Positions 1 to 64,000 of a stretch of DNA of 64,000 bases are shown piece after piece (the stretch's first letter is position 1; each line of letters begins with the position of its first letter). Source of the stretch: Xiphydria camelus (Eukaryota > Arthropoda > Insecta > Hymenoptera > Xiphydriidae); assembly GCA_963678675.1 (NCBI GenBank), contig OY783192.1, positions 32,209,250 to 32,273,249 of the forward strand. The letters run 5' to 3'. The notes under the pieces are model-generated. The model had not been told where the DNA came from. It searched no databases and saw only the letters and a list, made by a program, of their open reading frames with translations. The translations under genes were made by a program, and so were the position numbers.

Positions 1-170
1 CAAAACACTGGTCAACTGAACCGAATATCAAGTTATTCTAACCAAATATTTAGTAACCAAAAAAATGCTTAGCGTAACCAAACCGATTCAAAAATTCACA
101 TTTAATCAAACGGTTTGGTCATTATCTCTAGAATGTTGGTTAAAATGACCAAGTTACTTTTATGAGTGTA
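1..170 (-). mobile_element. MITE of the G family (fragment cut by window edge)
   Basis: The AT-rich sequence repeats TTATTCTAACCAAA and AAACGGTTTGGT blocks and ends in TATGAGTGTA. It matches the ends of full copies at 19212-19475 and 61748-62014. Its other end lies left of the window. It is non-coding. Confidence 0.6.
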
Positions 171-582
171 CGTAAACGTTTTACGTGTACGTATCAAAGG
201 TTCAGGTACGTGGAATTGAGCACCTCTTTACAGCGGGACGAATGACGGGAAGGAGATTAAGTGACCGTTAATATCTCGTCTAGGCACGAGTGTGAGGTAT
301 ATGCGCGTTACATGCCACTTCGCCCCCTCCTCCGCGCTTGCTCCTGACGAGGGTCAATAACGCCGCGCGACACGGATCCGTTGTCCGATTTATGTGTCTA
401 CATTAAATAGGCGAGTCACCTCGCACACCTCTGGCGACGCTTGCCGCGCGTGTGCCGCGGTATAATTAATTAAACCCTGTCTCGAAGGCGAGATTTCGCG
501 TCGCCTCGTCTCGCGCTCTTCCCGATCCGCTGAGGGTACTTGCGCGGCAACTGAGGTCAAAATTGAGAGAAAAGATATATAT
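171..582. other. Unique intronic or intergenic stretch
   Basis: CpG-rich sequence without a recognisable gene, repeat or RNA. Confidence 0.4.
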
Positions 583-720
583 TTAGTTATGATTATTATT
601 GCTATGGGCTTCCGGGGTGGTAACCGCGTCCAAAATTACCTAATAATTTGTCGAAGTATTGCAAACATTTTGCCGGGTTACCACCCAAAAGCCAAGAGTA
701 GTAATACCTACTCATAACTG
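583..720. repeat. Imperfect hairpin MITE
   Basis: The left arm AGTTATGATTATTATTGCTA...GGGTGGTAACC is mirrored by GGTTACCACCC...CATAACT on the right. The arms are about 40 bp with mismatches. No ORF. Confidence 0.45.
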
Positions 721-757
721 TATTGACTATGGCCGCAAAAGCCTAAAATTTTAGATA

Positions 758-1900
758 TATACCGAGTGATTCTTTAATATTGCGACAAACTTCAAAGATT
801 GGTTCCTTGGATGAAAATAAGAAAAAAAGTTCCTATGAACGTGAGTCCAGAAACGCTGAGTTTCGGAATTGCATTTTCAAATGCCTTATCAAAAAAAAAA
901 GTTTTTAACGCAATGACGCATCCCTTCTTCTGAAATGATATTTAATATTCCTAAGAAGACCCTATTACAAAAAATAAATAAAATCGAAGCTCTGCAAAAA
1001 TATACTTCCTATTATTAGAGTATAGAAAATTTGTATAAAAAAATGAACACCCTGTTTCTCTGAAACTTAGCGTTTCCGGATCCATGTTCATGGGAACTTT
1101 TTTTCTTATTTTTTCATCCAAGGAACCCGTCCTTGTAGTTTGTCGCAATATTAAGAGGGACTTACACCTTGTTGGTTTCAAAAAATCGAACATTTTTTTT
1201 ATTTCATTTTCCTAATCTAAAGAGTCTCAGGAATGAGCCTGTAAAAGGGTTCAGATTTCTCTCTAGTTCGAGAGTTATGTCGTTAAACACGACGGCGCAC
1301 GTGAGTAATGCTGTAATGTTCTACAACTTCAAACCCGTTTTCCCAACAGTTTCATTTTTCAAACTGGAGTGCACGATTACGGGAGAACAACTGAACGTAT
1401 CGCGATATATTTTTTTTCAAATTTACAGGAAACACTTGGCAAGGTCTCGAACGTTCATTTTTGGAAAATTTCATTTTGCTGATTTTTGACAGCTTCAAGT
1501 AGGACGAAAAACGTAGTAAACAAATTACTTTATTGGAAAAAGGTCCGCCATTTTGCGAAAAACCGAAATTTTGAAAAAGTAAACGATCGGGACCTTGCTG
1601 ATGTAATAACAATTAAAAGTCTTATTGATTTTTTTATTTCAAATAACTAGGGTGGACTCAATCCTGCACACCGTTTGACCCTTCACTTTTAACAGGGGCG
1701 CCGTCGAAGCCATCTCCAGGTCTTCGAAGTCAACATTGACATGTAAAAAAAAATCATGTGTGAAATTCAATTGATATACAATAATATAAAAAAAGTTTCG
1801 TATAGAAATCTTCTCTAGTTTGTTTACAATGAATTCTTGAAAATTGGCTCCAAAATTGGCCTACAAGGTGTAAGTCCCCCTCAAAGAATCACCCGGTATA
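758..1900. mobile_element. TIR element interrupted by a TTAA-flanked MITE
   Basis: The right terminus (1863-1900, ACAAGGTGTAAGTCCCC then AAAGAATCACCCGGTATA) is the inverse of a left terminus that is split. TATACCGAGTGATTCTTT lies at 758-775 and GAGGGACTTACACCTTGT at 1155-1172. Between the halves lies a separate MITE. The interior has no recognisable transposase, so this looks non-autonomous. Confidence 0.6.
778..1150. mobile_element. MITE with ~95-bp TIRs and TTAA target duplication
   Basis: Inverted ends TATTGCGACAAAC...GTTTGTCGCAATA extend about 95 bp with few mismatches (shared GGTTCCTTGGATGAAAA and GAAACGCT blocks). TTAA lies directly outside both ends (774-777 and 1151-1154). Removing the element and one TTAA restores the host TIR. 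TTAA duplication is typical of piggyBac and Kolobok elements; there is no coding sequence to decide between them. Confidence 0.65.
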
Positions 1901-1983
1901 ATATTTGTTAATCACCGAGTACGAACACAGTCGTTATCTCCCATCATATGTACATAAATGACCTGGCAAAGATGATGAAGCTA

Positions 1984-2073
1984 GCGGCACAGTAGATACG
2001 ACCCGTCATATGTACGTCCGCCGCTAAACCGAGAGCGGTGGCGGACATATGACGGATCGTGACTACTGCCCGC
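1984..2073. repeat. Hairpin of about 90 bp
   Basis: Arms of ~40 bp sharing CGTCATATGT and GCAGTAG blocks surround a short loop near 2026-2032. It is non-coding. Confidence 0.5.
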
Positions 2074-2860
2074 TGTAACTCCGGCTACTGGCTGCAGCGC
2101 CGTTCCCTATGAAAGGATTATGAAACGAAAATCTCGCTCGGTGAACCAAACGCACCTATCTCCTGCTTCGCTTTGGACAGAATGAAAGCTCAGGACATTT
2201 CATGGGAAAGAAAGGACTTTCTCGAGCGGACAAAATGAGAAGGGGCAACGAGAGCAAGGTGAAGCGAGAAAAGAGACTGCGAACGAAGTTGTCCGATTGG
2301 AACGATCCTACGGAAAATCGTCCCCAGCTATAAATCTCAATTTCCCCTCCTTTCCAAAGCCGCGAAGAAGGAAAGGGAGTAGCGACCTTTTTTTCACAAG
2401 CTAGCTGCGCATCTCGCATTCCATTTTCCAGCGGTGCCACGTGCTCACCTGCTTTCATCCTCTAATAAAAAGTATTAAACTTTAAAAGGCTCGTATACCG
2501 ACCAAAGGGGCACCGCCGCGTATATGGGTGCCGGGCTATATTCGCAGTTTTTCCACTTTTCACCGGCTACGTCGCATCGCGCGCATTTCTGCCGAGGCTT
2601 ACTACGCGCGCAAAGAGGAGCATTGGTGCCCTTTAGGAAGCAACCGGTGTGGATGGATTTTTAACGACCATCCATTAAAAAAAAAGTATGTGCCTATTAT
2701 TACAGTGTCTAAAATAATATACAGAATGAAAGAAAAGCAGAGATGAGTCACCCTCGTGTCTAATTAAGCAGTACAGAGGACAACTAATTACGTTTTCAAC
2801 TTTCCCACATATGTATATTTCAAGGTAACCGTATTATAGAAATGAAAGTAATTGACGTTG
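2074..2860. other. No recognised feature
   Basis: Mixed-composition sequence. Its open frames show no family resemblance. Confidence 0.4.
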
Positions 2861-3348
2861 TACATTGAGAAAAAAGTCGTACTTGTTTCAAATAAATATG
2901 TTGATTAAATATTCCTAACGGCACGTTTATTTCATTCGAATGAGCATCGACTAGATTTATATAAATATTATTGATTGAACCGTATAATATTTCGACCTAA
3001 TCGTACCGAGAAAATAGGTTATTTCTTGTTAATAAATAAATATTTATTTGAACATGACGAAATAAACATTTTATTGGACCAAACAAATATTCGTTAACCA
3101 CTACAATATTTATCTGGCAAAATTAAATCATTTACGGCAACCAATTGAATGAAATAAGCATTTTAATAATCAGCATACATTTCCTTGACCTAACGGAATA
3201 TTTGTTTCACCATAATTGGCATTACATTTATTAACTAATAATAAATTGTTTCCTCGGTACGATATTCGTTTTAATAAAAAAATGTACCTACTATTAAAAA
3301 TATTCAATACCATGATTATTTGAAACAACACTTTTTTTCTGAGTGTAC
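2861..3348. mobile_element. MITE with CATTGAGA...TCTGAGTG ends
   Basis: Inverted ends TACATTGAGAAAAAAGT and ACTTTTTTTCTGAGTGTA continue inward as TTGTTTCAAATAA and TTATTTGAAACAA. TA is present at both outer borders. The interior is AT-rich and non-coding. Confidence 0.6.
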
Positions 3349-4170
3349 CTAATAGTAATAAAAAAAACGGAAAGTTCCGATTTAAAATTCGAAATTATAA
3401 TACAATAGCATTAACGAAAAAGGTCCCACAAAACATTATTAAACGCCAGATTCTATCGCGAACGAGCCCCAAGAAATACAGGCATATACCGCATCGCCGC
3501 CCTCCCTTCTCTCGAACGGAAATATCCGTGGCTGTGTGTCAACCTGTCGAAAATAGAAAACCCGAAGCAACCCGATGCAACGCGTCGATATTTTTGTACG
3601 GAGAGCAAATGGCCTTTGCGCGATTGCGCCTACGTATATTCGCGGGTGCGCAGATGCGTTCCGAAAATGCGAGCGGATTCCGCAAGGGCTCTCGGTTGCC
3701 GCGTCTCGATAAAATATCCCGGTATAAATACCACCGGTCGTTATTCGCTTCGGTCTCTTGGCACGTGCTTTGCCACGTCGCGAGCCCAGCCAGAGAATAA
3801 TTAAAGTCACATTATCACGGCAGCCAGTTAGGGCGGGGCCCGCGCTCTTGAATAGTACGGTTTATTCGGATATAAATAAGATTGATATCGGTGGAAACAG
3901 TGTACACACGCGGAGCAATGGGTTAAATAACGACGCGAAATTACGCGGTGGTAACGATGAACGAGACGCGTCACATCGGCGCGCGCGCACGCGTTGCACG
4001 TAGATCGATGGGTAAGTGTGCAGGTGTACGATTCACAAAGCTGACGCCAACTCGACGTTAACGCGTAGTGGGGCGATACCCGTTCATCTCTGTGAATGCG
4101 TTTGCTTATCCGTGCTTTGGCTTTCGCGCGGATGCTGCATTCGTGGTATACAGACGCGTATAAAAATGTA
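3349..4170. other. No recognised feature
   Basis: A CpG-rich stretch with short overlapping open frames on both strands, none recognisable. Probably intronic. Confidence 0.4.
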
Positions 4171-4394
4171 CACTGAGAAAAAAAATTTACTTGATCGAAA
4201 TAAACGTGCCTCTGGATAGTTACAAGAGCATATTTATTCGATTTAAATGAATATTGGTTGGACGCAAATATTAGATTATCGAATTAATTTGATGTTATTT
4301 GAATCAAATCGATATTCATTTAAATCGAATAAATACGCTCTTGGGGCTATCCAAAGGCACGTTTATTTCGATCAAGTACATTTTTGTCTCAGTG
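4171..4394. mobile_element. Palindromic MITE, CACTGAGA ends
   Basis: Nearly perfect foldback. CACTGAGAAA, then TTACTTGATCGAAATAAACG, on the left is mirrored on the right and ends CTCAGTG. Its right end abuts the next MITE with no spacer. Confidence 0.7.
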
Positions 4395-4592
4395 CACTCT
4401 GAAACAAAAAAGATTAAAAATTATTCTGTTAGAAGGATAATCTGAGTACCTACGAAAGGTAAAACAGAACAAAAATTATCCTTCCAGGGTATAAAATTTA
4501 ACCTTCCTTAGGATAATTTTTTATCTATTTTACCTTTCGTACTCAGATTATCCTTCTAACCGAATAATTTTTAATCTTTTTTTTTCTCAGTG
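4395..4592. mobile_element. Palindromic MITE, CACTCTGA ends
   Basis: Arms share GATTAAAAATTATTC and GATAATCTGAGTAC blocks in inverse orientation; ends are CACTCTGAAAC and TCTCAGTG. Its interior is unrelated to the adjoining element. Confidence 0.7.
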
Positions 4593-4650
4593 TGAAGGTA
4601 AGAAAATGTATCTTTGGCTTTTGCAACCAGGTAGACTTGTACCTACATAC

Positions 4651-4764
4651 ATATCGCTGCTCCGGGAGAACAACGACGCAAGTAATTTTTAAGACTATTG
4701 AGGGGTTGAATTTAAAAATTTTAAAATTTGCACTTGCGTCGTTGTTCTTCCGGAGCAGCGATAT
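4651..4764. repeat. Short hairpin with ATATCG tips
   Basis: ATATCGCTGCTCCGG...AACAACGACGCAAGT is mirrored to CGGAGCAGCGATAT at the right end. Tip style matches the terminal hairpins of the F elements and the hairpins at 28372 and 57394. Confidence 0.6.
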
Positions 4765-4954
4765 AATCATTACGGCATTCGTAAAGTTTACGCTTATTTT
4801 GCCTCATGAATTTGATTAAATAACTATTTTTAAATATATCGTTACATTAAAATGCAGCTCAATCTAATCGCTGTATTTTATTGCAGCGACGTACTTATGA
4901 AAAATTGTGTTTCTATTGAATACATGCTTAGAGCACTTTACTTGAGTTATTTTG

Positions 4955-5432
4955 AAACCATTTAAGCGGGTTTGGGAGTCAGCAGGGAATTCTGATTTCC
5001 AGCCCTTCGGAGTCAACTTTCCTCCAATCGCAAGAGTCCCATACAATCCCACATTTTCTAACGAATGTTGTTTACGGAAAATTATCACTATATTTGGAAA
5101 ATTTGATTCACCACTTTCTCTGCAATTACTCGTTTTCGCGATGTGAAATCATCTTTGTCGAAATCTATGCGTCACGTTACATTTCCTGAAATAGAATCGG
5201 CTTAGACTACGACTCAAATTAATAAAAATATTATTACTACAAAAGAGCATGGCCGCCGTCGTGTACCGGATAGTCCGCTGGCAGTAATTTTATTATTTTC
5301 CCATTTTTCGCAACCCTCGCATGGTAGTTGCGATTTCAGGAAATAATTTCGGTCTAATCATAGGTATATGAAGAGTGCTTTTACTTTATGATATTCGTTC
5401 AAATTACGGAGAAAGTAGTGAAAGAAATTCTA
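4955..5432 (+). repeat. Dispersed repeat R1, copy 1
   Basis: About 480 bp recurring in inverse orientation at 24793-25217. Shared blocks include TTTACGGAAAATTATCACTA, AATCGGCTTAG and GAGAAAGTAGTGAAA. No ORF is preserved between copies. Confidence 0.6.
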
Positions 5433-5550
5433 ATTCCTTTTTAAGTTACCCACATTTTCCCAGAATACTAGTAGTGACCTAGCCCCACTTAATTTCACAA
5501 ATATGCTTGCTTAATGATCACTTATAATGCGTACAATATTGACGCATTGT

Positions 5551-5834
5551 GTGAGCTAGGACAGAGTGGGGTTAAAAGTACCACGGGGTAAAAAATACCG
5601 TTCAGCTGATTACGTTACGTATAAATAGTCCCCATATACCTACGAATAAACGAAACGGTTTATTCATGAAAATCTATCGAATGGCACTTTTTACCTCTAT
5701 GAAGCTAGCAGACAAAAGGCAAATGTTCATGTAATCTAAAATTTTATATTCGATTGTGGGGGGCTAAATTCACATAAGTGCACTTTTTACCTCTGTCACA
5801 CACACACACACACACTTTTAGCCACGCTCTAGCC
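5551..5834. repeat. Possible degenerate TIR element with CA microsatellite
   Basis: GAGCTAGGACAGAGTGGGG..TAAAAGT near 5551 loosely mirrors ACTTTTAGCCACGCTCTAGCC ending near 5834. A (CA)n run lies at 5797-5815. The TIR call is weak. Confidence 0.3.
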
Positions 5835-5836
5835 TA

Positions 5837-6043
5837 CACTGAGATAAAAATATAGTAGATGTGACTAAATGGACGGTTACGAGTGACGGAATGCAGACTA
5901 ATAGACGACTCGAATGGACATGGTCTATTTTCTTCAAATAGCCGTTAATCGTTATAACTAAATTTATTAGTCGGAGCAACTAATTCTCTATTCGCTCACC
6001 CGTAAACGCAGATTTAATTGAATATACCATTTTTCTCTTGGTG
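5837..6043. mobile_element. MITE, CACTGAGA ends, TA borders
   Basis: Ends CACTGAGATAAAAATA and ATTTTTCTCTTGGTG lie between TA dinucleotides. Its interior is unrelated to the other MITEs with this terminus. Confidence 0.5.
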
Positions 6044-7235
6044 TAATACTAGCAAAAGTTGCTACATAATTTACATATATTTGTCCATCTCAGTAGAGAC
6101 AATTTTTTCATGAATATTTCAGAATAAAGTTTCGAGTGGATCATACTTTGTATTTGACTGAAATTTTGTAACCGGATTTTTTTCTTGCCGGACAATAAAG
6201 TATGTAGATTAATCGAAATTAGACTAACTTTGCGTTCTTGCTCTCCCTCGAACGTACAAAAGAAGAAGACACTTTTTAATGGTCTTCAATTAGATTTAAG
6301 AAACTGAATTATCGTCCGCTTCGGGTACAATAATTCTTTGAAGTCAAAGAGAAATTTTACCGCTAACCCCCCCCCCCCCCTCCGTAAGCACATTTGCGCG
6401 TCGATTATTAGAAGATCCAAGAACGCTTCCGACGACATAATCTTCTACCGAGAGAATCGTCGACCGTGTTATTTTCCGCGTCCCTCAAAAACTTCGCGTA
6501 ACCATAATTAGAACCCGAAAATGGCCACGCCAGGGCGCGAAGAAGAAAAGGGCTTATTTCCCTCGCCTTTGAAATCACCCACGCGCAGATCTCGAGCAAT
6601 TATAGACGCATTCGGGTAAAGCTCCCACGCAAAAGAAAAACATTTTAAAGCAGCTTTTGTCAAGTGCGGCACGGCGCGCTTCGAATGAAGTTCGTCAAAG
6701 TCAAAGGGAAACTCAACACACGGTAAACCCGTTAAGAAATTCAATGCGTCGACTTGTGGATAATTTAGGAAAGCTTCCAAAGGTACACTTTTTACCAAGA
6801 GATTTGCCGATTGTATTATTTTCCGAACCGCTCCGAGGCGTCGCGTATTTACGAGAGAGAAATCGTTATTACTCCGCCTTTAAACGTATTCAGAGCTTGG
6901 GGCCGAATATTATCGACGATTTCGAGGGAAAATCGTCCCACGTAGATTCCGCACAATTGTAAATCTATACGCTAAAGTTGCGTAAAAGAAGAAGACGCTC
7001 CTTTGCTCGCAAAGTAAAGAAGATCTCGCGGTAGACGCGAGCAAAGGACGAAAATGAAAAAGCCTCGAGGAGAGATTGGTTCGCGTATACCCCGCTATAG
7101 AATCGCCCCGCGGTCGTTCCTTTGAGAATCGATAATAAGAAAGTCGGTGCGCGGGTATTCGAAAGTGCAGAAAAAATTCTTCGCGACGCGTTGGAAACGT
7201 GGATGCGAAAAAAATCTCGCATGAGAGAAAAACTA
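6044..7235. other. No recognised feature; poly-C tract
   Basis: Contains a run of about 14 C at 6367-6380. Open frames up to about 100 codons have no recognisable motif. Confidence 0.4.
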
Positions 7236-7840
7236 CACTGAGAAAGATAACCTGGTCAATTTAACAAAAATTCTGGAGACCAAAAGCAAAATGTTTTCTG
7301 AAATATTGATGTTTCATCCATTTGATTAAATAGACCATTTTCTAGTTAAAATAACTACACGGAAAAAAGAAATGGTGTAATTAATGATACTTTATTTAGC
7401 AGAAGTTGTCCTCGTGAGTGACATGATACAGAGTATCGATATACATTGTAAATACTCAACTTTCATATATTTGTATATGTAATACGAGTACATTATTGAT
7501 ACTATTGGCTGTGGAACATCGTGAATGTTGCTACGATTGTGGAAGTAATTTTTATTTGACATAGCAGCAGTTACAATGTACAACGGTACTCAACATAGTA
7601 ATTTTTTCAAACAACTACCGCCAATTATAAATAATATCACTATAAATATCACTAATTCCTCCATTTACTGAGTACTTTATACAAAATTCTTTTTTACACG
7701 CAGACATATAGTTGGAATAACTAAACATGTAGTTAAAATAACGAAATATTTGGTTTATTTTACTGATATTTCGGTTAAAACAACTAAACTCGTTTAACCA
7801 GATGCGTTTTATCATTTTAACCAAATTATTTTCCTCACAG
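7236..7840 (+). mobile_element. G-family MITE split by another insertion
   Basis: The left part (7236-7355: CACTGAGAAAGATAACCTGG, then a diverged middle) and the right part (7703-7840: GTTGGAATAACTAAAC...CCAGATGCGTTTTATCATTT) together resemble uninterrupted copies such as 18950-19209. Confidence 0.6.
7356..7702. mobile_element. MITE inserted in the G-family copy
   Basis: Imperfect inverted ends ACACGGAAAAAAGAA...ATACTTTAT and ACTTTATACAAAATTCTTTT...ACACG. It is non-coding. Confidence 0.45.
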
Positions 7841-8389
7841 CGGAACTTAATTCCTGCGCCCCTTTCGCACCGCATCTGTCACGATTTCTTCATCGCGTTT
7901 GCGTTCACCGGAAGTTGGAAAAGGATCGAAAGGGACCAGTTGGCGAGTTGGTTCTGTCCGAGAACCGTGCGAGCTGCACCAAAAGTCCACCCGAACGAAT
8001 AAGTAGTTCAAGACATTCGTATACGGACGACTGCATGCCGTCAGTATAGTCGCAACTTGACGGCCGCGGCACGTTGTGTTTTTATGAATAATTGAAACCG
8101 GGCGATATCGGGAGAAAGGGGAAGAGCGGGAGTTAAGAGGAGGAGTTTGAGCTACTTCCGCCAACGTGCCAAACTTTCGCAATATTCTATACTGACCGCC
8201 TCAGGGTCCTCCTCGGATCCGTTTTATTCTCAATGGAAAACTTATAAAGACGCGTCTGACGGGTGCTTCTCCTCGGGTAATAACGCCCGCCTCCTCGCGT
8301 GGCCGGCGCACACGAGCAATAACTGGGTCGATACCTACAACTGATCTATAAAGTAATTCCAGGACAGCTGTATCGCTTATATGTATGTT
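7841..8389. other. No recognised feature
   Basis: CpG-rich unique sequence with overlapping chance ORFs only. Confidence 0.4.
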
Positions 8390-8457
8390 ACTGAGAAAGA
8401 GGATCTTTCTAAATGTAGCAACCAATCCCAGAAAGTTTCGGAGAAAAACTCAACACT

Positions 8458-8683
8458 GGAAACAAAATTTGCTTCATTCAACCATGAGGTGAGGTCGAAT
8501 ACAACGAACCTCACGGTGTAATTGTTTCAAGTAGATATTTACTCACCTGTTTCAACTTCAAATCGCTTGCTTCAACTCTATTTTTATTTTTCTTTAAACT
8601 TTTATGACATTGAAACAATTGCACCGTGAGGTCCGCCATATTTAACTTCACCAATGGTTGAATTAAGCAAATTTTGTTTTTAG
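8458..8683. repeat. Palindrome nested in K copy 1
   Basis: Arms AACAAAATTTGCTT...CAACCAT and CCTCACGGTG..CAATTGTTTCAA are mirrored with a spacer of about 80 bp. Confidence 0.55.
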
Positions 8684-8779
8684 TGCAGTTAAGAAATGTG
8701 GTGGTAGGACAGTCTGACAGAAGTAAATTGTATACAGTATAGTATTTAACCGAATTCATAACTGCACTGTCACTACAAA

Positions 8780-9309
8780 CTGAAAGAAATAATTGCTGGT
8801 CCCCCAAAAAGATGTTTTCTTCAATAAAAAAAAATGGTATAATTTTAGGATCAAGCCATGGTTTTCTTCGTGCAAGAAAATATTTGTTAGGCTCGAGTAA
8901 TTGTCTTTTTTTGCTCAGAAAGAATTACTCGTTTCCACGACTTGAATCAAAAATACAAGGACAGGGAGAAAAGGTCTAGTTGAATAGAACAATTTATTTC
9001 AGATAACAGGAATTTATTCGCATCGAACAAGTCTATTTGAATTTGATAAATTTAATGTTTTGCATATCCTTTTAATCGAGTACGAATCTAGTAAAACATT
9101 TATTAAATTCAAACAGACTTTTACTCGATGTGAATAAATTCCTATTCGTCTCAAATAATTTTTTCTATTATAGGTTCGTATTGAACTAGACTTCTTCCCT
9201 GGGTATATATTCTTCGATCAAGAATCTGTGTCCTTAAAAATTTGTAAGATCGTATGCCCTTGATTCAAGAAATATTTTTTTTAGACACTAGCAATTATTT
9301 TTCTCAGTG
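8780..9309. mobile_element. MITE family P2, copy carrying an extra hairpin
   Basis: It matches 49913-50196 (shared AAATAATTGCTGG, GTTTTCTTCA, AGAAAATATTTG, TTGTAAGATC blocks, then TCTCAGTG). It is longer because of the 8962-9203 hairpin. Confidence 0.6.
8962..9203. repeat. Hairpin inserted in P2 MITE
   Basis: GGTCTAGTTGAATAGAACAA and GGAATTTATTCGCATCGA at left are mirrored at right. The other P2 copy (49913) lacks it. Confidence 0.6.
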
Positions 9310-9382
9310 AATTTCTTACTCGGAGATTTATTCCCGTACTTTCTAGAATTGATAGCTACATTTTGAAACATCTTTCTCAGTG

Positions 9383-9702
9383 TATCTGCCGAAAAAGCGC
9401 CTCGTCGTTTCCCCGAAATTATTTTCCCATCGCGCGTACATACCCAACGCGAAACATTCGCGCGTTGGAATAAAGAACGTCGCGATGCAATTTACGCGGG
9501 AGAATGTGTGTTTAGAAATTCTCATCGCCCCTTTCTCTTTCCCCGAAACGCGTAAACCTTTCCCTTCCGTCCTCTCTCTCGCGCGCCCTCTCTTATACTA
9601 CAATAATATATTTCGTTAACTCGAGGGAGGAACCGGGGCGAGCCCCTCGTCGACGAGAAACGTCATTAATAACGCGTCGCCCCTCTACCATTTCGGTTGC
9701 AG
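9383..9702 (+). other. End of the intron upstream of STAR exon 9703-9849
   Basis: Unique CpG-rich DNA leading to a pyrimidine-rich acceptor. No repeat seen. Confidence 0.5.
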
Positions 9703-9849
9703 GAGGAGGAGCTGAGAGTCAGCGGAGATCCGAAATTCTCTCATCTTATGGAGGACTTGCACGTTGAGATCTCCGCGTACGCCACCCCCGCCGAAGCGCA
9801 CGCCAGGATCGCTTATGCGCTCGCGGAAGTGCGCCGGTTCCTGGTTCCG
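9703..9849 (+). CDS. STAR/KH-family RNA-binding protein (KHDRBS/Sam68-like), internal exon 1 in window
   Basis: Internal coding exon of 49 codons, phase 0 at both ends. A pyrimidine-rich tract and TTGCAG acceptor precede it (AG at 9701-9702) and a GTAAGT donor follows at 9850. The peptide begins EEELR, contains GDPKFSHLMEDLHVEI and AEAHARIAYALAEVRRFLVP, and so matches the end of the KH domain and the start of the QUA2-like segment of Sam68/KHDRBS and Drosophila qkr/kep1 proteins. In that family these residues belong to the RNA-binding STAR module that controls splicing and mRNA fate in the nucleus. The upstream KH core with the GxxG loop is not in the window, so this is not the first coding exon. 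The exon break directly after FLVP is also the family's break. I cannot tell which insect paralogue this is. The family call is very secure. Confidence 0.93.
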
Positions 9850-9993
9850 GTAAGTTTAAGCGAAAAAATGCGATTAGGATCACTCGAGGAAATTTTATGG
9901 ACTTGAATATCAAAGATGAATCATTACTCGTGGAGGAACTTTGCTCGAATTTAAATTAATCAATGATTACCGTCAATGCAGACGATAATCAAA

Positions 9994-10435
9994 CGGAAAA
10001 ATTCTATATATTTTCAATATAATCCATATGTGGTTTTGGTCATACGTGGATTATATATGATCTCTATATTAACCATATAAGGACTATATACGGGTTGTAC
10101 AAACATTTAAAAATCTGTATATAGTCCTTATATGGTTAATTTGGAAATCATATCAAATGAGGCTAAACTACTCGCCAGGAAATAAACTTCAATCACTATT
10201 ATCTCATTACCTATGAGCTTTTGGATCATATTTATATAACACTTTTTTGAAAATTATGTTTTTATCTATTATACAATAAAGTCTTACATCGATACAGGCC
10301 AAAAATTCACAAATAATGAGATAATAGCGATTGAAGTTTCTTTCCTGGCGAGTAAGTTTAGCCTCACATGGTATATAATCCATATACGACCAAAACTATA
10401 TATGGATTATGTACAAAATATATAGAACTTTTCCG
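9994..10435. repeat. Palindrome containing a second palindrome
   Basis: Outer arms CGGAAAAATTCTATATATTT, then TAATCCATATGTGGTTTTGG, are mirrored at 10380-10435. There is a further inner stem TATATAGTCCTTATATGG. Confidence 0.65.
10158..10366. repeat. Inner palindrome inserted in the outer one
   Basis: TGAGGCTAAACTACTCGCCA at the left is mirrored by TGGCGAGTAAGTTTAGCCTC at the right, with ATTATCTCATTA also paired. Confidence 0.65.
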
Positions 10436-11298
10436 CCCGGGCAACTCTAAATTTCGACCGAAGTTTTCTCCGAAATAATCGATCAAAGTACATTTTCCGT
10501 ATTATTTGTCGCACACGCGCTGAAGCTACAGCGAGCAAAGGCGAATCGATTCGCCATGATGTATTAAACGTCGGCGGGCGCGCTGCGGGATCCGACGTAA
10601 TCATTATAAACGAGCCTCTCGAGGGCGTCGAAAAAGCTCTCCGTCAAAAGCTCCGCGGGTTACATATCCGTACACGAGAGGCGCCGCGTGACGCGTCTCT
10701 TTAACGTGGAAATATTCTCATTTCTCGAGCAAATTGGAACAAGTGGGTCGTTCTTTTATATAAAAAACATCACCCGAACGAAATTATTAAAAACGACGTT
10801 AACCGTGAAAAATTGCGCTACATATTTATCAACCCCCTGAAAATATCCGCGCACACGCGATGTCTCTCGTAATGGAGGTCGAGTTCTTCCTACGCGAATT
10901 GAATCCTACAGCAGCAGAACTTCCTAATTTAACGCGGGCATTCGACCACGTATGACTTGCGGTTCGGATTGCTCAGACGGTGCGAGCGAGGCTCGATCGA
11001 TGCGCGGAGCACGGATTTGCTCGTTGGCAGGGATCTGCTTAGTCCCGTTGGGACGGCAGACCCTTTCCCGCCAAATTGTACTAAATTATAGGCAACGTAC
11101 ACGTGTGCCCGCCTACGTTCGCGCGAATGGAGTGGAGTACCCCATGAATCGGGGCTGCCTTGCCTTTCGGGACGACTTCGACGGCGGTACTGGAATTAAC
11201 AGAAGAGGAGAGACGTACCCGTATAGATATTCGTTGATGTACCCTCAACCAAAGAGAATTTAGCATACACACACATTGGGTTGAATGAGGAACGACAT
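10436..11298. other. No recognised feature
   Basis: CpG-rich unique sequence. The open frame of about 100 codons at 10952-11263 is not recognisable. Confidence 0.4.
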
Positions 11299-11482
11299 AT
11301 ACTGAGGAAAGTGATGTTTCGAAATGTAGCATTCAATCCCAGAAAGTGTGGGGGAAAAACTGCAGGTAAGAAATTTAGTAATAGTGCAATATGAGTTTGA
11401 TTAAATACCGTACTGTATAAAATGTACTTCTGTCAGATGTGTAAATTTAAATTCTGTACAGTCCTACGCAGCAGTACATATA

Positions 11483-12570
11483 CAGGGTGTCCGAAAAGTA
11501 TGGAAACGATATAATATCTCGAAAAGTACGCCTCAGATCGGGAAACGAAAAAATACGTATCCGATATTTTTTTTAAACTATCAAATGATACCAAGATTGA
11601 TCCTACACCCCAACCCCTGTAGGTGGGGCAGGGGGAAGCTTCAAAATCTTAAATAGGAATCCCCACTTTTGATTACATATTCGCATTCTGCATTAAAAAC
11701 TACATAACTTTTATTTGAAACATTTTTTTCGATTCATGGTAGATGGCGCTATAATCGGCGAAATTCAATTTTTTCGGTTTTTGCAATTGAGAGTCGATTT
11801 ACTCAATTCTGCAATACAATTGCGATAGAAATTTACATTTTTTATTCTCATACTTGATATTTTTGTTAAAAATTTAATTTAGTTTTGCAAATTTGAAGTG
11901 CAGATGCGTTCTGTATCTGGAATTCCCCGTGACGCACTAAGTTCCGTTAGAGGAAATAAGCTAATTACTCAAGGATAATCCCTTTCGGAATACATCGAGG
12001 TTCGAGGATCCGGAAGGCCCGGCAATTAGCGGTACCTATTGACGTGTACTCAGGTTAACGGATATCATTAAAACGGGCTACTAGTGAAAGAATAGCTACG
12101 ATTCCCGGAATATAGCGTCCGCTGGGGGAATTCCAGGTACAGAACGCATCTGCACTTCAAATTTGCAAAACTAAATTAAATTTTTAACAAAAATATCAAG
12201 TATTAGAATAAAAAATGTAAATTTCTATCGCAATTGTATTGCAGAATCGAATAAATCGACTCTCCATTGCAAAAACCGAAAAAATTGAATTTCGTCGATT
12301 ATAGCGCCATCTGCCACGAATCGAAAAAAATGTTTCAAATAAAAGTTATGTAGTTTTTAATGTAGAATGCGAATATGCAATCAAAAGTGGGGGTTCCTAT
12401 TTAAGATTTTGAAGCTTCCCCCTGCCCCACCTACAGGGATTGGGGTGTAGGATCAATCTTGGTATCATTTGATAGTTTTAAAAAAATATCGGATACATAT
12501 TTTTTCGTTTCCCGATCTGAGGCGTACTTTTCGAGATATTCAACCGTTTCCATACTTTTCAGACACCCTG
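11483..12570. mobile_element. X palindrome, copy A
   Basis: A 1,088-bp foldback bounded by CAGGGTGTCCGAAAAG and CTTTTCAGACACCCTG, with TA outside each end. Arms of ~500 bp carry the CACCCCAACCCC, AGATGGCGCTATAATCG and GCAGATGCGTTCTGTA blocks. No transposase is encoded; small open frames in the arms are by-products of the palindrome. The ends look Tc1/mariner-like. Confidence 0.75.
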
Positions 12571-13487
12571 TATATCGCTGCCTCGGAATTATAAGGTTCT
12601 ATGTTACTGAGAACGTCTACAGAACATAGAACCTTATAATTCTGAGGCAGCGATATGTCGAGTGTTTACGGGTTTATACTACAACGAACTGTAAAAAGTA
12701 CACTGTATCTATTAAAAAATTTAACGTCTCTCCTCGAAGAGCCCTGTCACTGGGATTCACTATAAAAATTACTAATCATTCATCTCCGCTTAGAGCTATT
12801 GATTATTTGAGAAGAGCTTTAATGAAAACAATGGTTTGTGCTCTTGCACACTGTTAAGTCCTGACGTTCGAAAAGAGATAATCGATCATTCTCTCGAATC
12901 TCTAACAATAAGACATTTATCCACGTACGAACCTAAATACTCGTATATATATCGCTTCTTCAGCATTAAGCCATGTCAATTTTCTATTTAGCTTACACCT
13001 ATACATTAATATTTTATACCCTAATTATACGTCTAAGTCTACGTCTACCACTTACTTTTCCATCCTGCCGACAGGGTACAAGACCGAAAGTCGGTGGTTG
13101 TACGTCAATCCTGATCGCTTCGTCTGGAATAAGCGTCCAGTACTTGCCCTCTAGAATCAGACCTCTCAGGTAATGCTCGCATATACATATATCGCTTCTT
13201 CAGCATTAAGCCATGTCAATTTACTATTTAGCTTACACCTATACATTAATATTTTATACCCTAATTAGACGTCTAAATCTACCACTTACTTTTCCAACCT
13301 GCCGACAGGGTACAAGACCGAAAGTCGGTGGTTCTACGTCAATCCTGATCGCTTCCTCTGGAATAAGCGTCCAGTACTTGTCCTCTAGAATCAGACCTCT
13401 CAGGTAATGCTCGCATATACATATATCGCTTCTTCAGCATTAAGCCACGTCAATTTACTATTTAGCTTACATCTATACATTAATATT

Positions 13488-13847
13488 CTATACCCGAATT
13501 CTACCACTACGTCTACCTCTACGTCTACTACTTGCTTCTTTGACCTGCCGACAGGGTGAAAGACCGAAAGTCGGCGATCCTGCGTCAATCCTGAACGTTT
13601 TGCCTGGAGTAAGCGTCCAGTGCTTGTCCTCTAGAATCAGACGTCTCAGGTGATGCCTGACACGAGATCTCAGCTTGCAATCTCGCTTGCAAATGGTCAA
13701 CCATCTGCTGGATACCAGTGCTGCGTTCAAGAGTGATCTGTCGTCCAATTGTCCAAAAATTAACTCAGTCACCTCGATCGGAAATTTTTTCGTAAAGTCG
13801 TTTGAGGGAGGATCGATTGCTCGTAGAAACGACCTGAAGGACTCCAT
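13488..13847 (-). CDS. F-box motif protein, F1 left arm
   Basis: Complete 119-codon ORF reading away from the centre of the palindrome. Residues 21-60 fit the F-box pattern: Phe22-Pro23, Ile30-Phe31, Leu34, LL at 39-40, ALV at 43-45 and Trp49. F-boxes normally bind Skp1 to recruit an SCF ubiquitin ligase; here that role is only inferred from the motif. The rest is basic and ends in an Arg/Ser-rich tail (SSRRRGRRSGRIRV). No substrate-binding repeats (LRR, WD40, ankyrin) are present and 119 residues is short for an F-box protein, so it may be a minimal Skp1-binding module. The start ATG is conserved in all six arm copies and is preceded by a TATATAAG box. Confidence 0.7.
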   Translation of the reverse strand: MESFRSFLRAIDPPSNDFTKKFPIEVTELIFGQLDDRSLLNAALVSSRWLTICKRDCKLRSRVRHHLRRLILEDKHWTLTPGKTFRIDAGSPTFGLSPCRQVKEASSRRRGRRSGRIRV

Positions 13848-14084
13848 GTCGATGCTTCAGCGATGAGTCGTCGATTGAATGCAACCCGTCGAGAACGGTT
13901 CTTATATAGACCTACTCTCAGCGATCGCGCGACGGACTGCGCATGCGCAGCAAGGCGTTCTCCGGATGCGTAACGTGACGCCCGCGCATGCGCAGTACGT
14001 CGCGCGACCGCTGAGGGTAGGCCTATATAAGAGCCGTTCTTGATGGGTTGCATTCAATCGACGACTCATCGCTGAAGCATCGAC
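13848..14084. promoter_or_regulatory. Bidirectional promoter-like centre of F1
   Basis: Between the two divergent ATGs are a minus-strand TATA box (CTTATATA at 13901-13908) and a plus-strand one (TATATAAG at 14024-14031). Two GCGCATGCGCA sites lie at 13939-13949 and 13984-13994; the first sits within a full TGCGCATGCGCA, the palindromic NRF1 (Drosophila ewg) consensus. That spacing suits divergent transcription; this is inferred. Confidence 0.55.
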
Positions 14085-14444
14085 ATGGAGTCCTTCAGGT
14101 CGTTTCTACGAGCAATCGATCCTCCCTCAAACGACTTTACGAAAAAATTTCCGATCGAGGTGACTGAGTTGATTTTTGGACAATTGGACGACAGATCACT
14201 CTTGAACGCAGCACTGGTATCCAGCAGATGGTTGACCATTTGCAAACGAGATTGCAAGCTGAGATCTCGTGTCAGGCATTACCTGAGACGTCTGTTTCTA
14301 GAGGACAAGCACTGGACGCTTACTCCAGGCAAAGCGTTCAGGATTGACGCAGGATCGCCGACTTTCGGTCTTGCACCCTGTCGGCAGGTCAAAGAAGCAA
14401 GTAGTAGACGTAGAGGTAGACGTAGTGGTAGAATTCGGGTATAG
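14085..14444 (+). CDS. F-box motif protein, F1 right arm
   Basis: Complete 119-codon ORF that mirrors the left-arm ORF with only a few residue changes (HHLRRLI versus HYLRRLF, GKT versus GKA, GLS versus GLA). F-box motif at residues 21-60 with Trp49 kept. A TATATAAG box lies at 14024-14031, 53 nt before the ATG. Past the stop a tandem unit repeats the C-terminal ~60 codons in degenerate form (LRGLILEDKYW then PPTFGL). Both arms being intact argues against old decay, although recent gene conversion could also keep them alike. Confidence 0.7.
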   Translation: MESFRSFLRAIDPPSNDFTKKFPIEVTELIFGQLDDRSLLNAALVSSRWLTICKRDCKLRSRVRHYLRRLFLEDKHWTLTPGKAFRIDAGSPTFGLAPCRQVKEASSRRRGRRSGRIRV

Positions 14445-15127
14445 AATATTAATGTATAGATGTAAGCTAAATAGTAAATTGACGTGGCTTAATGCTGAAG
14501 AAGCGATATATGTATATGCGAGCATTACCTGAGAGGTCTGATTCTAGAGGACAAGTACTGGACGCTTATTCCATACGAAGCGATCAGGATTGACGTAGAG
14601 CCACCGACTTTCGGTCTTGTGCCCTGTCGGCAGGTTGGAACAGTAAGTGGTAGACGTAGACTTAGACGTATAATTAGGGTATAAAATATTAATGTATAGG
14701 TGTAAGCTAAATAGAAAATTGACATGGCTTAATGCTGAAGAAGCGATATATATACGAGTATTTAGGTTCGTACGTGGATAAATGTCTTATTGTTAGAGAT
14801 TCGAGAGAATGATCGATTATCTCTTTTCGAACGTCAGGACTTAACAGTGTGCAAGAGCACAAACCATTGTTTTCATTAAAGCTCTTCTCAAATAATCAAT
14901 AGCTCTAAACGGAGATGAAAGATTAGTAATTTTTATAGTGAATCCCAGTGACAGGGCTCTTCGAGGAGAGACGTTAAATTTTTTAATAGATACAGTGTAC
15001 TTTTTACAGTTCGTTGTAGTATAAACCCGTAAACACTCGACATATCGCTGCCTCAGAATTATAAGGTTCTATGTTCTGTAGACGTTCTATGTAACATAGA
15101 ACCTTATAATTCCGAGGCAGCGATATA

Positions 15128-17034
15128 CAGGGTGTCCGTAAAGTATGGAAACGGTTGAATATCCCGAAAAGTACGCTTCAGAACGGGAAACGAAAAAATA
15201 TGTATCCGCTATTTTTTTTTAAACTATCAAATGATACCAAGATTGATCCCACACCCCAACCCCTGTGGGTGGGGCAGGGGGAAGCTTCAAAATCTTAAAT
15301 AGGAACCCCGACTTTTGATTGCATATTCGCATTCTACATTAAAAACTGCATAACTTTTATTTGAAACATTTTTTTCGATTCATGGCAGATGGCGCTATAA
15401 TCGACGAAATTCAATTTTTCCGGTTTTTGCAATTGAGAGTCGATTTATTCGATTCTGCAATACAATTGCGATAGAAATTTACATTTTTTATTCTCATACT
15501 TGATATTTTTGTTAAAAATTTAATTTAGTTTTGCAAATTTGAAGTGCAGATGCGTTCTGTACTTGGAATTCCCCGTGACACACTAAGTTCCGTTAGAGGA
15601 AATAAGCTAATTACTCAAGGATAATCCCTTTCGGAATACATCGAGGTTCGAGGGTCCGGAAAGGTCCGGCAATTAGCATATTTTTGTTAAAAATTTAATT
15701 TAGTTTTGCAAATTTGAAGTGCAGATGCGTTCTGTACCTGGAATTCCCCGTGACGCACTGAGTTCCGTTAGAGGAAATAAGCTAATTACTCAAGGATAAT
15801 CCCTTTCGGAATACATCGAGGTTCGAGGGTCCGGAAAGGTCCGGCAATTAGCTTATTTTTGTTAAAAATTTAATTTAGTTTTGCAAATTTGAATTTACAG
15901 TAAAACTTTCATCGTTAGACGTTTAGAAATCTGGCAAATACACTACTTTTAGCGTAATCCAGAAGCAACGACGTGGACGTAATAGTTTTCTGTTCCCTTC
16001 GGGGTGCTTGATTCAGGTGAGTCCCCTTGCCTCTCACCATCGGGGTGCTTGATTCAGGTATGGATATCAGTTCCTAGCAATCAGTATTAGCGCGACGAAG
16101 GGTTAATTGCGATAATAAGACGGATGGTACATTCCGGGAATCGTAGCTATTCTTTCACTAGTAGTCCCTTTTAATGATATCAGTTAACCTGAGTACACGT
16201 AACCAGGTACCTCTAATTTCCGGGCCTTTCCGGACCCTCGAACCTCGATGTATTCCGAAAGAGATTATCCTTGAGTAATTAGCTTATTTCCTCTAACGGA
16301 ACTTAGTGCGTCACGGGGAATTCCAGGTACAGAATTTAATTTAGTTTTGCAAATTTGAAGTGCAGATGCGTTCTGTACCTGGAATTCCCCGTGACGCACT
16401 AAGTTCCGTTAGAGGAAATAAGCTAATTACTCAAGGATAATCCCTTTCGGAATACATCGAGGTTCGAGGATCCGGAAGGCCCGGCAATTAGCGGTACCTG
16501 TTGACGTGTACTCAGGTTAACGGATATCATTAAAACGGGCTACTAGTGAAAGAATAGCTACGATTCCCGGAATATATCGTCCGCTGGGGGAATTCCAGGT
16601 ACAGAACGCATCTGCACTTCAAATTTGCAAAACTAAATTAAATTTTTAACAAAAATATCAAGTATGAGAATAAAAAATGTAAATTTCTATCGCAATTGTA
16701 TTGCAGAATCGAATAAATCGATTCTCAATTGCAAAAACCGAAAAAATTAAATTTCGTCGATTATAGCGCCATCTGCCACAAATCGAAAAAAAATGTTTCA
16801 AATAAAAGTTATGTAGTTTTTAATGTAGAATGCGAATATGCAATCAAAAGTGGGGGTTCCTATTTAAGATTTTAAAGCTTCCCCCTGCCCCACCCACAGG
16901 GGTTGGGGTGTGGGATCAATGTTGGTATCATTTGATAGTTTTTAAAAAAATATCGGATACGTATTTTGTCGTTTCCCGATCTGAAGCGTACTTTTCGAGA
17001 TATTCAACCGTTTCCATACTTTTCGGACACCCTG
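15128..17034. mobile_element. X palindrome, copy B, with internal tandem units
   Basis: Begins CAGGGTGTCCGTAAAG and ends TTTTCGGACACCCTG, with TA on both sides. It is longer than copy A because of two ~175-bp direct units (from 15518 and 15691) and an extra segment 15894-16200 that holds a duplicated TCGGGGTGCTTGATTCAGGT. No coding sequence. Confidence 0.7.
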
Positions 17035-17036
17035 TA

Positions 17037-17250
17037 CATAAATCCTACGGAATACTAGCTTTCCGCTCGCGACTTCGTCCGCATGGATCTCGAAATAATT
17101 GTATCCCCTATTTTACCCCCTTAAGGGATAAATTTCTAAACATCGTGAAACAAGCCTTTCTTAATTTCTAACCGAAAGGGCAAACACCAATTTTCATGAA
17201 TCTAGTGGATGCTTAGGTCACAAAGAAAACTGACTGTCCAAATTTCATGT
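17037..17250. repeat. Possible LINE-derived fragment
   Basis: The block CCGCTCGCGACTTCGTCCGC followed by a degenerate 'gggataaatt' segment resembles a widely dispersed insect retrotransposon tail. No ORF; the assignment is from memory of the motif and is weak. Confidence 0.3.
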
Positions 17251-17255
17251 AATTA

Positions 17256-17341
17256 TCAGGTCAGTCCAAAAGTTCGTGCGTATTACACTATTTAAAAATA
17301 CGCACAAATGCGCACGAACTTTTCGACTGATCTGATAACTT
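17256..17341. repeat. Mini-hairpin with mariner-like ends
   Basis: ATCAGGTCAGTCCAAAAG and CTTTTCGACTGATCTGAT are inverted; stems extend through GTTCGTGCG. It is about 86 bp with TA at the edges and could be a deleted mariner MITE. Confidence 0.5.
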
Positions 17342-17575
17342 CAGCGGTTTCGACTCGGCGTTGATGAATCTGTCAATTAGTCAAAACACGTTCTTTTACA
17401 TGTATACATATATAGACAGTATATATATAAACAGTATATATAACAGTTTATATATATAAACAGTATTTAACCGAATTCACAACTATCCCATTACTGCATT
17501 TCTTACCTGGAGTTTTTTCCCCCATATTTTTTAAGATTGATCGCTACATTTTCAAACATCCTATTTCTCATAGTA

Positions 17576-18101
17576 GCTATTCCATCGATGAACACTGGCC
17601 ATTAAATGTTATCAACAAACTGCACATTACGCGATTCGATTTTACAAGAGAAATTATATTTCTGAAATTGGAGCGAAGCAAAGCTATACGCTTGTAAATA
17701 TGCGACATAAAAGCGAATACCCTCATTTCGTTTAAAACGCGTTTCCCTTGACGTTCTCTCCGCTTCATCCATCTCCTTCAATTTCTCTCGCCTCGCGAGA
17801 GATAACGACAGGCGGAGCCGTGTCGAGCGTCCTGTCAAAGAGTGGGATGGAATCTAACTTTCTTACTGCTTATCCTCACGACCGCGACGTCTCGCGCGAC
17901 GAGAACACGAAGAATGCTCGCGTACGTTCAAAGACAAATTGATAAATGAGTATAGGAAAAAGGGGACGCAATGGCATCTAGTGAAACTTTGAGGAAATAT
18001 TCGCTGGCTTTTTCAGATTTTCCAACCTGAAATAACTAATTTTCTCCGAGCCAGCTCGTACAGCTGGAAATTTTGTATTGGAGACGGCCCACCCATTTTT
18101 A
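17576..18101. other. No recognised feature
   Basis: Unique sequence without a motif I can name. Confidence 0.4.
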
Positions 18102-18269
18102 TATGTTAAAATCAACTGATTCTTCGTGTTAATTTAACATTCCTTGTATTAATTTTAACACGAGAAATCTTGGATTAATCAACTGATTTCTCGTCTTAAT
18201 TTATCATTGCTTTTGTTAAAGACACAAAAAATGTTGGATTAACACGAAAGATTGGTTGACTTTAACATA
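18102..18269. repeat. Palindrome of about 168 bp
   Basis: ATGTTAAAATCAACTGATTC at left is mirrored by GATTGGTTGACTTTAACAT at right, with TTAACACGA blocks repeated between. Confidence 0.55.
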
Positions 18270-18949
18270 GAAAATAAGCGAATCATTTCCAACAAAAAAT
18301 GTCCAACTGCATATCACCCTGTAGGACAATTTTACGCGATAATGAAAAATTGCTTCATCGCAATTCCCTCTTTCCCGAGCGCGTAGCACCACTAGAGCAA
18401 TATTTCCGCGCTAGAGTCGCCGTCCGCGAAGTAAGACAACCGCGATTAAGTCTTCCGCCGCGCGCAGGAAGTAACGTAAGCCCCGGAAAGCGTTGTATAT
18501 ACCAGCCGCTCCTGGATTTAACGATAAATAACGCGTTTTTCTCTCCGCCTCTTGAATATGCATATTTAATCTGCAGTAAAACCTGAACCGCAGCGCGGAC
18601 TAATGTTTTGCATTAGTCGGCGGGCTACCTCTAGATTTGTCCGCACCACGGAGAAAGCCGAAACCGGGGGGGCGTTTCTTTCGCAATTCTCCGCGGGAAA
18701 AATGCGCGCGACGATGTATTATACTCGCGCGGTTTTCTCGTGAGGATCGATTTGCGGTGAGAGAATGCTTATTCGAAATGGATTGTTGTTTTCTCTTTTC
18801 CTACGCTACTCTAGACGCTTTTTTAAACAACACTCGCATAGATATATAGCATTTTCCAACTTCCTCCGTTATTTTTCCTCCGATGCGTATCCGGCGAAAA
18901 GAACTGGAATAATAATTGTTGAATGTAGACGAAGAGTTTTCGTTCGTGA
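18270..18949. other. No recognised feature
   Basis: CpG-rich unique stretch; short chance ORFs only. Confidence 0.4.
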
Positions 18950-19209
18950 CACTGATAAAAATAACTTAATCGATTGAATCAAAATCTTGGAGATGATAAG
19001 CCAACCGTTTGGTGAAATATGGATAATCCATTGGCTGAGTTAGATTGACCAGTTTTTGGTCAGACTAACTAAACGTTTGAATGGAAAAACTCAATATTTG
19101 GTTGAAATAACTTGAAATCTGGTTCAACTGACCAATATTTTGGTTAGGATAACTAAATGTGTTCAACCAGATGCGTTTTGTCACTCTAACCTAATTATTT
19201 TTCTCAGTG
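18950..19209 (+). mobile_element. G-family MITE, full copy
   Basis: Ends CACTGATAAAAATAA and TTATTTTTCTCAGTG. The interior carries CAACCGTTTGGTGAAATATG and CCAGATGCGTTTTGTCA. It is followed two bases later by an inverted copy. Confidence 0.7.
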
Positions 19210-19211
19210 CA

Positions 19212-19475
19212 CACTCAGAAAAATAATTGAACTTTGTTAAAATTACAAAACGCATCCGGTTAAACGAGTCTAGTTATTCTAACCAAAATACTAGTAAGTT
19301 TAATCAAATAACTCGTTATTCTAACTACATGTTTAGTAATTATAATTACATGTCCAGTTATTCTAACTAGAAGATGATTAGTTTAAACGAACGAATGGAG
19401 GATTCATATTTCATCAAACGACTCGATTATAGTTTCCAGGAATTTGATTAAATTTACCAGGTTATTTTTCTCGTG
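19212..19475 (-). mobile_element. G-family MITE, full copy, inverted
   Basis: Starts CACTCAGAAAAATAATTG and ends TTATTTTTCTCGTG. Head-to-tail order is reversed relative to the preceding copy, so the pair could form a ~260-bp stem. Confidence 0.7.
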
Positions 19476-19994
19476 TACGTTCGCGTACCTACATATATTG
19501 CACACCGCGAAGCGGCATCTTCTGGAAGACATCACCCGATAAAACGTCGAGGAAATCTTCCGCGGCAAGATTGCTGTTTACACTGTTACGCGAAGCGATG
19601 AAAAGTATATCTATAAGTGCGCATCTATCCGCGTTACCGCAAGCCGTCACGTCAACTGGAAAAGCGGCTTCGGGCGTTTCGAACGTCGTCGAATATGCAG
19701 TAGGTACGGGCTTTTCAGAAACAGCAGTGGAAACAGGAAAACCCGTTCATTCTATCTAGACATCAGATATTGATCGACAATCGAATATTGCTTCCGTATA
19801 AACCTATGAGTATTTGTTTCTCCTCGTCGTCTTTCCACGAGTAATGGTATTTGAAGTATTCACGATCGGAGTTAATCAATCGAGCGGCAACTTCGAATAA
19901 CTCGGAAAGTAATCCCGCGCTATCTTGATTTAAATTCCAGTCCTGGGGAATTTGGGAATATGATTCGAATAGTACAATAGAGAGTTATTAAAAA
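19476..19994. other. No recognised feature
   Basis: Unique sequence; one 62-codon open frame without a recognisable motif. Confidence 0.4.
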
Positions 19995-20257
19995 CTGAGA
20001 AGACTAACTTGGTTAAAATGAGAAAACGTATCTGGTTATACGAATTTAGTTATTCTAACTAAAATATTAATAAATTGAACCAAAAACATTTAGTTATTCT
20101 TACCACATTTTTAGTAATTCTAACTACGCGTCTAGTTACTGTAATCAGAAAATGATCAGTCATACCAAATAAATCGAGAGGATCCATATTTCACCAAACG
20201 GTTTGGTTATGATCTCCAAGATTTTGATTAAATTGACAAAATTACTCTTCTCTCTGC
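19995..20257 (-). mobile_element. G-family MITE, diverged copy
   Basis: Same order of blocks as 19212-19475 (AACGTATCTGGTTA near the left, CACCAAACGGTTTGGTTATG near the right). Ends are eroded. Confidence 0.65.
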
Positions 20258-20899
20258 GAAGAAAGCATCATATGTGGTTTCTGGCCAACGCGACGTAACG
20301 CTATCATATTCATCGATTGCTTCAGCTTCTAATGATCATTCAAGAAGATTAAATTCACCCTTCCGTGCCATATAATTTCCGACGTCAGAGTATTCACGTT
20401 ATAATTATTAGTAGCCAGATATTCCACTCCGTAGTTATCAATGCCCAAACCCTTCTCTTCGAAACTTTCGGAGTGCGAAACTTGGAAGGTCGAAAATCAA
20501 AGGAGCTGGACATCGAAACTCGAGGACGACCAGCCTTTGACATAAGTTTCCCACTGTGGAAATTTGCCCCTCTTGAAGTCTTCCCCTAATCATCCCACAC
20601 AGTTTATCGACCAAAGCCGTCGTCGCATTAATCAACTCGAATCTAGTAGACTGTTAAAAATGACTCGAATATCAAGAATCGAAGAATCTGAATTTTCAAC
20701 AATACTCGAAAACTTATACCGTGCCTCAATATTCATTTCTTTGACTAAAATTCAAAACAAAAGGACATTATACTCGTAGACATGACAATTTAGCTTATAT
20801 GACATTTTAAATTCAAACGTGTGGTTGATAATTGCTTCAATTATTTTCATTTTGAATTTTGAAATAAAACTTTCAACGGATAGATTGTTATTGCCCCTA
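20258..20899. other. No recognised feature
   Basis: AT-leaning unique sequence, no motif found. Confidence 0.4.
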
Positions 20900-21138
20900 C
20901 ACTGAGAAAACAGTTTACTTATAGTTAATATATAACATAATACGTATATTTGATTATGACGAAAAAAATATTTCTTTGGGCCAAGCAAATATTCGTTAGC
21001 TATTGCTCTATTTCTGTTTGAATGAAAGAGACATTCTAATGATTAACATATATTTACTTGGCACAATGAGATATTTCTTTCGCCATAAGAACAATCAAGT
21101 ATATATTTATTAACTACAAATAAACTCTTCTCTCAGTG
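20900..21138. mobile_element. MITE family Q, copy 1
   Basis: CACTGAGAAAACAGTTTACT to TCTCTCAGTG. The interior (TTTCTTTGGGCCAAGCAAAT, GATATTTCTTTCGCCATAA) recurs at 31230-31464 and folds on itself. Confidence 0.7.
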
Positions 21139-22070
21139 CAGAAGGATGTGACAAGCAGGAAAAATATTTTTCCCCGCGAGTGTATCTCAAGAAAATGCCT
21201 CGAATATGATTAATTTCCCACAAACTGCAAAGCCTTGCATCCGTTGTCGGGTAAAGCTCCTGCAATTAAACTGACTGACAGAAATTGTCTCGCATGAACG
21301 TCGGTGCGAGAAACTCAAGCTCCGACGATGATAAGAGATCACTGCTCCACTCCGAGAGAGTGCGGGGTTTAGAGAAACGAAGCGCGAGGTGTGCTCGGGG
21401 AGAAATTTGCGATTTAATTACGAGATATGAAAACTTTCCACGAATCGCTAAGTGGTGTCGGTGAGGATCAGCGGGGCAGATTTAGGGGATGACGAGTTTC
21501 ATCGAAATAATCAATCTGTAACTTCCGCACGGTGAGAGAAATTAGATCGACCCGGGGAACTTCCTCGGTACACTTTTCTTTACGCTTTGCATCCAATCTG
21601 TTAAAGTACCGTCACCCCGAACATAAAATTAAGGCCGTTGAAGTGAAGGAAGAACTTCTCAATTAGCAGAGGTGCGAAAGTATATCGAGAAGATATGACT
21701 TTCTTTCGTACGATCTGATAAGAATTTAATTTTTATTCGATAAAAATACATTTACTAAACGACAACGAGGATAATTCAACTGAGATGAGGGAAATGAAGC
21801 CGATAAATCGAAGCATATAGGAAAGCTTCCAAAAACTGCAACAAGCTTTACCGAAGGAATAAACTTGCAATTAAAATGATCCGGAGTAGATCGACTGTAC
21901 ATCTCTGCAGTTCGTTAATTCTCTATTTATGTATATAAAAAAAAAGCCTACGGAAGATCACGGAATAATTGTTTCTATGCTTTTGTATTATAAAACTTGA
22001 AGAGAAAGACCGACTGCAATTCCAAATTCGATATTTAATGACAATGACTATCAGACACGCCGAGGAATGT
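21139..22070. other. No recognised feature
   Basis: Unique sequence with no repeat or gene signal that I can identify. Confidence 0.4.
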
Positions 22071-22260
22071 CAAATATGAGTCGTATATTTGCAAAACTCA
22101 CTCTCTGACAAAAATTTTAAAATCGAGATATATAGGTGTACGCCATCTGTCTCAGAATATTATTCAGAATATTATTCTGAGGCACAAATGGGGTACCTAT
22201 ATATCTCGATTTTTAAATGTTTGTCAAAGAGTGAGTTTTGCAAATACGACTCATATATTT
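22071..22260. repeat. Hairpin of about 190 bp
   Basis: AAATATGAGTCGTAT, GCAAAACTCACTCT and TCGAGATATATAGGT are each mirrored on the right. The centre is CAGAATATTATTC twice. Confidence 0.6.
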
Positions 22261-22894
22261 CCTCCCTTGATTCGCCTCGCGCCAAGTTTCTCTCTTCCAA
22301 ACTATTAATATTTCTCTCCCTTTCTCTGTCTGTCTGTAAAGATCCACCTCTCTCTTTTCTCTCTTTCTCAAGACATGAGAACGAAGAATCGGTGTAACGA
22401 GATAACAAAGGCATCGAAAGGCCATTATGTTTGCCCGTGGGAAATATTTTAGGGAAGAATTAATCGCTCGGCCTTAAGTACGCGATCCCGGCCATTGTTC
22501 GGAACAATGAAAATCAGATCTGAGCCGCCCCTTTGTCCCGAGTTCCGTTTGCCGACGCGTTACGGCAAATTGAACGAGAACCGTCCCCCGTCCAGAAAAC
22601 CCGACAAGAAGCTCGACCTTCGGCGCAACATCGGATCCCGGTTGAAAGCAACACTGTGTGCGTGCCCGGCGCGGCATCGTTTATTCATTTCATCGTAATT
22701 CGCGGTTCTCGCGTAATTACCGGGCGGATAATTAAAAATCGATTCGGCGCGCGAGACTCGTTTCGCGCACGCGTGAGTAGCTTCGCTGCATTATTTTGTT
22801 ACGGGGACGAAGTGGTACGTTTATTAAGGCATATTCAAATTTTGTATTTATTCGTTGAATAAAAAAATAGCGTTGATAAAAACTCCGCCTCTCT
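22261..22894. other. Pyrimidine-rich and unique sequence
   Basis: Contains C/T-rich runs at 22286-22370. Overlapping frames at 22495-22862 on both strands are not recognisable. Confidence 0.4.
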
Positions 22895-23108
22895 CTCATT
22901 AAAATCCTGGAAACTGTAACAAAACCGTTTAGCGAAGTATGGACCCTCCGTTTGTTTACACTGATCATTTTCTGATTAGAATAACTAGGCATGTAATTAA
23001 AATAACTAAATACTTGGTTAATCTTACCATTATTTTGGTTAGAATAACTTGTCTCGTTTATCCCCAGATGCATTTTATCATTTTAACTAAGTTTTTTTTT
23101 CTCGGTGT
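22895..23108 (+). mobile_element. G-family MITE, partial copy
   Basis: Lacks the left terminus. It keeps GATTAGAATAACTAGGC, CCCAGATGCATTTTATCAT and the right end TTTTTTCTCGGTGTG. Confidence 0.55.
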
Positions 23109-23969
23109 GCTCTAATGCTTCAAAAAGGTATACTTTATTCGTCTCTCGAACAATAATTTACGCCGATCTAAACAACAAAAATGATTTCGTGGAAAATCCT
23201 TTCGATGCAATTCTCACATCTTTTAATGCACTCATAAACACGCGTTAATCGCGACCGAATTTTCCGCCCGTGGCCGTTCGAACGCGACGAGTTTCAATTT
23301 CGTTGAAAACGCGAAAGCGGTGGAACCGAGCGGAGAAAAAATTTCACTGGAGAAGCAACAGCAAACATTTCCCCGATAATTCGTCACTCGTAGTTGCATA
23401 TACATACGTGTATTGATCATCCTCGTCGCTGACGCGACCGCCAATGTACTCTGTTGCAGGATATTTATCACCGGGAGCAAGTAATGTGATTTGAGGCTGT
23501 TCGATAATCGCGCGAGCGGCGTGCAAAAAGCACACAGACTAGTCTCATCGATATTAGATGGAAAATTAATAAAGGAACCTACTAACACAGGAATTATGAG
23601 CGATATAAAATAATGATCACGATCTCTAGACTGAATTTCTTCGATCGCTGAACTCTAAATCAACGTAAACGATTGTCCGGGAATTCTCGCGTGTATATTC
23701 ACTGCAGCCGTAAGCTCGATATCGCGAAATCAACATGACATAGCCTCCGAGCTAAGACCTTTCGAGCCAATAATTCACTGACAATTGGTTTACCCACGCG
23801 CAAGGTAATGCTAATACCAGGCGTGTATTGATTGTATCAGCGGTAATTATTATTGACAGGGAGTACGCAACTGGACCACGCAGATTATATTACTAGAGAA
23901 TCTTAGCACGAGATTCCTCTATTAATGTGTGTGTGACTATTACGTCGGAGGATTTAAGAAGTTTTTATA
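23109..23969. other. No recognised feature
   Basis: Unique CpG-rich sequence; the 118-codon open frame at 23232-23588 has no recognisable motif. Confidence 0.4.
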
Positions 23970-24793
23970 CAGGTTGTCCGAAAAGTATGGAAACGGTTGA
24001 ATATCTCGAAAAGTACGCTTCAGATCGGGAAACGAAAAAATACGTATCAGATGATACCAAGATCGATCCCACACCCCAACCCCTGTAGGTGGTGCAGGGG
24101 GAAGCTTCAAAATCTTAAATAGGAACCCCCACTTTTGATTGCATATTCGCATTTTACATTAAAAACTACATAACTTTTATTTGAAACATTTTTTTCGATT
24201 CGTGGCAGATGGCGCTATAATCGACGAAATTCAATTTTTCGGCTTTTGCAATTGAGAGTCGATTTATTCGATTCTGCAATACAATTGCGATAGAAATTTA
24301 CATTTTTCATTCTCATACTTGATATTTTTGTTCAAAATTTAAATTAGTTTTGCAAATTTGAATTTACAGTAAAACTTTCATCGTTAGACGTTTAGAAATC
24401 TGGCAAATACACTACTTTTAGCGTAACCCAGAAGCAACGACGTGGACGTAATAGTTTTCTGTTCCCTTCGGGGTGCTTGATTCAGGTGAGTCCCCTTGCC
24501 TCTCACCATCGGGGTGCTTGATTCAGGTATGGATATCAGTTCCTAGCAATCAGTATTAGCGCGACGAAGGGTTAATTGCGATAATAAGGCGGACGGTATA
24601 TTCCGGGAATCTCTCGTATCTATTCTTTCACTAGTAGTCCGTTTTAATGATATCCGTTAACCTGAGTACACGTAACCAGGTACCGCTAATTGCCGGGCCT
24701 TTCCAGACCCTCGAACCTCGATGTATTCCGAAAGGGATTATCCTTGAGTAATTAGCTTATTTCCTCTAACGGAACTTAGTGCGTCACGGGGAA
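23970..24793. mobile_element. X element, copy C, one-ended
   Basis: The left terminus CAGGTTGTCCGAAAAG is present, then the same series of blocks as copy B including the duplicated GGGGTGCTTGATTCAGG. It stops at GTCACGGGGAATT where repeat R1 begins, so the right arm is lost. Confidence 0.65.
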
Positions 24794-25217
24794 TTTGTTT
24801 CACTACTTTCTCCATGACTAAGGCGAAAATCAAAGTGAATGTATCTTTCGTATAAGTGCACGTATTGCGATATCGGAAAATTCTAAATTTACTGCTAGCA
24901 GATAATTCGGTATACGACGGTGGTCATGTTATAATAACAATATTTTCATTAATTTGCATCGTAGCCTAAGCCGATTTTATTTCAAGAAATGTAGTACGGT
25001 ATGTAGATTTTGAGAAAAAAAATGATATCACTTCGCGAAAATGGATAATTACCTACAGAAAAACCAGTGGAATAAATTTTCTGAATATAGTGATAATTTT
25101 CCGTAAACACGATTGGTTGAAATATGAGGAATTCTACAGGGACTCTTGCGATCGGAGGAAAGCTGGCTCCAAAGGGCTTGAAATCAGAACTCTCTCTGTT
25201 GACTCCCAAGCCAGCTT
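24793..25217 (-). repeat. Dispersed repeat R1, copy 2
   Basis: Inverse match to 4955-5432. The X copy C breakpoint coincides with its edge. Confidence 0.6.
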
Positions 25218-25798
25218 AAGTCCAGTTTTCTGAAGTCTTCATTCTCCTCGTCTTCTTCGACAAAGAAGAAAAGAGAGAAAGAAAGGGAGTTCCTCGAAAA
25301 AAAAAAGCAAACCGCCGTCAAAATATATTAATATTCAGGACCTCACCACTTACCCTCGGCGTATAACGTTTCATAAAGCTCGCACTCGCCGTTTCAATTC
25401 CGGGTCGGGTAGCACGAACTCGAGTAAAGGTGCCGGTAAACACGCGGGGTTCGGCGAGTCCCGAGCAATGCTCGCCGATGTCAACGAGGCTTTAAGCGAA
25501 AGCTCGGCGAATGCCGCGTGTGTACACGGGTTGCTCGCTGTTTGCCGATGGCCAAATGTATTGTTCGCTTGGTTCCCGTTATCAAACAGGGTGGGTAGAC
25601 ACTCGGTACTCGGCGAACACCGAGCGACTGCTCGGCGAATCCCGAGTGTGTACACGGGTTGCTCGCTACTCGCCGATGGCCGAATGTCGTGCTCGTCCAA
25701 GTATTCGCCGTTCCCGTAGTTTGTCGGTCTTTCGTGGCACATCAAAGGAGACGAGCAGTCGTAAACACACCCCACTTCATTATAATCGCCAATCTAGA

Positions 25799-25910
25799 GT
25801 TAAACCCCCGTCGGTCACAATAACAAGGCAGGCGGTCTGTATCCGCGAATCTAGACTACTAATGAGTTCGCAGTCCCCCACCTTTCCCGAGTCGGACGAA
25901 TGGTAATGAA
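25799..25910 (-). repeat. Y repeat, fragment 1
   Basis: On the minus strand it reads DCELISSLDSR, then QTACLVIVTDGGL without a stop, matching the peptide of the Y copy at 46068-46263. Protein-level conservation suggests a coding transposon remnant of unknown type. Confidence 0.45.
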
Positions 25911-26295
25911 CCGTTTCTCGCAATGCCCATTCAAATAGATACTGCTATTGATGATACAGCATTGATTTTTTAAAAAGTTGGAGCATACGTGCAGAGAAAT
26001 TGAACAGGTTGCAGTTTGTTTTGAGAAGAAAAAAAATCTTTGCAGTCGGCCGGGATTTTGGTTGAAGGACTTGATATAACAATTTTCTTCAGTTTCGTTC
26101 CTTTCGATCATATGCAGTGCGGGTCATTCCATACCAAATCGGACACTTTTTGGAGTAACATTTCGGATTTTGCTCAAATTTGGATATATTGTAGTCTTTG
26201 TCGATGTTTAACCGTATCTCGAAGAATTTTTCAAAATTTTGAAAATTGTTGGTTTTACAGCCACTTGAAAAATAACGCTGCTTTTTTTTCATTAA

Positions 26296-26961
26296 ATTAT
26301 AATTATCAAACCGGTTGTCGGCTGAGAATAATCTTTTGGGTACTAAAAGTGAAAGAGTTGAAAAACCAGAGAAAAATTGCATCGATCAAAAAAAAAAATT
26401 TTTTAATAATTTTATTTGCACTTGATTTAAACAAATGACGTATTTTCATAGCTGGCCACTTTTTAAAAATCTGAAAAAAAGCAAGCATATACTTTGATAT
26501 CCTCTCCTTAACGACAAACAAACAAAAATAACGACACTTTAAAATTGACGACACAAAAATTAATTGAAGTTGACGCCGCGTCGGAATTGGCACGTCGGCC
26601 CCGCCACCAGCCAACGGTCGGTGGGTTCGACTGGCTTGGCGACACACTAGCGGTGGGGCCGACGCGGCGAGGCCGACGCGGCGTCAACTTCAATTAATTT
26701 TTGTGTCGTCAATTTTAAAGTGTCGTTATTTTTGTTTATTTGTCGTTAAAGAGAGGATATCAAAGTATATGCTTGCTTTTTTTCAGATTTTTAAAAAGTG
26801 GCCAGCTATGAAAATACGTCATTTGTTTAAATCAATTGCAAATAAAATTATTTAAAAAAGTTTTTTTTTGATCGATGCAATTTTTCTCTGATTTTTCAAC
26901 TCTTTCACTTTTAGTACCCAGAAGATTATTCTCAGCCGACAACCGGTTTGATAATTATAAT
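26296..26961. repeat. Central palindrome, arms about 295 bp
   Basis: ATTATAATTATCAAACCGGT...CGACGCGGCGTCAACTTC arms are nearly perfect with a GC-rich spacer of ~80 bp at 26586-26668. Confidence 0.7.
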
Positions 26962-26982
26962 CCTCTTCAAGGAAAGATTGAC

Positions 26983-27150
26983 GGGGCTGCAAGCTCAATA
27001 ACAGCCTAGATTCATCGAAACATACCACTCGTCTCGCCATTGCGACGGATGGCGGGATTAACTCTAAATTTAATTATGGCGATAATAATGAACGGTAAGA
27101 ACCGATATAGACGTCCGCTTAAGGTGCGATGGAACACTGCTATTATAAAA
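26983..27150 (+). repeat. Y repeat, fragment 2
   Basis: Reads GCKLNNSLDSSKHTTRLAIA, then TDGGIN, collinear with the other Y copies, and ends at a stop after ~43 codons. It is in inverse orientation to fragment 1 within the same foldback. Confidence 0.45.
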
Positions 27151-27530
27151 GTTGAAAAAATGTACTTGTAATATTACATCGATGCGTATGGGAATAACGT
27201 TCAGTTATAACTAAAGAAGCACTGTGTAAACGCTGCATCCGAAGTATTCGTTCAGGATGCTCTCTCGACTTTTGCAAATAACTCCCAAACTCACATGCAT
27301 TTTAAGAACATTGAAGAAGTTTGCATTTATTTATAAGCCTCAGGTAAGAACCGACCTTCCGAGTTCAGACTACTCGGTCTTCGCCGGGTAGAGCTGTCCC
27401 TCGGTGGTCACCGAGCGGTCGCTCGGTATTCGCCAAAATCCGAATGTTCGGGCTCGACCTTAAAGCCTCGTTGACATCGGCGAGCATTGCTCGGGACTCG
27501 CCGAACCCCGCGTGTTTACCGGCACCTTTA

Positions 27531-28371
27531 GACGACCCAACCGCAGATTGTCACCCCGGGCGGAGTAGAAGTCAGTCACAGTTCACCGAGCTAAACAGAG
27601 AATTTATTACCATAATTATATTTGCCTCCGAGTCGAGCGTAGGGTGAGCGCGCTCGTGTGATTTTGCACTAAAACACCGCCGTATATCGGCGCAGTCGCC
27701 GTTGCGCTGCTTAAGCATTCAAATTAGCGGTTTATTCTTCATCCCTCCATTCTCAGGTCACGCGTTCGCAGGAGTCCGAGGAAATAGGAGGGTCGAGATT
27801 GTTTAGGACGAGAGATCCGGGGTAATTGGGTGCCGGTGGTTGCATGGCGAGGGAGTGACAGGGGGAGGTTACAGGATGCAGTAAAATACGCAGAGACACG
27901 AGGGTCTCGTCGATCGGCATGGTTATTCGCAATTTTCCGAACATTTCTGTCACATCACTGAATAGCCTGTCATCTCGTTATTACGTGTCGCTCCCCTGAT
28001 GAAACTACTTCAACTGTAACAACTAGCGAGATTAAAACTTGAATAAATGTGAAACGAAGAAGTCTCAACGAGCGGAATTCATAAAGCAAATGCAATAAAC
28101 AACTTTGTAGTTGTACTACATTAGTCGAACTATACGCGTTGAATATGCGCTAATTTCTTGCACAATTTCGACGTTTCTCCAGAAAATTTGAATAACTAAA
28201 TCTTTCAAGTTATTCGCGCTTATCGTAAAATGCATCAGATGAAAAGAATAATATATTTCAGATTGGAAGGAAGTTAGTTAAAGAAGCTCTTCGCCAACTG
28301 GAAAGATAAAAGTTTCTCAAATCAACCCATACGTATATATGTAAAACTCCAAACACAATATTACCTTATAC
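27531..28371. other. No recognised feature
   Basis: Unique sequence; nothing recognisable. Confidence 0.4.
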
Positions 28372-28532
28372 ATATCGATGCCTTACTTTGAAAACCTCGT
28401 AAGTTCAATTTTTGGCAAAAATAACATTTATAGCTTACTGCGTTAAGCTTTTCAACCTTAACGCAGTAAGCTATAATTGTCATTTTTGCCAAAAATTGAA
28501 CTTACGAGGTTGTCAAAGTAAGGCATCGATAT
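28372..28532. repeat. Hairpin with ATATCG tips
   Basis: ATATCGATGCCTTACTTTG...CTTACTGCGTTAAG is mirrored almost perfectly over ~75 bp per arm. Confidence 0.7.
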
Positions 28533-31020
28533 ACAGCTTTAGAATAAAATATCTCATAATCTTCGCCAATTAAATGCGAATGAAATAAAATGGACAATAA
28601 ATAAATATCGAGGCCGATTTCGCATTATTTAATTCCCTGTCGATATCACGACGAAATGCACGTAAAAAAACTTTCCGGCGCGCCATTAATTGCGATAACT
28701 CGAAGCGCGCAAGTTATTTACGAGCTCTCTTGGGGTTTATTACGGGGCACATTTATTTCAATGCAAAAATACCGTGCCGCCGTTGTATCGCGGAAAATAG
28801 CGCGGTCGCGTTGGAAGAGGGAAAATATAGGGCCCCGACCGGCGTAAATCTTCCGTGATTAAAGCGCCTCCATGAGAGAGGCTTAATAAAGAGTTAAAGG
28901 AAAAGCGAAACTTTAATAAGGAGTAACCGGTGCTTCTGAATATAAGAAATTGCGCCTTATTCGAAAGCCGAAGCACTACCCCTCTACTTTTCTTCTACGC
29001 GGCCGAAGAGATATTCTTCGGGGGAGGAGTGGTTGGGCAAAAGGGACGGGACACGGCTGCGACGTTTAATAAGCCGATGTCGAGCTTGGCGCGCGAGAAA
29101 AGGTTATAGATATAAGGAGTTAGGCTCTAAGAACCTTCGAGAATTAAACACTACCTTTCACTCTCAGCCCTCGGGGTTGCTCCTCTCGCTCTGGGGGGTG
29201 GAATATTTGACACACAATTTGCGAATTCAAATTAGAGCTATTTTACGACGATATTTTGTAACCCAAGACGCGAGTGTATTTAAAATTGTATCTAAATTCG
29301 TATTCATATTATATTACAGGGATTCGTCATATTAAAGTTCACATTAAAGTGCGAATTAGTTTTTCGAAATTAATCTTAAGCATAGCGAGGAATTACGGTT
29401 TATGTACGTCTGTTAGTACTTAATGTCAGACTAAATCGGCATAATACTACTGAATCGTGGTTACGACGTTTTTAACGATTCCTATAGGGTATTTTGTGGA
29501 TGTCCACTGACACACTCTTGTTCCTAAGAGCTACTGCAGGATAACATAGGAAAAAGGGACACTTATAAGTTGACCCCGGCTTATCGTGACACAGTAAAAA
29601 AAAGAAGCCAGTTCGAGTATCCCGTTTCACCCCACGTTCCTCTATACACTTGTCTCTATCATATCTTTCTCGCGGTGCAGCGAACATCAAGATCGTCGGA
29701 GAGTGGCGCAGCATCCAATATCGCAGGACGTCTGACTAAAACGTCTCGATACTACTGCGACGTCTCATATGAAACACTTTCGACGGTTCTGATATCAATT
29801 TAAACGAACGCTCTTCGGCACGCAGCCCGAGATAGGACACCTGTAGAGATGAGCTACGAAGTTTCATCTCCACCTCCCACTCTCCCTCGCCCCCTTTACC
29901 CCGTCAAACACGACATTCCGTAAAATCTCGTCTCTCACTTTGAGGGCGGCGTGCGCGCGCGGTACCTTGCCTTTGGCAATGAACTTGGCACCTGTCGCGC
30001 CTGAACTCGGCTGGCGAAATGCCAGAGAGTGCTGCCCGCCCTTGCGGTTCGACACATCTATTCGCCTATATAGCGACGACTCATCCTCCGCAGATAGACG
30101 GAAGCTGTGTGCATTCCAGGCGGCGCACGGATGATTTCAATTAACCCCGATAAACGTAACGTGCGAACGGCGATATGTAAATTCCCCCTTCGAGATATTT
30201 TTCAGAATTTTTGAAATCAATAAAACCGCTTCGTATACCTTTCAGCTATCGTGAAAATTTATTTCGTAGTCGCTACCCAAGAAGAACAAAACTTATTATT
30301 TCAATGTTCATGAAACAGTACATATATTATATTTGCGCTCAAATTAATATGAAACATTCAAGCTCCGTAATTCCTGTCGAATGACTAATGTCGACGCCCA
30401 CGAAAAATTAAAACGGTAAATTTCAAGTCTGAGGAAAACCAGAGGAACGTCACGCTGGGGAATTGACCCGTGCAAATTAAGCAATTATTCGTCTTTGATG
30501 AATGTATAATTTGGCACTTATTAATTCAAAGAGGCGTTTCCCAGAAAAACAGCCTCGAATGTTGAATACCAAAATTTACCTCCTCCGTTATCTCGGAAGC
30601 GTAAATAAATCAACCCTCTCTCAAAAAGCCTCGATTTTATTATGCGCGACGTATCAACGAAAAGAATCAGAAACTCCCGAGTTACGACCGAAGGATTCGA
30701 GAGGAGATCTCGGAAAGGACAAAAGGATTCTCGAGCGGCCCTTTGTCGTCCCTGCCTCTCGTCCCGAAAATAAACGTCGAAAGGGTTTCCTCGAGCGAAC
30801 GCGAGCAGATCCTCGCGACGATACCACTCGCTCATTAAATTTCCAGGAGATTCAAACGTCTGAATCTGACAATGAGGTTCGAGACTTCCTGCCTCTCTCT
30901 CAAAGAGATAAACATAGATAAACGTTCGAGAGGACCGAACAATCCCGACCACTCAAGCTTCGGACGTAATCAGATGGATAAATAGAGTGTAGAAATAAAT
31001 ATTGTCGCAAGCACATAATT
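28533..31020. other. Unique intronic DNA
   Basis: About 2.5 kb with several open frames of 100-143 codons on both strands (for example 30502-30921 and 30521-30952). None has recognisable motifs and they overlap each other, so I treat them as chance. Confidence 0.4.
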
Positions 31021-31071
31021 TGTTTAATGGCCGAAGCTTCAAATACGAACATGGAGAAAAAGGATTAGTAA

Positions 31072-31200
31072 AAAGTTCTGGGAAAACTCATGAATTTTTA
31101 GTTATCCCAGTAACAGGACTTCTCGAGGTGAAACATTGAAGTTTTTAGTAGACCACAATGTCCTTTTTACAGTTTGTAACAGTATAAACATCAGTTTACA
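31072..31200 (+). repeat. Diverged relic of the F element outer arm
   Basis: Aligns with the outer arm of F (for example 14920-15050). Both share ATCCCAGT.ACAGG, TCGAGG, TTTTTACAGTT and AGTATAAAC. In frame it reads PSNRTSRGETLKFLVD where F1 reads PSDRALRGETLNFLID. Confidence 0.55.
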
Positions 31201-31229
31201 CGGCAAAATTTACCAATCCCCCATTAATA

Positions 31230-31464
31230 CACTGAGAAAACAGTTTTTCATAGTTAACATGTGTACGCACACTTGATTATGGCGAAAGAAATATTTCTTT
31301 GGGCCAAGCAAATATTCATAAGCTATTACTTTATTTTCGTTGGAATGAAAGAGATATTCTAATAATAATTAACACATATGTACTTGGCTCAACGAGATAT
31401 TTCTTTCGCCATAATCAAACACACATTTATCGACTACGAAATAATAAACTCCTCTCTCAGAGTG
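31230..31464. mobile_element. MITE family Q, copy 2
   Basis: Same ends and interior as 20900-21138, with TA on both sides. It ends six bases before F element 2. Confidence 0.7.
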
Positions 31465-32371
31465 TATGTATATCGCTGCCTGAGAATTATAAGGTTCTAT
31501 GTTACATAGAACTTCTATAGAACATAGAACATTATAATTCTGAGGCAGCGATATGTCGAGTGTTTATGGGTTTATACTACAACGAACTGTAAAAAGTACA
31601 CTGTATCTATTAAAAAATTTAACGTCTCTCCTCGAAGAGCCCTGTCACTGGGATTCACTATAAAAATTACTAATCTTTAATCTCCGTTTAGAGCTATTGA
31701 TTATTTGAGAAGAGCTTTAATGAAAACAATGATTTGTGCTTGCACACTGTTAAGTCTTGACGTTCGAAAAGAGATAATCGATCATTCTCTCGAATCTCTA
31801 ACAATAAGACATTTATCCACGTACGAACCTAAATACTCGTATATATATCGCTTCTTCAGCATTAAGCCATGTCAATTTGCTATTTAGCTTACACCTATAC
31901 ATTAATATTTTATACCCTAATTCTACGTCTACCACTTACTTTTCCAACCTGCCGACAGGGTACAAGACCGAAAGTCGGTGGTTCTACGTCAATCCTGATC
32001 GCTTCGTCTGGAATAAGCGTCCAGTACTTGCCCTCTAGAATCAGACCTCTCAGTTAATGCTCGCATATACATATATCGCTTCTTCAGCATTAAGCCATGT
32101 CAATTTACTATTTAGCTTACACCTATACATTAATATTTTATACCCTAATTCTACGTCTAAGTCTACCACTTACTTTTCCAACCTGCCGACAGGGTACAAG
32201 ACCGAAAGTCGGTGGTTCTACGTCAATCCTGATCGCTTCGTCTGGAATAAGCGTCCAGTACTTGTCCTCTAGAATCAGACCTCTCAAGTAATGCTCGCAT
32301 ATACATATATCGCTTCTTCAGCATTAAGCCACGTCAATTTACTATTTAGCTTACATCTATACATTAATATT

Positions 32372-32731
32372 CTATACCCGAATTCTACCACTACGTCTAC
32401 CACTACGTCTACTACTTGCTTCTTTGACCTGCCGACAGGGTGCAAGACCGAAAGTCGGCGATCCTGCGTCAATCCTGAACGTTTTGCCTGGAGTAAGTGT
32501 CCAGTGCTTGTCCTCTAGAATCAGACGTCTCAGGTAATGCCTGACACGAGATCTCAGCTTGCAATCTCGTTTGCAAATGGTCAACCATCTGCTGGATACC
32601 AGTGCTGCGTTCAAGAGTGATCTGTCGTCCAATTGTCCAAAAATCAACTCAGTCACCTCGATCGGAAGTTCTCTCGTAAAGTCGTTTGAGGGAGGATCGA
32701 TTGCTCGTAGAAAGGACCTGAAGGACTCCAT
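32372..32731 (-). CDS. F-box motif protein, F2 left arm
   Basis: Intact 119-codon ORF with the F-box at residues 21-60. It differs from F1 at the F-box entry (RELPIEV instead of KKFPIEV), which restores the usual Leu-Pro of F-boxes. Same basic RS-rich tail (RRSGRRSGRIRV). A TATA box lies on the minus strand at 32785-32792. Confidence 0.7.
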   Translation of the reverse strand: MESFRSFLRAIDPPSNDFTRELPIEVTELIFGQLDDRSLLNAALVSSRWLTICKRDCKLRSRVRHYLRRLILEDKHWTLTPGKTFRIDAGSPTFGLAPCRQVKEASSRRSGRRSGRIRV

Positions 32732-32968
32732 GTTGATGCTTCAGCGATGAGACGTCGATTGAATACAACCCATCGAGAACGGCTCTTATATAGGCCTACA
32801 CTCAGCGGTCGCGCGACGTACTGCGCATGCGCGGGCGTCACGTTGCGCATCCGGAGAACGCCATGCTGCGCACGCGCAGTCCGTCACGCGATCGCTGAGA
32901 GTAGGTCTATATAAGAACCGTTCTCGACGGGTTGCATTCAATGGACGACTCATCGCTGAAGCATCGAC
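32732..32968. promoter_or_regulatory. Bidirectional promoter-like centre of F2
   Basis: TATA boxes at 32785-32792 (-) and 32908-32915 (+). NRF1-type sites are TGCGCATGCGC at 32822-32832 and TGCGCACGCGCA at 32867-32878. The sequence between them is the reverse complement of that in F1 and F3. Confidence 0.55.
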
Positions 32969-33328
32969 ATGGAGTCCTTCAGGTCCTTTCTACGAGCAAT
33001 CGATCCTCCCTCAAACGACTTTACGAAAAAACTTCCGATCGAGGTGACTGAGTTGATTTTTGGACAATTGGACGACAGATCACTTTTGAACGCAGCACTG
33101 GTATCCCGAAGATGGTTGGCCATTTGCAAACGTGATTGCAAGCTGAGATCTCGTATCAGGTATCACCTGAGACGTCTGATTCTAGAGGACAAGCACTGGA
33201 CGCTTACTCCAGGCAAAGCGTTCAGAATTGACGCAGGATCGCCGACTTTCGGTCTTGCACCCTGTCGGCAGGTCAAAGAAGCAAGTAGTAGACGTAGAGG
33301 TAGACGTAGTGGTAGAATTCGGGTATAG
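32969..33328 (+). CDS. F-box motif protein, F2 right arm
   Basis: Intact 119-codon ORF reading KKLPIEV at the F-box entry and SRRWLAICK at Trp49. These variants are shared with the F3 right arm but not with its own left arm. TATATAAG at 32908-32915 is 53 nt from the ATG, as in F1 and F3. Confidence 0.7.
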   Translation: MESFRSFLRAIDPPSNDFTKKLPIEVTELIFGQLDDRSLLNAALVSRRWLAICKRDCKLRSRIRYHLRRLILEDKHWTLTPGKAFRIDAGSPTFGLAPCRQVKEASSRRRGRRSGRIRV

Positions 33329-33640
33329 AATATTAATGTATAGATGTAAGCTAAATAGTAAATTGACGTGGCTTAATGCTGAAGAAGCGATATATGTATA
33401 TGCGAGCATTACCTGAGAGGTCTGATTCTAGAGGACAAGTATTGGACGCTTATTCCAGACGAAGCGATCAGGATTGACGTAGATCCACCGACTTTCGGTC
33501 TTGCACCCTGTCGGCAGGTCGGAAAAGTACATGGTAGACGTATACTTAGACGTAGAATTAGGGTATAGAATATTAATGTATAGGTGTAAGCTAAATAGCA
33601 AATTGACATGGCTTAATGCTGAAGAAGCGATATACCATAT

Positions 33641-33890
33641 ACCGTATGTCTGACGGCAAGCGCAACAGGAGCTGTAACCTAAAATTTGACTTCGGCAGTG
33701 TTTGGAGGGTGCTCAAGTCACTCACAAATAAGAAATAATTGACAGCTATCGAGAAATCAGACATTTTGACACTTTTCGCCCTTACGCTGTGCGAGCAGCG
33801 TTTATGAGTGACTCGAGCATCCTCCAAACACTGCCGAAGTCAAATTTTCAGGTCACAGCTCCTGTTGCGCTTGCTGTCAGACATACGGTA
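33641..33890. mobile_element. Hairpin MITE inserted in F2
   Basis: TACCGTATGTCTGACGGCAA, then GCGCAACAGGAGCTG, is mirrored at 33840-33890. Absent from F1 and F3 at the same position, so it arrived later. Confidence 0.65.
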
Positions 33891-35559
33891 TACGAGTATT
33901 TAGGTTCATACGTGGGTAAACGTCTTAGAGATTCGAGAGAGAATGATCGATTATCTCTTTTCGAACGTCAGGACTTAACAGTGTGCAAGGATAAACCATT
34001 GTTTTCATTAAAGCTCTTTTCAAATAATCAATAGCTCTAAACGGAGATGAAAGATTAGTCATTTTTATAGTGAATCCCAGTAACAGGGCTCTTCGAGGCG
34101 AGACGTTAAATTTTTTTAAAGATACAGTGTACTTTTTAAAGTTCGTTGCAGTATAAACCCGTAAACACTCGACATATCGCTGCCTCAGAATTATAAGGTT
34201 CTATGTTCTATAGACGTTCTATATAACATAGAACCTTATAATTCCGAGGCAGCGATATACAGGGTGTCCGAAAAGTATGGAAACGGTTGAATATCTCGAA
34301 AAGTACGCCTCAGATCGGGAAACGAAAAAATACGTATCCTATATTTTTTTAAAAACTATGAAATGATACCAAGATTGATCCTACACCCCAACCCCTGTAG
34401 GTGGGGCAGGGGGAAGTTTCAAAATCTTAAATAGGAACCCTCACTTTTGATTGCATATTCGCATTCTACATTAAAAACTACATAACTTTTATTTGAAACA
34501 TTTTTTTCGATTCGTGGCAGATGGCGCTATAATCGACGAAATTCAATTTTTTCGGTTTTTGCAATGGAGAGTCGATTTATTCGATTCTGCAATACAATTG
34601 CGATAGAAATTTACATTTTTTATTCTAATACTTGATATTTTTGTTAAAAATTTAATTTAGTTTTGCAAATTTGAAGTGCAGATGCGTTCTGTACCTGGAA
34701 TTCCCCCAGCGGACGATATATTCCGGGAATCGTAGCTATTCTTTCACTAGTAGCCCGTTTTAATGTTATCCGTTAACCTGAGTATACGTCAACAGGTACC
34801 GCTAATTGCCGGGCCTTCCGGATCCTCGAACCTCGATGTATTCCGAAAGGGATTATCCTTGAGTAATTAGCTTATTTCCTCTAACGGAACTTAGTGCGTC
34901 ACGGGGAATTTCAGGTACAGAACGCATCTGCACTTCAAAGGGTCTCGCCGTATTTCCATATGAAAAATGCCCCGGCACTAATTAACTTTGTTAAACCTTT
35001 TATTTATTGCTTTTTATCCAAAATACCTCCACAACAAATTTCAGACCGCTAACTTCACGTACAAGGGAAATAGGGGGTTAACAACAATTAACGTTACTAT
35101 TTTTCTTCTCTGGAACTACAAAAGATATCAAAGTCGTTCAAAAACTAAATTATAGGTCTTCGTGAGTAGTATATTATATATTTTTTCGACGGCATAAAAG
35201 CACTGTTTAAAGGTGTAAATTTTAAAAAATAGGTTTTGCAATGGAAAATTTATAACAATTGCTGGAGATACACCAACCAAAAAAATCATATAGAGTCATC
35301 AATTAGTGAGCTGTTATATAAAAAAATTGTCAAATAGTTTAATTTGGTGGAAGACAGTAAAAAAATTGAATAACCTTTAACGCGTTCACGCCGGCGCAGC
35401 GCGGTACTCAGTGCCAGCGTGAACGTGTTAATTCATATTATATTATGTATATTTATTTATTAATTAATTATGTATGCACAATATCTATATTGTTTTATAA
35501 TATACATAATATACAATAATGTGTACAAAAAACAAATAATTCGTATGATTTACATAATC

Positions 35560-35715
35560 TTGGTAGATGAGTTGGTTACATCAAATATAGTGGTAAATAT
35601 TTCGGCAGGTCTAACGATTTTAGATTTTTTACATTTAGCGGGTACGTGACTAATAATAAATTAGAGCAGCTATATGCAAACTGCATCCTACTGTCCTACT
35701 ATTAACAGGCCCTGT
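35560..35715 (-). pseudogene. Second SWIM fragment, degenerate, left arm
   Basis: On the minus strand the frame reads NSRTVGCSLHIAALIYY and then a stop. It is the mirror of the copy in the right arm and lies in tandem with the better copy at 35724-35969. Confidence 0.5.
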
Positions 35716-35723
35716 TCATGACT

Positions 35724-35969
35724 TTAGTCATCATCACTATTCTCCTCAACGGTGGTAGATAATGTGGTTACGTCAAATATATTTGTCAATATTTCGGCTG
35801 GTCTAACGATTTTAGACTTGTAGCGGCTGTATGACAAATAATAAATTATGGCAGCTACATGCGAACAGCACCCTACAGTCCTACTGCCATTAGCACAGTC
35901 ACAAGTGTATCTTAGGATACCCTTGTAGCTATTCACGTTTGGCCGATATTCAATGTAGCACTGGTACAT
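35724..35969 (-). pseudogene. SWIM-type zinc-finger protein fragment
   Basis: An 81-codon open fragment reads MYQCYIEYRPNVNSYKGI, then CDCANGSRTVGCCSHVAAII, then YYLSYSRYKSKIVRPAEIL and an acidic end. The CxC...CxH arrangement (Cys-Asp-Cys, then Gly-Cys-Cys-Ser-His) is a SWIM finger. Fingers with this wording occur near the C-terminus of transposon-encoded proteins in insects. The catalytic part is missing, so the copy is a non-functional remnant. Confidence 0.6.
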
Positions 35970-36169
35970 TTTACTATTTATATGGCGTGAACGAACTTTA
36001 ATTTTTTGATAATATTTTCAGAGTCCATTAAATATTCGACATTTAAAGTGTTCTCGTCATGCATTATTTCCGCGAGATAACATATTGCTTGTGACATTTA
36101 ATATGTGCCTGTAAATAGTATCTTGAGATCGTCTTCAGTAAATTCCCGAAATAATTGGTAATAAATTAA

Positions 36170-36660
36170 TTGGATTACGGTGGGAGTAGCGTGGATTGAT
36201 GCATTGCGCCCTGATTGGCTAGAAGAAAGTTTAGAACAAGGGCTGACATTGGGTATTTTCCGAATTCCAGTTCTAGTTAGCAATGAGTCAGGCTACGCGG
36301 AATGATAAAGAGACTTGATAAGACAGGTATTATTACATTTATCCGATCGGTCATCTATTGAATTCGTCATTTCTCCCCTTTACAAGCTGACTTAGCATTC
36401 GAAATATAGCGGTACCTATCTATTACAGTGTGTACTGCGAAAAACATTCGTTAATTAGACTTTTCGGGAAAGGCGCGGGGCTACAAGCTCATTAGTATCC
36501 TAGATTCACGGAAACATACCGCCTCACCGTTGTGACTGATGGCGAGATTGACTCTAGATTAGAGAGGTACATAGATCGCGATATCGAGTGGTAAGAACCG
36601 ACATGTAGAAGTCCGTTTATTGTGCGACGGAACAAGGTTGTGTTTGGCTCATATTTTCAT
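36170..36660 (+). repeat. Y repeat, copy 3, in the spacer of the SWIM foldback
   Basis: Matches the reverse complement of 46060-46680 (GATAGCGTGG..GATGC, then CCGATTGGCTAG-like, then the coding block GYKLISILDSRKHTA). With one frameshift corrected only conceptually, the frame continues VVTDGEIDSR. Not an intact gene. Confidence 0.5.
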
Positions 36661-36729
36661 TACCTATGGAATATTTTTATCGTAAATGTGTGTGAAGAAA
36701 AAAATCCCAGCAATTTAGCCAAACGTGAA

Positions 36730-36905
36730 CAGTTACAAGGATGTACTAAGGTATACTACTTTTGATTGTGCTAATGGCAGTAGGACGGCAGGATGCAGTT
36801 CGCATATAGCTGCTATAATTTATTATTAGTCACGTATCCGCTAAATCTAAAAAATCTAAAATCGTTAGACCTGCCGAAATATATACCACTATATTTGATG
36901 TAACC
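36730..36905 (+). pseudogene. SWIM fragment, degenerate, right arm
   Basis: Reads DCANGSRTAGCSSHIAAIIY, then Y and a stop. One Cys of the finger is lost. Inverse partner of 35560-35715. Confidence 0.5.
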
Positions 36906-39105
36906 AACTCATCTACCAAGATTATGTAAATCATACGAATTATTTGTTTTTTGTACACATTATTGTATATTATGTATATTATAAAACAATATAGATATTG
37001 TGCATACATAATTAATTAATAAATAAATATACATAATATAATATGAATTAACACGTTCACGCTGGTACTGAGTACCGCGCTGCGCCGGCGTAAACGCGTT
37101 AAAGGTTATTCAATTTTTTTACTGTCTTCCACCAAATTAAACTATTTGATAATTTTTTTATATAACAGCTCACTAATTGATGATTCTATATGATTTTTTT
37201 GGTTGGTGTATCTCCAGCAATTGTTATAAATTTTCCATTGCAAAACCTATTTTTTTTAATTTACACCTTTAAACAGTGCTTTTATGCCGTCGAAAAAATA
37301 TATAATATACTACCCACAAAGACCTACAATTTAGTTTTTGAACGACTTTGATATCTTTTATAGTTCCAGAGAAAAAAAATAGTAACGTTAATTGTTGTTA
37401 ACCCCCTATTTCCCTTGTACGTGAAGTTAGCGGTCTGAAATTTGTTGTGGAGGTATTTTGGATAAAAAGCAATAAATAAAAGGTTTAACAAAATTAATTA
37501 GTGCCGGGGCATTTTTCATATGGAAATACGGCGAGACCCTTTGCAAAACTAAATTAAATTTTTAACAAACATATGCTAATTGCCGGACCTTTCCGGACCC
37601 TCGAACCTCGATGTATTCCGAAAGGGATTATCCTTGAGTAATTAGCTTATTTCCTCTAACGGAACTTAGTGCGTCACGGGGAATTCCAGGTACAGAACGC
37701 ATCTGCACTTCAAATTTGCAAAACTAAATTAAATTTTGAACAAAAATATGCTAATTGCCGGACCTTTCCGGACCCTCGAACCTCGATGTATTCCGAAAGG
37801 GATTATCCTTGAGTAATTAGCTTATTTCCTCTAACGGAACTTAGTGCGTCACGGGGAATTCCAAGTACAGAACGCATCTGCACTTCAAATTTGCAAAACT
37901 AAATTAAATTTTTAACAAGAATATCAAGTATGAGAATAAAAAATGTAAATTTCTATCGCAATCGTATTGCAGAATCGAATAAATCGACTCTCAATTGCAA
38001 ACCGAAAAAATTGAATTTCGTCGATTATAGCGCCATCTGCCATGAATCGAAAAAAATGTTTCAAATAAAAGTTATGTAGTTTTTAATGTAGAATGCGAAT
38101 ATGCAATCAAAAGTGAGGGTTCCTATTTAAGATTTTGAAACTTCCCCCTGCCCCACCTACAGGGGTTGGGGTGTAGGATCAATCTTGGTATCATTTGATA
38201 GTTTTTTTTAAAAAATATCGGATACGTATTTTTTCGTTTCCCGATCTGAGGCGTACTTTTCGAGATATTCAACCGTTTCCATACTTTTCGGACACCCTGT
38301 ATATCGCTGCCTCGGAATTATAAGGTTCTATGTTACATAGAACGTCTATAGAACATAGAACCTTATAATTCTGAGGCAGCGATATGTCGAGTGTTTACGG
38401 GTTTATACTACAACGAACTGTAAAAAGTACACTGTATCTATTAAAAAATTTAACGTCTCGCCTCGAAGAGCCCTGTTACTGGGATTCACTATAAAAATTA
38501 CTAATCTTTCATCTCCGTTTAGAGCTATTGATTATTTGAAAAGAGCTTTAATGAAAACAATGGTTTGTCCTCTTGCACACTGTTAAGTCCTGACGTTCGA
38601 AAAGAGATAATCGATCATTCCCTCTCGAATCTCTAAGACGTTTACCCACGTATGAACCTAAATACACTCGTATATATATCGCTTCTTCAGCATTAAGCCA
38701 TGTCAATTTGCTATTTAGCTTACACCTATACATTAATATTCTATACCCTAATTCTACGTCTAAATATACGTCTAAAATGTACTTTTCCGACCTGCCGACA
38801 GGGTGCAAGACCGAAAGTCGGTGGTTCTACGTCAATCCTGATCGCTTCGTCTGGAATAAGCGTCCAATACTTGTCCTCTAGAATCAGACCTCTCTGGTAA
38901 TACTCGCATATATATCGCTTCTTCAGCATTAAGCCATGTCAATTTACTATTTAGCTTACATCTATACATTAATATTCTATACCCGAATTCTACCACTACG
39001 TCTACCTCTACGTCTACTACTTGCTTCTTTGACCTGCCGACAGGGTGCAAGACCGAAAGTCGGCGATCCTGCGTCAATCCTGAACGTTTTGCCTGGAGTA
39101 AGTGT

Positions 39106-39336
39106 CTAGTGCTTGTCCTCTAGAATCAGACGTCTCAGGTGATGCCTGACACGAGATCTCAGCTTGCAATCACGTTTGTAAATGGCCAACCATCTGCTTG
39201 ATACCAGTGCTGCGTTCAAGAGTGATCTGTCGTCCAATTGTCCAAAAATCAACTCAGTCACCTCGATCGGAAGTTCTCTCGTAAAGTCGTTTGAGGGAGG
39301 ATCGATTGCTCGTAGAAAGGACCTGAAGGACTCCAT
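39106..39336 (-). pseudogene. F-box motif protein, F3 left arm, truncated
   Basis: The ORF stops after 76 codons at EDKH because the Trp codon that follows in the other copies is TAG here. The F-box itself (RELPIEV to SSRWLAIYK) is complete, but the basic tail is lost. Confidence 0.65.
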
Positions 39337-39573
39337 GTCGATGCTTCAGCGATGAGTCGTCGATTGAATGCAACCCGTCGAGAACGGTTCTTATATAGAC
39401 CTACTCTCAGCGATCGCGCGACGGAATGCGCATGCGCAGCAAGGAGTTCTCCGGATGCGCAACATGACGCCCGCGCATGCGCAATACGTCGCGCGATCGC
39501 TGAGAGTAGGTCTATATAAGAACCGTTCTCGACGGGTTGCATTCAATCGACGACTCATCGCTGAAGCATCGAC
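39337..39573. promoter_or_regulatory. Bidirectional promoter-like centre of F3
   Basis: TATA boxes at 39390-39397 (-) and 39513-39520 (+). NRF1-type sites TGCGCATGCGCA at 39427-39438 and GCGCATGCGCA at 39473-39483. Same orientation as F1. Confidence 0.55.
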
Positions 39574-39933
39574 ATGGAGTCCTTCAGGTCCTTTCTACGA
39601 GCAATCGATCCTCCCTCAAACGACATTACGAAAAAACTTCCGATCGAGGTGACTGAGTTGATTTTTGGACAATTGGACGACAGATCACTTTTGAACGCAG
39701 CACTGGTATCCCGAAGATGGTTGGCCATTTGCAAACGTGATTGCAAGCTGAGATCTCGTATCAGGCATCACCTGAGACGTCTGATTCTAGTGGACAAGCA
39801 CTGGTCGCTTACTCCAGGTAAAGCGTTCAGGATTGACGCAGGATCGCCGACTTTCGGTCTTGCACCCTGTCGGCAGGTCAAAGAAGCAAGTAGTAGACGT
39901 AGAGGTAGACGTAGTGGTAGAATTCGGGTATAG
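39574..39933 (+). CDS. F-box motif protein, F3 right arm
   Basis: Intact 119-codon ORF, nearly the same as the F2 right arm (KKLPIEV, SRRWLAICK, RIRHHLRR). Phe18 is replaced by Ile just before the F-box. TATATAAG at 39513-39520, 53 nt upstream of the ATG. A degenerate tandem unit follows at ~39981-40169 (RGLILEDKYWTLIPDEAIRI). Confidence 0.7.
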   Translation: MESFRSFLRAIDPPSNDITKKLPIEVTELIFGQLDDRSLLNAALVSRRWLAICKRDCKLRSRIRHHLRRLILVDKHWSLTPGKAFRIDAGSPTFGLAPCRQVKEASSRRRGRRSGRIRV

Positions 39934-40610
39934 AATATTAATGTATAGATGTAAGCTAAATAGTAAATTGACATGGCTTAATGCTGAAGAAGCGATATAT
40001 ATGCGAGTATTACCAGAGAGGTCTGATTCTAGAGGACAAGTATTGGACGCTTATTCCAGACGAAGCGATCAGGATTGACGTAGAACCACCGACTTTCGGT
40101 CTTGCACCCTGTCGGCAGGTCGGAAAAGTACATGGTAGACGTATATTTAGACGTAGAATTAGGGTATAGAATATTAATGTATAGGTGTAAGCTAAATAGC
40201 AAATCGACATGGCTTAATGCTGAAGAAGCGATATATATACGAGTGTATTTAGGTTCATACGTGGGTAAACGTCTTAGAGATTCGAGAGAGAATGATCGAT
40301 TATCTCTTTTCGAACGTCAGGACTTAACAGTGTGCAAGAGGACAAACCATTGTTTTCATTAAAGCTCTTTTCAAATAATCAATAGCTCTAAACGGAGATG
40401 AAAGATTAGTCATTTTTATAGTGAATCCCAGTAACAGGGCTCTTCGAGGCGAGACGTTAAATTTTTTAATAGATACAGTGTACTTTTTACAGTTCGTTGT
40501 AGTATAAACCCGTAAACACTCGACATATCGCTGCCTCAGAATTATAAGGTTCTATGTTCTATAGACGTTCTATGTAACATAGAACCTTATAATTCCGAGG
40601 CAGCGATATA

Positions 40611-41875
40611 CAGGGTGTCCGAAAAGTATGGAAACGGTTGAATATCTCGAAAAGTACGCCTCAGATCGGGAAACGAAAAAATACGTATCCGATATTTTTT
40701 AAAAAAACTATCAAATGATACCAAGATTGATCCTACACCCCAACCCCTGTAGGTGGGGCAGGGGGAAGTTTCAAAATCTTAAATAGGAACCCCCACTTTT
40801 GATTGCATATTCGCATTCTACATTAAAAACTACATAACTTTTATTTGAAACATTTTTTTCGATTCGTGGCAGATGGCGCTATAATCGACGAAATTCAATT
40901 TTTTCGGTTTTTGCAATGGAGAGTCGATTTATTCGATTCTGCAATACAATTGCGGTAGAAATTTACATTTTTTATTCTAATACTTGATATTTTTGTTAGA
41001 AATTTAATTTAGTTTTGCAAATTTGAAGTGCAGATGCGTTCTGTACCTGGAATTCCCCCAGCGGACGATATATTCCGGGAATCGTAGCTATTCTTTCACT
41101 AGTAGCCCGTTTTAATGATATCCGTTAACCTGAGTATACGTCAATAGGTACCGCTAATTGCCGGGCCTTCCGGATCCTCGAACCTCGATGTATTCCGAAA
41201 GGGATTATCCTTGAGTAATTAGCTTATTTCCTCTAACGGAACTTAGTGCGTCACGGGGAATTCCAGGTACAGAACGCATCTGCACTTCAAATTTGCAAAA
41301 CTAAATTAAATTTTTAACAGACAGATGCTAATTGCCGGACCTTTCCGGACCCTCGAACCTCGATGTATTCCGAAAGGGATTATCCTTGAGTAATTAGCTT
41401 ATTTCCTCTAACGGAACTTAGTGCGTCACGGGGAATTCCAGGTACAGAACGCATCTGCACTTCAAATTTGCAAAACTAAATTAAATTTTTAACAAAAATA
41501 TCAAGTATTAGAATAAAAAATGTAAATTTCTATCGCAATTGTATTGCAGAATCGAATAAATCGACTCTCAATTGCAAAAACCGAAAAAATTGAATTTCAT
41601 CGATTATAGCGCCATCTGCCACGAATCGAAAAAAATGTTTCAAATAAAAGTTATGTAGTTTTTAATGTAGAATGCGAATATGCAATCAAAAGTGGGGGTT
41701 CCTATTTAAGATTTTGAAGCTTCCCCCTGCCCCACCTACAGGGGTTGGGGTGTGGGATCAATCTTGGTATCATTTGATAGTTTTAAAAAAAATATCGGAT
41801 ACATATTTTTTCGTTTCCCGATCTGAAGCGTACTTTTCGAGATATTCAACCGTTCCATACTTTACGGACACCCTG
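40611..41875. mobile_element. X palindrome, copy E
   Basis: From CAGGGTGTCCGAAAAG to TTTACGGACACCCTG, flanked by TA. Contains one extra tandem unit (from ~41320). Its right TA is shared with the next element. Confidence 0.7.
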
Positions 41876-41877
41876 TA

Positions 41878-43192
41878 GGGGAAGGTGGGGCAAGTTGACG
41901 AGGTTAAGCGAAAACAGCCTACAAAAAATAACACAATAGTTTAATTTTAAACAAAGGAGTATATTATTAAAGATACATGTGATTCAACTATTTTTTGCAA
42001 CCATAAAAATAAAAAAAATTATCCAAAAATGGTACAAAAAGAAAACATTACAATTTCTGTACATTTTCGTCATCGTACCCCACCTACGGGGCAAGATTAC
42101 GAACATATTGGGGCAAGATGACGACTATACACAAACGTCACATTTAAACGGGCCATGCTTTTCGTATCCAGTGCAGGCTTCATGCCACCACGATTCGCAC
42201 AATCCACGCTTTATCCAGTCTTCGGATGGAGGCTCAAAGTATGCTTCTTCACATGCTGGATATGAAATATCTTTGTTTTTAGCAGAATGAATTAACGATC
42301 TAGTCGAAGATTTATGAAACACGTCCTTTCTGACTCTCTCAACTTTTTTGCTTTCTTAACATCTTTGCTATTTTGTTCTCTTTCTTTCTGTTCTAGTTCT
42401 TCTTTGTTTAAAGTAGCAGTTAGTATAGAGGCTTTTTGTTTCTTTCTCTTAGTTTTTTTTTATAGAGGGTGATCATATTTTGGAAAAGGTCTAATTTCAA
42501 TCAACCTACGAAGGGTAGGTTCTGGTATGTATTTCAGAGAGTCCACTGGCATTATTCACTGTCATATTTTCTTCCAGAAGAGCATGGATAGCAGCGATTA
42601 AATTGTATTCCGACCAAGACCGATGATTACTCTCTTTCTTACAATTTCTTACCATCTCCAAAAAAATATATAAAATTAATGAAATGAGAGAATTTAGTGG
42701 CTAGCTATTAATTTTTCTCATTTCATTTTAATTTACAGACGTTATCTTCTTTCATGAAATAACATTTATAAAATACGGGGCAAGATGACGAGTTCGTCAT
42801 CTTACCCCCGTCAACTTGCCCCCACAAGTAGGATTTTAAAGAAAATTAATGTTTTAATAGAAACACATATTTTTATGTCGAAGTTTAACTTTACTCTACT
42901 TATACTAATCCTACTTAATATAATTAGCTTTTTACCAGTAAAATTCTTAACTTTTTTTTTTGTATAAATCCTTATTTTGATTGAGAACGATTTTATAACA
43001 CTATAAGTTAAAACACACGCTCGATTCTGTAATCCCGGCTAAATTAACACTGGTGCCATTTATGTTCGTATGGTATAGTTACGTCCTAGGAAGGTTGTCA
43101 TAGCCAGTTTGCTTTGCAGAAATCTTCTCTCGGTTTTTGTAAATAACGAATTCGTCATCTTGCCTCGTTCGTCATCTTGCCCCACCTTACCC
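41878..43192. mobile_element. pogo/Tigger-like DNA transposon remnant
   Basis: Inverted ends GGGGAAGGTGGGGCAAG and CTTGCCCCACCTTACCC lie between TA dinucleotides. GGGGCAAGATGACGA-type subterminal repeats occur near 42090, 42110, 42780 and 43155, possibly transposase-binding sites. Only a C-terminal zinc-finger piece of protein remains. Confidence 0.55.
42125..42322 (-). pseudogene. PHD-like finger fragment of a pogo/Tigger-type transposase
   Basis: A 65-codon piece reads PACEEAYFEPPSEDWIK, then GLCESWWHEACTGYEKHGPF and KCDVC. The Cys/His spacing with WWHE is the C-terminal finger seen in insect pogo/Tigger-like transposases. One expected Cys (before GLC) is Arg and the DDE core is absent, so it is a remnant. 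Confidence 0.5.
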
Positions 43193-45284
43193 TATATTCG
43201 AAAACTCCTTGGAACTATCAGCATTCCGTTCCAGCGGCATCCGCAAAAATCCTTATACGAGATCGCCCGACTCACTTTCGCGTAGATATTTCAAAGAAAC
43301 GGTCCAGCGATTCGCGATAGGATAAACCTTTTAGCGATCCGGCGGGAGGATTCCCCCGCGGGCGAGACTCGGCGGACCGCGGCGCACAAAGTTTTGCATG
43401 TGCGCCGAGATACACTTTTACGGGGCGGATGCTTTGTTTTGCGCTCGCGTGGGCAGAATCTCTCTTCCGCGGAAGATACCACCCGCCTCCCCCTCGTCCT
43501 TCTCCCGCGCGATCTTTTCCCCCTCCGGATATTCGGTCCGTCGTAAGCAATTCGATTTCGAGGGTCGGTCCGCGTGGCGACGCTTCGACGTGGTTCAAGA
43601 ATTCTACGATGCTTCGACGAGATCGGAAGTGTATCTCGTTTGTCGAACGGTGTTTACGCGATTTCCGTCCACGGCCCGAGGCGCGGCCGAGATAAGTTTG
43701 CACAAGCGTTTCAAAGTTTAACGAGGTGAGGACTGTCCATTTCGGGGGGCATGCGTCGCGAGGACCCGCGTCACTTTTTTATCGAGAAAAGTACGGGAGG
43801 GAGTGAAAAAAAAAAAGAGATTCCCTCTGCAACTGAGGAGTAAATGTAGAATCGACGCTACACGAGAGTCCATTGAACTCTCAGCGACTCTCCCCTCTTC
43901 TAATCTCGTCGGCGACAAAAAGATGGTGGCGACCCGATGATCAAATTACCGTCGACTTTTTGCTCCCTACTTATTACCGCTGTATAAAAGAAATATTGTA
44001 AAGTGCGCGATGTTGAACAATAATTCGTTTCAAGAGTGTTGAAAGCTCTGCAGCTTCGAATGATACAACTACAGGCTTGCTGGCTCGTGAGATTATCTCG
44101 TTAAATATACAAACTTTTTACAGATATCGGTACTAATCCCGGAATACTATGCGCAGGGATTTATCCAACCCCACGATTAACCCCCGCCGTTACGACCTCG
44201 CGAGTCAATTACAGTCGACTTCCAAGTATCAATTTGCGTTGTTCCACGATTAATAAATACACCCACCCTCCTGTTTGCCTACCAAACGATCCGAATATTC
44301 CGGATCGTCATATCCAATTCCGACCCAGAATTCCAAAATGGAACAGCCCCCGCGTGCACGACAATCGTCACACCCATTTCCTAACGTACAGAACAGTTCC
44401 AGAGCGGCTCAATTTAAACAGCACGACCGGGATGCATCCCCCCTCCCTCCATTCTCTCCGGTCGCAATAATTAACTACGTACGTTTTTCGTCGCTCGAGC
44501 GACTGCAATATAAGGAGAGACCAACAAGTGCAGCGGTACCGCACGCCCCCCTCGCCGCATCTCGCGTTCGCCCTCCCACGGGAAGGAACGTGCACCGCGA
44601 CTACGTGTTACAGTTACGTACTTACTATTCCCCGTTCAAGCGCGGGACGTAGAAATTCCCGGTCCACACACGACCGGGCGATGCGCGTAACGAGCGGCGG
44701 ATGCGGAAGAGGCCGCGCGCGGAGGAAGCTGTATAGTTTACACTGTGAAACGCGTGTCCATAGTTTCAGCAGCCTCCCGGCGCACTCCCTATTAAATACA
44801 CCCGCGCGGTGCAAAGGGAATGCAGCGTGTAGGCGCATACTTGAGTGGATTATAAATTAAAACGTGCCCGGGAGGCTGTGTGCGCTGGATACCGCCCGGC
44901 TGTCCGCTCCCCTCCTCGTTCTCCCTCCCACGCCACACGCCGTCGGCCGTCGGAGATACTCTTTCCCCAGCGGTAAGGATCCACCCGGGCCGCTGCAGCG
45001 CGCAGCCGACGAAACGACAAAGCAAGGGGAAGAACGATGTAACGGCGCGGAAAGGAGGAACGAGCAGGCCGGCCCCCGGGGATGGAGAAAAGAGAGTGGG
45101 TCTGGAGTGTTTCAATTAGCCGTAATCTGGACCGTGTGTGTAGCGCTTCGGGCGTGGGAGGGAGAGAGTGGAGGAGCGATGACGGGAGGGGTGACTGGGG
45201 GCGAACTCGTGGGCGCGCGTGTGGAAGACGTCGAAGAGTCGGGTTCGGATGGTGGGGCTCTTGCGCGTGAGAGAGATAGAGTCT
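43193..45284. other. GC- and CpG-rich stretch without a recognised gene
   Basis: Markedly GC-rich, especially 43330-43720 and 44500-45284, with many overlapping open frames on both strands (up to 157 codons). None has a recognisable domain. It could be an intronic CpG island or an alternative promoter of the STAR gene; nothing in the sequence proves this. Confidence 0.35.
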
Positions 45285-46054
45285 TCTTAAGATAATAGGG
45301 TAAACCACCCAGTTATTGGACACTTAAGCGTTTTACAACATTTGAGACCGTGTTAAAAAGGTATTTGTCTACCTAGAGAGATATGAGTGGTTGCTTGTTT
45401 TAATTGAAAATATATTGGCTTTATATTCTAGTAACTTACAATTTTAAATTGGAAGGAATATAATTTTCAGCAATAAAAAACTGGGATAAAGTCAAAAAAC
45501 TTAGTTATTGGACAGTGTTCTTATTTTTTGAAATACTCAATCCAGTAATTGGACACTCAAGAATCAATAAGCCGGGTACGGTATTTATTTAAGTAAAAAC
45601 TAGGACTCTTGTTTTTATTTATTTAAATCAGACTCTGTTGCCTGTAGTAGTTTAAAATTAATTTAATGTAATTGTCAATAGGTAATAATCAGGCCAAACA
45701 TCAACAAGAATCAATACACGTCTGACGTTTCGGTTCCTCTTCGAACCCTCTTCAGAGACGTAATGACCCACAGATGTCAAATTTATCAATCAATGATTTA
45801 AAAATTTTAATGTAGGTGTAAAAATAATATTGATTATAGAGATTAGTTTATCAGTTATTTACAATATTTTCGTATTATTAAGATGACAATGTTATCAGTA
45901 AATTTAAAGTTATATAAATAGGGAATTCAAGTATCTGTGGGTCATTACGTCTCTGAAGAGGATTCGAAGAGGAACCGAAACGTTAGACGTGTATTGATTC
46001 TTGTTGTTGTTTGACCTGATTATTACCTATTGAAAATTAAATTAAATTAATTTT
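45285..46054. mobile_element. 770-bp insertion with 14-bp target-site duplication
   Basis: GAGAGATAGAGTCT occurs directly before (45271-45284) and at the end (46055-46068). The left part starts near TAGGGTAAACCACCCAG and repeats CAGTTATTGGACA-like motifs. The right half (45646-46040) is a palindrome whose arms carry CTCTGAAGAGG...CCGAAACGT. A 14-bp duplication fits target-primed retrotransposition. Penelope-like is possible; no ORF. Confidence 0.6.
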
Positions 46055-46067
46055 GAGAGATAGAGTC

Positions 46068-46680
46068 TACAGGGAAAGACTGGTGTTCCGTCGCACGGTG
46101 GACGGAATTTGATGGTTCCGAGGGACAATGGTTCATACCGCTCGATATCAATGCAATCTAAGTAAAGCACTAATTTAAAATTAATCCCATCATCGGTCAT
46201 AATGACAAGGTAAGCGGTCTGTTTCGGCGAATTCAGGCTGCTAATGAGTTCGCAGTCCCGCACCTTTTCGGAAAAGGCTAATTGCTGGACGAGTCGGAAT
46301 AGATCGTTTCCCGCATACCTGATCTGATAGTTAGCGCTATACTTAGAAACATTAAATTAGCATTGTAAAGGGGAGAATAGCGAATTCAATAGATGACTGA
46401 TCAGGAAGACCTAATACCTGACTCATTAAAACCATAAAGGATTAGTTCACCATTCAAAATAGTTTGGCCCATCGGTGGGTCATAAGCGAGCATCCGGTAT
46501 TCTTAACCGTTAGGTACGGAGCTCATAAACTCATTAGCGTTATACTCTTTCCCGTTAGGTATGATACTCGGAAACTACCCAACGTCATCTATTGTTCTAA
46601 TGTCTTTATCTCCTAGCCAATCGGGGCGCACCGCATCGCCCACGCTATCCCCTCCATAGACTAATTACCGTTACAGTCTG
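46068..46680 (-). repeat. Y repeat, copy 4, longest
   Basis: Contains an open frame of 73 codons (46042-46263) that reads RDCELISSLNSPKQTAYLVI, then MTDDGIN. The non-coding remainder matches 36170-36480. The mariner sits at its far edge. Confidence 0.5.
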
Positions 46681-46686
46681 AATATA

Positions 46687-47404
46687 CAGGGTCCGGCAAT
46701 AGGATTCAATAATTTTTAATAGGCTACTGTGAAGATATAATAATGAATATATTTGGACTTATTGTTACTAATACTAAAAATACAATACTGGAAATTCGCT
46801 GAAATACGTTTAGTTTGCAAAGATCACATTCTTAAGATGATCACCATCTTCTTGTAAGCATTGCTGCAAATTGGAACAGAAATGTAGCATAACGCGTCTA
46901 AGTAAATCTACGTTCATGTTTATTGAATCTATCTCTTCATAAATCCTTTCTTTGAGTTTAAAAAGTGTTTGAGGACGAGTAGAGAACACTCTAGGCTTTA
47001 GATATCCCCACAGAAAGAAATCGGGGACCGTTATATCCGGCGACCGTGCGGGCCATGCAATTTCGCCAAACCTTGAAATTAGGCGATTCGGAAACATGCG
47101 CTGTAAAAGAGCAATGGTCCTTCTAGACGTATGCGCTGTGGCACCATCCTGTTGGAACCAGACTTCCTCTTGATCCCTTCTCTGGAATTCCGCAGTTAGG
47201 TACAAATGTTTCCAGCATCTCAATGGACTGAGTCAAAATAAACGATTTAACAGCAAAGATCCGTCGGTTATTCGGCCAATTTGCCATTGTAACACACAAT
47301 ATTCAACAATAAACTTCAATTATATCACTGTTTGACGTTTGTCAAATAGACATTGTTTCCATGGCAATCTTTTCATATCCGTTTAATCCCATTGCCGGAC
47401 CCTG
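46687..47404 (-). mobile_element. Internally deleted mariner-family element
   Basis: Inverted ends CAGGGTCCGGCAATAGGATT and AATCCCATTGCCGGACCCTG lie between TA duplications (46685-46686, 47405-47406). At 718 bp it is about half of a normal mariner, and only the C-terminal part of the transposase is left. Confidence 0.85.
46810..47223 (-). pseudogene. mariner-family transposase, C-terminal fragment (D-x41-D)
   Basis: A 137-codon open frame. WFQQDGATAHTSRR holds the second catalytic Asp (residue 26). RSPDITVPDFFLWGYLK holds the third (Asp68, following SPDITVP). The gap of 41 residues is unlike the 34 of classic mariners and equals that of the DD41D (rosa-type) group of the ITm superfamily. The helix-turn-helix region and the first Asp are deleted, so it cannot be an active transposase. 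Confidence 0.8.
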
Positions 47405-47576
47405 TATAAGACGAAGCTAACCACGTCTTCGTCAGTGTACTACCAATTATCAAACGTGTCGTGCTCCACCGCTCAACCTCACTCGGAAATCAGTAAGTCA
47501 ATCAATGTTCTACATCGAGTCAATCTGGTATCGCGGAACGTAACGTAGAGAGTATATTCAGGTGTCAGTCCTTTAA

Positions 47577-48224
47577 GGGGGTTATCAAGTCTAGAATACC
47601 GAAAATTACTAATTGTTGGAATCTTTTTCAGGGCTGAATGAAAAACCCGATTAAAGTGGAATTAACACAACGTTTTTATTAATACTTAAGGAACATTTTT
47701 GAATTTTTTCAGAATTTCAGAAAAAAAATACCGCCGTTCCAGTGATTGAAGGTTTGTCTGGTAAAATTGTGCGGTCTCCTTCCGTACATCACTTTGGCCA
47801 AACCGATTGATCTAGTACAATTTGTTAAAGTGAGTTTAGTTTTCAATACTATTTGCTATGGAATGAACTACTATGGTTGAGAAAAAATCATTTGGCAAAT
47901 TTGTATAGGCATTTTAATTTACAGTACAGAAAAAGCTTGAAATTTTAAGTAAACAGAGGCCTGTAATTATTGAAATAATCAACTTGGAGGCATAAGAGTA
48001 GTTCATTCCAAAGATACTGATAGTATAAACGTTCCCTGAAAATTTCACGTTAATCTGAGCTACGGGTTTTAAGATCTAATGTACGGAAGGTTAGAAAAAC
48101 CTGTTTTGAGGAAAACAGGTTTCTATGAAAAATTTTAGGTTCCAGCTCACATAAATCAAACAAAATGAACTCTCAATGCGGCGGCAAAATCGATTTTTTG
48201 AAAATTCTAGACTTGATAACCCCC
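47577..48224. mobile_element. TTAA-flanked TIR element
   Basis: GGGGGTTATCAAGTCTAGAA and TTCTAGACTTGATAACCCCC are inverse and are bordered by TTAA (47573-47576, 48225-48228). Interior AT-rich, non-coding. The GGG-type terminus next to TTAA fits Kolobok better than piggyBac. Confidence 0.65.
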
Positions 48225-48228
48225 TTAA

Positions 48229-48958
48229 CTAAAGACGGCTCAGCTACCTTCGATCTCATAGTCATTAGGCCATTGCGTGCCAGCCGACAGATCGAAATCC
48301 TAAGTTCTCTACGCCGAACAAATCTCGTAACACATTGCGCTAAATTCCCTCGTCATCACTAGGACAATTGAGTTCTATACCGAGTCAAGTCAATGTATTT
48401 AATTTTAAATCATTGTAAACCATCAAATTCCACTGTATTTGTTAATCTAATATATTATCAATTAGTTTAGTGAGTGCAGTGTCCAGTATATTGAACACTA
48501 GCCGATAGGTTCAAATCTATCTTGCGGTCGTTCGGTTAAAATTCACATAGTCGTGTCACGCATAGTGCCCTCGGGATTTTGGTACCGGTAAATTTTAGGG
48601 CATTAGCACACTTGGAAGAATATGAATAAGAATAAACAAAAGAAAAAGAATAAGCATTGCCCCGTAGACCAATTTCCTATTTCCTATTTTTCCATTTCCC
48701 GTGATCTCTCCGACCGTGCGTTCGATGCATCATTAGCAACGTCAATTGCATTAAAAATGTCAGGCGTGAAATGTTCCTAATTCATTTTCCTGTGTTTAAA
48801 TTCGTTTTAGACATTTCCAGGTTCTGCTCGTATTGAAAATGATGGTAAGGAAGCTTGAGCCACTAGATAATTGAATCACTAGACGATCGAGCCATTAGAT
48901 GGCTCTACGGAACAATGCTTATTCTTATTCTTATTTTTCGAATTGTGTCAAGGCCCTT
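48229..48958. other. Unassigned sequence
   Basis: AT-rich, with no ORF or repeat border I can place. It could be part of the same old element that hosts the TTAA insertion. Confidence 0.35.
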
Positions 48959-49155
48959 ACTGTACTTACGATAAAAGAAGTACACACGAGGACTTTCGGA
49001 TGTTTTTGCAGTGTGGTGCAGTAATTTTGTTTTCTTGAATACATTACATCGCGATAGTCTACATTACAATTTACTGGTTTCTAAAGAAAAAGTATTTTTT
49101 AGCACAGTAGAAACATCCGAAAACCCTTACGTGTACCTCTTTTATTGTAAATACA
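48959..49155. repeat. Hairpin MITE
   Basis: CTGTACTTACGATAAAAGAA...TTTCGGATGTTT is mirrored at 49108-49155; arms are about 50 bp. Confidence 0.6.
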
Positions 49156-49912
49156 ATATATTTTACTGGTCTTTCAATATGGAGAGGAATTATTTCATGT
49201 GATTATTAATTGCCGTGGAAATAATCAAAATCTCAGTGACAATTTTAGTACCCAACCAATTAATATTATTGTCACTTTAGTGATTATTTATCACTACTCG
49301 ACAACCTGCGATAGTCCATTGCATCGTACGAACACTTTTATTACACATGCACTTTGGTCCAACGTTGCGTCAGCCTTGGCCCATTTTTGGCATGCTCGGA
49401 CGAAGACTGGCTCAAGACTGTGCCAATACTTCACACATTTATGAGCCGTGGTAATCAATTATGCGTCGAGCAATGAAAAAGAAATATATTCCATTTGTGT
49501 GAATTGACCTCTGAAATGCACCCTTTATCATTCCGCATTACCATTTCTTATGCTCACAACTACAGGTAGGCACATATATGCAAGCATGTGGCGGAGGTAA
49601 ATCTCATAAATTTATTACTGCTGCATTACCTATGCAGGTACGCATAAATGTGCGTTATGCGAATTCCATTAGCGTTATACATATGACATATCTATACGCC
49701 ATCCAATGACAGGTTACGGGTGATCGTGTAAATCCATTAGGGGTAACCAGGGAGTGCTTCTGCCGCAAGACACGTCAGATTAGACACGCGCGTGCACCAC
49801 CAAAGTGTGATATGCATACGTATGGTGGAGAATCGAATGGGCCGCGAACCACTTTGATTGGTCTCTAATTACCACGATTGCTAATGATTGTCTGGAGCAA
49901 ATCAAAGTATGA
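49156..49912. other. No recognised feature
   Basis: Unique or very old repeat sequence without motif. Confidence 0.35.
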
Positions 49913-50196
49913 TGAGAGAAATAATTGCTGGGGCGAACAAATGTTTTCTTCAGTCAAAAACATGATACAATTTCAGGATCAAGCCGCGGCTTTCTTCATG
50001 CAAGAAAATATTTGACAGGCTCGATTAATTGTTTTTTTTTTCGTGCAGAAAGAATTTCTTGTTTCCGCGACAATATTCTTTAATAGAGAATATGTATTCT
50101 TCGAATTAAGAATCTGTATTCTTAAAAATTTGTAAGATCATATGTTCTTGATTTAAGAAACATTTTTTTTGACATTAGCAATTATTTCTCTCAGTG
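49913..50196. mobile_element. MITE family P2, copy without extra hairpin
   Basis: GAGAGAAATAATTGCTGG to GCAATTATTTCTCTCAGTG. Interior collinear with 8780-9309. Confidence 0.65.
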
Positions 50197-52129
50197 TATT
50201 GCATCGTGTCGCTCCAAACTCTAATCGTTATTTACTCCTAGTTCGATGGCCGACTACTTACAGTCCTCATCTACTCTCCATGGCCCTTCGGTAAGAATTC
50301 GTTAATTAAAAAAAAACCAATTGCACAATTCCAATTATTGTCCTCACTTCTCGCTGACTATTCATAGCTCGTACCTATCTTATCTTCAAATGTGGAGAAA
50401 CAAATGCACCTCGCGCGTACAGAGAATGAAATGCGCATTACCTGGTACTCGAAGCCATCGAGATTTCGATTATCAATAACGACCACTCGACAATTTTCAA
50501 TCGTCAATTGAGAGACAATATCACTCTTCCAATCGTATTGTTTCAATTTCCAATTATTTTCCATCCCTCATTCGAGAGCTGCCAACCTACAGTCCCTACT
50601 TATTCTCCAAATATACCACGCTACAGTAGATTGGAAAGCAATTAATAACACTTAAAAAAGGACAAAAACGAGAAATAGAATCCCGACAACCCGATATGAC
50701 TTAACAGCTGAATAATTCCTGCGAATGATCGCGACGTCGTGTCACAATAATTATCGCGCGAATCCAATTCTTTCTTCCAAGTGGATCACTTAAGCGCTGA
50801 AAAAACAATGAATAACCAGCGAACGAGACCTCCGAAGGGTCGAGTTTTATCCTACCCTCGTCGCTCCAATAAAACACTTTCGCAACGCTCTATAATTGGC
50901 TTTTCGACTCGGTTTTTTTTTCCAGATCGAACATTCCCCGCCGCTGTACGGTGTCCTGCCTTGTCTATCCCCTCCCGCCAACCATTTCCCTCGTTCGTCG
51001 TTCGACTCCGCTCTCTCGGTACGGTTACCCGGTCTTTGTGATAATTGGCCCGACACCAATTATCTCGGATCGAGAAGAAATTAAGTTTTCGACCCGGAAA
51101 CGAATCTAACTCGGAGTTCGGGATGCAATTATAGCGCAATCAGTGCAGCCCCGAAGAGCGCAGTGGTGGAAAGGGGAGGATGGTGAACTCTGACCGCTTT
51201 GGAGAGTTATCAAGCGACTCGGCCCTGCGACATTGACTCCGCGGATTATATATCTGTATATCCTGCGATCGTGAGCTTCGATCTGTACCGCAGGGAATCT
51301 CGCGAGATGAGCCGCATCCGATTGAAGTTCGCCAACCCGAGGCAACGAAATATCAGAAACGAGAAGGGGGGACGAATGCAAAATATATTTGCGCGATGCG
51401 GTAATACTTTCGAAAAGAACGGCGGAGATCCCGTGGAATTATTTCTGGAATAACTACCCAATTTTGAAACTTAAATTGAAACGAATTTCCCTGCGGTTTT
51501 AAACTTCTGATCGTCGCCGTAAAAAATATCATTTACAGTCCATAAAAAATTCAGAGCTATATACGTAATAGAAAAATCCTGTCCAAGTAGTTCCACTTTA
51601 CGATAGATACTTAATTTCGGGGAATTCGCGGACACTCCTCGGGAAATGTAATTTCATAACGCGATTCGCCCAGACATTCGCCGGTCCTCGGGTTTAATTA
51701 AGCACGCGCCCCCGTTTCATTCTGCCCGAAGCGTTTGGTCCAGTCCTTTCGCAATTACAATATAGATATATCTACATATAAATGTGCCGCCTTCTCGGTT
51801 CTCCAGGAGAGGTTGAGAGATGCTGGCGCGCGAGATATCTTGCGAGAGGGTTGCCCCTCTCTACCGGATGGTCCATCGTCCGCCCGCGCTCGTCTACGAG
51901 ATGAGAAATGGGAGCTAATCGTTCCGCAAGGGGAGAGGATGGAAAGGAGGGAGAGAAGGAAAGAATTCCGAAAATAATCCCGACCTGGAGATCTCGATAT
52001 TTGACGGCCGCCGTAGGACGAATCGGCAGAATCGAGGATGATGAATAATTGCGTTTCGCGAACATGGAAAAAAATTAATCGTACCATTTACAAAGTTTCT
52101 GGTAAATTTTCGGACAAGTCCAATTAATT
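50197..52129. other. Unique intronic DNA
   Basis: Overlapping open frames of 60-110 codons on both strands; no domain recognised. Confidence 0.4.
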
Positions 52130-52210
52130 TTACGATAAATACAATTTTAGTAAAAATTACAGCAACGCTTGCGACTTCTACATGTTTTACTATAAATTTT
52201 ACTAAAGAAA
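52130..52210. repeat. Small hairpin MITE, copy 1
   Basis: ACAATTTTAGTAAAAATTAC...GCAACGCTTGCGACTTCTAC matches 54320-54425 but lacks most of the right arm. Confidence 0.5.
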
Positions 52211-53986
52211 CGCGAGGGGAAAAAAATAATCGACAATTGCGATCCTAAGAATTGTAGTACGCGAGTCGAATGAGATTTTACAGTGGAAGGAAAAGAGGAA
52301 TATAAAAACGTCGTAAGATTCACGAAGAATCGTCCCAAATTTCGCGGACTTCCTGTGAATTTATACGAAACGACCGCTTCATGGGAATTCTCCCCCAAAT
52401 AAGCAACGACTAATTTGACGATTCCTCCTTGCAGTAATTTCCTCGGCCGAGCAATAAGAATCCCGAAAAGAGTGGCACGAAAGGATGCGAAAGTCAAATT
52501 GACATAATCTTCATAGCGTATTTACGAGAGAGTCGGCCATTCCGGACCCTAACGAATTCCCCGAATAACCAAGTTGGAGCCCCTTTTCCCTCTCTCCTTT
52601 TAACTCACCCCAATACAATAGAACGTGGCCTGGCTTCTAGCTTTCTTTTTCCCTCCGTCACATGTGTATAATTTAATGATTCGAATGTAACGGCTAATGT
52701 CAGTATCCGGAGAGCCGTAAAAATTCATACAGCGCAGATTTTAATCAGAACTCTTCCTGTATACATCCTTAAATATTGAAGATTTGTTCTCCACCAGTTG
52801 TTCCTTTTCACTCCATTGGATAATTTGAATTATACTCAAATACATATATATCCGGCTACTCGGACGTGTTCTGCTATTGGGACATTTATTTACAATTAAA
52901 AAAAAATGTATTCGTTTCATCCAACCAAACGAAGAAGTCGAAAAAGAATCTGATTTTTCAAAATATAACTATACGTCTGATTGTGGAATGAATTTTCCCG
53001 TCAACAAATACGTTCACTAATTCGTAAAGTACTAAACCGTATCACGCCCTATTAAATGTTTACCAACCGTGTTGGGATCTCCTCGCTCTCCTCTCAACCC
53101 TCGCCTTTATAGTCGAGTATGGCTTAACTCTCAGTTTCCTTTCTGCCCCCCTTAAACGAGAGAGATAGAGAGGGAAATAGGGAGAGGGAGGGAGAGAGAG
53201 TTGCGTCCGTATATGCGAGGACGAACAAAGAGAAAACTACCCCCTCGGCGATGTCACCCAAGAGGAACCAAGCATTCCCTCCCTCCTGAACGACTCGTTC
53301 GAACGACGACTCAGCGAACGAGGCCAAACCTAGACCCCCAAGGATAACACGCAAGAGGAACCAAGAGAAAGTATTCCTCCCGACTGTAGAGCGGAGAAAC
53401 TTCCGCGCGAACGATATCGCGACGTAACGTGGTGGTCTCTCGGCGTATCCTTTAAACGTCGTCGTCGTCGTCGTCGTCATAGCGCTTAACCGCGGTCGTA
53501 ACTGAAAAGTTTTCGCCCGGCGAAAATTTACGGTCATTAGCGCGAAAGCTCCGCCGCGTATCTGTGCTCGGTGCGCGCGTGGGACGGAAAAGGGGTGAGA
53601 CGCGGAAAACCTATTTCGGGCCGCTCGACGATGACAAATCCGACGGTCCCGCTGTATTTTCTCTTCGCGCGCGGTGAGAGCAGCGAGCTCGGAAATGCCG
53701 TGAATCTTTTTCCCGAGATAAAAGCGAGTAAAGGAAAGCCCTTATCGCCCCTAGAGAAGATTGCAATGAAGATGGGCGAAGGCGAAGAGTGCCGGGAGAT
53801 GAAAAAGGGAGGGAATAAATATTGTAGATTAAAAAAGTTACGTCGCGCCGGGTCGTCAAGATCGCAATGCTTGCATCGAGGAATCGAACGCTACGTGGGG
53901 TGAATGAGGGCCGCTGTGTACTCGGTCTTAATCTGTCTTTATCTATCCCCATCTATCCACCATCGCTGTCAAAAGGCCAGACCTCA
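52211..53986. other. Unique intronic DNA with simple repeats
   Basis: Contains a purine-rich GAGA tract at 53158-53200 and a (CGT)n run at 53457-53478. No gene recognised; the 137-codon minus-strand frame at 53124-53537 is inflated by these low-complexity tracts. Confidence 0.45.
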
Positions 53987-54229
53987 TATGAGGCCGTGAG
54001 CGCAATAGTGGACTAACCCACAAAGTGTGATTTTTGTTTTAATGCGGAATTGAAACTGTTAAATTAGTATCTATCAATTGCAAAGTGGATCAAACAACAT
54101 TATGTAAACATAGGGTTTAAACTTTTTAACTAACAATAAGATACTAATTTAATTAACAGTTTTAATTCCGCATTAAACCAAAAATCACACTTTGTGGGTT
54201 AGTCCACTATTGCGCTCACGGCCTCATAT
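53987..54229. repeat. Palindrome of about 243 bp
   Basis: TATGAGGCCGTGAGCGCAAT...ACCCACAAAGTGTGATTTTT is mirrored at 54150-54229. Confidence 0.7.
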
Positions 54230-54319
54230 ATTCAAGGGGTGGACTAACAAATATTTAAACACATCGAAAGCTAAATCCATAAACGACTGAACCCATAACC
54301 GATAATATCCAATTTATTG

Positions 54320-54425
54320 TTACGATAGCTGTTATACAATTTTGGTAAAAATTGCAGCAACGCTTGCAGCTTCTGGAAGCTTTACCATAATTTTCACTAA
54401 AATTGTAGTTATCGTAACAATAAAT
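54320..54425. repeat. Small hairpin MITE, copy 2
   Basis: GTTACGATAGCTGTTATACA at left pairs with TTGTAGTTATCGTAAC at right; central GCAACGCTTGC shared with 52130-52210. Confidence 0.6.
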
Positions 54426-56087
54426 CGGCCTTGTTCCGAAATTTACCACAAACTTTGTGGAATGCTACCATTTTTTCGCCGTGCACTTTGTGACGTCAAA
54501 TACGATAAACTGCTCTATAATCGGAATCGCCGAATTATTCCATATAACCTCATCCTTGCAACCAAACGCATTCAATAGCAACCGTACGAAATACTGTAAT
54601 TTTCGTCAATGGAAAATACCGCTTGTGACATCGAATATCAGATTTGCAACGAGAACAAAGCAGATCGAATGACAGTCGCTCCAGTCGCACGACACGCTCG
54701 ATAAAGTCTTCGATCGATGAACTGCTTCATTCTCTGCAATCGCACCCGGTTGAAATGCGAACGGACGTAAAAGGGATTAAACACGGCATGTCCATTAAGC
54801 GGTGCAACTACGCGAATTGCTATCGACGGGGCCAAATTTGATTTTAACTCGATTCTATCGCGGGGGTTGTCGGGTTCGATCGATTTTGTCGATGCCTCCG
54901 GGGACGCAAACTTTTGGTTACGGTCTTCCGTAATTCCGCTTCCGTAAAGATCGCTTTGTCCTTCAGTGTCGTGATATTATGCACACGGTTCTGGCTACCC
55001 CCCGAGTTTTGCAGGACTTTGGAGAGGGTGGCTTGATCCGTGTCGTTGTATGGGGACGTCAGAGGAGAATTAAGCGCAAATCTGTCCTCGCTGCTACCGA
55101 TAAGAAACAGCGGAATACCAAATTCCTCCTGCGTACGCCATTCTACCCCCAACCGCCTTCGCAAAAATAATGATTTATTCGCCACGCGGCTGACTCTAAT
55201 AATCGAGCGTCTCTCTCTCTCTCTCTCGCCCGCCTGTTCTACCAGCGAGATGCACTCTCGTGGAGAAGGGTAGAAGCGAAGGCTACCACTAGAGAGAAAG
55301 GAGGGAAGAGCGGATAGAGTACAGGATGGAACAAGGGAAATGGGAGAGGCTATGCCCTTAGTTAGGGACGAGAGCACGAGAGCGAGCAGAAATGGGGGGA
55401 GAAAAGCAAGGCAAACCCTGCCTACCGCGGCTCTTCCAGACTATATCTCACTTTTGCACCCGTGCCACCCCCCCGGAGCCTTCATCACAAGCGCGGCTCT
55501 TGATTTCATTGTCCGGGGAAATGCAGGCTTTCCTCTCCCTCTCTCGGTAGCACCCCTTCGCCCCCGTCGCGGTCGCCACCGCGGCAACCATCGCTCCTCT
55601 CTGTTCGCGTCGAGATATCTGTACGATAAACACTGAGAACCCCGCTACGAAGCGATTCGTCGCCAAGGAGAATACATAATACTGGAAAATTCCACGCTAT
55701 GCTGAATTACCGACAGAGTAAAAAAATGTACGCTCGCAATTCAACAAAAGTTCCTCGACAGATTTGATATCAACTCTTCTGAGGTCGCGCGATGAGCGTG
55801 GCCCCGGATTTTTTGTTAATCGTCATAATTGCTTAACCACTTCGATTTGAACGATCACCGGCTACGCATTCCTTCATTGGAGTGTCGCGAATACGATGAT
55901 TATAATGTGATAGCTCTGCATTCATTAGAAAAATTGAAAAAATATATTAATGAAGCGTGGGTGAAAAGGCGCGACCTCAGAGGGGTTAAACTGGTACTAG
56001 CCCCGTATATCAAGCCTGACATATTTTTTGGAAAAAAATATTCGAGCATGAAACGTCTAAAAAAAACCCCGTTATTTGTTCTTTCAG
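54426..56087 (+). other. 3' end of the large STAR intron
   Basis: Unique DNA with a (CT)n run near 55208-55228. The long minus-strand frame 54844-55377 (177 codons) has no recognisable motif and I do not call it. The last 50 bases before 56088 are T-rich and end in CTTTCAG. Confidence 0.5.
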
Positions 56088-56337
56088 GATTACAACGACG
56101 ACATCAGGCAAGAGCAAATGTGGGAGATGCAGATCCTGAGTAGGGAGGGTTCGCAACCGACGGATGCACCCTCGAGTCCCGAGACCAATTCAGACGCGGC
56201 GAGCTCGCCCACAGCGGCGACCACGTCGAACTCTATCGACGGCCAGGACCTGACGCCCAGGCCGACGCCGTCGCCGCCGAATCCGGCGACAATGAAGACG
56301 CAAGGAACGGTTCTACAGAGCGTGACGTCAACGCTAG
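56088..56337 (+). CDS. STAR/KH-family RNA-binding protein, internal exon 2 in window
   Basis: Exon of 250 nt with acceptor CTTTCAG (AG at 56086-56087) and donor AG|GTGAGC starting at 56338. It opens DYNDDIRQEQMWEMQ, which directly continues FLVP of the preceding exon, as Sam68/KHDRBS proteins do (FLVPD, then a D-rich stretch and a QEQ motif). The remaining ~65 residues are low-complexity, rich in Ser, Thr, Pro and Ala (SSPETNSDAASSPTAATTS, then TPRPTPSPPNPATM), consistent with the disordered linker after the STAR module. The exon ends in phase 1. Reading through the donor adds 11 codons (the last at 56364-56366) before a TAA stop at 56367-56369, so intron retention would give a short C-terminal variant. 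Confidence 0.92.
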
Positions 56338-57009
56338 GTGAGCACCTGCACGGAGATTTAACCCGGTAAAAGTACCTACGCGTTCGCGGCTATCGCTTCG
56401 TTCGATGCAGTGGTGGGTATATCGAAACTAGTGGTAACAACTCTTTTTAGTCTGACAGTCGAGAGGGAGGACGTCCTTTCGGCTGTCCGGTCTTTTTCAT
56501 CGAACGGAAAGGTCTCCGCGAAGCACGGCTTCGCCACGTCCCCGCGACGACCACCGCTGCAATGCGATCGCTTCGTTTTTGTCCCGTTGGCTAGTAGTGA
56601 AAGCCTTTCCGGTCGGACGGTAGTATAGCATCGCGTTAGACACGGCGCGCCTGACCGTACCTCGGGTGTTTCACTTGAAGCGACTAAACGACGGAGTATT
56701 AGAGCGGATTTTCGTCAAAATAAAAATGTTGAATTGTTTCAACAGCCATTCGTACTGTACATATGGTAGACGATATCGACAGAATTTTGAATTTATCGGA
56801 AGAATTAAGAATACACCGAAACTTGTAATTTAGAATATTAGAAACGAAAATATTTATACAAATTTATGTAAAAATCAATTGGTAAAAAATATGCTGATTC
56901 AATTTACATTTCAACCACCCAAACAGCGTTTGAATTTACTGGGAGAATAACGAATACACCGAGATTTTCAAATTGGAATATATATCGAAAGTAGTAATAT
57001 TCATTGGAA

Positions 57010-57122
57010 GGCAGAGTGAAAAGTCCGATACTTTTTAAATTAAACACTTTCTTGAAAAATAAATTAGCAATTCATAAAAAAGAAAGTGTTTCATTTAAAA
57101 AGTATCGGACTTTTCACTCTGC
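57010..57122. repeat. Hairpin in STAR intron
   Basis: GGCAGAGTGAAAAGTCCGAT...AAACACTTTCTT is perfectly mirrored over ~45 bp per arm. Confidence 0.7.
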
Positions 57123-57393
57123 CCTCGTAACTATAATGACAATGGCTACGAAGGCTTCAAATTGTTGATGAAGACATATGTATATATACATTTACATAAA
57201 AATTTGTTAGTAAAAAATATGCTGGCTCAAGTAACATGTTAACCCCCCAAACAGCGTACGGGTCTTTTCTATCTTTTTTCAATCATTTTTTATAGTACCA
57301 ACATACGTCTATCGATTAATTAACTATCTACTCTCTTAATCGTCAGTAATTCATGTCGAATCGCAACGATCGAAAGAGCCGTAACCTCTCTGA

Positions 57394-57807
57394 CATATCG
57401 CTCCTTTTATAGAAGAATGTCACAACTCAAAAAAATTGCATTTTATAGATAACATATAAAAACAATTGAGGAGGGTTCATGCAAAAGCAGACATGTCCAT
57501 TTCTAATCCCAATCTATTTTTATCCAGATTTGTACTCTCTTGTATGGTTTCTAGGGCTGGCCTTATCTAGATTCTCGCAAAAAAAGACACAAATCTTATA
57601 TTATTTCTTATTTAAACCTACCAAGTTCAATCAGAACAAAACATATAAGAACAAAACACAGTTTTTCCAGACGTTGTCATAAACGGACATTTCTGCTTTT
57701 GCATGAACCCTCCTCAATTGATGATGACATCATCAATTGTGTTTATATGTTATCTATAAAATGTAATTTTTTGAGTCGTGACGTTCTTCTATAAAAAGAG
57801 CGATATG
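57394..57807. mobile_element. Foldback MITE with CATATCG tips just upstream of a STAR exon
   Basis: CATATCGCTCCTTTTATAGA, then ATAGATAACATATAAA and AGGGTTCATGCAAAAGCAGA, are mirrored on the right, which has an extra TGATGATGTCATCA. The element ends 92 bp before the exon at 57900. Confidence 0.65.
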
Positions 57808-57899
57808 CAGACACCCGGCGATCGTACGATCGTGAGCAAACGATCTCGGACGATCCGCAAGCGTCCAGTATATTAGAGTACGGGTCCATGTGTTGGCAG

Positions 57900-58269
57900 G
57901 GGGTCGAAAGCGGCCGTTACTACAGGGAGGCAGACCAGCGATGTCGCCCACGAAACGAACCGTCATGTCGCTGCTGGCTCGGGCCCGTGCGGCGCAAAAC
58001 AAAGAGCCACTGCAGCCGCCACCTTCCATCGTGGGTCCTACTCATTCCCAGCAACCGGCGCCGCTTATTCAGGCTACCCTGCAGCTTCCAACCGGGGCTT
58101 TGCAGCCGGGGACACAGGCGCCCCAGGTTGGGGCCCAGGTGTCGCAGCTGCAGCTGGCCGCCCAGTCGGTGCCGCCGCATACCACGGCTTCGCAGCGTCA
58201 GTCCATCATACCGCCCCATACCCAACACCAAGTCCTACCCCCAGCGATACATGGCCTGTTACACGCACA
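57900..58269 (+). CDS. STAR/KH-family RNA-binding protein, internal or terminal exon 3 in window
   Basis: The acceptor is TTGGCAG (AG at 57898-57899). Joined in phase 1 to the previous exon, it continues in frame as GGRKRPLLQGGRPAMSPTKR, a basic Gly/Arg-rich patch, then SLLARARAAQNKEP and a long Gln/Pro/Ala-rich tail (LQLPTGALQPGTQAPQ, then IIPPHTQHQVLPPAIHG). STAR proteins of this group commonly have RG-rich and P/Q-rich C-terminal regions. The end is ambiguous. A strong donor CA|GTGAGT starts at 58270, while an in-frame TGA at 58271-58273 overlaps it. Splicing would skip the stop and continue outside the window; retention would end the protein at HAQ. I favour splicing because of the donor strength. 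Confidence 0.85.
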
Positions 58270-58339
58270 GTGAGTATCTTTTCTTACGCGAAATTTTAGT
58301 TTTATCTAAAACATGACCATAATTTATGGTAAGGCGATA

Positions 58340-59127
58340 CAGTAGGACTTCGATTATCCGAACCTCTGTTATTCGAACCCTCCGTTATCCGAACCACAAC
58401 TTGCAGCATCCAAACGTTCTATTATCCGAACCACGATTTGCTTTACCTAGATTTTTTTATTATCTGAACGTCGGTTCGTAATTTTGGAAGGCATACATTG
58501 TCGCGCGTTGCAATGCTGCGAATGAAGGCGACGTTCGAATGTATCCAAGCTCATAACGTCTTTCAGGATTTTAATTCGTTTCCATATTTTTTCTCATTGT
58601 GTCTTTATTAGATCTCCGTGATCCACAGTCATAAATGCATATCGATAATTTTTGTGTTACCGTACGCTGACAAAAAGTTATGAATTTCATGATAAAGAAA
58701 CCCTAAACTAAGCATTCAATTTCTATATTTTTTTAATAACGTTTATAATAAAAGGTATACAGGGTGTAATAACCAAGAGGACTGAAACGGGAGAAGCCTA
58801 ATTCTGTTCAGAGTTTATACATTGACTAATGGTATGACTCCCCACGATCCCCTCACTTTGGCAAAGAGTTGACAGCAGAGTGGGTTCCAGAAAACGGAGA
58901 TCGTAGGAAGTCATGTGATTGGTCAGTGTACTAACTCTGAACAGAATTAGGCTTCTCCTATTGCAGCCCTTTTGGCTATTACAACTTTTATATGGACTGA
59001 GTTATGTTTCAAATATTTTTTTATTGTGGAACATCGTTTCACCCACTACGACTGTTCTGTTATCCGCACTTTCGCTATTCCGAACTAGGCCTGGTTCCAA
59101 TTGATTCAGATAATCGAGGCCCTACTG
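58340..59127. mobile_element. pogo-like MITE containing a nested palindromic MITE
   Basis: CAGTAGGACTTCGATTATCC and GATAATCGAGGCCCTACTG are inverse ends with TA on both sides. Diverged TTATCCGAACC motifs repeat inside the left end. This is the classic appearance of pogo/Tigger MITEs. No transposase. Confidence 0.65.
58760..58988. mobile_element. Palindromic MITE nested in the pogo-like MITE
   Basis: CAGGGTGTAATAACCAAGAG, then GAGAAGCCTAATTCTGTTCA, are mirrored at 58933-58988. Confidence 0.6.
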
Positions 59128-61747
59128 TACAGTCGATCGAAAGGGTGATTTCCATTTAGACATCAGAATTCGTCGCGTATCAACACAAGACCCAAGTCAT
59201 TGATCCCCTTTCCACTGACGACACACAGGACTTTCTGTGGATCGGCTAAATAGAAAGCACCCAATAGAGTCATTGACGCGAATTCTTCGACAATGCGACG
59301 ATGAAGAGAGACACGTGCGAAGGGTGTACGGATATAGACGAAGGTGGACCAAAAGCGAATGAAACAGCTGGTTTCTCGTTACCACTGACAACCCCTATAG
59401 CCGGAGGCCTATTTATATTATCCCTTTCGCCCACGCTAGATCTCTGTATTCGTCAATACGAAGTCCATTTGCTTCGCACGCATCGGCCGGGCAAAGTCCC
59501 CTTTCGGTGATTCGGTGCCGTGAGCTTTGAGGAAGGGAAAGAGATATAAGGGGGAGACAGAAATGGACAGATAGACGGACAGGTGGTCGGAGACGGGTAG
59601 ATAGATATATTAATAGATAGGTAGAAGAGAGAGGAGAGACGGAGAAACAGGCTCCGCCCACGGATGTGAGCACGTACGACCGCACGCGTATACAAGTCGA
59701 ATTTAGGAAGCGCACCCCGTTTTCTCGTGAAACGCCCGGACGAGTAAACGCCACCACGGTCGCGAGAATCCCTCCACTTCGCGTAATCCTGTCATTTCCT
59801 CTCTCTTTCTCGGCTTAACCCCCGAAAGAGTCGATCCCGGGGTATTATTTTACCGTTACGCGATAAGGCGCGGGCCCGAGGTTCATTGGACAGGGGTTGC
59901 TGATTCCCTCAGTCTCTCTTTCTCTGTATTATCCTCAAAGAAGATAAGTCATAACGCGATTACGACACCTCTGTATTCGATTTTCCGAAAGAAATAATAA
60001 ACTCGAATATGTGTCCGCGAAGCCTCGGCAAAGGTCATTCGAGCGTTTCGGGGAAAAGCGTCTCGACTTTATTGGAGCGTAGAACAGAAATAAAGAGAAA
60101 CGAGGGTCGTGGTACAAGAGAAGCGAGAAGGAGGAGGAGGAGAGTACATCGAGGCATGAAGCCACTTCACAAGGCTCTCGAAGTTCTCTCGAAAAGAAAA
60201 ATAGTAAAAATCCTTGGAGGAGATTTCCCTTGATAAATCACGGGCATCCAGGATCGCTTTGACGGCTTCTTTACTTTTTCTACCGCGTTTCGAAACGATC
60301 ACGAATGTAGAACATCGTCGATGAGAGTCAATTAGGGAAGACAAGAGAGTTCTTTTTCTTTTTCTTGATCTTCTTCCTCACCATCTTTTAGAGAAAAAGA
60401 GTACCATCTTCAAAATTTAGAAACCTATGGCGCTATTCTACATGATAAACTAAGCTTTATAAGATACTACATTCTATAAAGTCATATAAGGAAGTTCTAT
60501 TACTTTATAGAATGTAGAATCTTATAGAGGTTGCAGTTTCGTGAAAAATGGCGCACTAGTTAATAATTTTATAGATCGACTTTTGATATCTCGAAAAAAA
60601 TTAACGTTGAAATTTTCAGTGGAGGGTTAAAAATATTTTGTTTATAAAAAAATTTAATGTTGACTGATTAAACCGGCGCTCGGGCGATTGAACTCAACTG
60701 CTTAAAAGCTTTGCTTAATCGCTGAAATACTTAACCTGGTGGATAAATGAAATCCGACCCAGTTGGTGGTATGACGTGGGGCTTAAAAAACGAAAATACG
60801 TATACCCACCTAAATCTGCATACGCATAAATATGAGAAGAGCCGAAAGAGAGAGCGGCGAGGGTTGCTCATTGTTAAGAGCAAATTTACAGAGAGGGAGC
60901 CTTTTAAATTTCCCATTTTAAAAAGAAGAAAAGCAGCGAAAACCCCGCATCATTAAAGCCGAATGAACGGCACGAACCTCCGAAATTGACTTCGTCTACC
61001 TCGTTAAGTCGAACGACCAGACAACTCCGACGAACGACATTCGATCAGCCGAGGGAGAGATTAAAGAATGAAAAATCTGCTTCGCCAGTTTCAAAGGCCA
61101 CACGAAATGTATATATACATACATATATATAATACCGCGAAACTTTTATCCAGCCGGACTTCGTCCCTATTGATTCCCCTGGGATTAAAGGATTTGCCGG
61201 GGGCGTCCGTTGACTGTATACAAACTTTCCCTCGTTTCCGCAAACCTATCTCACCCGCCCATCCGTTTCCTGCAAGGTGTATCGCCCGAAATTGGCATTG
61301 TTACATAAATCGAAGGACCTCGCTTCGCGAAGAGGTAAAGAGAGGGAAAAAAGAAGAAAAAGGAAATAGTGAAATTTTCCTTTTCATTTCATTAACTCCA
61401 CGACAGTGTCTTTTCACTGCAGCAGTATCCCTTGTCGAGGAAGCCTTGATGAGACTTTGCCTACCTATTTCTTCAAAGTGAAATTAGATCCCCTCGACGA
61501 GCTTCAGATTTCCCGAGAAAGCCCGGAGGTTTAGAGGTACGACAATCTCGCGGCTGAGATCATCCCGACACGTCGCTTCGTAGATAGGCGATCTTCTTCA
61601 TCCCCCTCCTCCAATGCCATACATATATCCGTTCACCATCTCCAGGGATATCCGACGGGGGTTTACTTCGAGGTAAAGAGAAGCGGGTGTTCGGCAGAAT
61701 CAAAACGCACTTTGTTTAGATAGATGAAATGAAAAGATGGCTGTATG
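59128..61747. other. Unique sequence with low-complexity tracts
   Basis: Purine-rich GATA/GACA-like DNA at 59525-59650 and a short hairpin at 60454-60529 (CTTTATAAGATACTACATTC mirrored). No gene recognised; further STAR exons, if any, were not found. Confidence 0.4.
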
Positions 61748-62014
61748 CACTGAGAAAATTAACTTAGGTAGTCAATGTAATCCAAATTCTGAAGACGATG
61801 ACCAAACCGTTTAGTGAAATATGAATACTCCCCATCTGATTGGTTTGACTGATCAATTTTTGGTTAGAATAACTAAACATTTGGTTGGAATAACTAAATA
61901 TTTTGTTAGAGTAACTAAATATTTGATTCAACCGACCAGTGTTTTGATTAGAATAATTAAACTCGTTTAACCAGATGCGTTTTTTCATTTAAATTTAATT
62001 ATTTTTCTCTATGT
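61748..62014 (+). mobile_element. G-family MITE, full copy
   Basis: CACTGAGAAAATTAACTTAG to ATTTTTCTCTATGTG, with the GACCAAACCGTTTAGTGAAA and CCAGATGCGTTTTTTCAT blocks in the + order. Confidence 0.7.
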
Positions 62015-62018
62015 GTAT

Positions 62019-62119
62019 GCACTGAGAGAAATTACAGGGTGCTTTTTAGTTATACGTAATATCTAAACGTATTTAACCAGATGCGTTTTGTCATTTTAAC
62101 CTAATTTATTTTCTCAGTG
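62019..62119 (+). mobile_element. G-family MITE, internally deleted copy
   Basis: Only ~100 bp: CACTGAGAGAAATTAC at left and the standard right end (CCAGATGCGTTTTGTCAT to TCTCAGTG). Confidence 0.6.
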
Positions 62120-63313
62120 TGATATCTCCAACAAATTCTAATAACTTCTCGTTAAATTATTGTTGATCCAGTCGCGTTTTATTCTCCCGAAATACTCGTA
62201 GAACGCCTGGTAAGGTCAAAGTACAAAACTCCCAGGTATCTCCACGTCCTTCACGCGCCTAGGAGCTATAATTGCAAGATCAATAATCTCGGTCGAGATT
62301 ATCGAATTAATAAAACCGTCCGACCGTCCAACCGAACCCTCCGACCGAGAGTATCCATACAGGAATTGGAACGCCTTTGCGTTCAATAGTCAATCAATCC
62401 ATCCATCCATACGAGATTTCGTGGTTTCGTGCTTTCGCCACTAGCCTGCTAGCGTCGCCACCGTCCGGCCTTCATACTCATGTACTCTTCCCTTTGTGGC
62501 GACGACTCGTGACCAGTCGGTATTTGTAGGTACAAAGCCCAGCCGACGGTAAATTTCAAGGTCCCTGTAACTGTGCGGTTCTGCTCGGGTCGGGACATCA
62601 TGTACGTGTGTACGGAGGCTCGCACACTGGAACGCGGCGTCCGTACAAGAACGCTCCGTACTGCTTCGTACACCAATACAGTAAGCGTGTAGTAGGTATG
62701 TTCGTTCATCTCGGCGTAAAGTGAGCAGCGAGAACCCGTGTATCTTTATGTCTGCCTTCTCCACCCCTCAATTTTTACGTCGAATTTTCTCAATAAATAT
62801 ATGTATGGTTATAACCAAAACTATGCTTAGTTACACCATATAAATTGATTATTCTCTAATGATAGATTGATAAAGACCAGAATACATTTTTCATTTATAC
62901 CGGCAGAGATCGAGTCGATAGAGTTGGCTTACAGCCCCTATAGTACAGATAACGAAGGAAAAATAGCGGAAAAAATTAATGTAAAAGCGAATTTTGGCAT
63001 AGTTGTAGGGGAAGGTGTCAGTAACAATATACTAAAAGTACTGATGGGTGGGAGTTGTGCTAAGGGGGGGGGGGGTCTCTAAAGGTCCCCTTTTTCAGTT
63101 TTTCGTTAATAACTCGAAAACTACTACCTCTAGCGAAAAAAAGTTAAATAATAAATTAATCTATATAAAATTCTCTACAAAAAAGGTTTTATACACTTTT
63201 TCGCTAGGGTCTATACTTCAGGAGATATGGAGGGGGAAATATGAAAAATTAAAAAAAAATCTGTTTTTCCGTTAAAAATGAAATAATTAATGTTCAAGGA
63301 TGTATCTTAAACA
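62120..63313. other. Unique sequence, then likely 3' region of a transposon
   Basis: A run of about 11 G lies at 63065-63075. From about 62860 the AT-rich sequence (TTAATAACTCGAAAACTACT and similar) has the look of the non-coding tail of the minus-strand element that follows. Confidence 0.35.
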
Positions 63314-63601
63314 CTAATTTTCATCAGAATCTAAATTTTCATCATCGTCGATGATGTCTTGGATGGGGGCTCCGTTTGTACATGAGCCGTGGCACACGCC
63401 GCAGGTTCCGGAGCAGGTTATCCCTGCTTTGCGGCAACCGCAGCGTACTCCACACCCAGTCGTGCATCGGCAAAAGATCATGTTCAAAACGGAGTCGGGT
63501 GCCACAGGGTCTTTCGTGGTAACTGGGTTGAGGATCCCATCTTCCCCCATGTTCCAGCCCCATTGGGTGGGTGGTAGAGGGTTGCTGAGCCACTGTTGTA
63601 T
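63314..63601 (-). CDS. Transposon-type protein, last exon with CXC cysteine-rich domain
   Basis: Exon with acceptor TTCTTACAG (AG at 63603-63602) reads IQQWLSNPLPPTQWGWNMGE. It then has a Cys-rich block FCRCTTGCGVRCGCRKAGITC, extended by CSGTCGVCHGSC, and an acidic end before the stop. The CxC...CG..CxCRKAG..C pattern resembles TSO1/tesmin-like CXC domains that end many long, repetitive insect transposon proteins. It joins in phase 0 to the exon at 63701. The catalytic part would lie right of the window. Confidence 0.55.
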   Translation of the reverse strand: MQQWLSNPLPPTQWGWNMGEDGILNPVTTKDPVAPDSVLNMIFCRCTTGCGVRCGCRKAGITCSGTCGVCHGSCTNGAPIQDIIDDDENLDSDEN

Positions 63602-63700
63602 CTGTAAGAAAGTAATCAGACCAAGGTAAGTATTTAGCAGAAATTGATATTTGTAATTTTAAGAAACCAGTATTTAATAACTATATGTAAATGAGTTTAC

Positions 63701-63846
63701 CTGTAGATATACACTGAGCGAGTGTTGCTTTGAAGCTCCTCTGGTGGGAGGAAGAGTGGCCATGTCTGATTTGGGCTTCGTTGACGCTTTCAAAAATGCC
63801 GAGTACCGATGTTTGTTCAGATTATCTTGAGTGAGGTTGAGACGCG
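63701..63846 (-). CDS. Transposon-type protein, penultimate exon (partial)
   Basis: Ends in CAG|GTAAAC (donor at 63700-63699). The frame reads RVPRLNLTQDNLNKHRYSAF, LKASTKPKSDMATLPPT, then RGASKQHSLSVYLQ and continues as IQQWL in the next exon. The LPPT...H..VY.Q..W arrangement precedes the CXC domain in related insect repeat proteins. A stop in this frame just upstream means that the 5' boundary is uncertain: an AG near 63849 could be the acceptor. Confidence 0.45.
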
Positions 63847-64000
63847 GAACACGATACTATGATGAGTGACAACACAGATGCGGTCTGTCCCAGCTTATAT
63901 ATTAGCGGCATTGGTCGATGGAAGGGATTGCATGGACGACGCTATGTACCCTGATTGACTGAAGGAGGAGTGGTGGTGGAACGGACTATGACACTCATTA

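Follow-up and report, generated by a model that had tools for sequence, protein, structure and literature searches.

The window, that is, the whole 64-kb stretch of DNA that we analysed, contains three palindromic cassettes (F; copies E1 to E3), each with hairpin ends and one 119-codon F-box open reading frame (ORF) per arm (Table 1). These cassettes and their shared plan had been described in a first-pass annotation, whose coordinates proved right almost to the base. The arms of each cassette are palindromic but unequal, which counts against an assembly artefact as their source; they are 2-8% apart, and five copies of F were found at separate positions. E2 is a mosaic of E1-like and E3-like outer arms, the product of arm exchange.

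Table 1. Positions of the cassettes, ORFs and neighbouring elements in the window
Feature	Position	Strand	Remark
F cassette E1, palindrome	12573..15125		arms 94-96% identical
F cassette E2	31471..34257		outer arms E1-like (left) and E3-like (right); arms 92-95% identical (main blocks)
F cassette E3	38302..40608		arms 98% identical
Terminal hairpin of F, 83 nt	15043..15125	+	the sole F end folded
Three 234-bp tandem units, E1 left arm	12947..13656		ORF runs into the innermost at about codon 65
Hairpin insert, E2 right arm	33635..33888
Centre of E3	39320..39590		outward-pointing TATATAAG per arm, TGCGCATGCGCA-type sites, 35-nt asymmetric spacer
F-box ORF, E1 left, 119 aa	13488..13847	-	open
F-box ORF, E1 right, 119 aa	14085..14444	+	open
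F-box ORF, E2 left, 119 aa	32372..32731	-	open
F-box ORF, E2 right, 119 aa	32969..33328	+	open
F-box ORF, E3 left	38977..39336	-	closed: TAG at codon 77; also C53Y
F-box ORF, E3 right, 119 aa	39574..39933	+	open; query for protein search of the genome
X1, palindromic TA element	11478..12575		adjoins E1 left
X2	15123..17039		adjoins E1 right
X0, partial X	23966..24795		distant from any F
X3	34255..38304		between E2 and E3; contains Spy-like element
Spy-like palindromic element in X3	34940..37539		SWIM-domain remnant; between AAA and TTT
X4	40606..41877		adjoins E3 right; empty counterpart of the Spy-like insertion site

When the hairpin at 15043-15125 was folded, a free energy of -32.9 kcal/mol was obtained, which none of 200 shuffled sequences equalled. 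In addition, a 24-nt motif of the hairpin arms has 12 copies in the window, a pair at every one of the six F ends, against a chance mean of 0.00. Each arm contains two or three 234-bp tandem units, the innermost of which includes the ORF codons from about 65 onward. The outer units are open in seven of eight cases, carry GTAAGT at the same place in five of eight and have a pN/pS of 0.55 among themselves. As exons of a longer protein they found no clear support (pN/pS 1.34 between inner and outer units). The cassette centre resembles a divergent promoter, with TATATAAG in both arms, and its TGCGCATGCGCA-type sites are similar to NRF1 sites. No Rfam family or tRNA was detected across the window or in the stretches of a related array that were searched (including positions 1-4200 of one stretch).

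Five of the six ORFs in the window are open, and Pro23, Leu34, Leu39, Leu40 and Trp49 are present in all six, as the first-pass annotation had reported. The F-box assignment was borne out by Pfam: PF12937 was found above its curated cut-off in the three window ORFs scanned (E-values of 4e-8, 2.5e-10 and 2.3e-10). Both PF12937 and PF00646 exceeded their cut-offs in all ORFs scanned, namely these three of six, three of the four ORFs in two further copies (E4 and E5) and one array ORF. At E <= 1 the short protein matched F-box families alone. A predicted model of the ORF (mean pLDDT 54.7) gave no Foldseek match at E <= 0.001, and 16 of its 21 weak matches (E <= 10) were chains of Skp1/F-box entries; the D3 chain we take to be an F-box protein. 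The best structural match by Z (3.6) was a chain of the cytoplasmic lattice and not an Skp1 entry. This chain, PICALM, Nup170 and designed bundles, all outside the F-box entries, were left out of account as weak matches between helical structures. Sequence comparison with the PDB gave no match at E <= 1. Among 17 candidates from a set of 5.8 billion proteins, insect proteins included, no homologue was found at E <= 10; targets were limited to 0.55-1.75 times the query length, which could have hidden a longer parent gene. Viral contigs contained no F-box relative, no exact F hairpin and no exact X terminus, and the exact X terminus was not found in prokaryote genome contigs either.

Five of the six F ends in the window adjoin members of a second palindromic family (X), which has mariner-like ends and TA. 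Like Tc1/mariner-type MITEs, X1-X4 have inverted TATACAGGGTGTCCG ends with TA on either side; unlike these, X has 450-bp arms and internal 175-bp tandem units, and no transposase was seen within it. A mariner relic in the window (46683-47408) starts with TATACAGGGTCCG and has only the first end bases in common with X. An origin of X from the array was dismissed, as no X match was present in the 4.1 kb of array compared. The 6-bp repeat TACATA lies outside X1 and X2, flanking X1..X2, an arrangement reached by 0.7% of random draws; it is what an insertion would leave.

X3 itself contains a Spy-like palindromic element, which is a bystander and not part of F. Comparison of the filled site in X3 with the paralogous site in X4 showed that it was inserted within AAATTT without duplication, a likeness to the Spy transposons of the PHIS superfamily (PMC4482050). 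Its ends begin with GGG, the start given there for NuwaI. It differs from Spy in being a SWIM-bearing remnant in which no transposase core was seen; the SWIM domain lies in one ORF, and three neighbouring fragments have no Pfam family.

We searched the genome with the protein of the right-hand ORF of E3 and scored 150 of 468 candidates; a second genome search likewise covered a share of its candidates. The search for further copies, proposed in the first-pass annotation, yielded E4 and E5, and among the matches listed all five copies, with their ten ORFs, lie at C6:31.968-32.279 Mb, within 312 kb of a single contig. The idea of a dispersed mobile element was therefore not upheld for the copies found. 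Nine of the ten ORFs among these matches are open. E4 and E5 also sit between X elements, so that X adjoins nine of ten F ends over the five copies, seven at hairpins and two at shortened right arms. Both have lost the right-hand hairpin at a common cut point, with one base different beside it, and their flanks beyond X are different apart from short repeats. The common cut point together with the unlike flanks indicates that F and X travelled together there. At E1 left and E3 right the adjoining X arms differ from each other at 7 of 448 positions, whereas the F arms at those ends differ at 23 of 371, and the histories of X and F are thus not simply joint. The simple form of one co-inherited tandem unit of F and X conflicts with these distances.

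The F-box gene is not peculiar to the palindrome: a related gene occurs as a tandem array elsewhere on this contig. Its 2,066-bp unit recurs without a break between 23.265 and at least 23.450 Mb, and units were sampled to 24.04 Mb. The array is at least 185 kb and probably several hundred kb long; a contiguous 200 kb of the region holds 89 full units, and about 375 copies would follow by extrapolation if it ran without interruption to 24.04 Mb. An intact 170-aa F-box ORF is present in 96 of the 102 complete units read. Array and F have in common the TATA region, the 5' leader, the ATG, the C-terminal end with the stop and a 3' segment, with about 79% identity in the matched part, and the array unit includes a GCGCAGCAAGGCG-CTCCGGATGCGCAAC stretch as the counterpart of the F centre. 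The X family, the clustering of F within 312 kb and this array had all escaped the first-pass annotation.

The X elements at the F ends, the clustered copies and the related array on the same contig make it most likely that F arose by head-to-head duplication of an F-box gene that evolves fast, with local spread as X-bounded cassettes, and not from an independent transposon that acquired an F-box. We consider this account probable, if narrowly so, and F and the array together bear a closer resemblance to a gene family that spreads locally than to a transposon of the usual kind. The ancestral unit, common to F and the array, would have consisted of a promoter, a 5' leader, the F-box ORF and a 3' segment ending in GCGATATA. 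Two such units may have been fused promoter to promoter, so that each cassette carries a pair of divergent genes. The cassette ends would then have been closed by hairpins, of which E4 and E5 no longer have the right-hand one, with the TA-flanked, mariner-like X palindromes adjoining. Local spread and arm exchange could have involved X-F-X or (F-X)n units, either through composite transposition driven by X or through recombination among X copies. We infer the expression of F, this order of events and the role of X as carrier. In the protein, residues 20-60 would bind Skp1, and the variable C-terminal half would serve as target adaptor.

Alternatively, F could be a true non-autonomous foldback transposon, similar to Tetris or Galileo, that captured a fragment of an F-box gene, with X arriving later at its TA-rich ends. 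The long arms with tandem units of about 234 bp, comparable with the 220-bp units of Tetris, are consistent with this, as are the hairpin ends, the TACATA repeat around the E1 block and the flanks of the E1, E4 and E5 blocks, which have only short matches in common (at most 262 bp among the matches listed). However, all five copies among the genome matches listed lie within 312 kb of one contig, TACATA is ambiguous as a target duplication, and no transposase belonging to F, the partner sought in the first-pass annotation, was seen among the selected ORFs scanned. We therefore regard this origin as rather unlikely.

Similarly doubtful is a decaying local palindromic duplication, in which the ORFs are open through the youth of the copies and the protein has no function. 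Among the six window ORFs we counted 11 synonymous changes, 15 non-synonymous changes and one stop, where 7.3, 18.8 and 0.95 were expected (P 0.083), and the ORF (27/360) is as variable as the 3' arm (52/669). In the ten ORFs, codons 64-119 look neutral (omega-like ratio 1.18), and dN/dS between F and the array was 1.10, 1.21 and 1.12, so a function of the protein is not secure. Against mere decay, codons 1-63 of the ten ORFs carry 10 synonymous and 8 non-synonymous changes, where 4.7 synonymous ones were expected (P 0.008; omega-like ratio 0.30), and the F-box half is thus probably under constraint, to judge from substitution counts. Moreover, the alignment of the six arms has 11 distinct gap blocks, none of them inside the ORF (three lie in the centre, eight in the 3' arm), and the start, the stop and most of the frame match the array gene at about 20% divergence. 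The dN/dS evidence on maintenance of the ORFs, as proposed in the first-pass annotation, is mixed.

On a bolder and improbable reading, one chromosome harbours a selfish F-box family in two forms, an F-box megasatellite with hundreds of nearly identical genes, most of them intact, and transposon-bounded palindromic two-gene cassettes, and hijacks the SCF ubiquitin ligase for its own transmission; the protein might then act as driver, toxin or anti-silencing factor. Divergence under conflict would give constraint within each family and dN/dS >= 1 between families. Very improbable is a hairpin-RNA locus, in which a transcript across the centre would form a long duplex and give rise to siRNAs for the silencing of related F-box genes, among them those of the array: 1,141 nt spanning the E3 centre fold as one near-perfect duplex, and hpRNA loci silencing related selfish genes occur in Drosophila simulans (PMC10292708), but transcripts from the outward-pointing TATA boxes of F would not cross the centre, and the identity between F and array is only about 79%.

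An array in which almost all units read retain an intact F-box ORF, accompanied on the contig by palindromic, transposon-bounded cousins, departs from what is usual for either a satellite or a gene family. Were the proteins produced, one could ask whether a chromosome is able to amplify an adaptor of ubiquitin ligases to its own advantage. Even otherwise, the locus illustrates clearly how local repeat cassettes are assembled from promoters, palindromes and TA elements, with mariner-like elements repeatedly at the exact ends of another palindrome.

No F-box-bearing foldback element was found among the titles and abstract openings that our search of the open literature gave. Tetris, a foldback transposon of Drosophila virilis, has long inverted arms with tandem units of about 220 bp that are able to expand as a satellite, and its three complete copies have target duplications of 8-9 bp and no conserved ORFs (PMC4079207). 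F resembles Tetris in its long inverted arms containing tandem units and differs in having an F-box ORF in each arm, hairpins at the tips, X at the borders and clustered copies. The F-box family is also greatly expanded in the genome of another insect, Aphidius ervi, with 232 genes (PMC7257214). These are described there as F-box/LRR genes, whereas in X. camelus a short protein is encoded by palindromic cassettes, alongside a tandem array of near-identical 2,066-bp units.

The first-pass annotation had described three F-box-bearing palindromes (E1-E3) as a foldback mobile element family, and all three were confirmed with their reported borders. Their arms, which are unequal, are 94-96% identical in E1, 92-95% in the main blocks of E2 and 98% in E3. 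When the arms were aligned, each was found to run outward from a 35-nt asymmetric central spacer through sites of the TGCGCATGCGCA type, then TATATAAG and a short leader, to the 119-codon ORF, beyond which lie two or three 234-bp units, an outer segment and a terminal hairpin; in the two arms inspected the outer segment contains ATTAAA. Read from the spacer, E2 is oriented opposite to E1 and E3. Its left outer arm clusters with E1 and its right one with E3, and in the ORF its left arm has some changes in common with the right arm of E1 and others with the left arm of E3. These mixed affinities indicate that E2 is a product of exchange. In addition, two unlike hairpin inserts lie at about the same spot in F arms, directly past the 3′ segment ending GCGATATA, which is possibly an insertion hot spot.

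Positions of the features (window numbering unless a contig or locus is named)
Feature	Position	Remarks
Window	C6:32,209,250-32,273,249	contig C6 (OY783192.1)
E1	12573-15125	F cassette
E2	31471-34257	F cassette
E3	38302-40608	F cassette
E4	C6, 31.968 Mb	F cassette outside the window
E5	C6, 32.278 Mb	F cassette outside the window (locus L011)
Hairpin inserts in F arms	33635-33888; L011:2731-2795
X0	23966	partial copy apart from F
175-bp tandem units	15503-15893; 37540-37924; 41153-41494	within X elements
Spy-like palindrome	34940-37539	2,600 bp, in X3
Unoccupied counterpart site	near 41291	in X4
Right flank of E5 block	L011:7244-7314	98.6% identical over 71 bp to 43193-43263
Copy of that flank	43193-43263	adjoins repeat similar to X4 flank
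Mariner-like relic	46683-47408	deleted; 27-nt inverted ends TATACAGGGTCCGG
Long open stretch	57836-58270
First array unit	C6:23,265,313 (L016:5313)
200-N gap in array	C6:23,288,957-23,289,156	at orientation flip

Searching the 357-Mb assembly (38 contigs) gave 167 DNA matches (40 of 1,801 candidates scored), all on C6 among the matches listed, and 150 protein matches, all on C6 (150 of 468 candidates scored), although both searches were saturated and could conceal remoter relatives or ones on other contigs. Ten protein matches fall in five F cassettes, E1-E5, and the others in a tandem array at 23.27-23.68 Mb. E4 and E5 have two open ORFs apiece, and their right arms end, without a hairpin, at an X element within the arm. 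X elements have 450-bp inverted arms beginning TATACAGGGTGTCCG; in the window X1 to X4 each adjoin F, and five of the six F ends are abutted by X. The F-X junction of E4 and E5 is identical save one base while the outer flanks differ, which suggests that this X predates the E4/E5 split. The same junction is present again on a partial F to the left of E5.

The array runs unbroken from its first unit to the end of the fetched 23.250-23.450 Mb stretch, where 89 of 90 matches are full units. Spacing is 2,064-2,067 bp, with a sole exception (2,256 bp) at an orientation flip. Units in one stretch (L009) are 99.6-99.85% identical, and samples at 23.694-23.704, 24.000-24.008 and 24.034-24.044 Mb consist of units throughout; by extrapolation, a continuous array would hold about 375 units, its right end lying beyond the DNA read. 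An intact 170-aa ORF was found in 96 of the 102 complete units read (19 distinct proteins, the commonest in 61 units), and the F-box of the one ORF scanned scores over the Pfam cut-off. Promoter, leader, ORF start, C-terminal end and the 3′ segment up to GCGATATA all correspond to F, the array ORF being longer by four codons close to the start and by about 50 ahead of the common C-terminal end. Upstream of its F-box ORF each unit has a further ORF of 87 aa, and it also contains 1.9 copies of a 74-bp direct repeat.

Mean pN/pS over the 15 pairs of window ORFs was 0.51 (0.37 for codons 1-63, 0.88 for codons 64-119), and their distinct changes showed a synonymous excess with P 0.083 overall and P 0.024 in codons 1-63. 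All ten F ORFs gave 15 synonymous and 23 nonsynonymous variants and one stop (P 0.076), split 10:8 in codons 1-63 (P 0.008) and 5:15 plus the stop in codons 64-119; these counts score distinct variants as events, yet arms exchange sequence, and the split amounts to two tests. Among 97 equal-length array units we counted 17 synonymous and 23 nonsynonymous variants and one stop (26% synonymous expected, P 0.023), and 7:5 for variants found in three or more units (P 0.018). Comparison of three F ORFs with the array gave dN/dS values of 1.10, 1.21 and 1.12. A McDonald-Kreitman-style table showed an excess of between-family amino-acid differences (P 0.031 with all variants, P 0.015 with those present in at least three units). 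However, the units of an array are not alleles, and a similar excess would arise if constraint on F were relaxed. The ORF (72 of 339 aligned bases different, E3 right) is no better conserved than the 5′ flank (23/118), and its conservation falls short of that of the 3′ segment (7/78). The F protein is probably made and would probably bind Skp1 with its residues 20-60.

In the simplest history, an F-box gene and its promoter would have been duplicated head to head and joined at the promoter, the hairpin ends being already present on this palindrome or acquired later. X elements would have settled at its TA ends, and one inside a right arm before E4 and E5 split; X-bounded F units may then have multiplied inside 312 kb. 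Another lineage of the same gene would have expanded, earlier or later, into the 2,066-bp array 8 Mb away. The palindromes stand as described, and the evidence partly supports seeing them as a mobile element that carries an F-box. Among the new findings the strongest are that X borders F, that the F copies found are clustered, and that an F-box megasatellite lies on the contig.

Elsewhere in the window, the mariner-like relic still has 140 codons in a row without a stop, and insect proteins bearing the name Tc3 transposase are among the named relatives of this stretch. The long open stretch may be a host exon rich in glutamine and proline; it matched no Pfam family over the cut-off. The X interior is variable between copies. 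The palindrome in X3 contains a SWIM-domain remnant, with insect species among the named matches of its ORF, and lies between AAA and TTT, a setting reported for Spy (PMC4482050).
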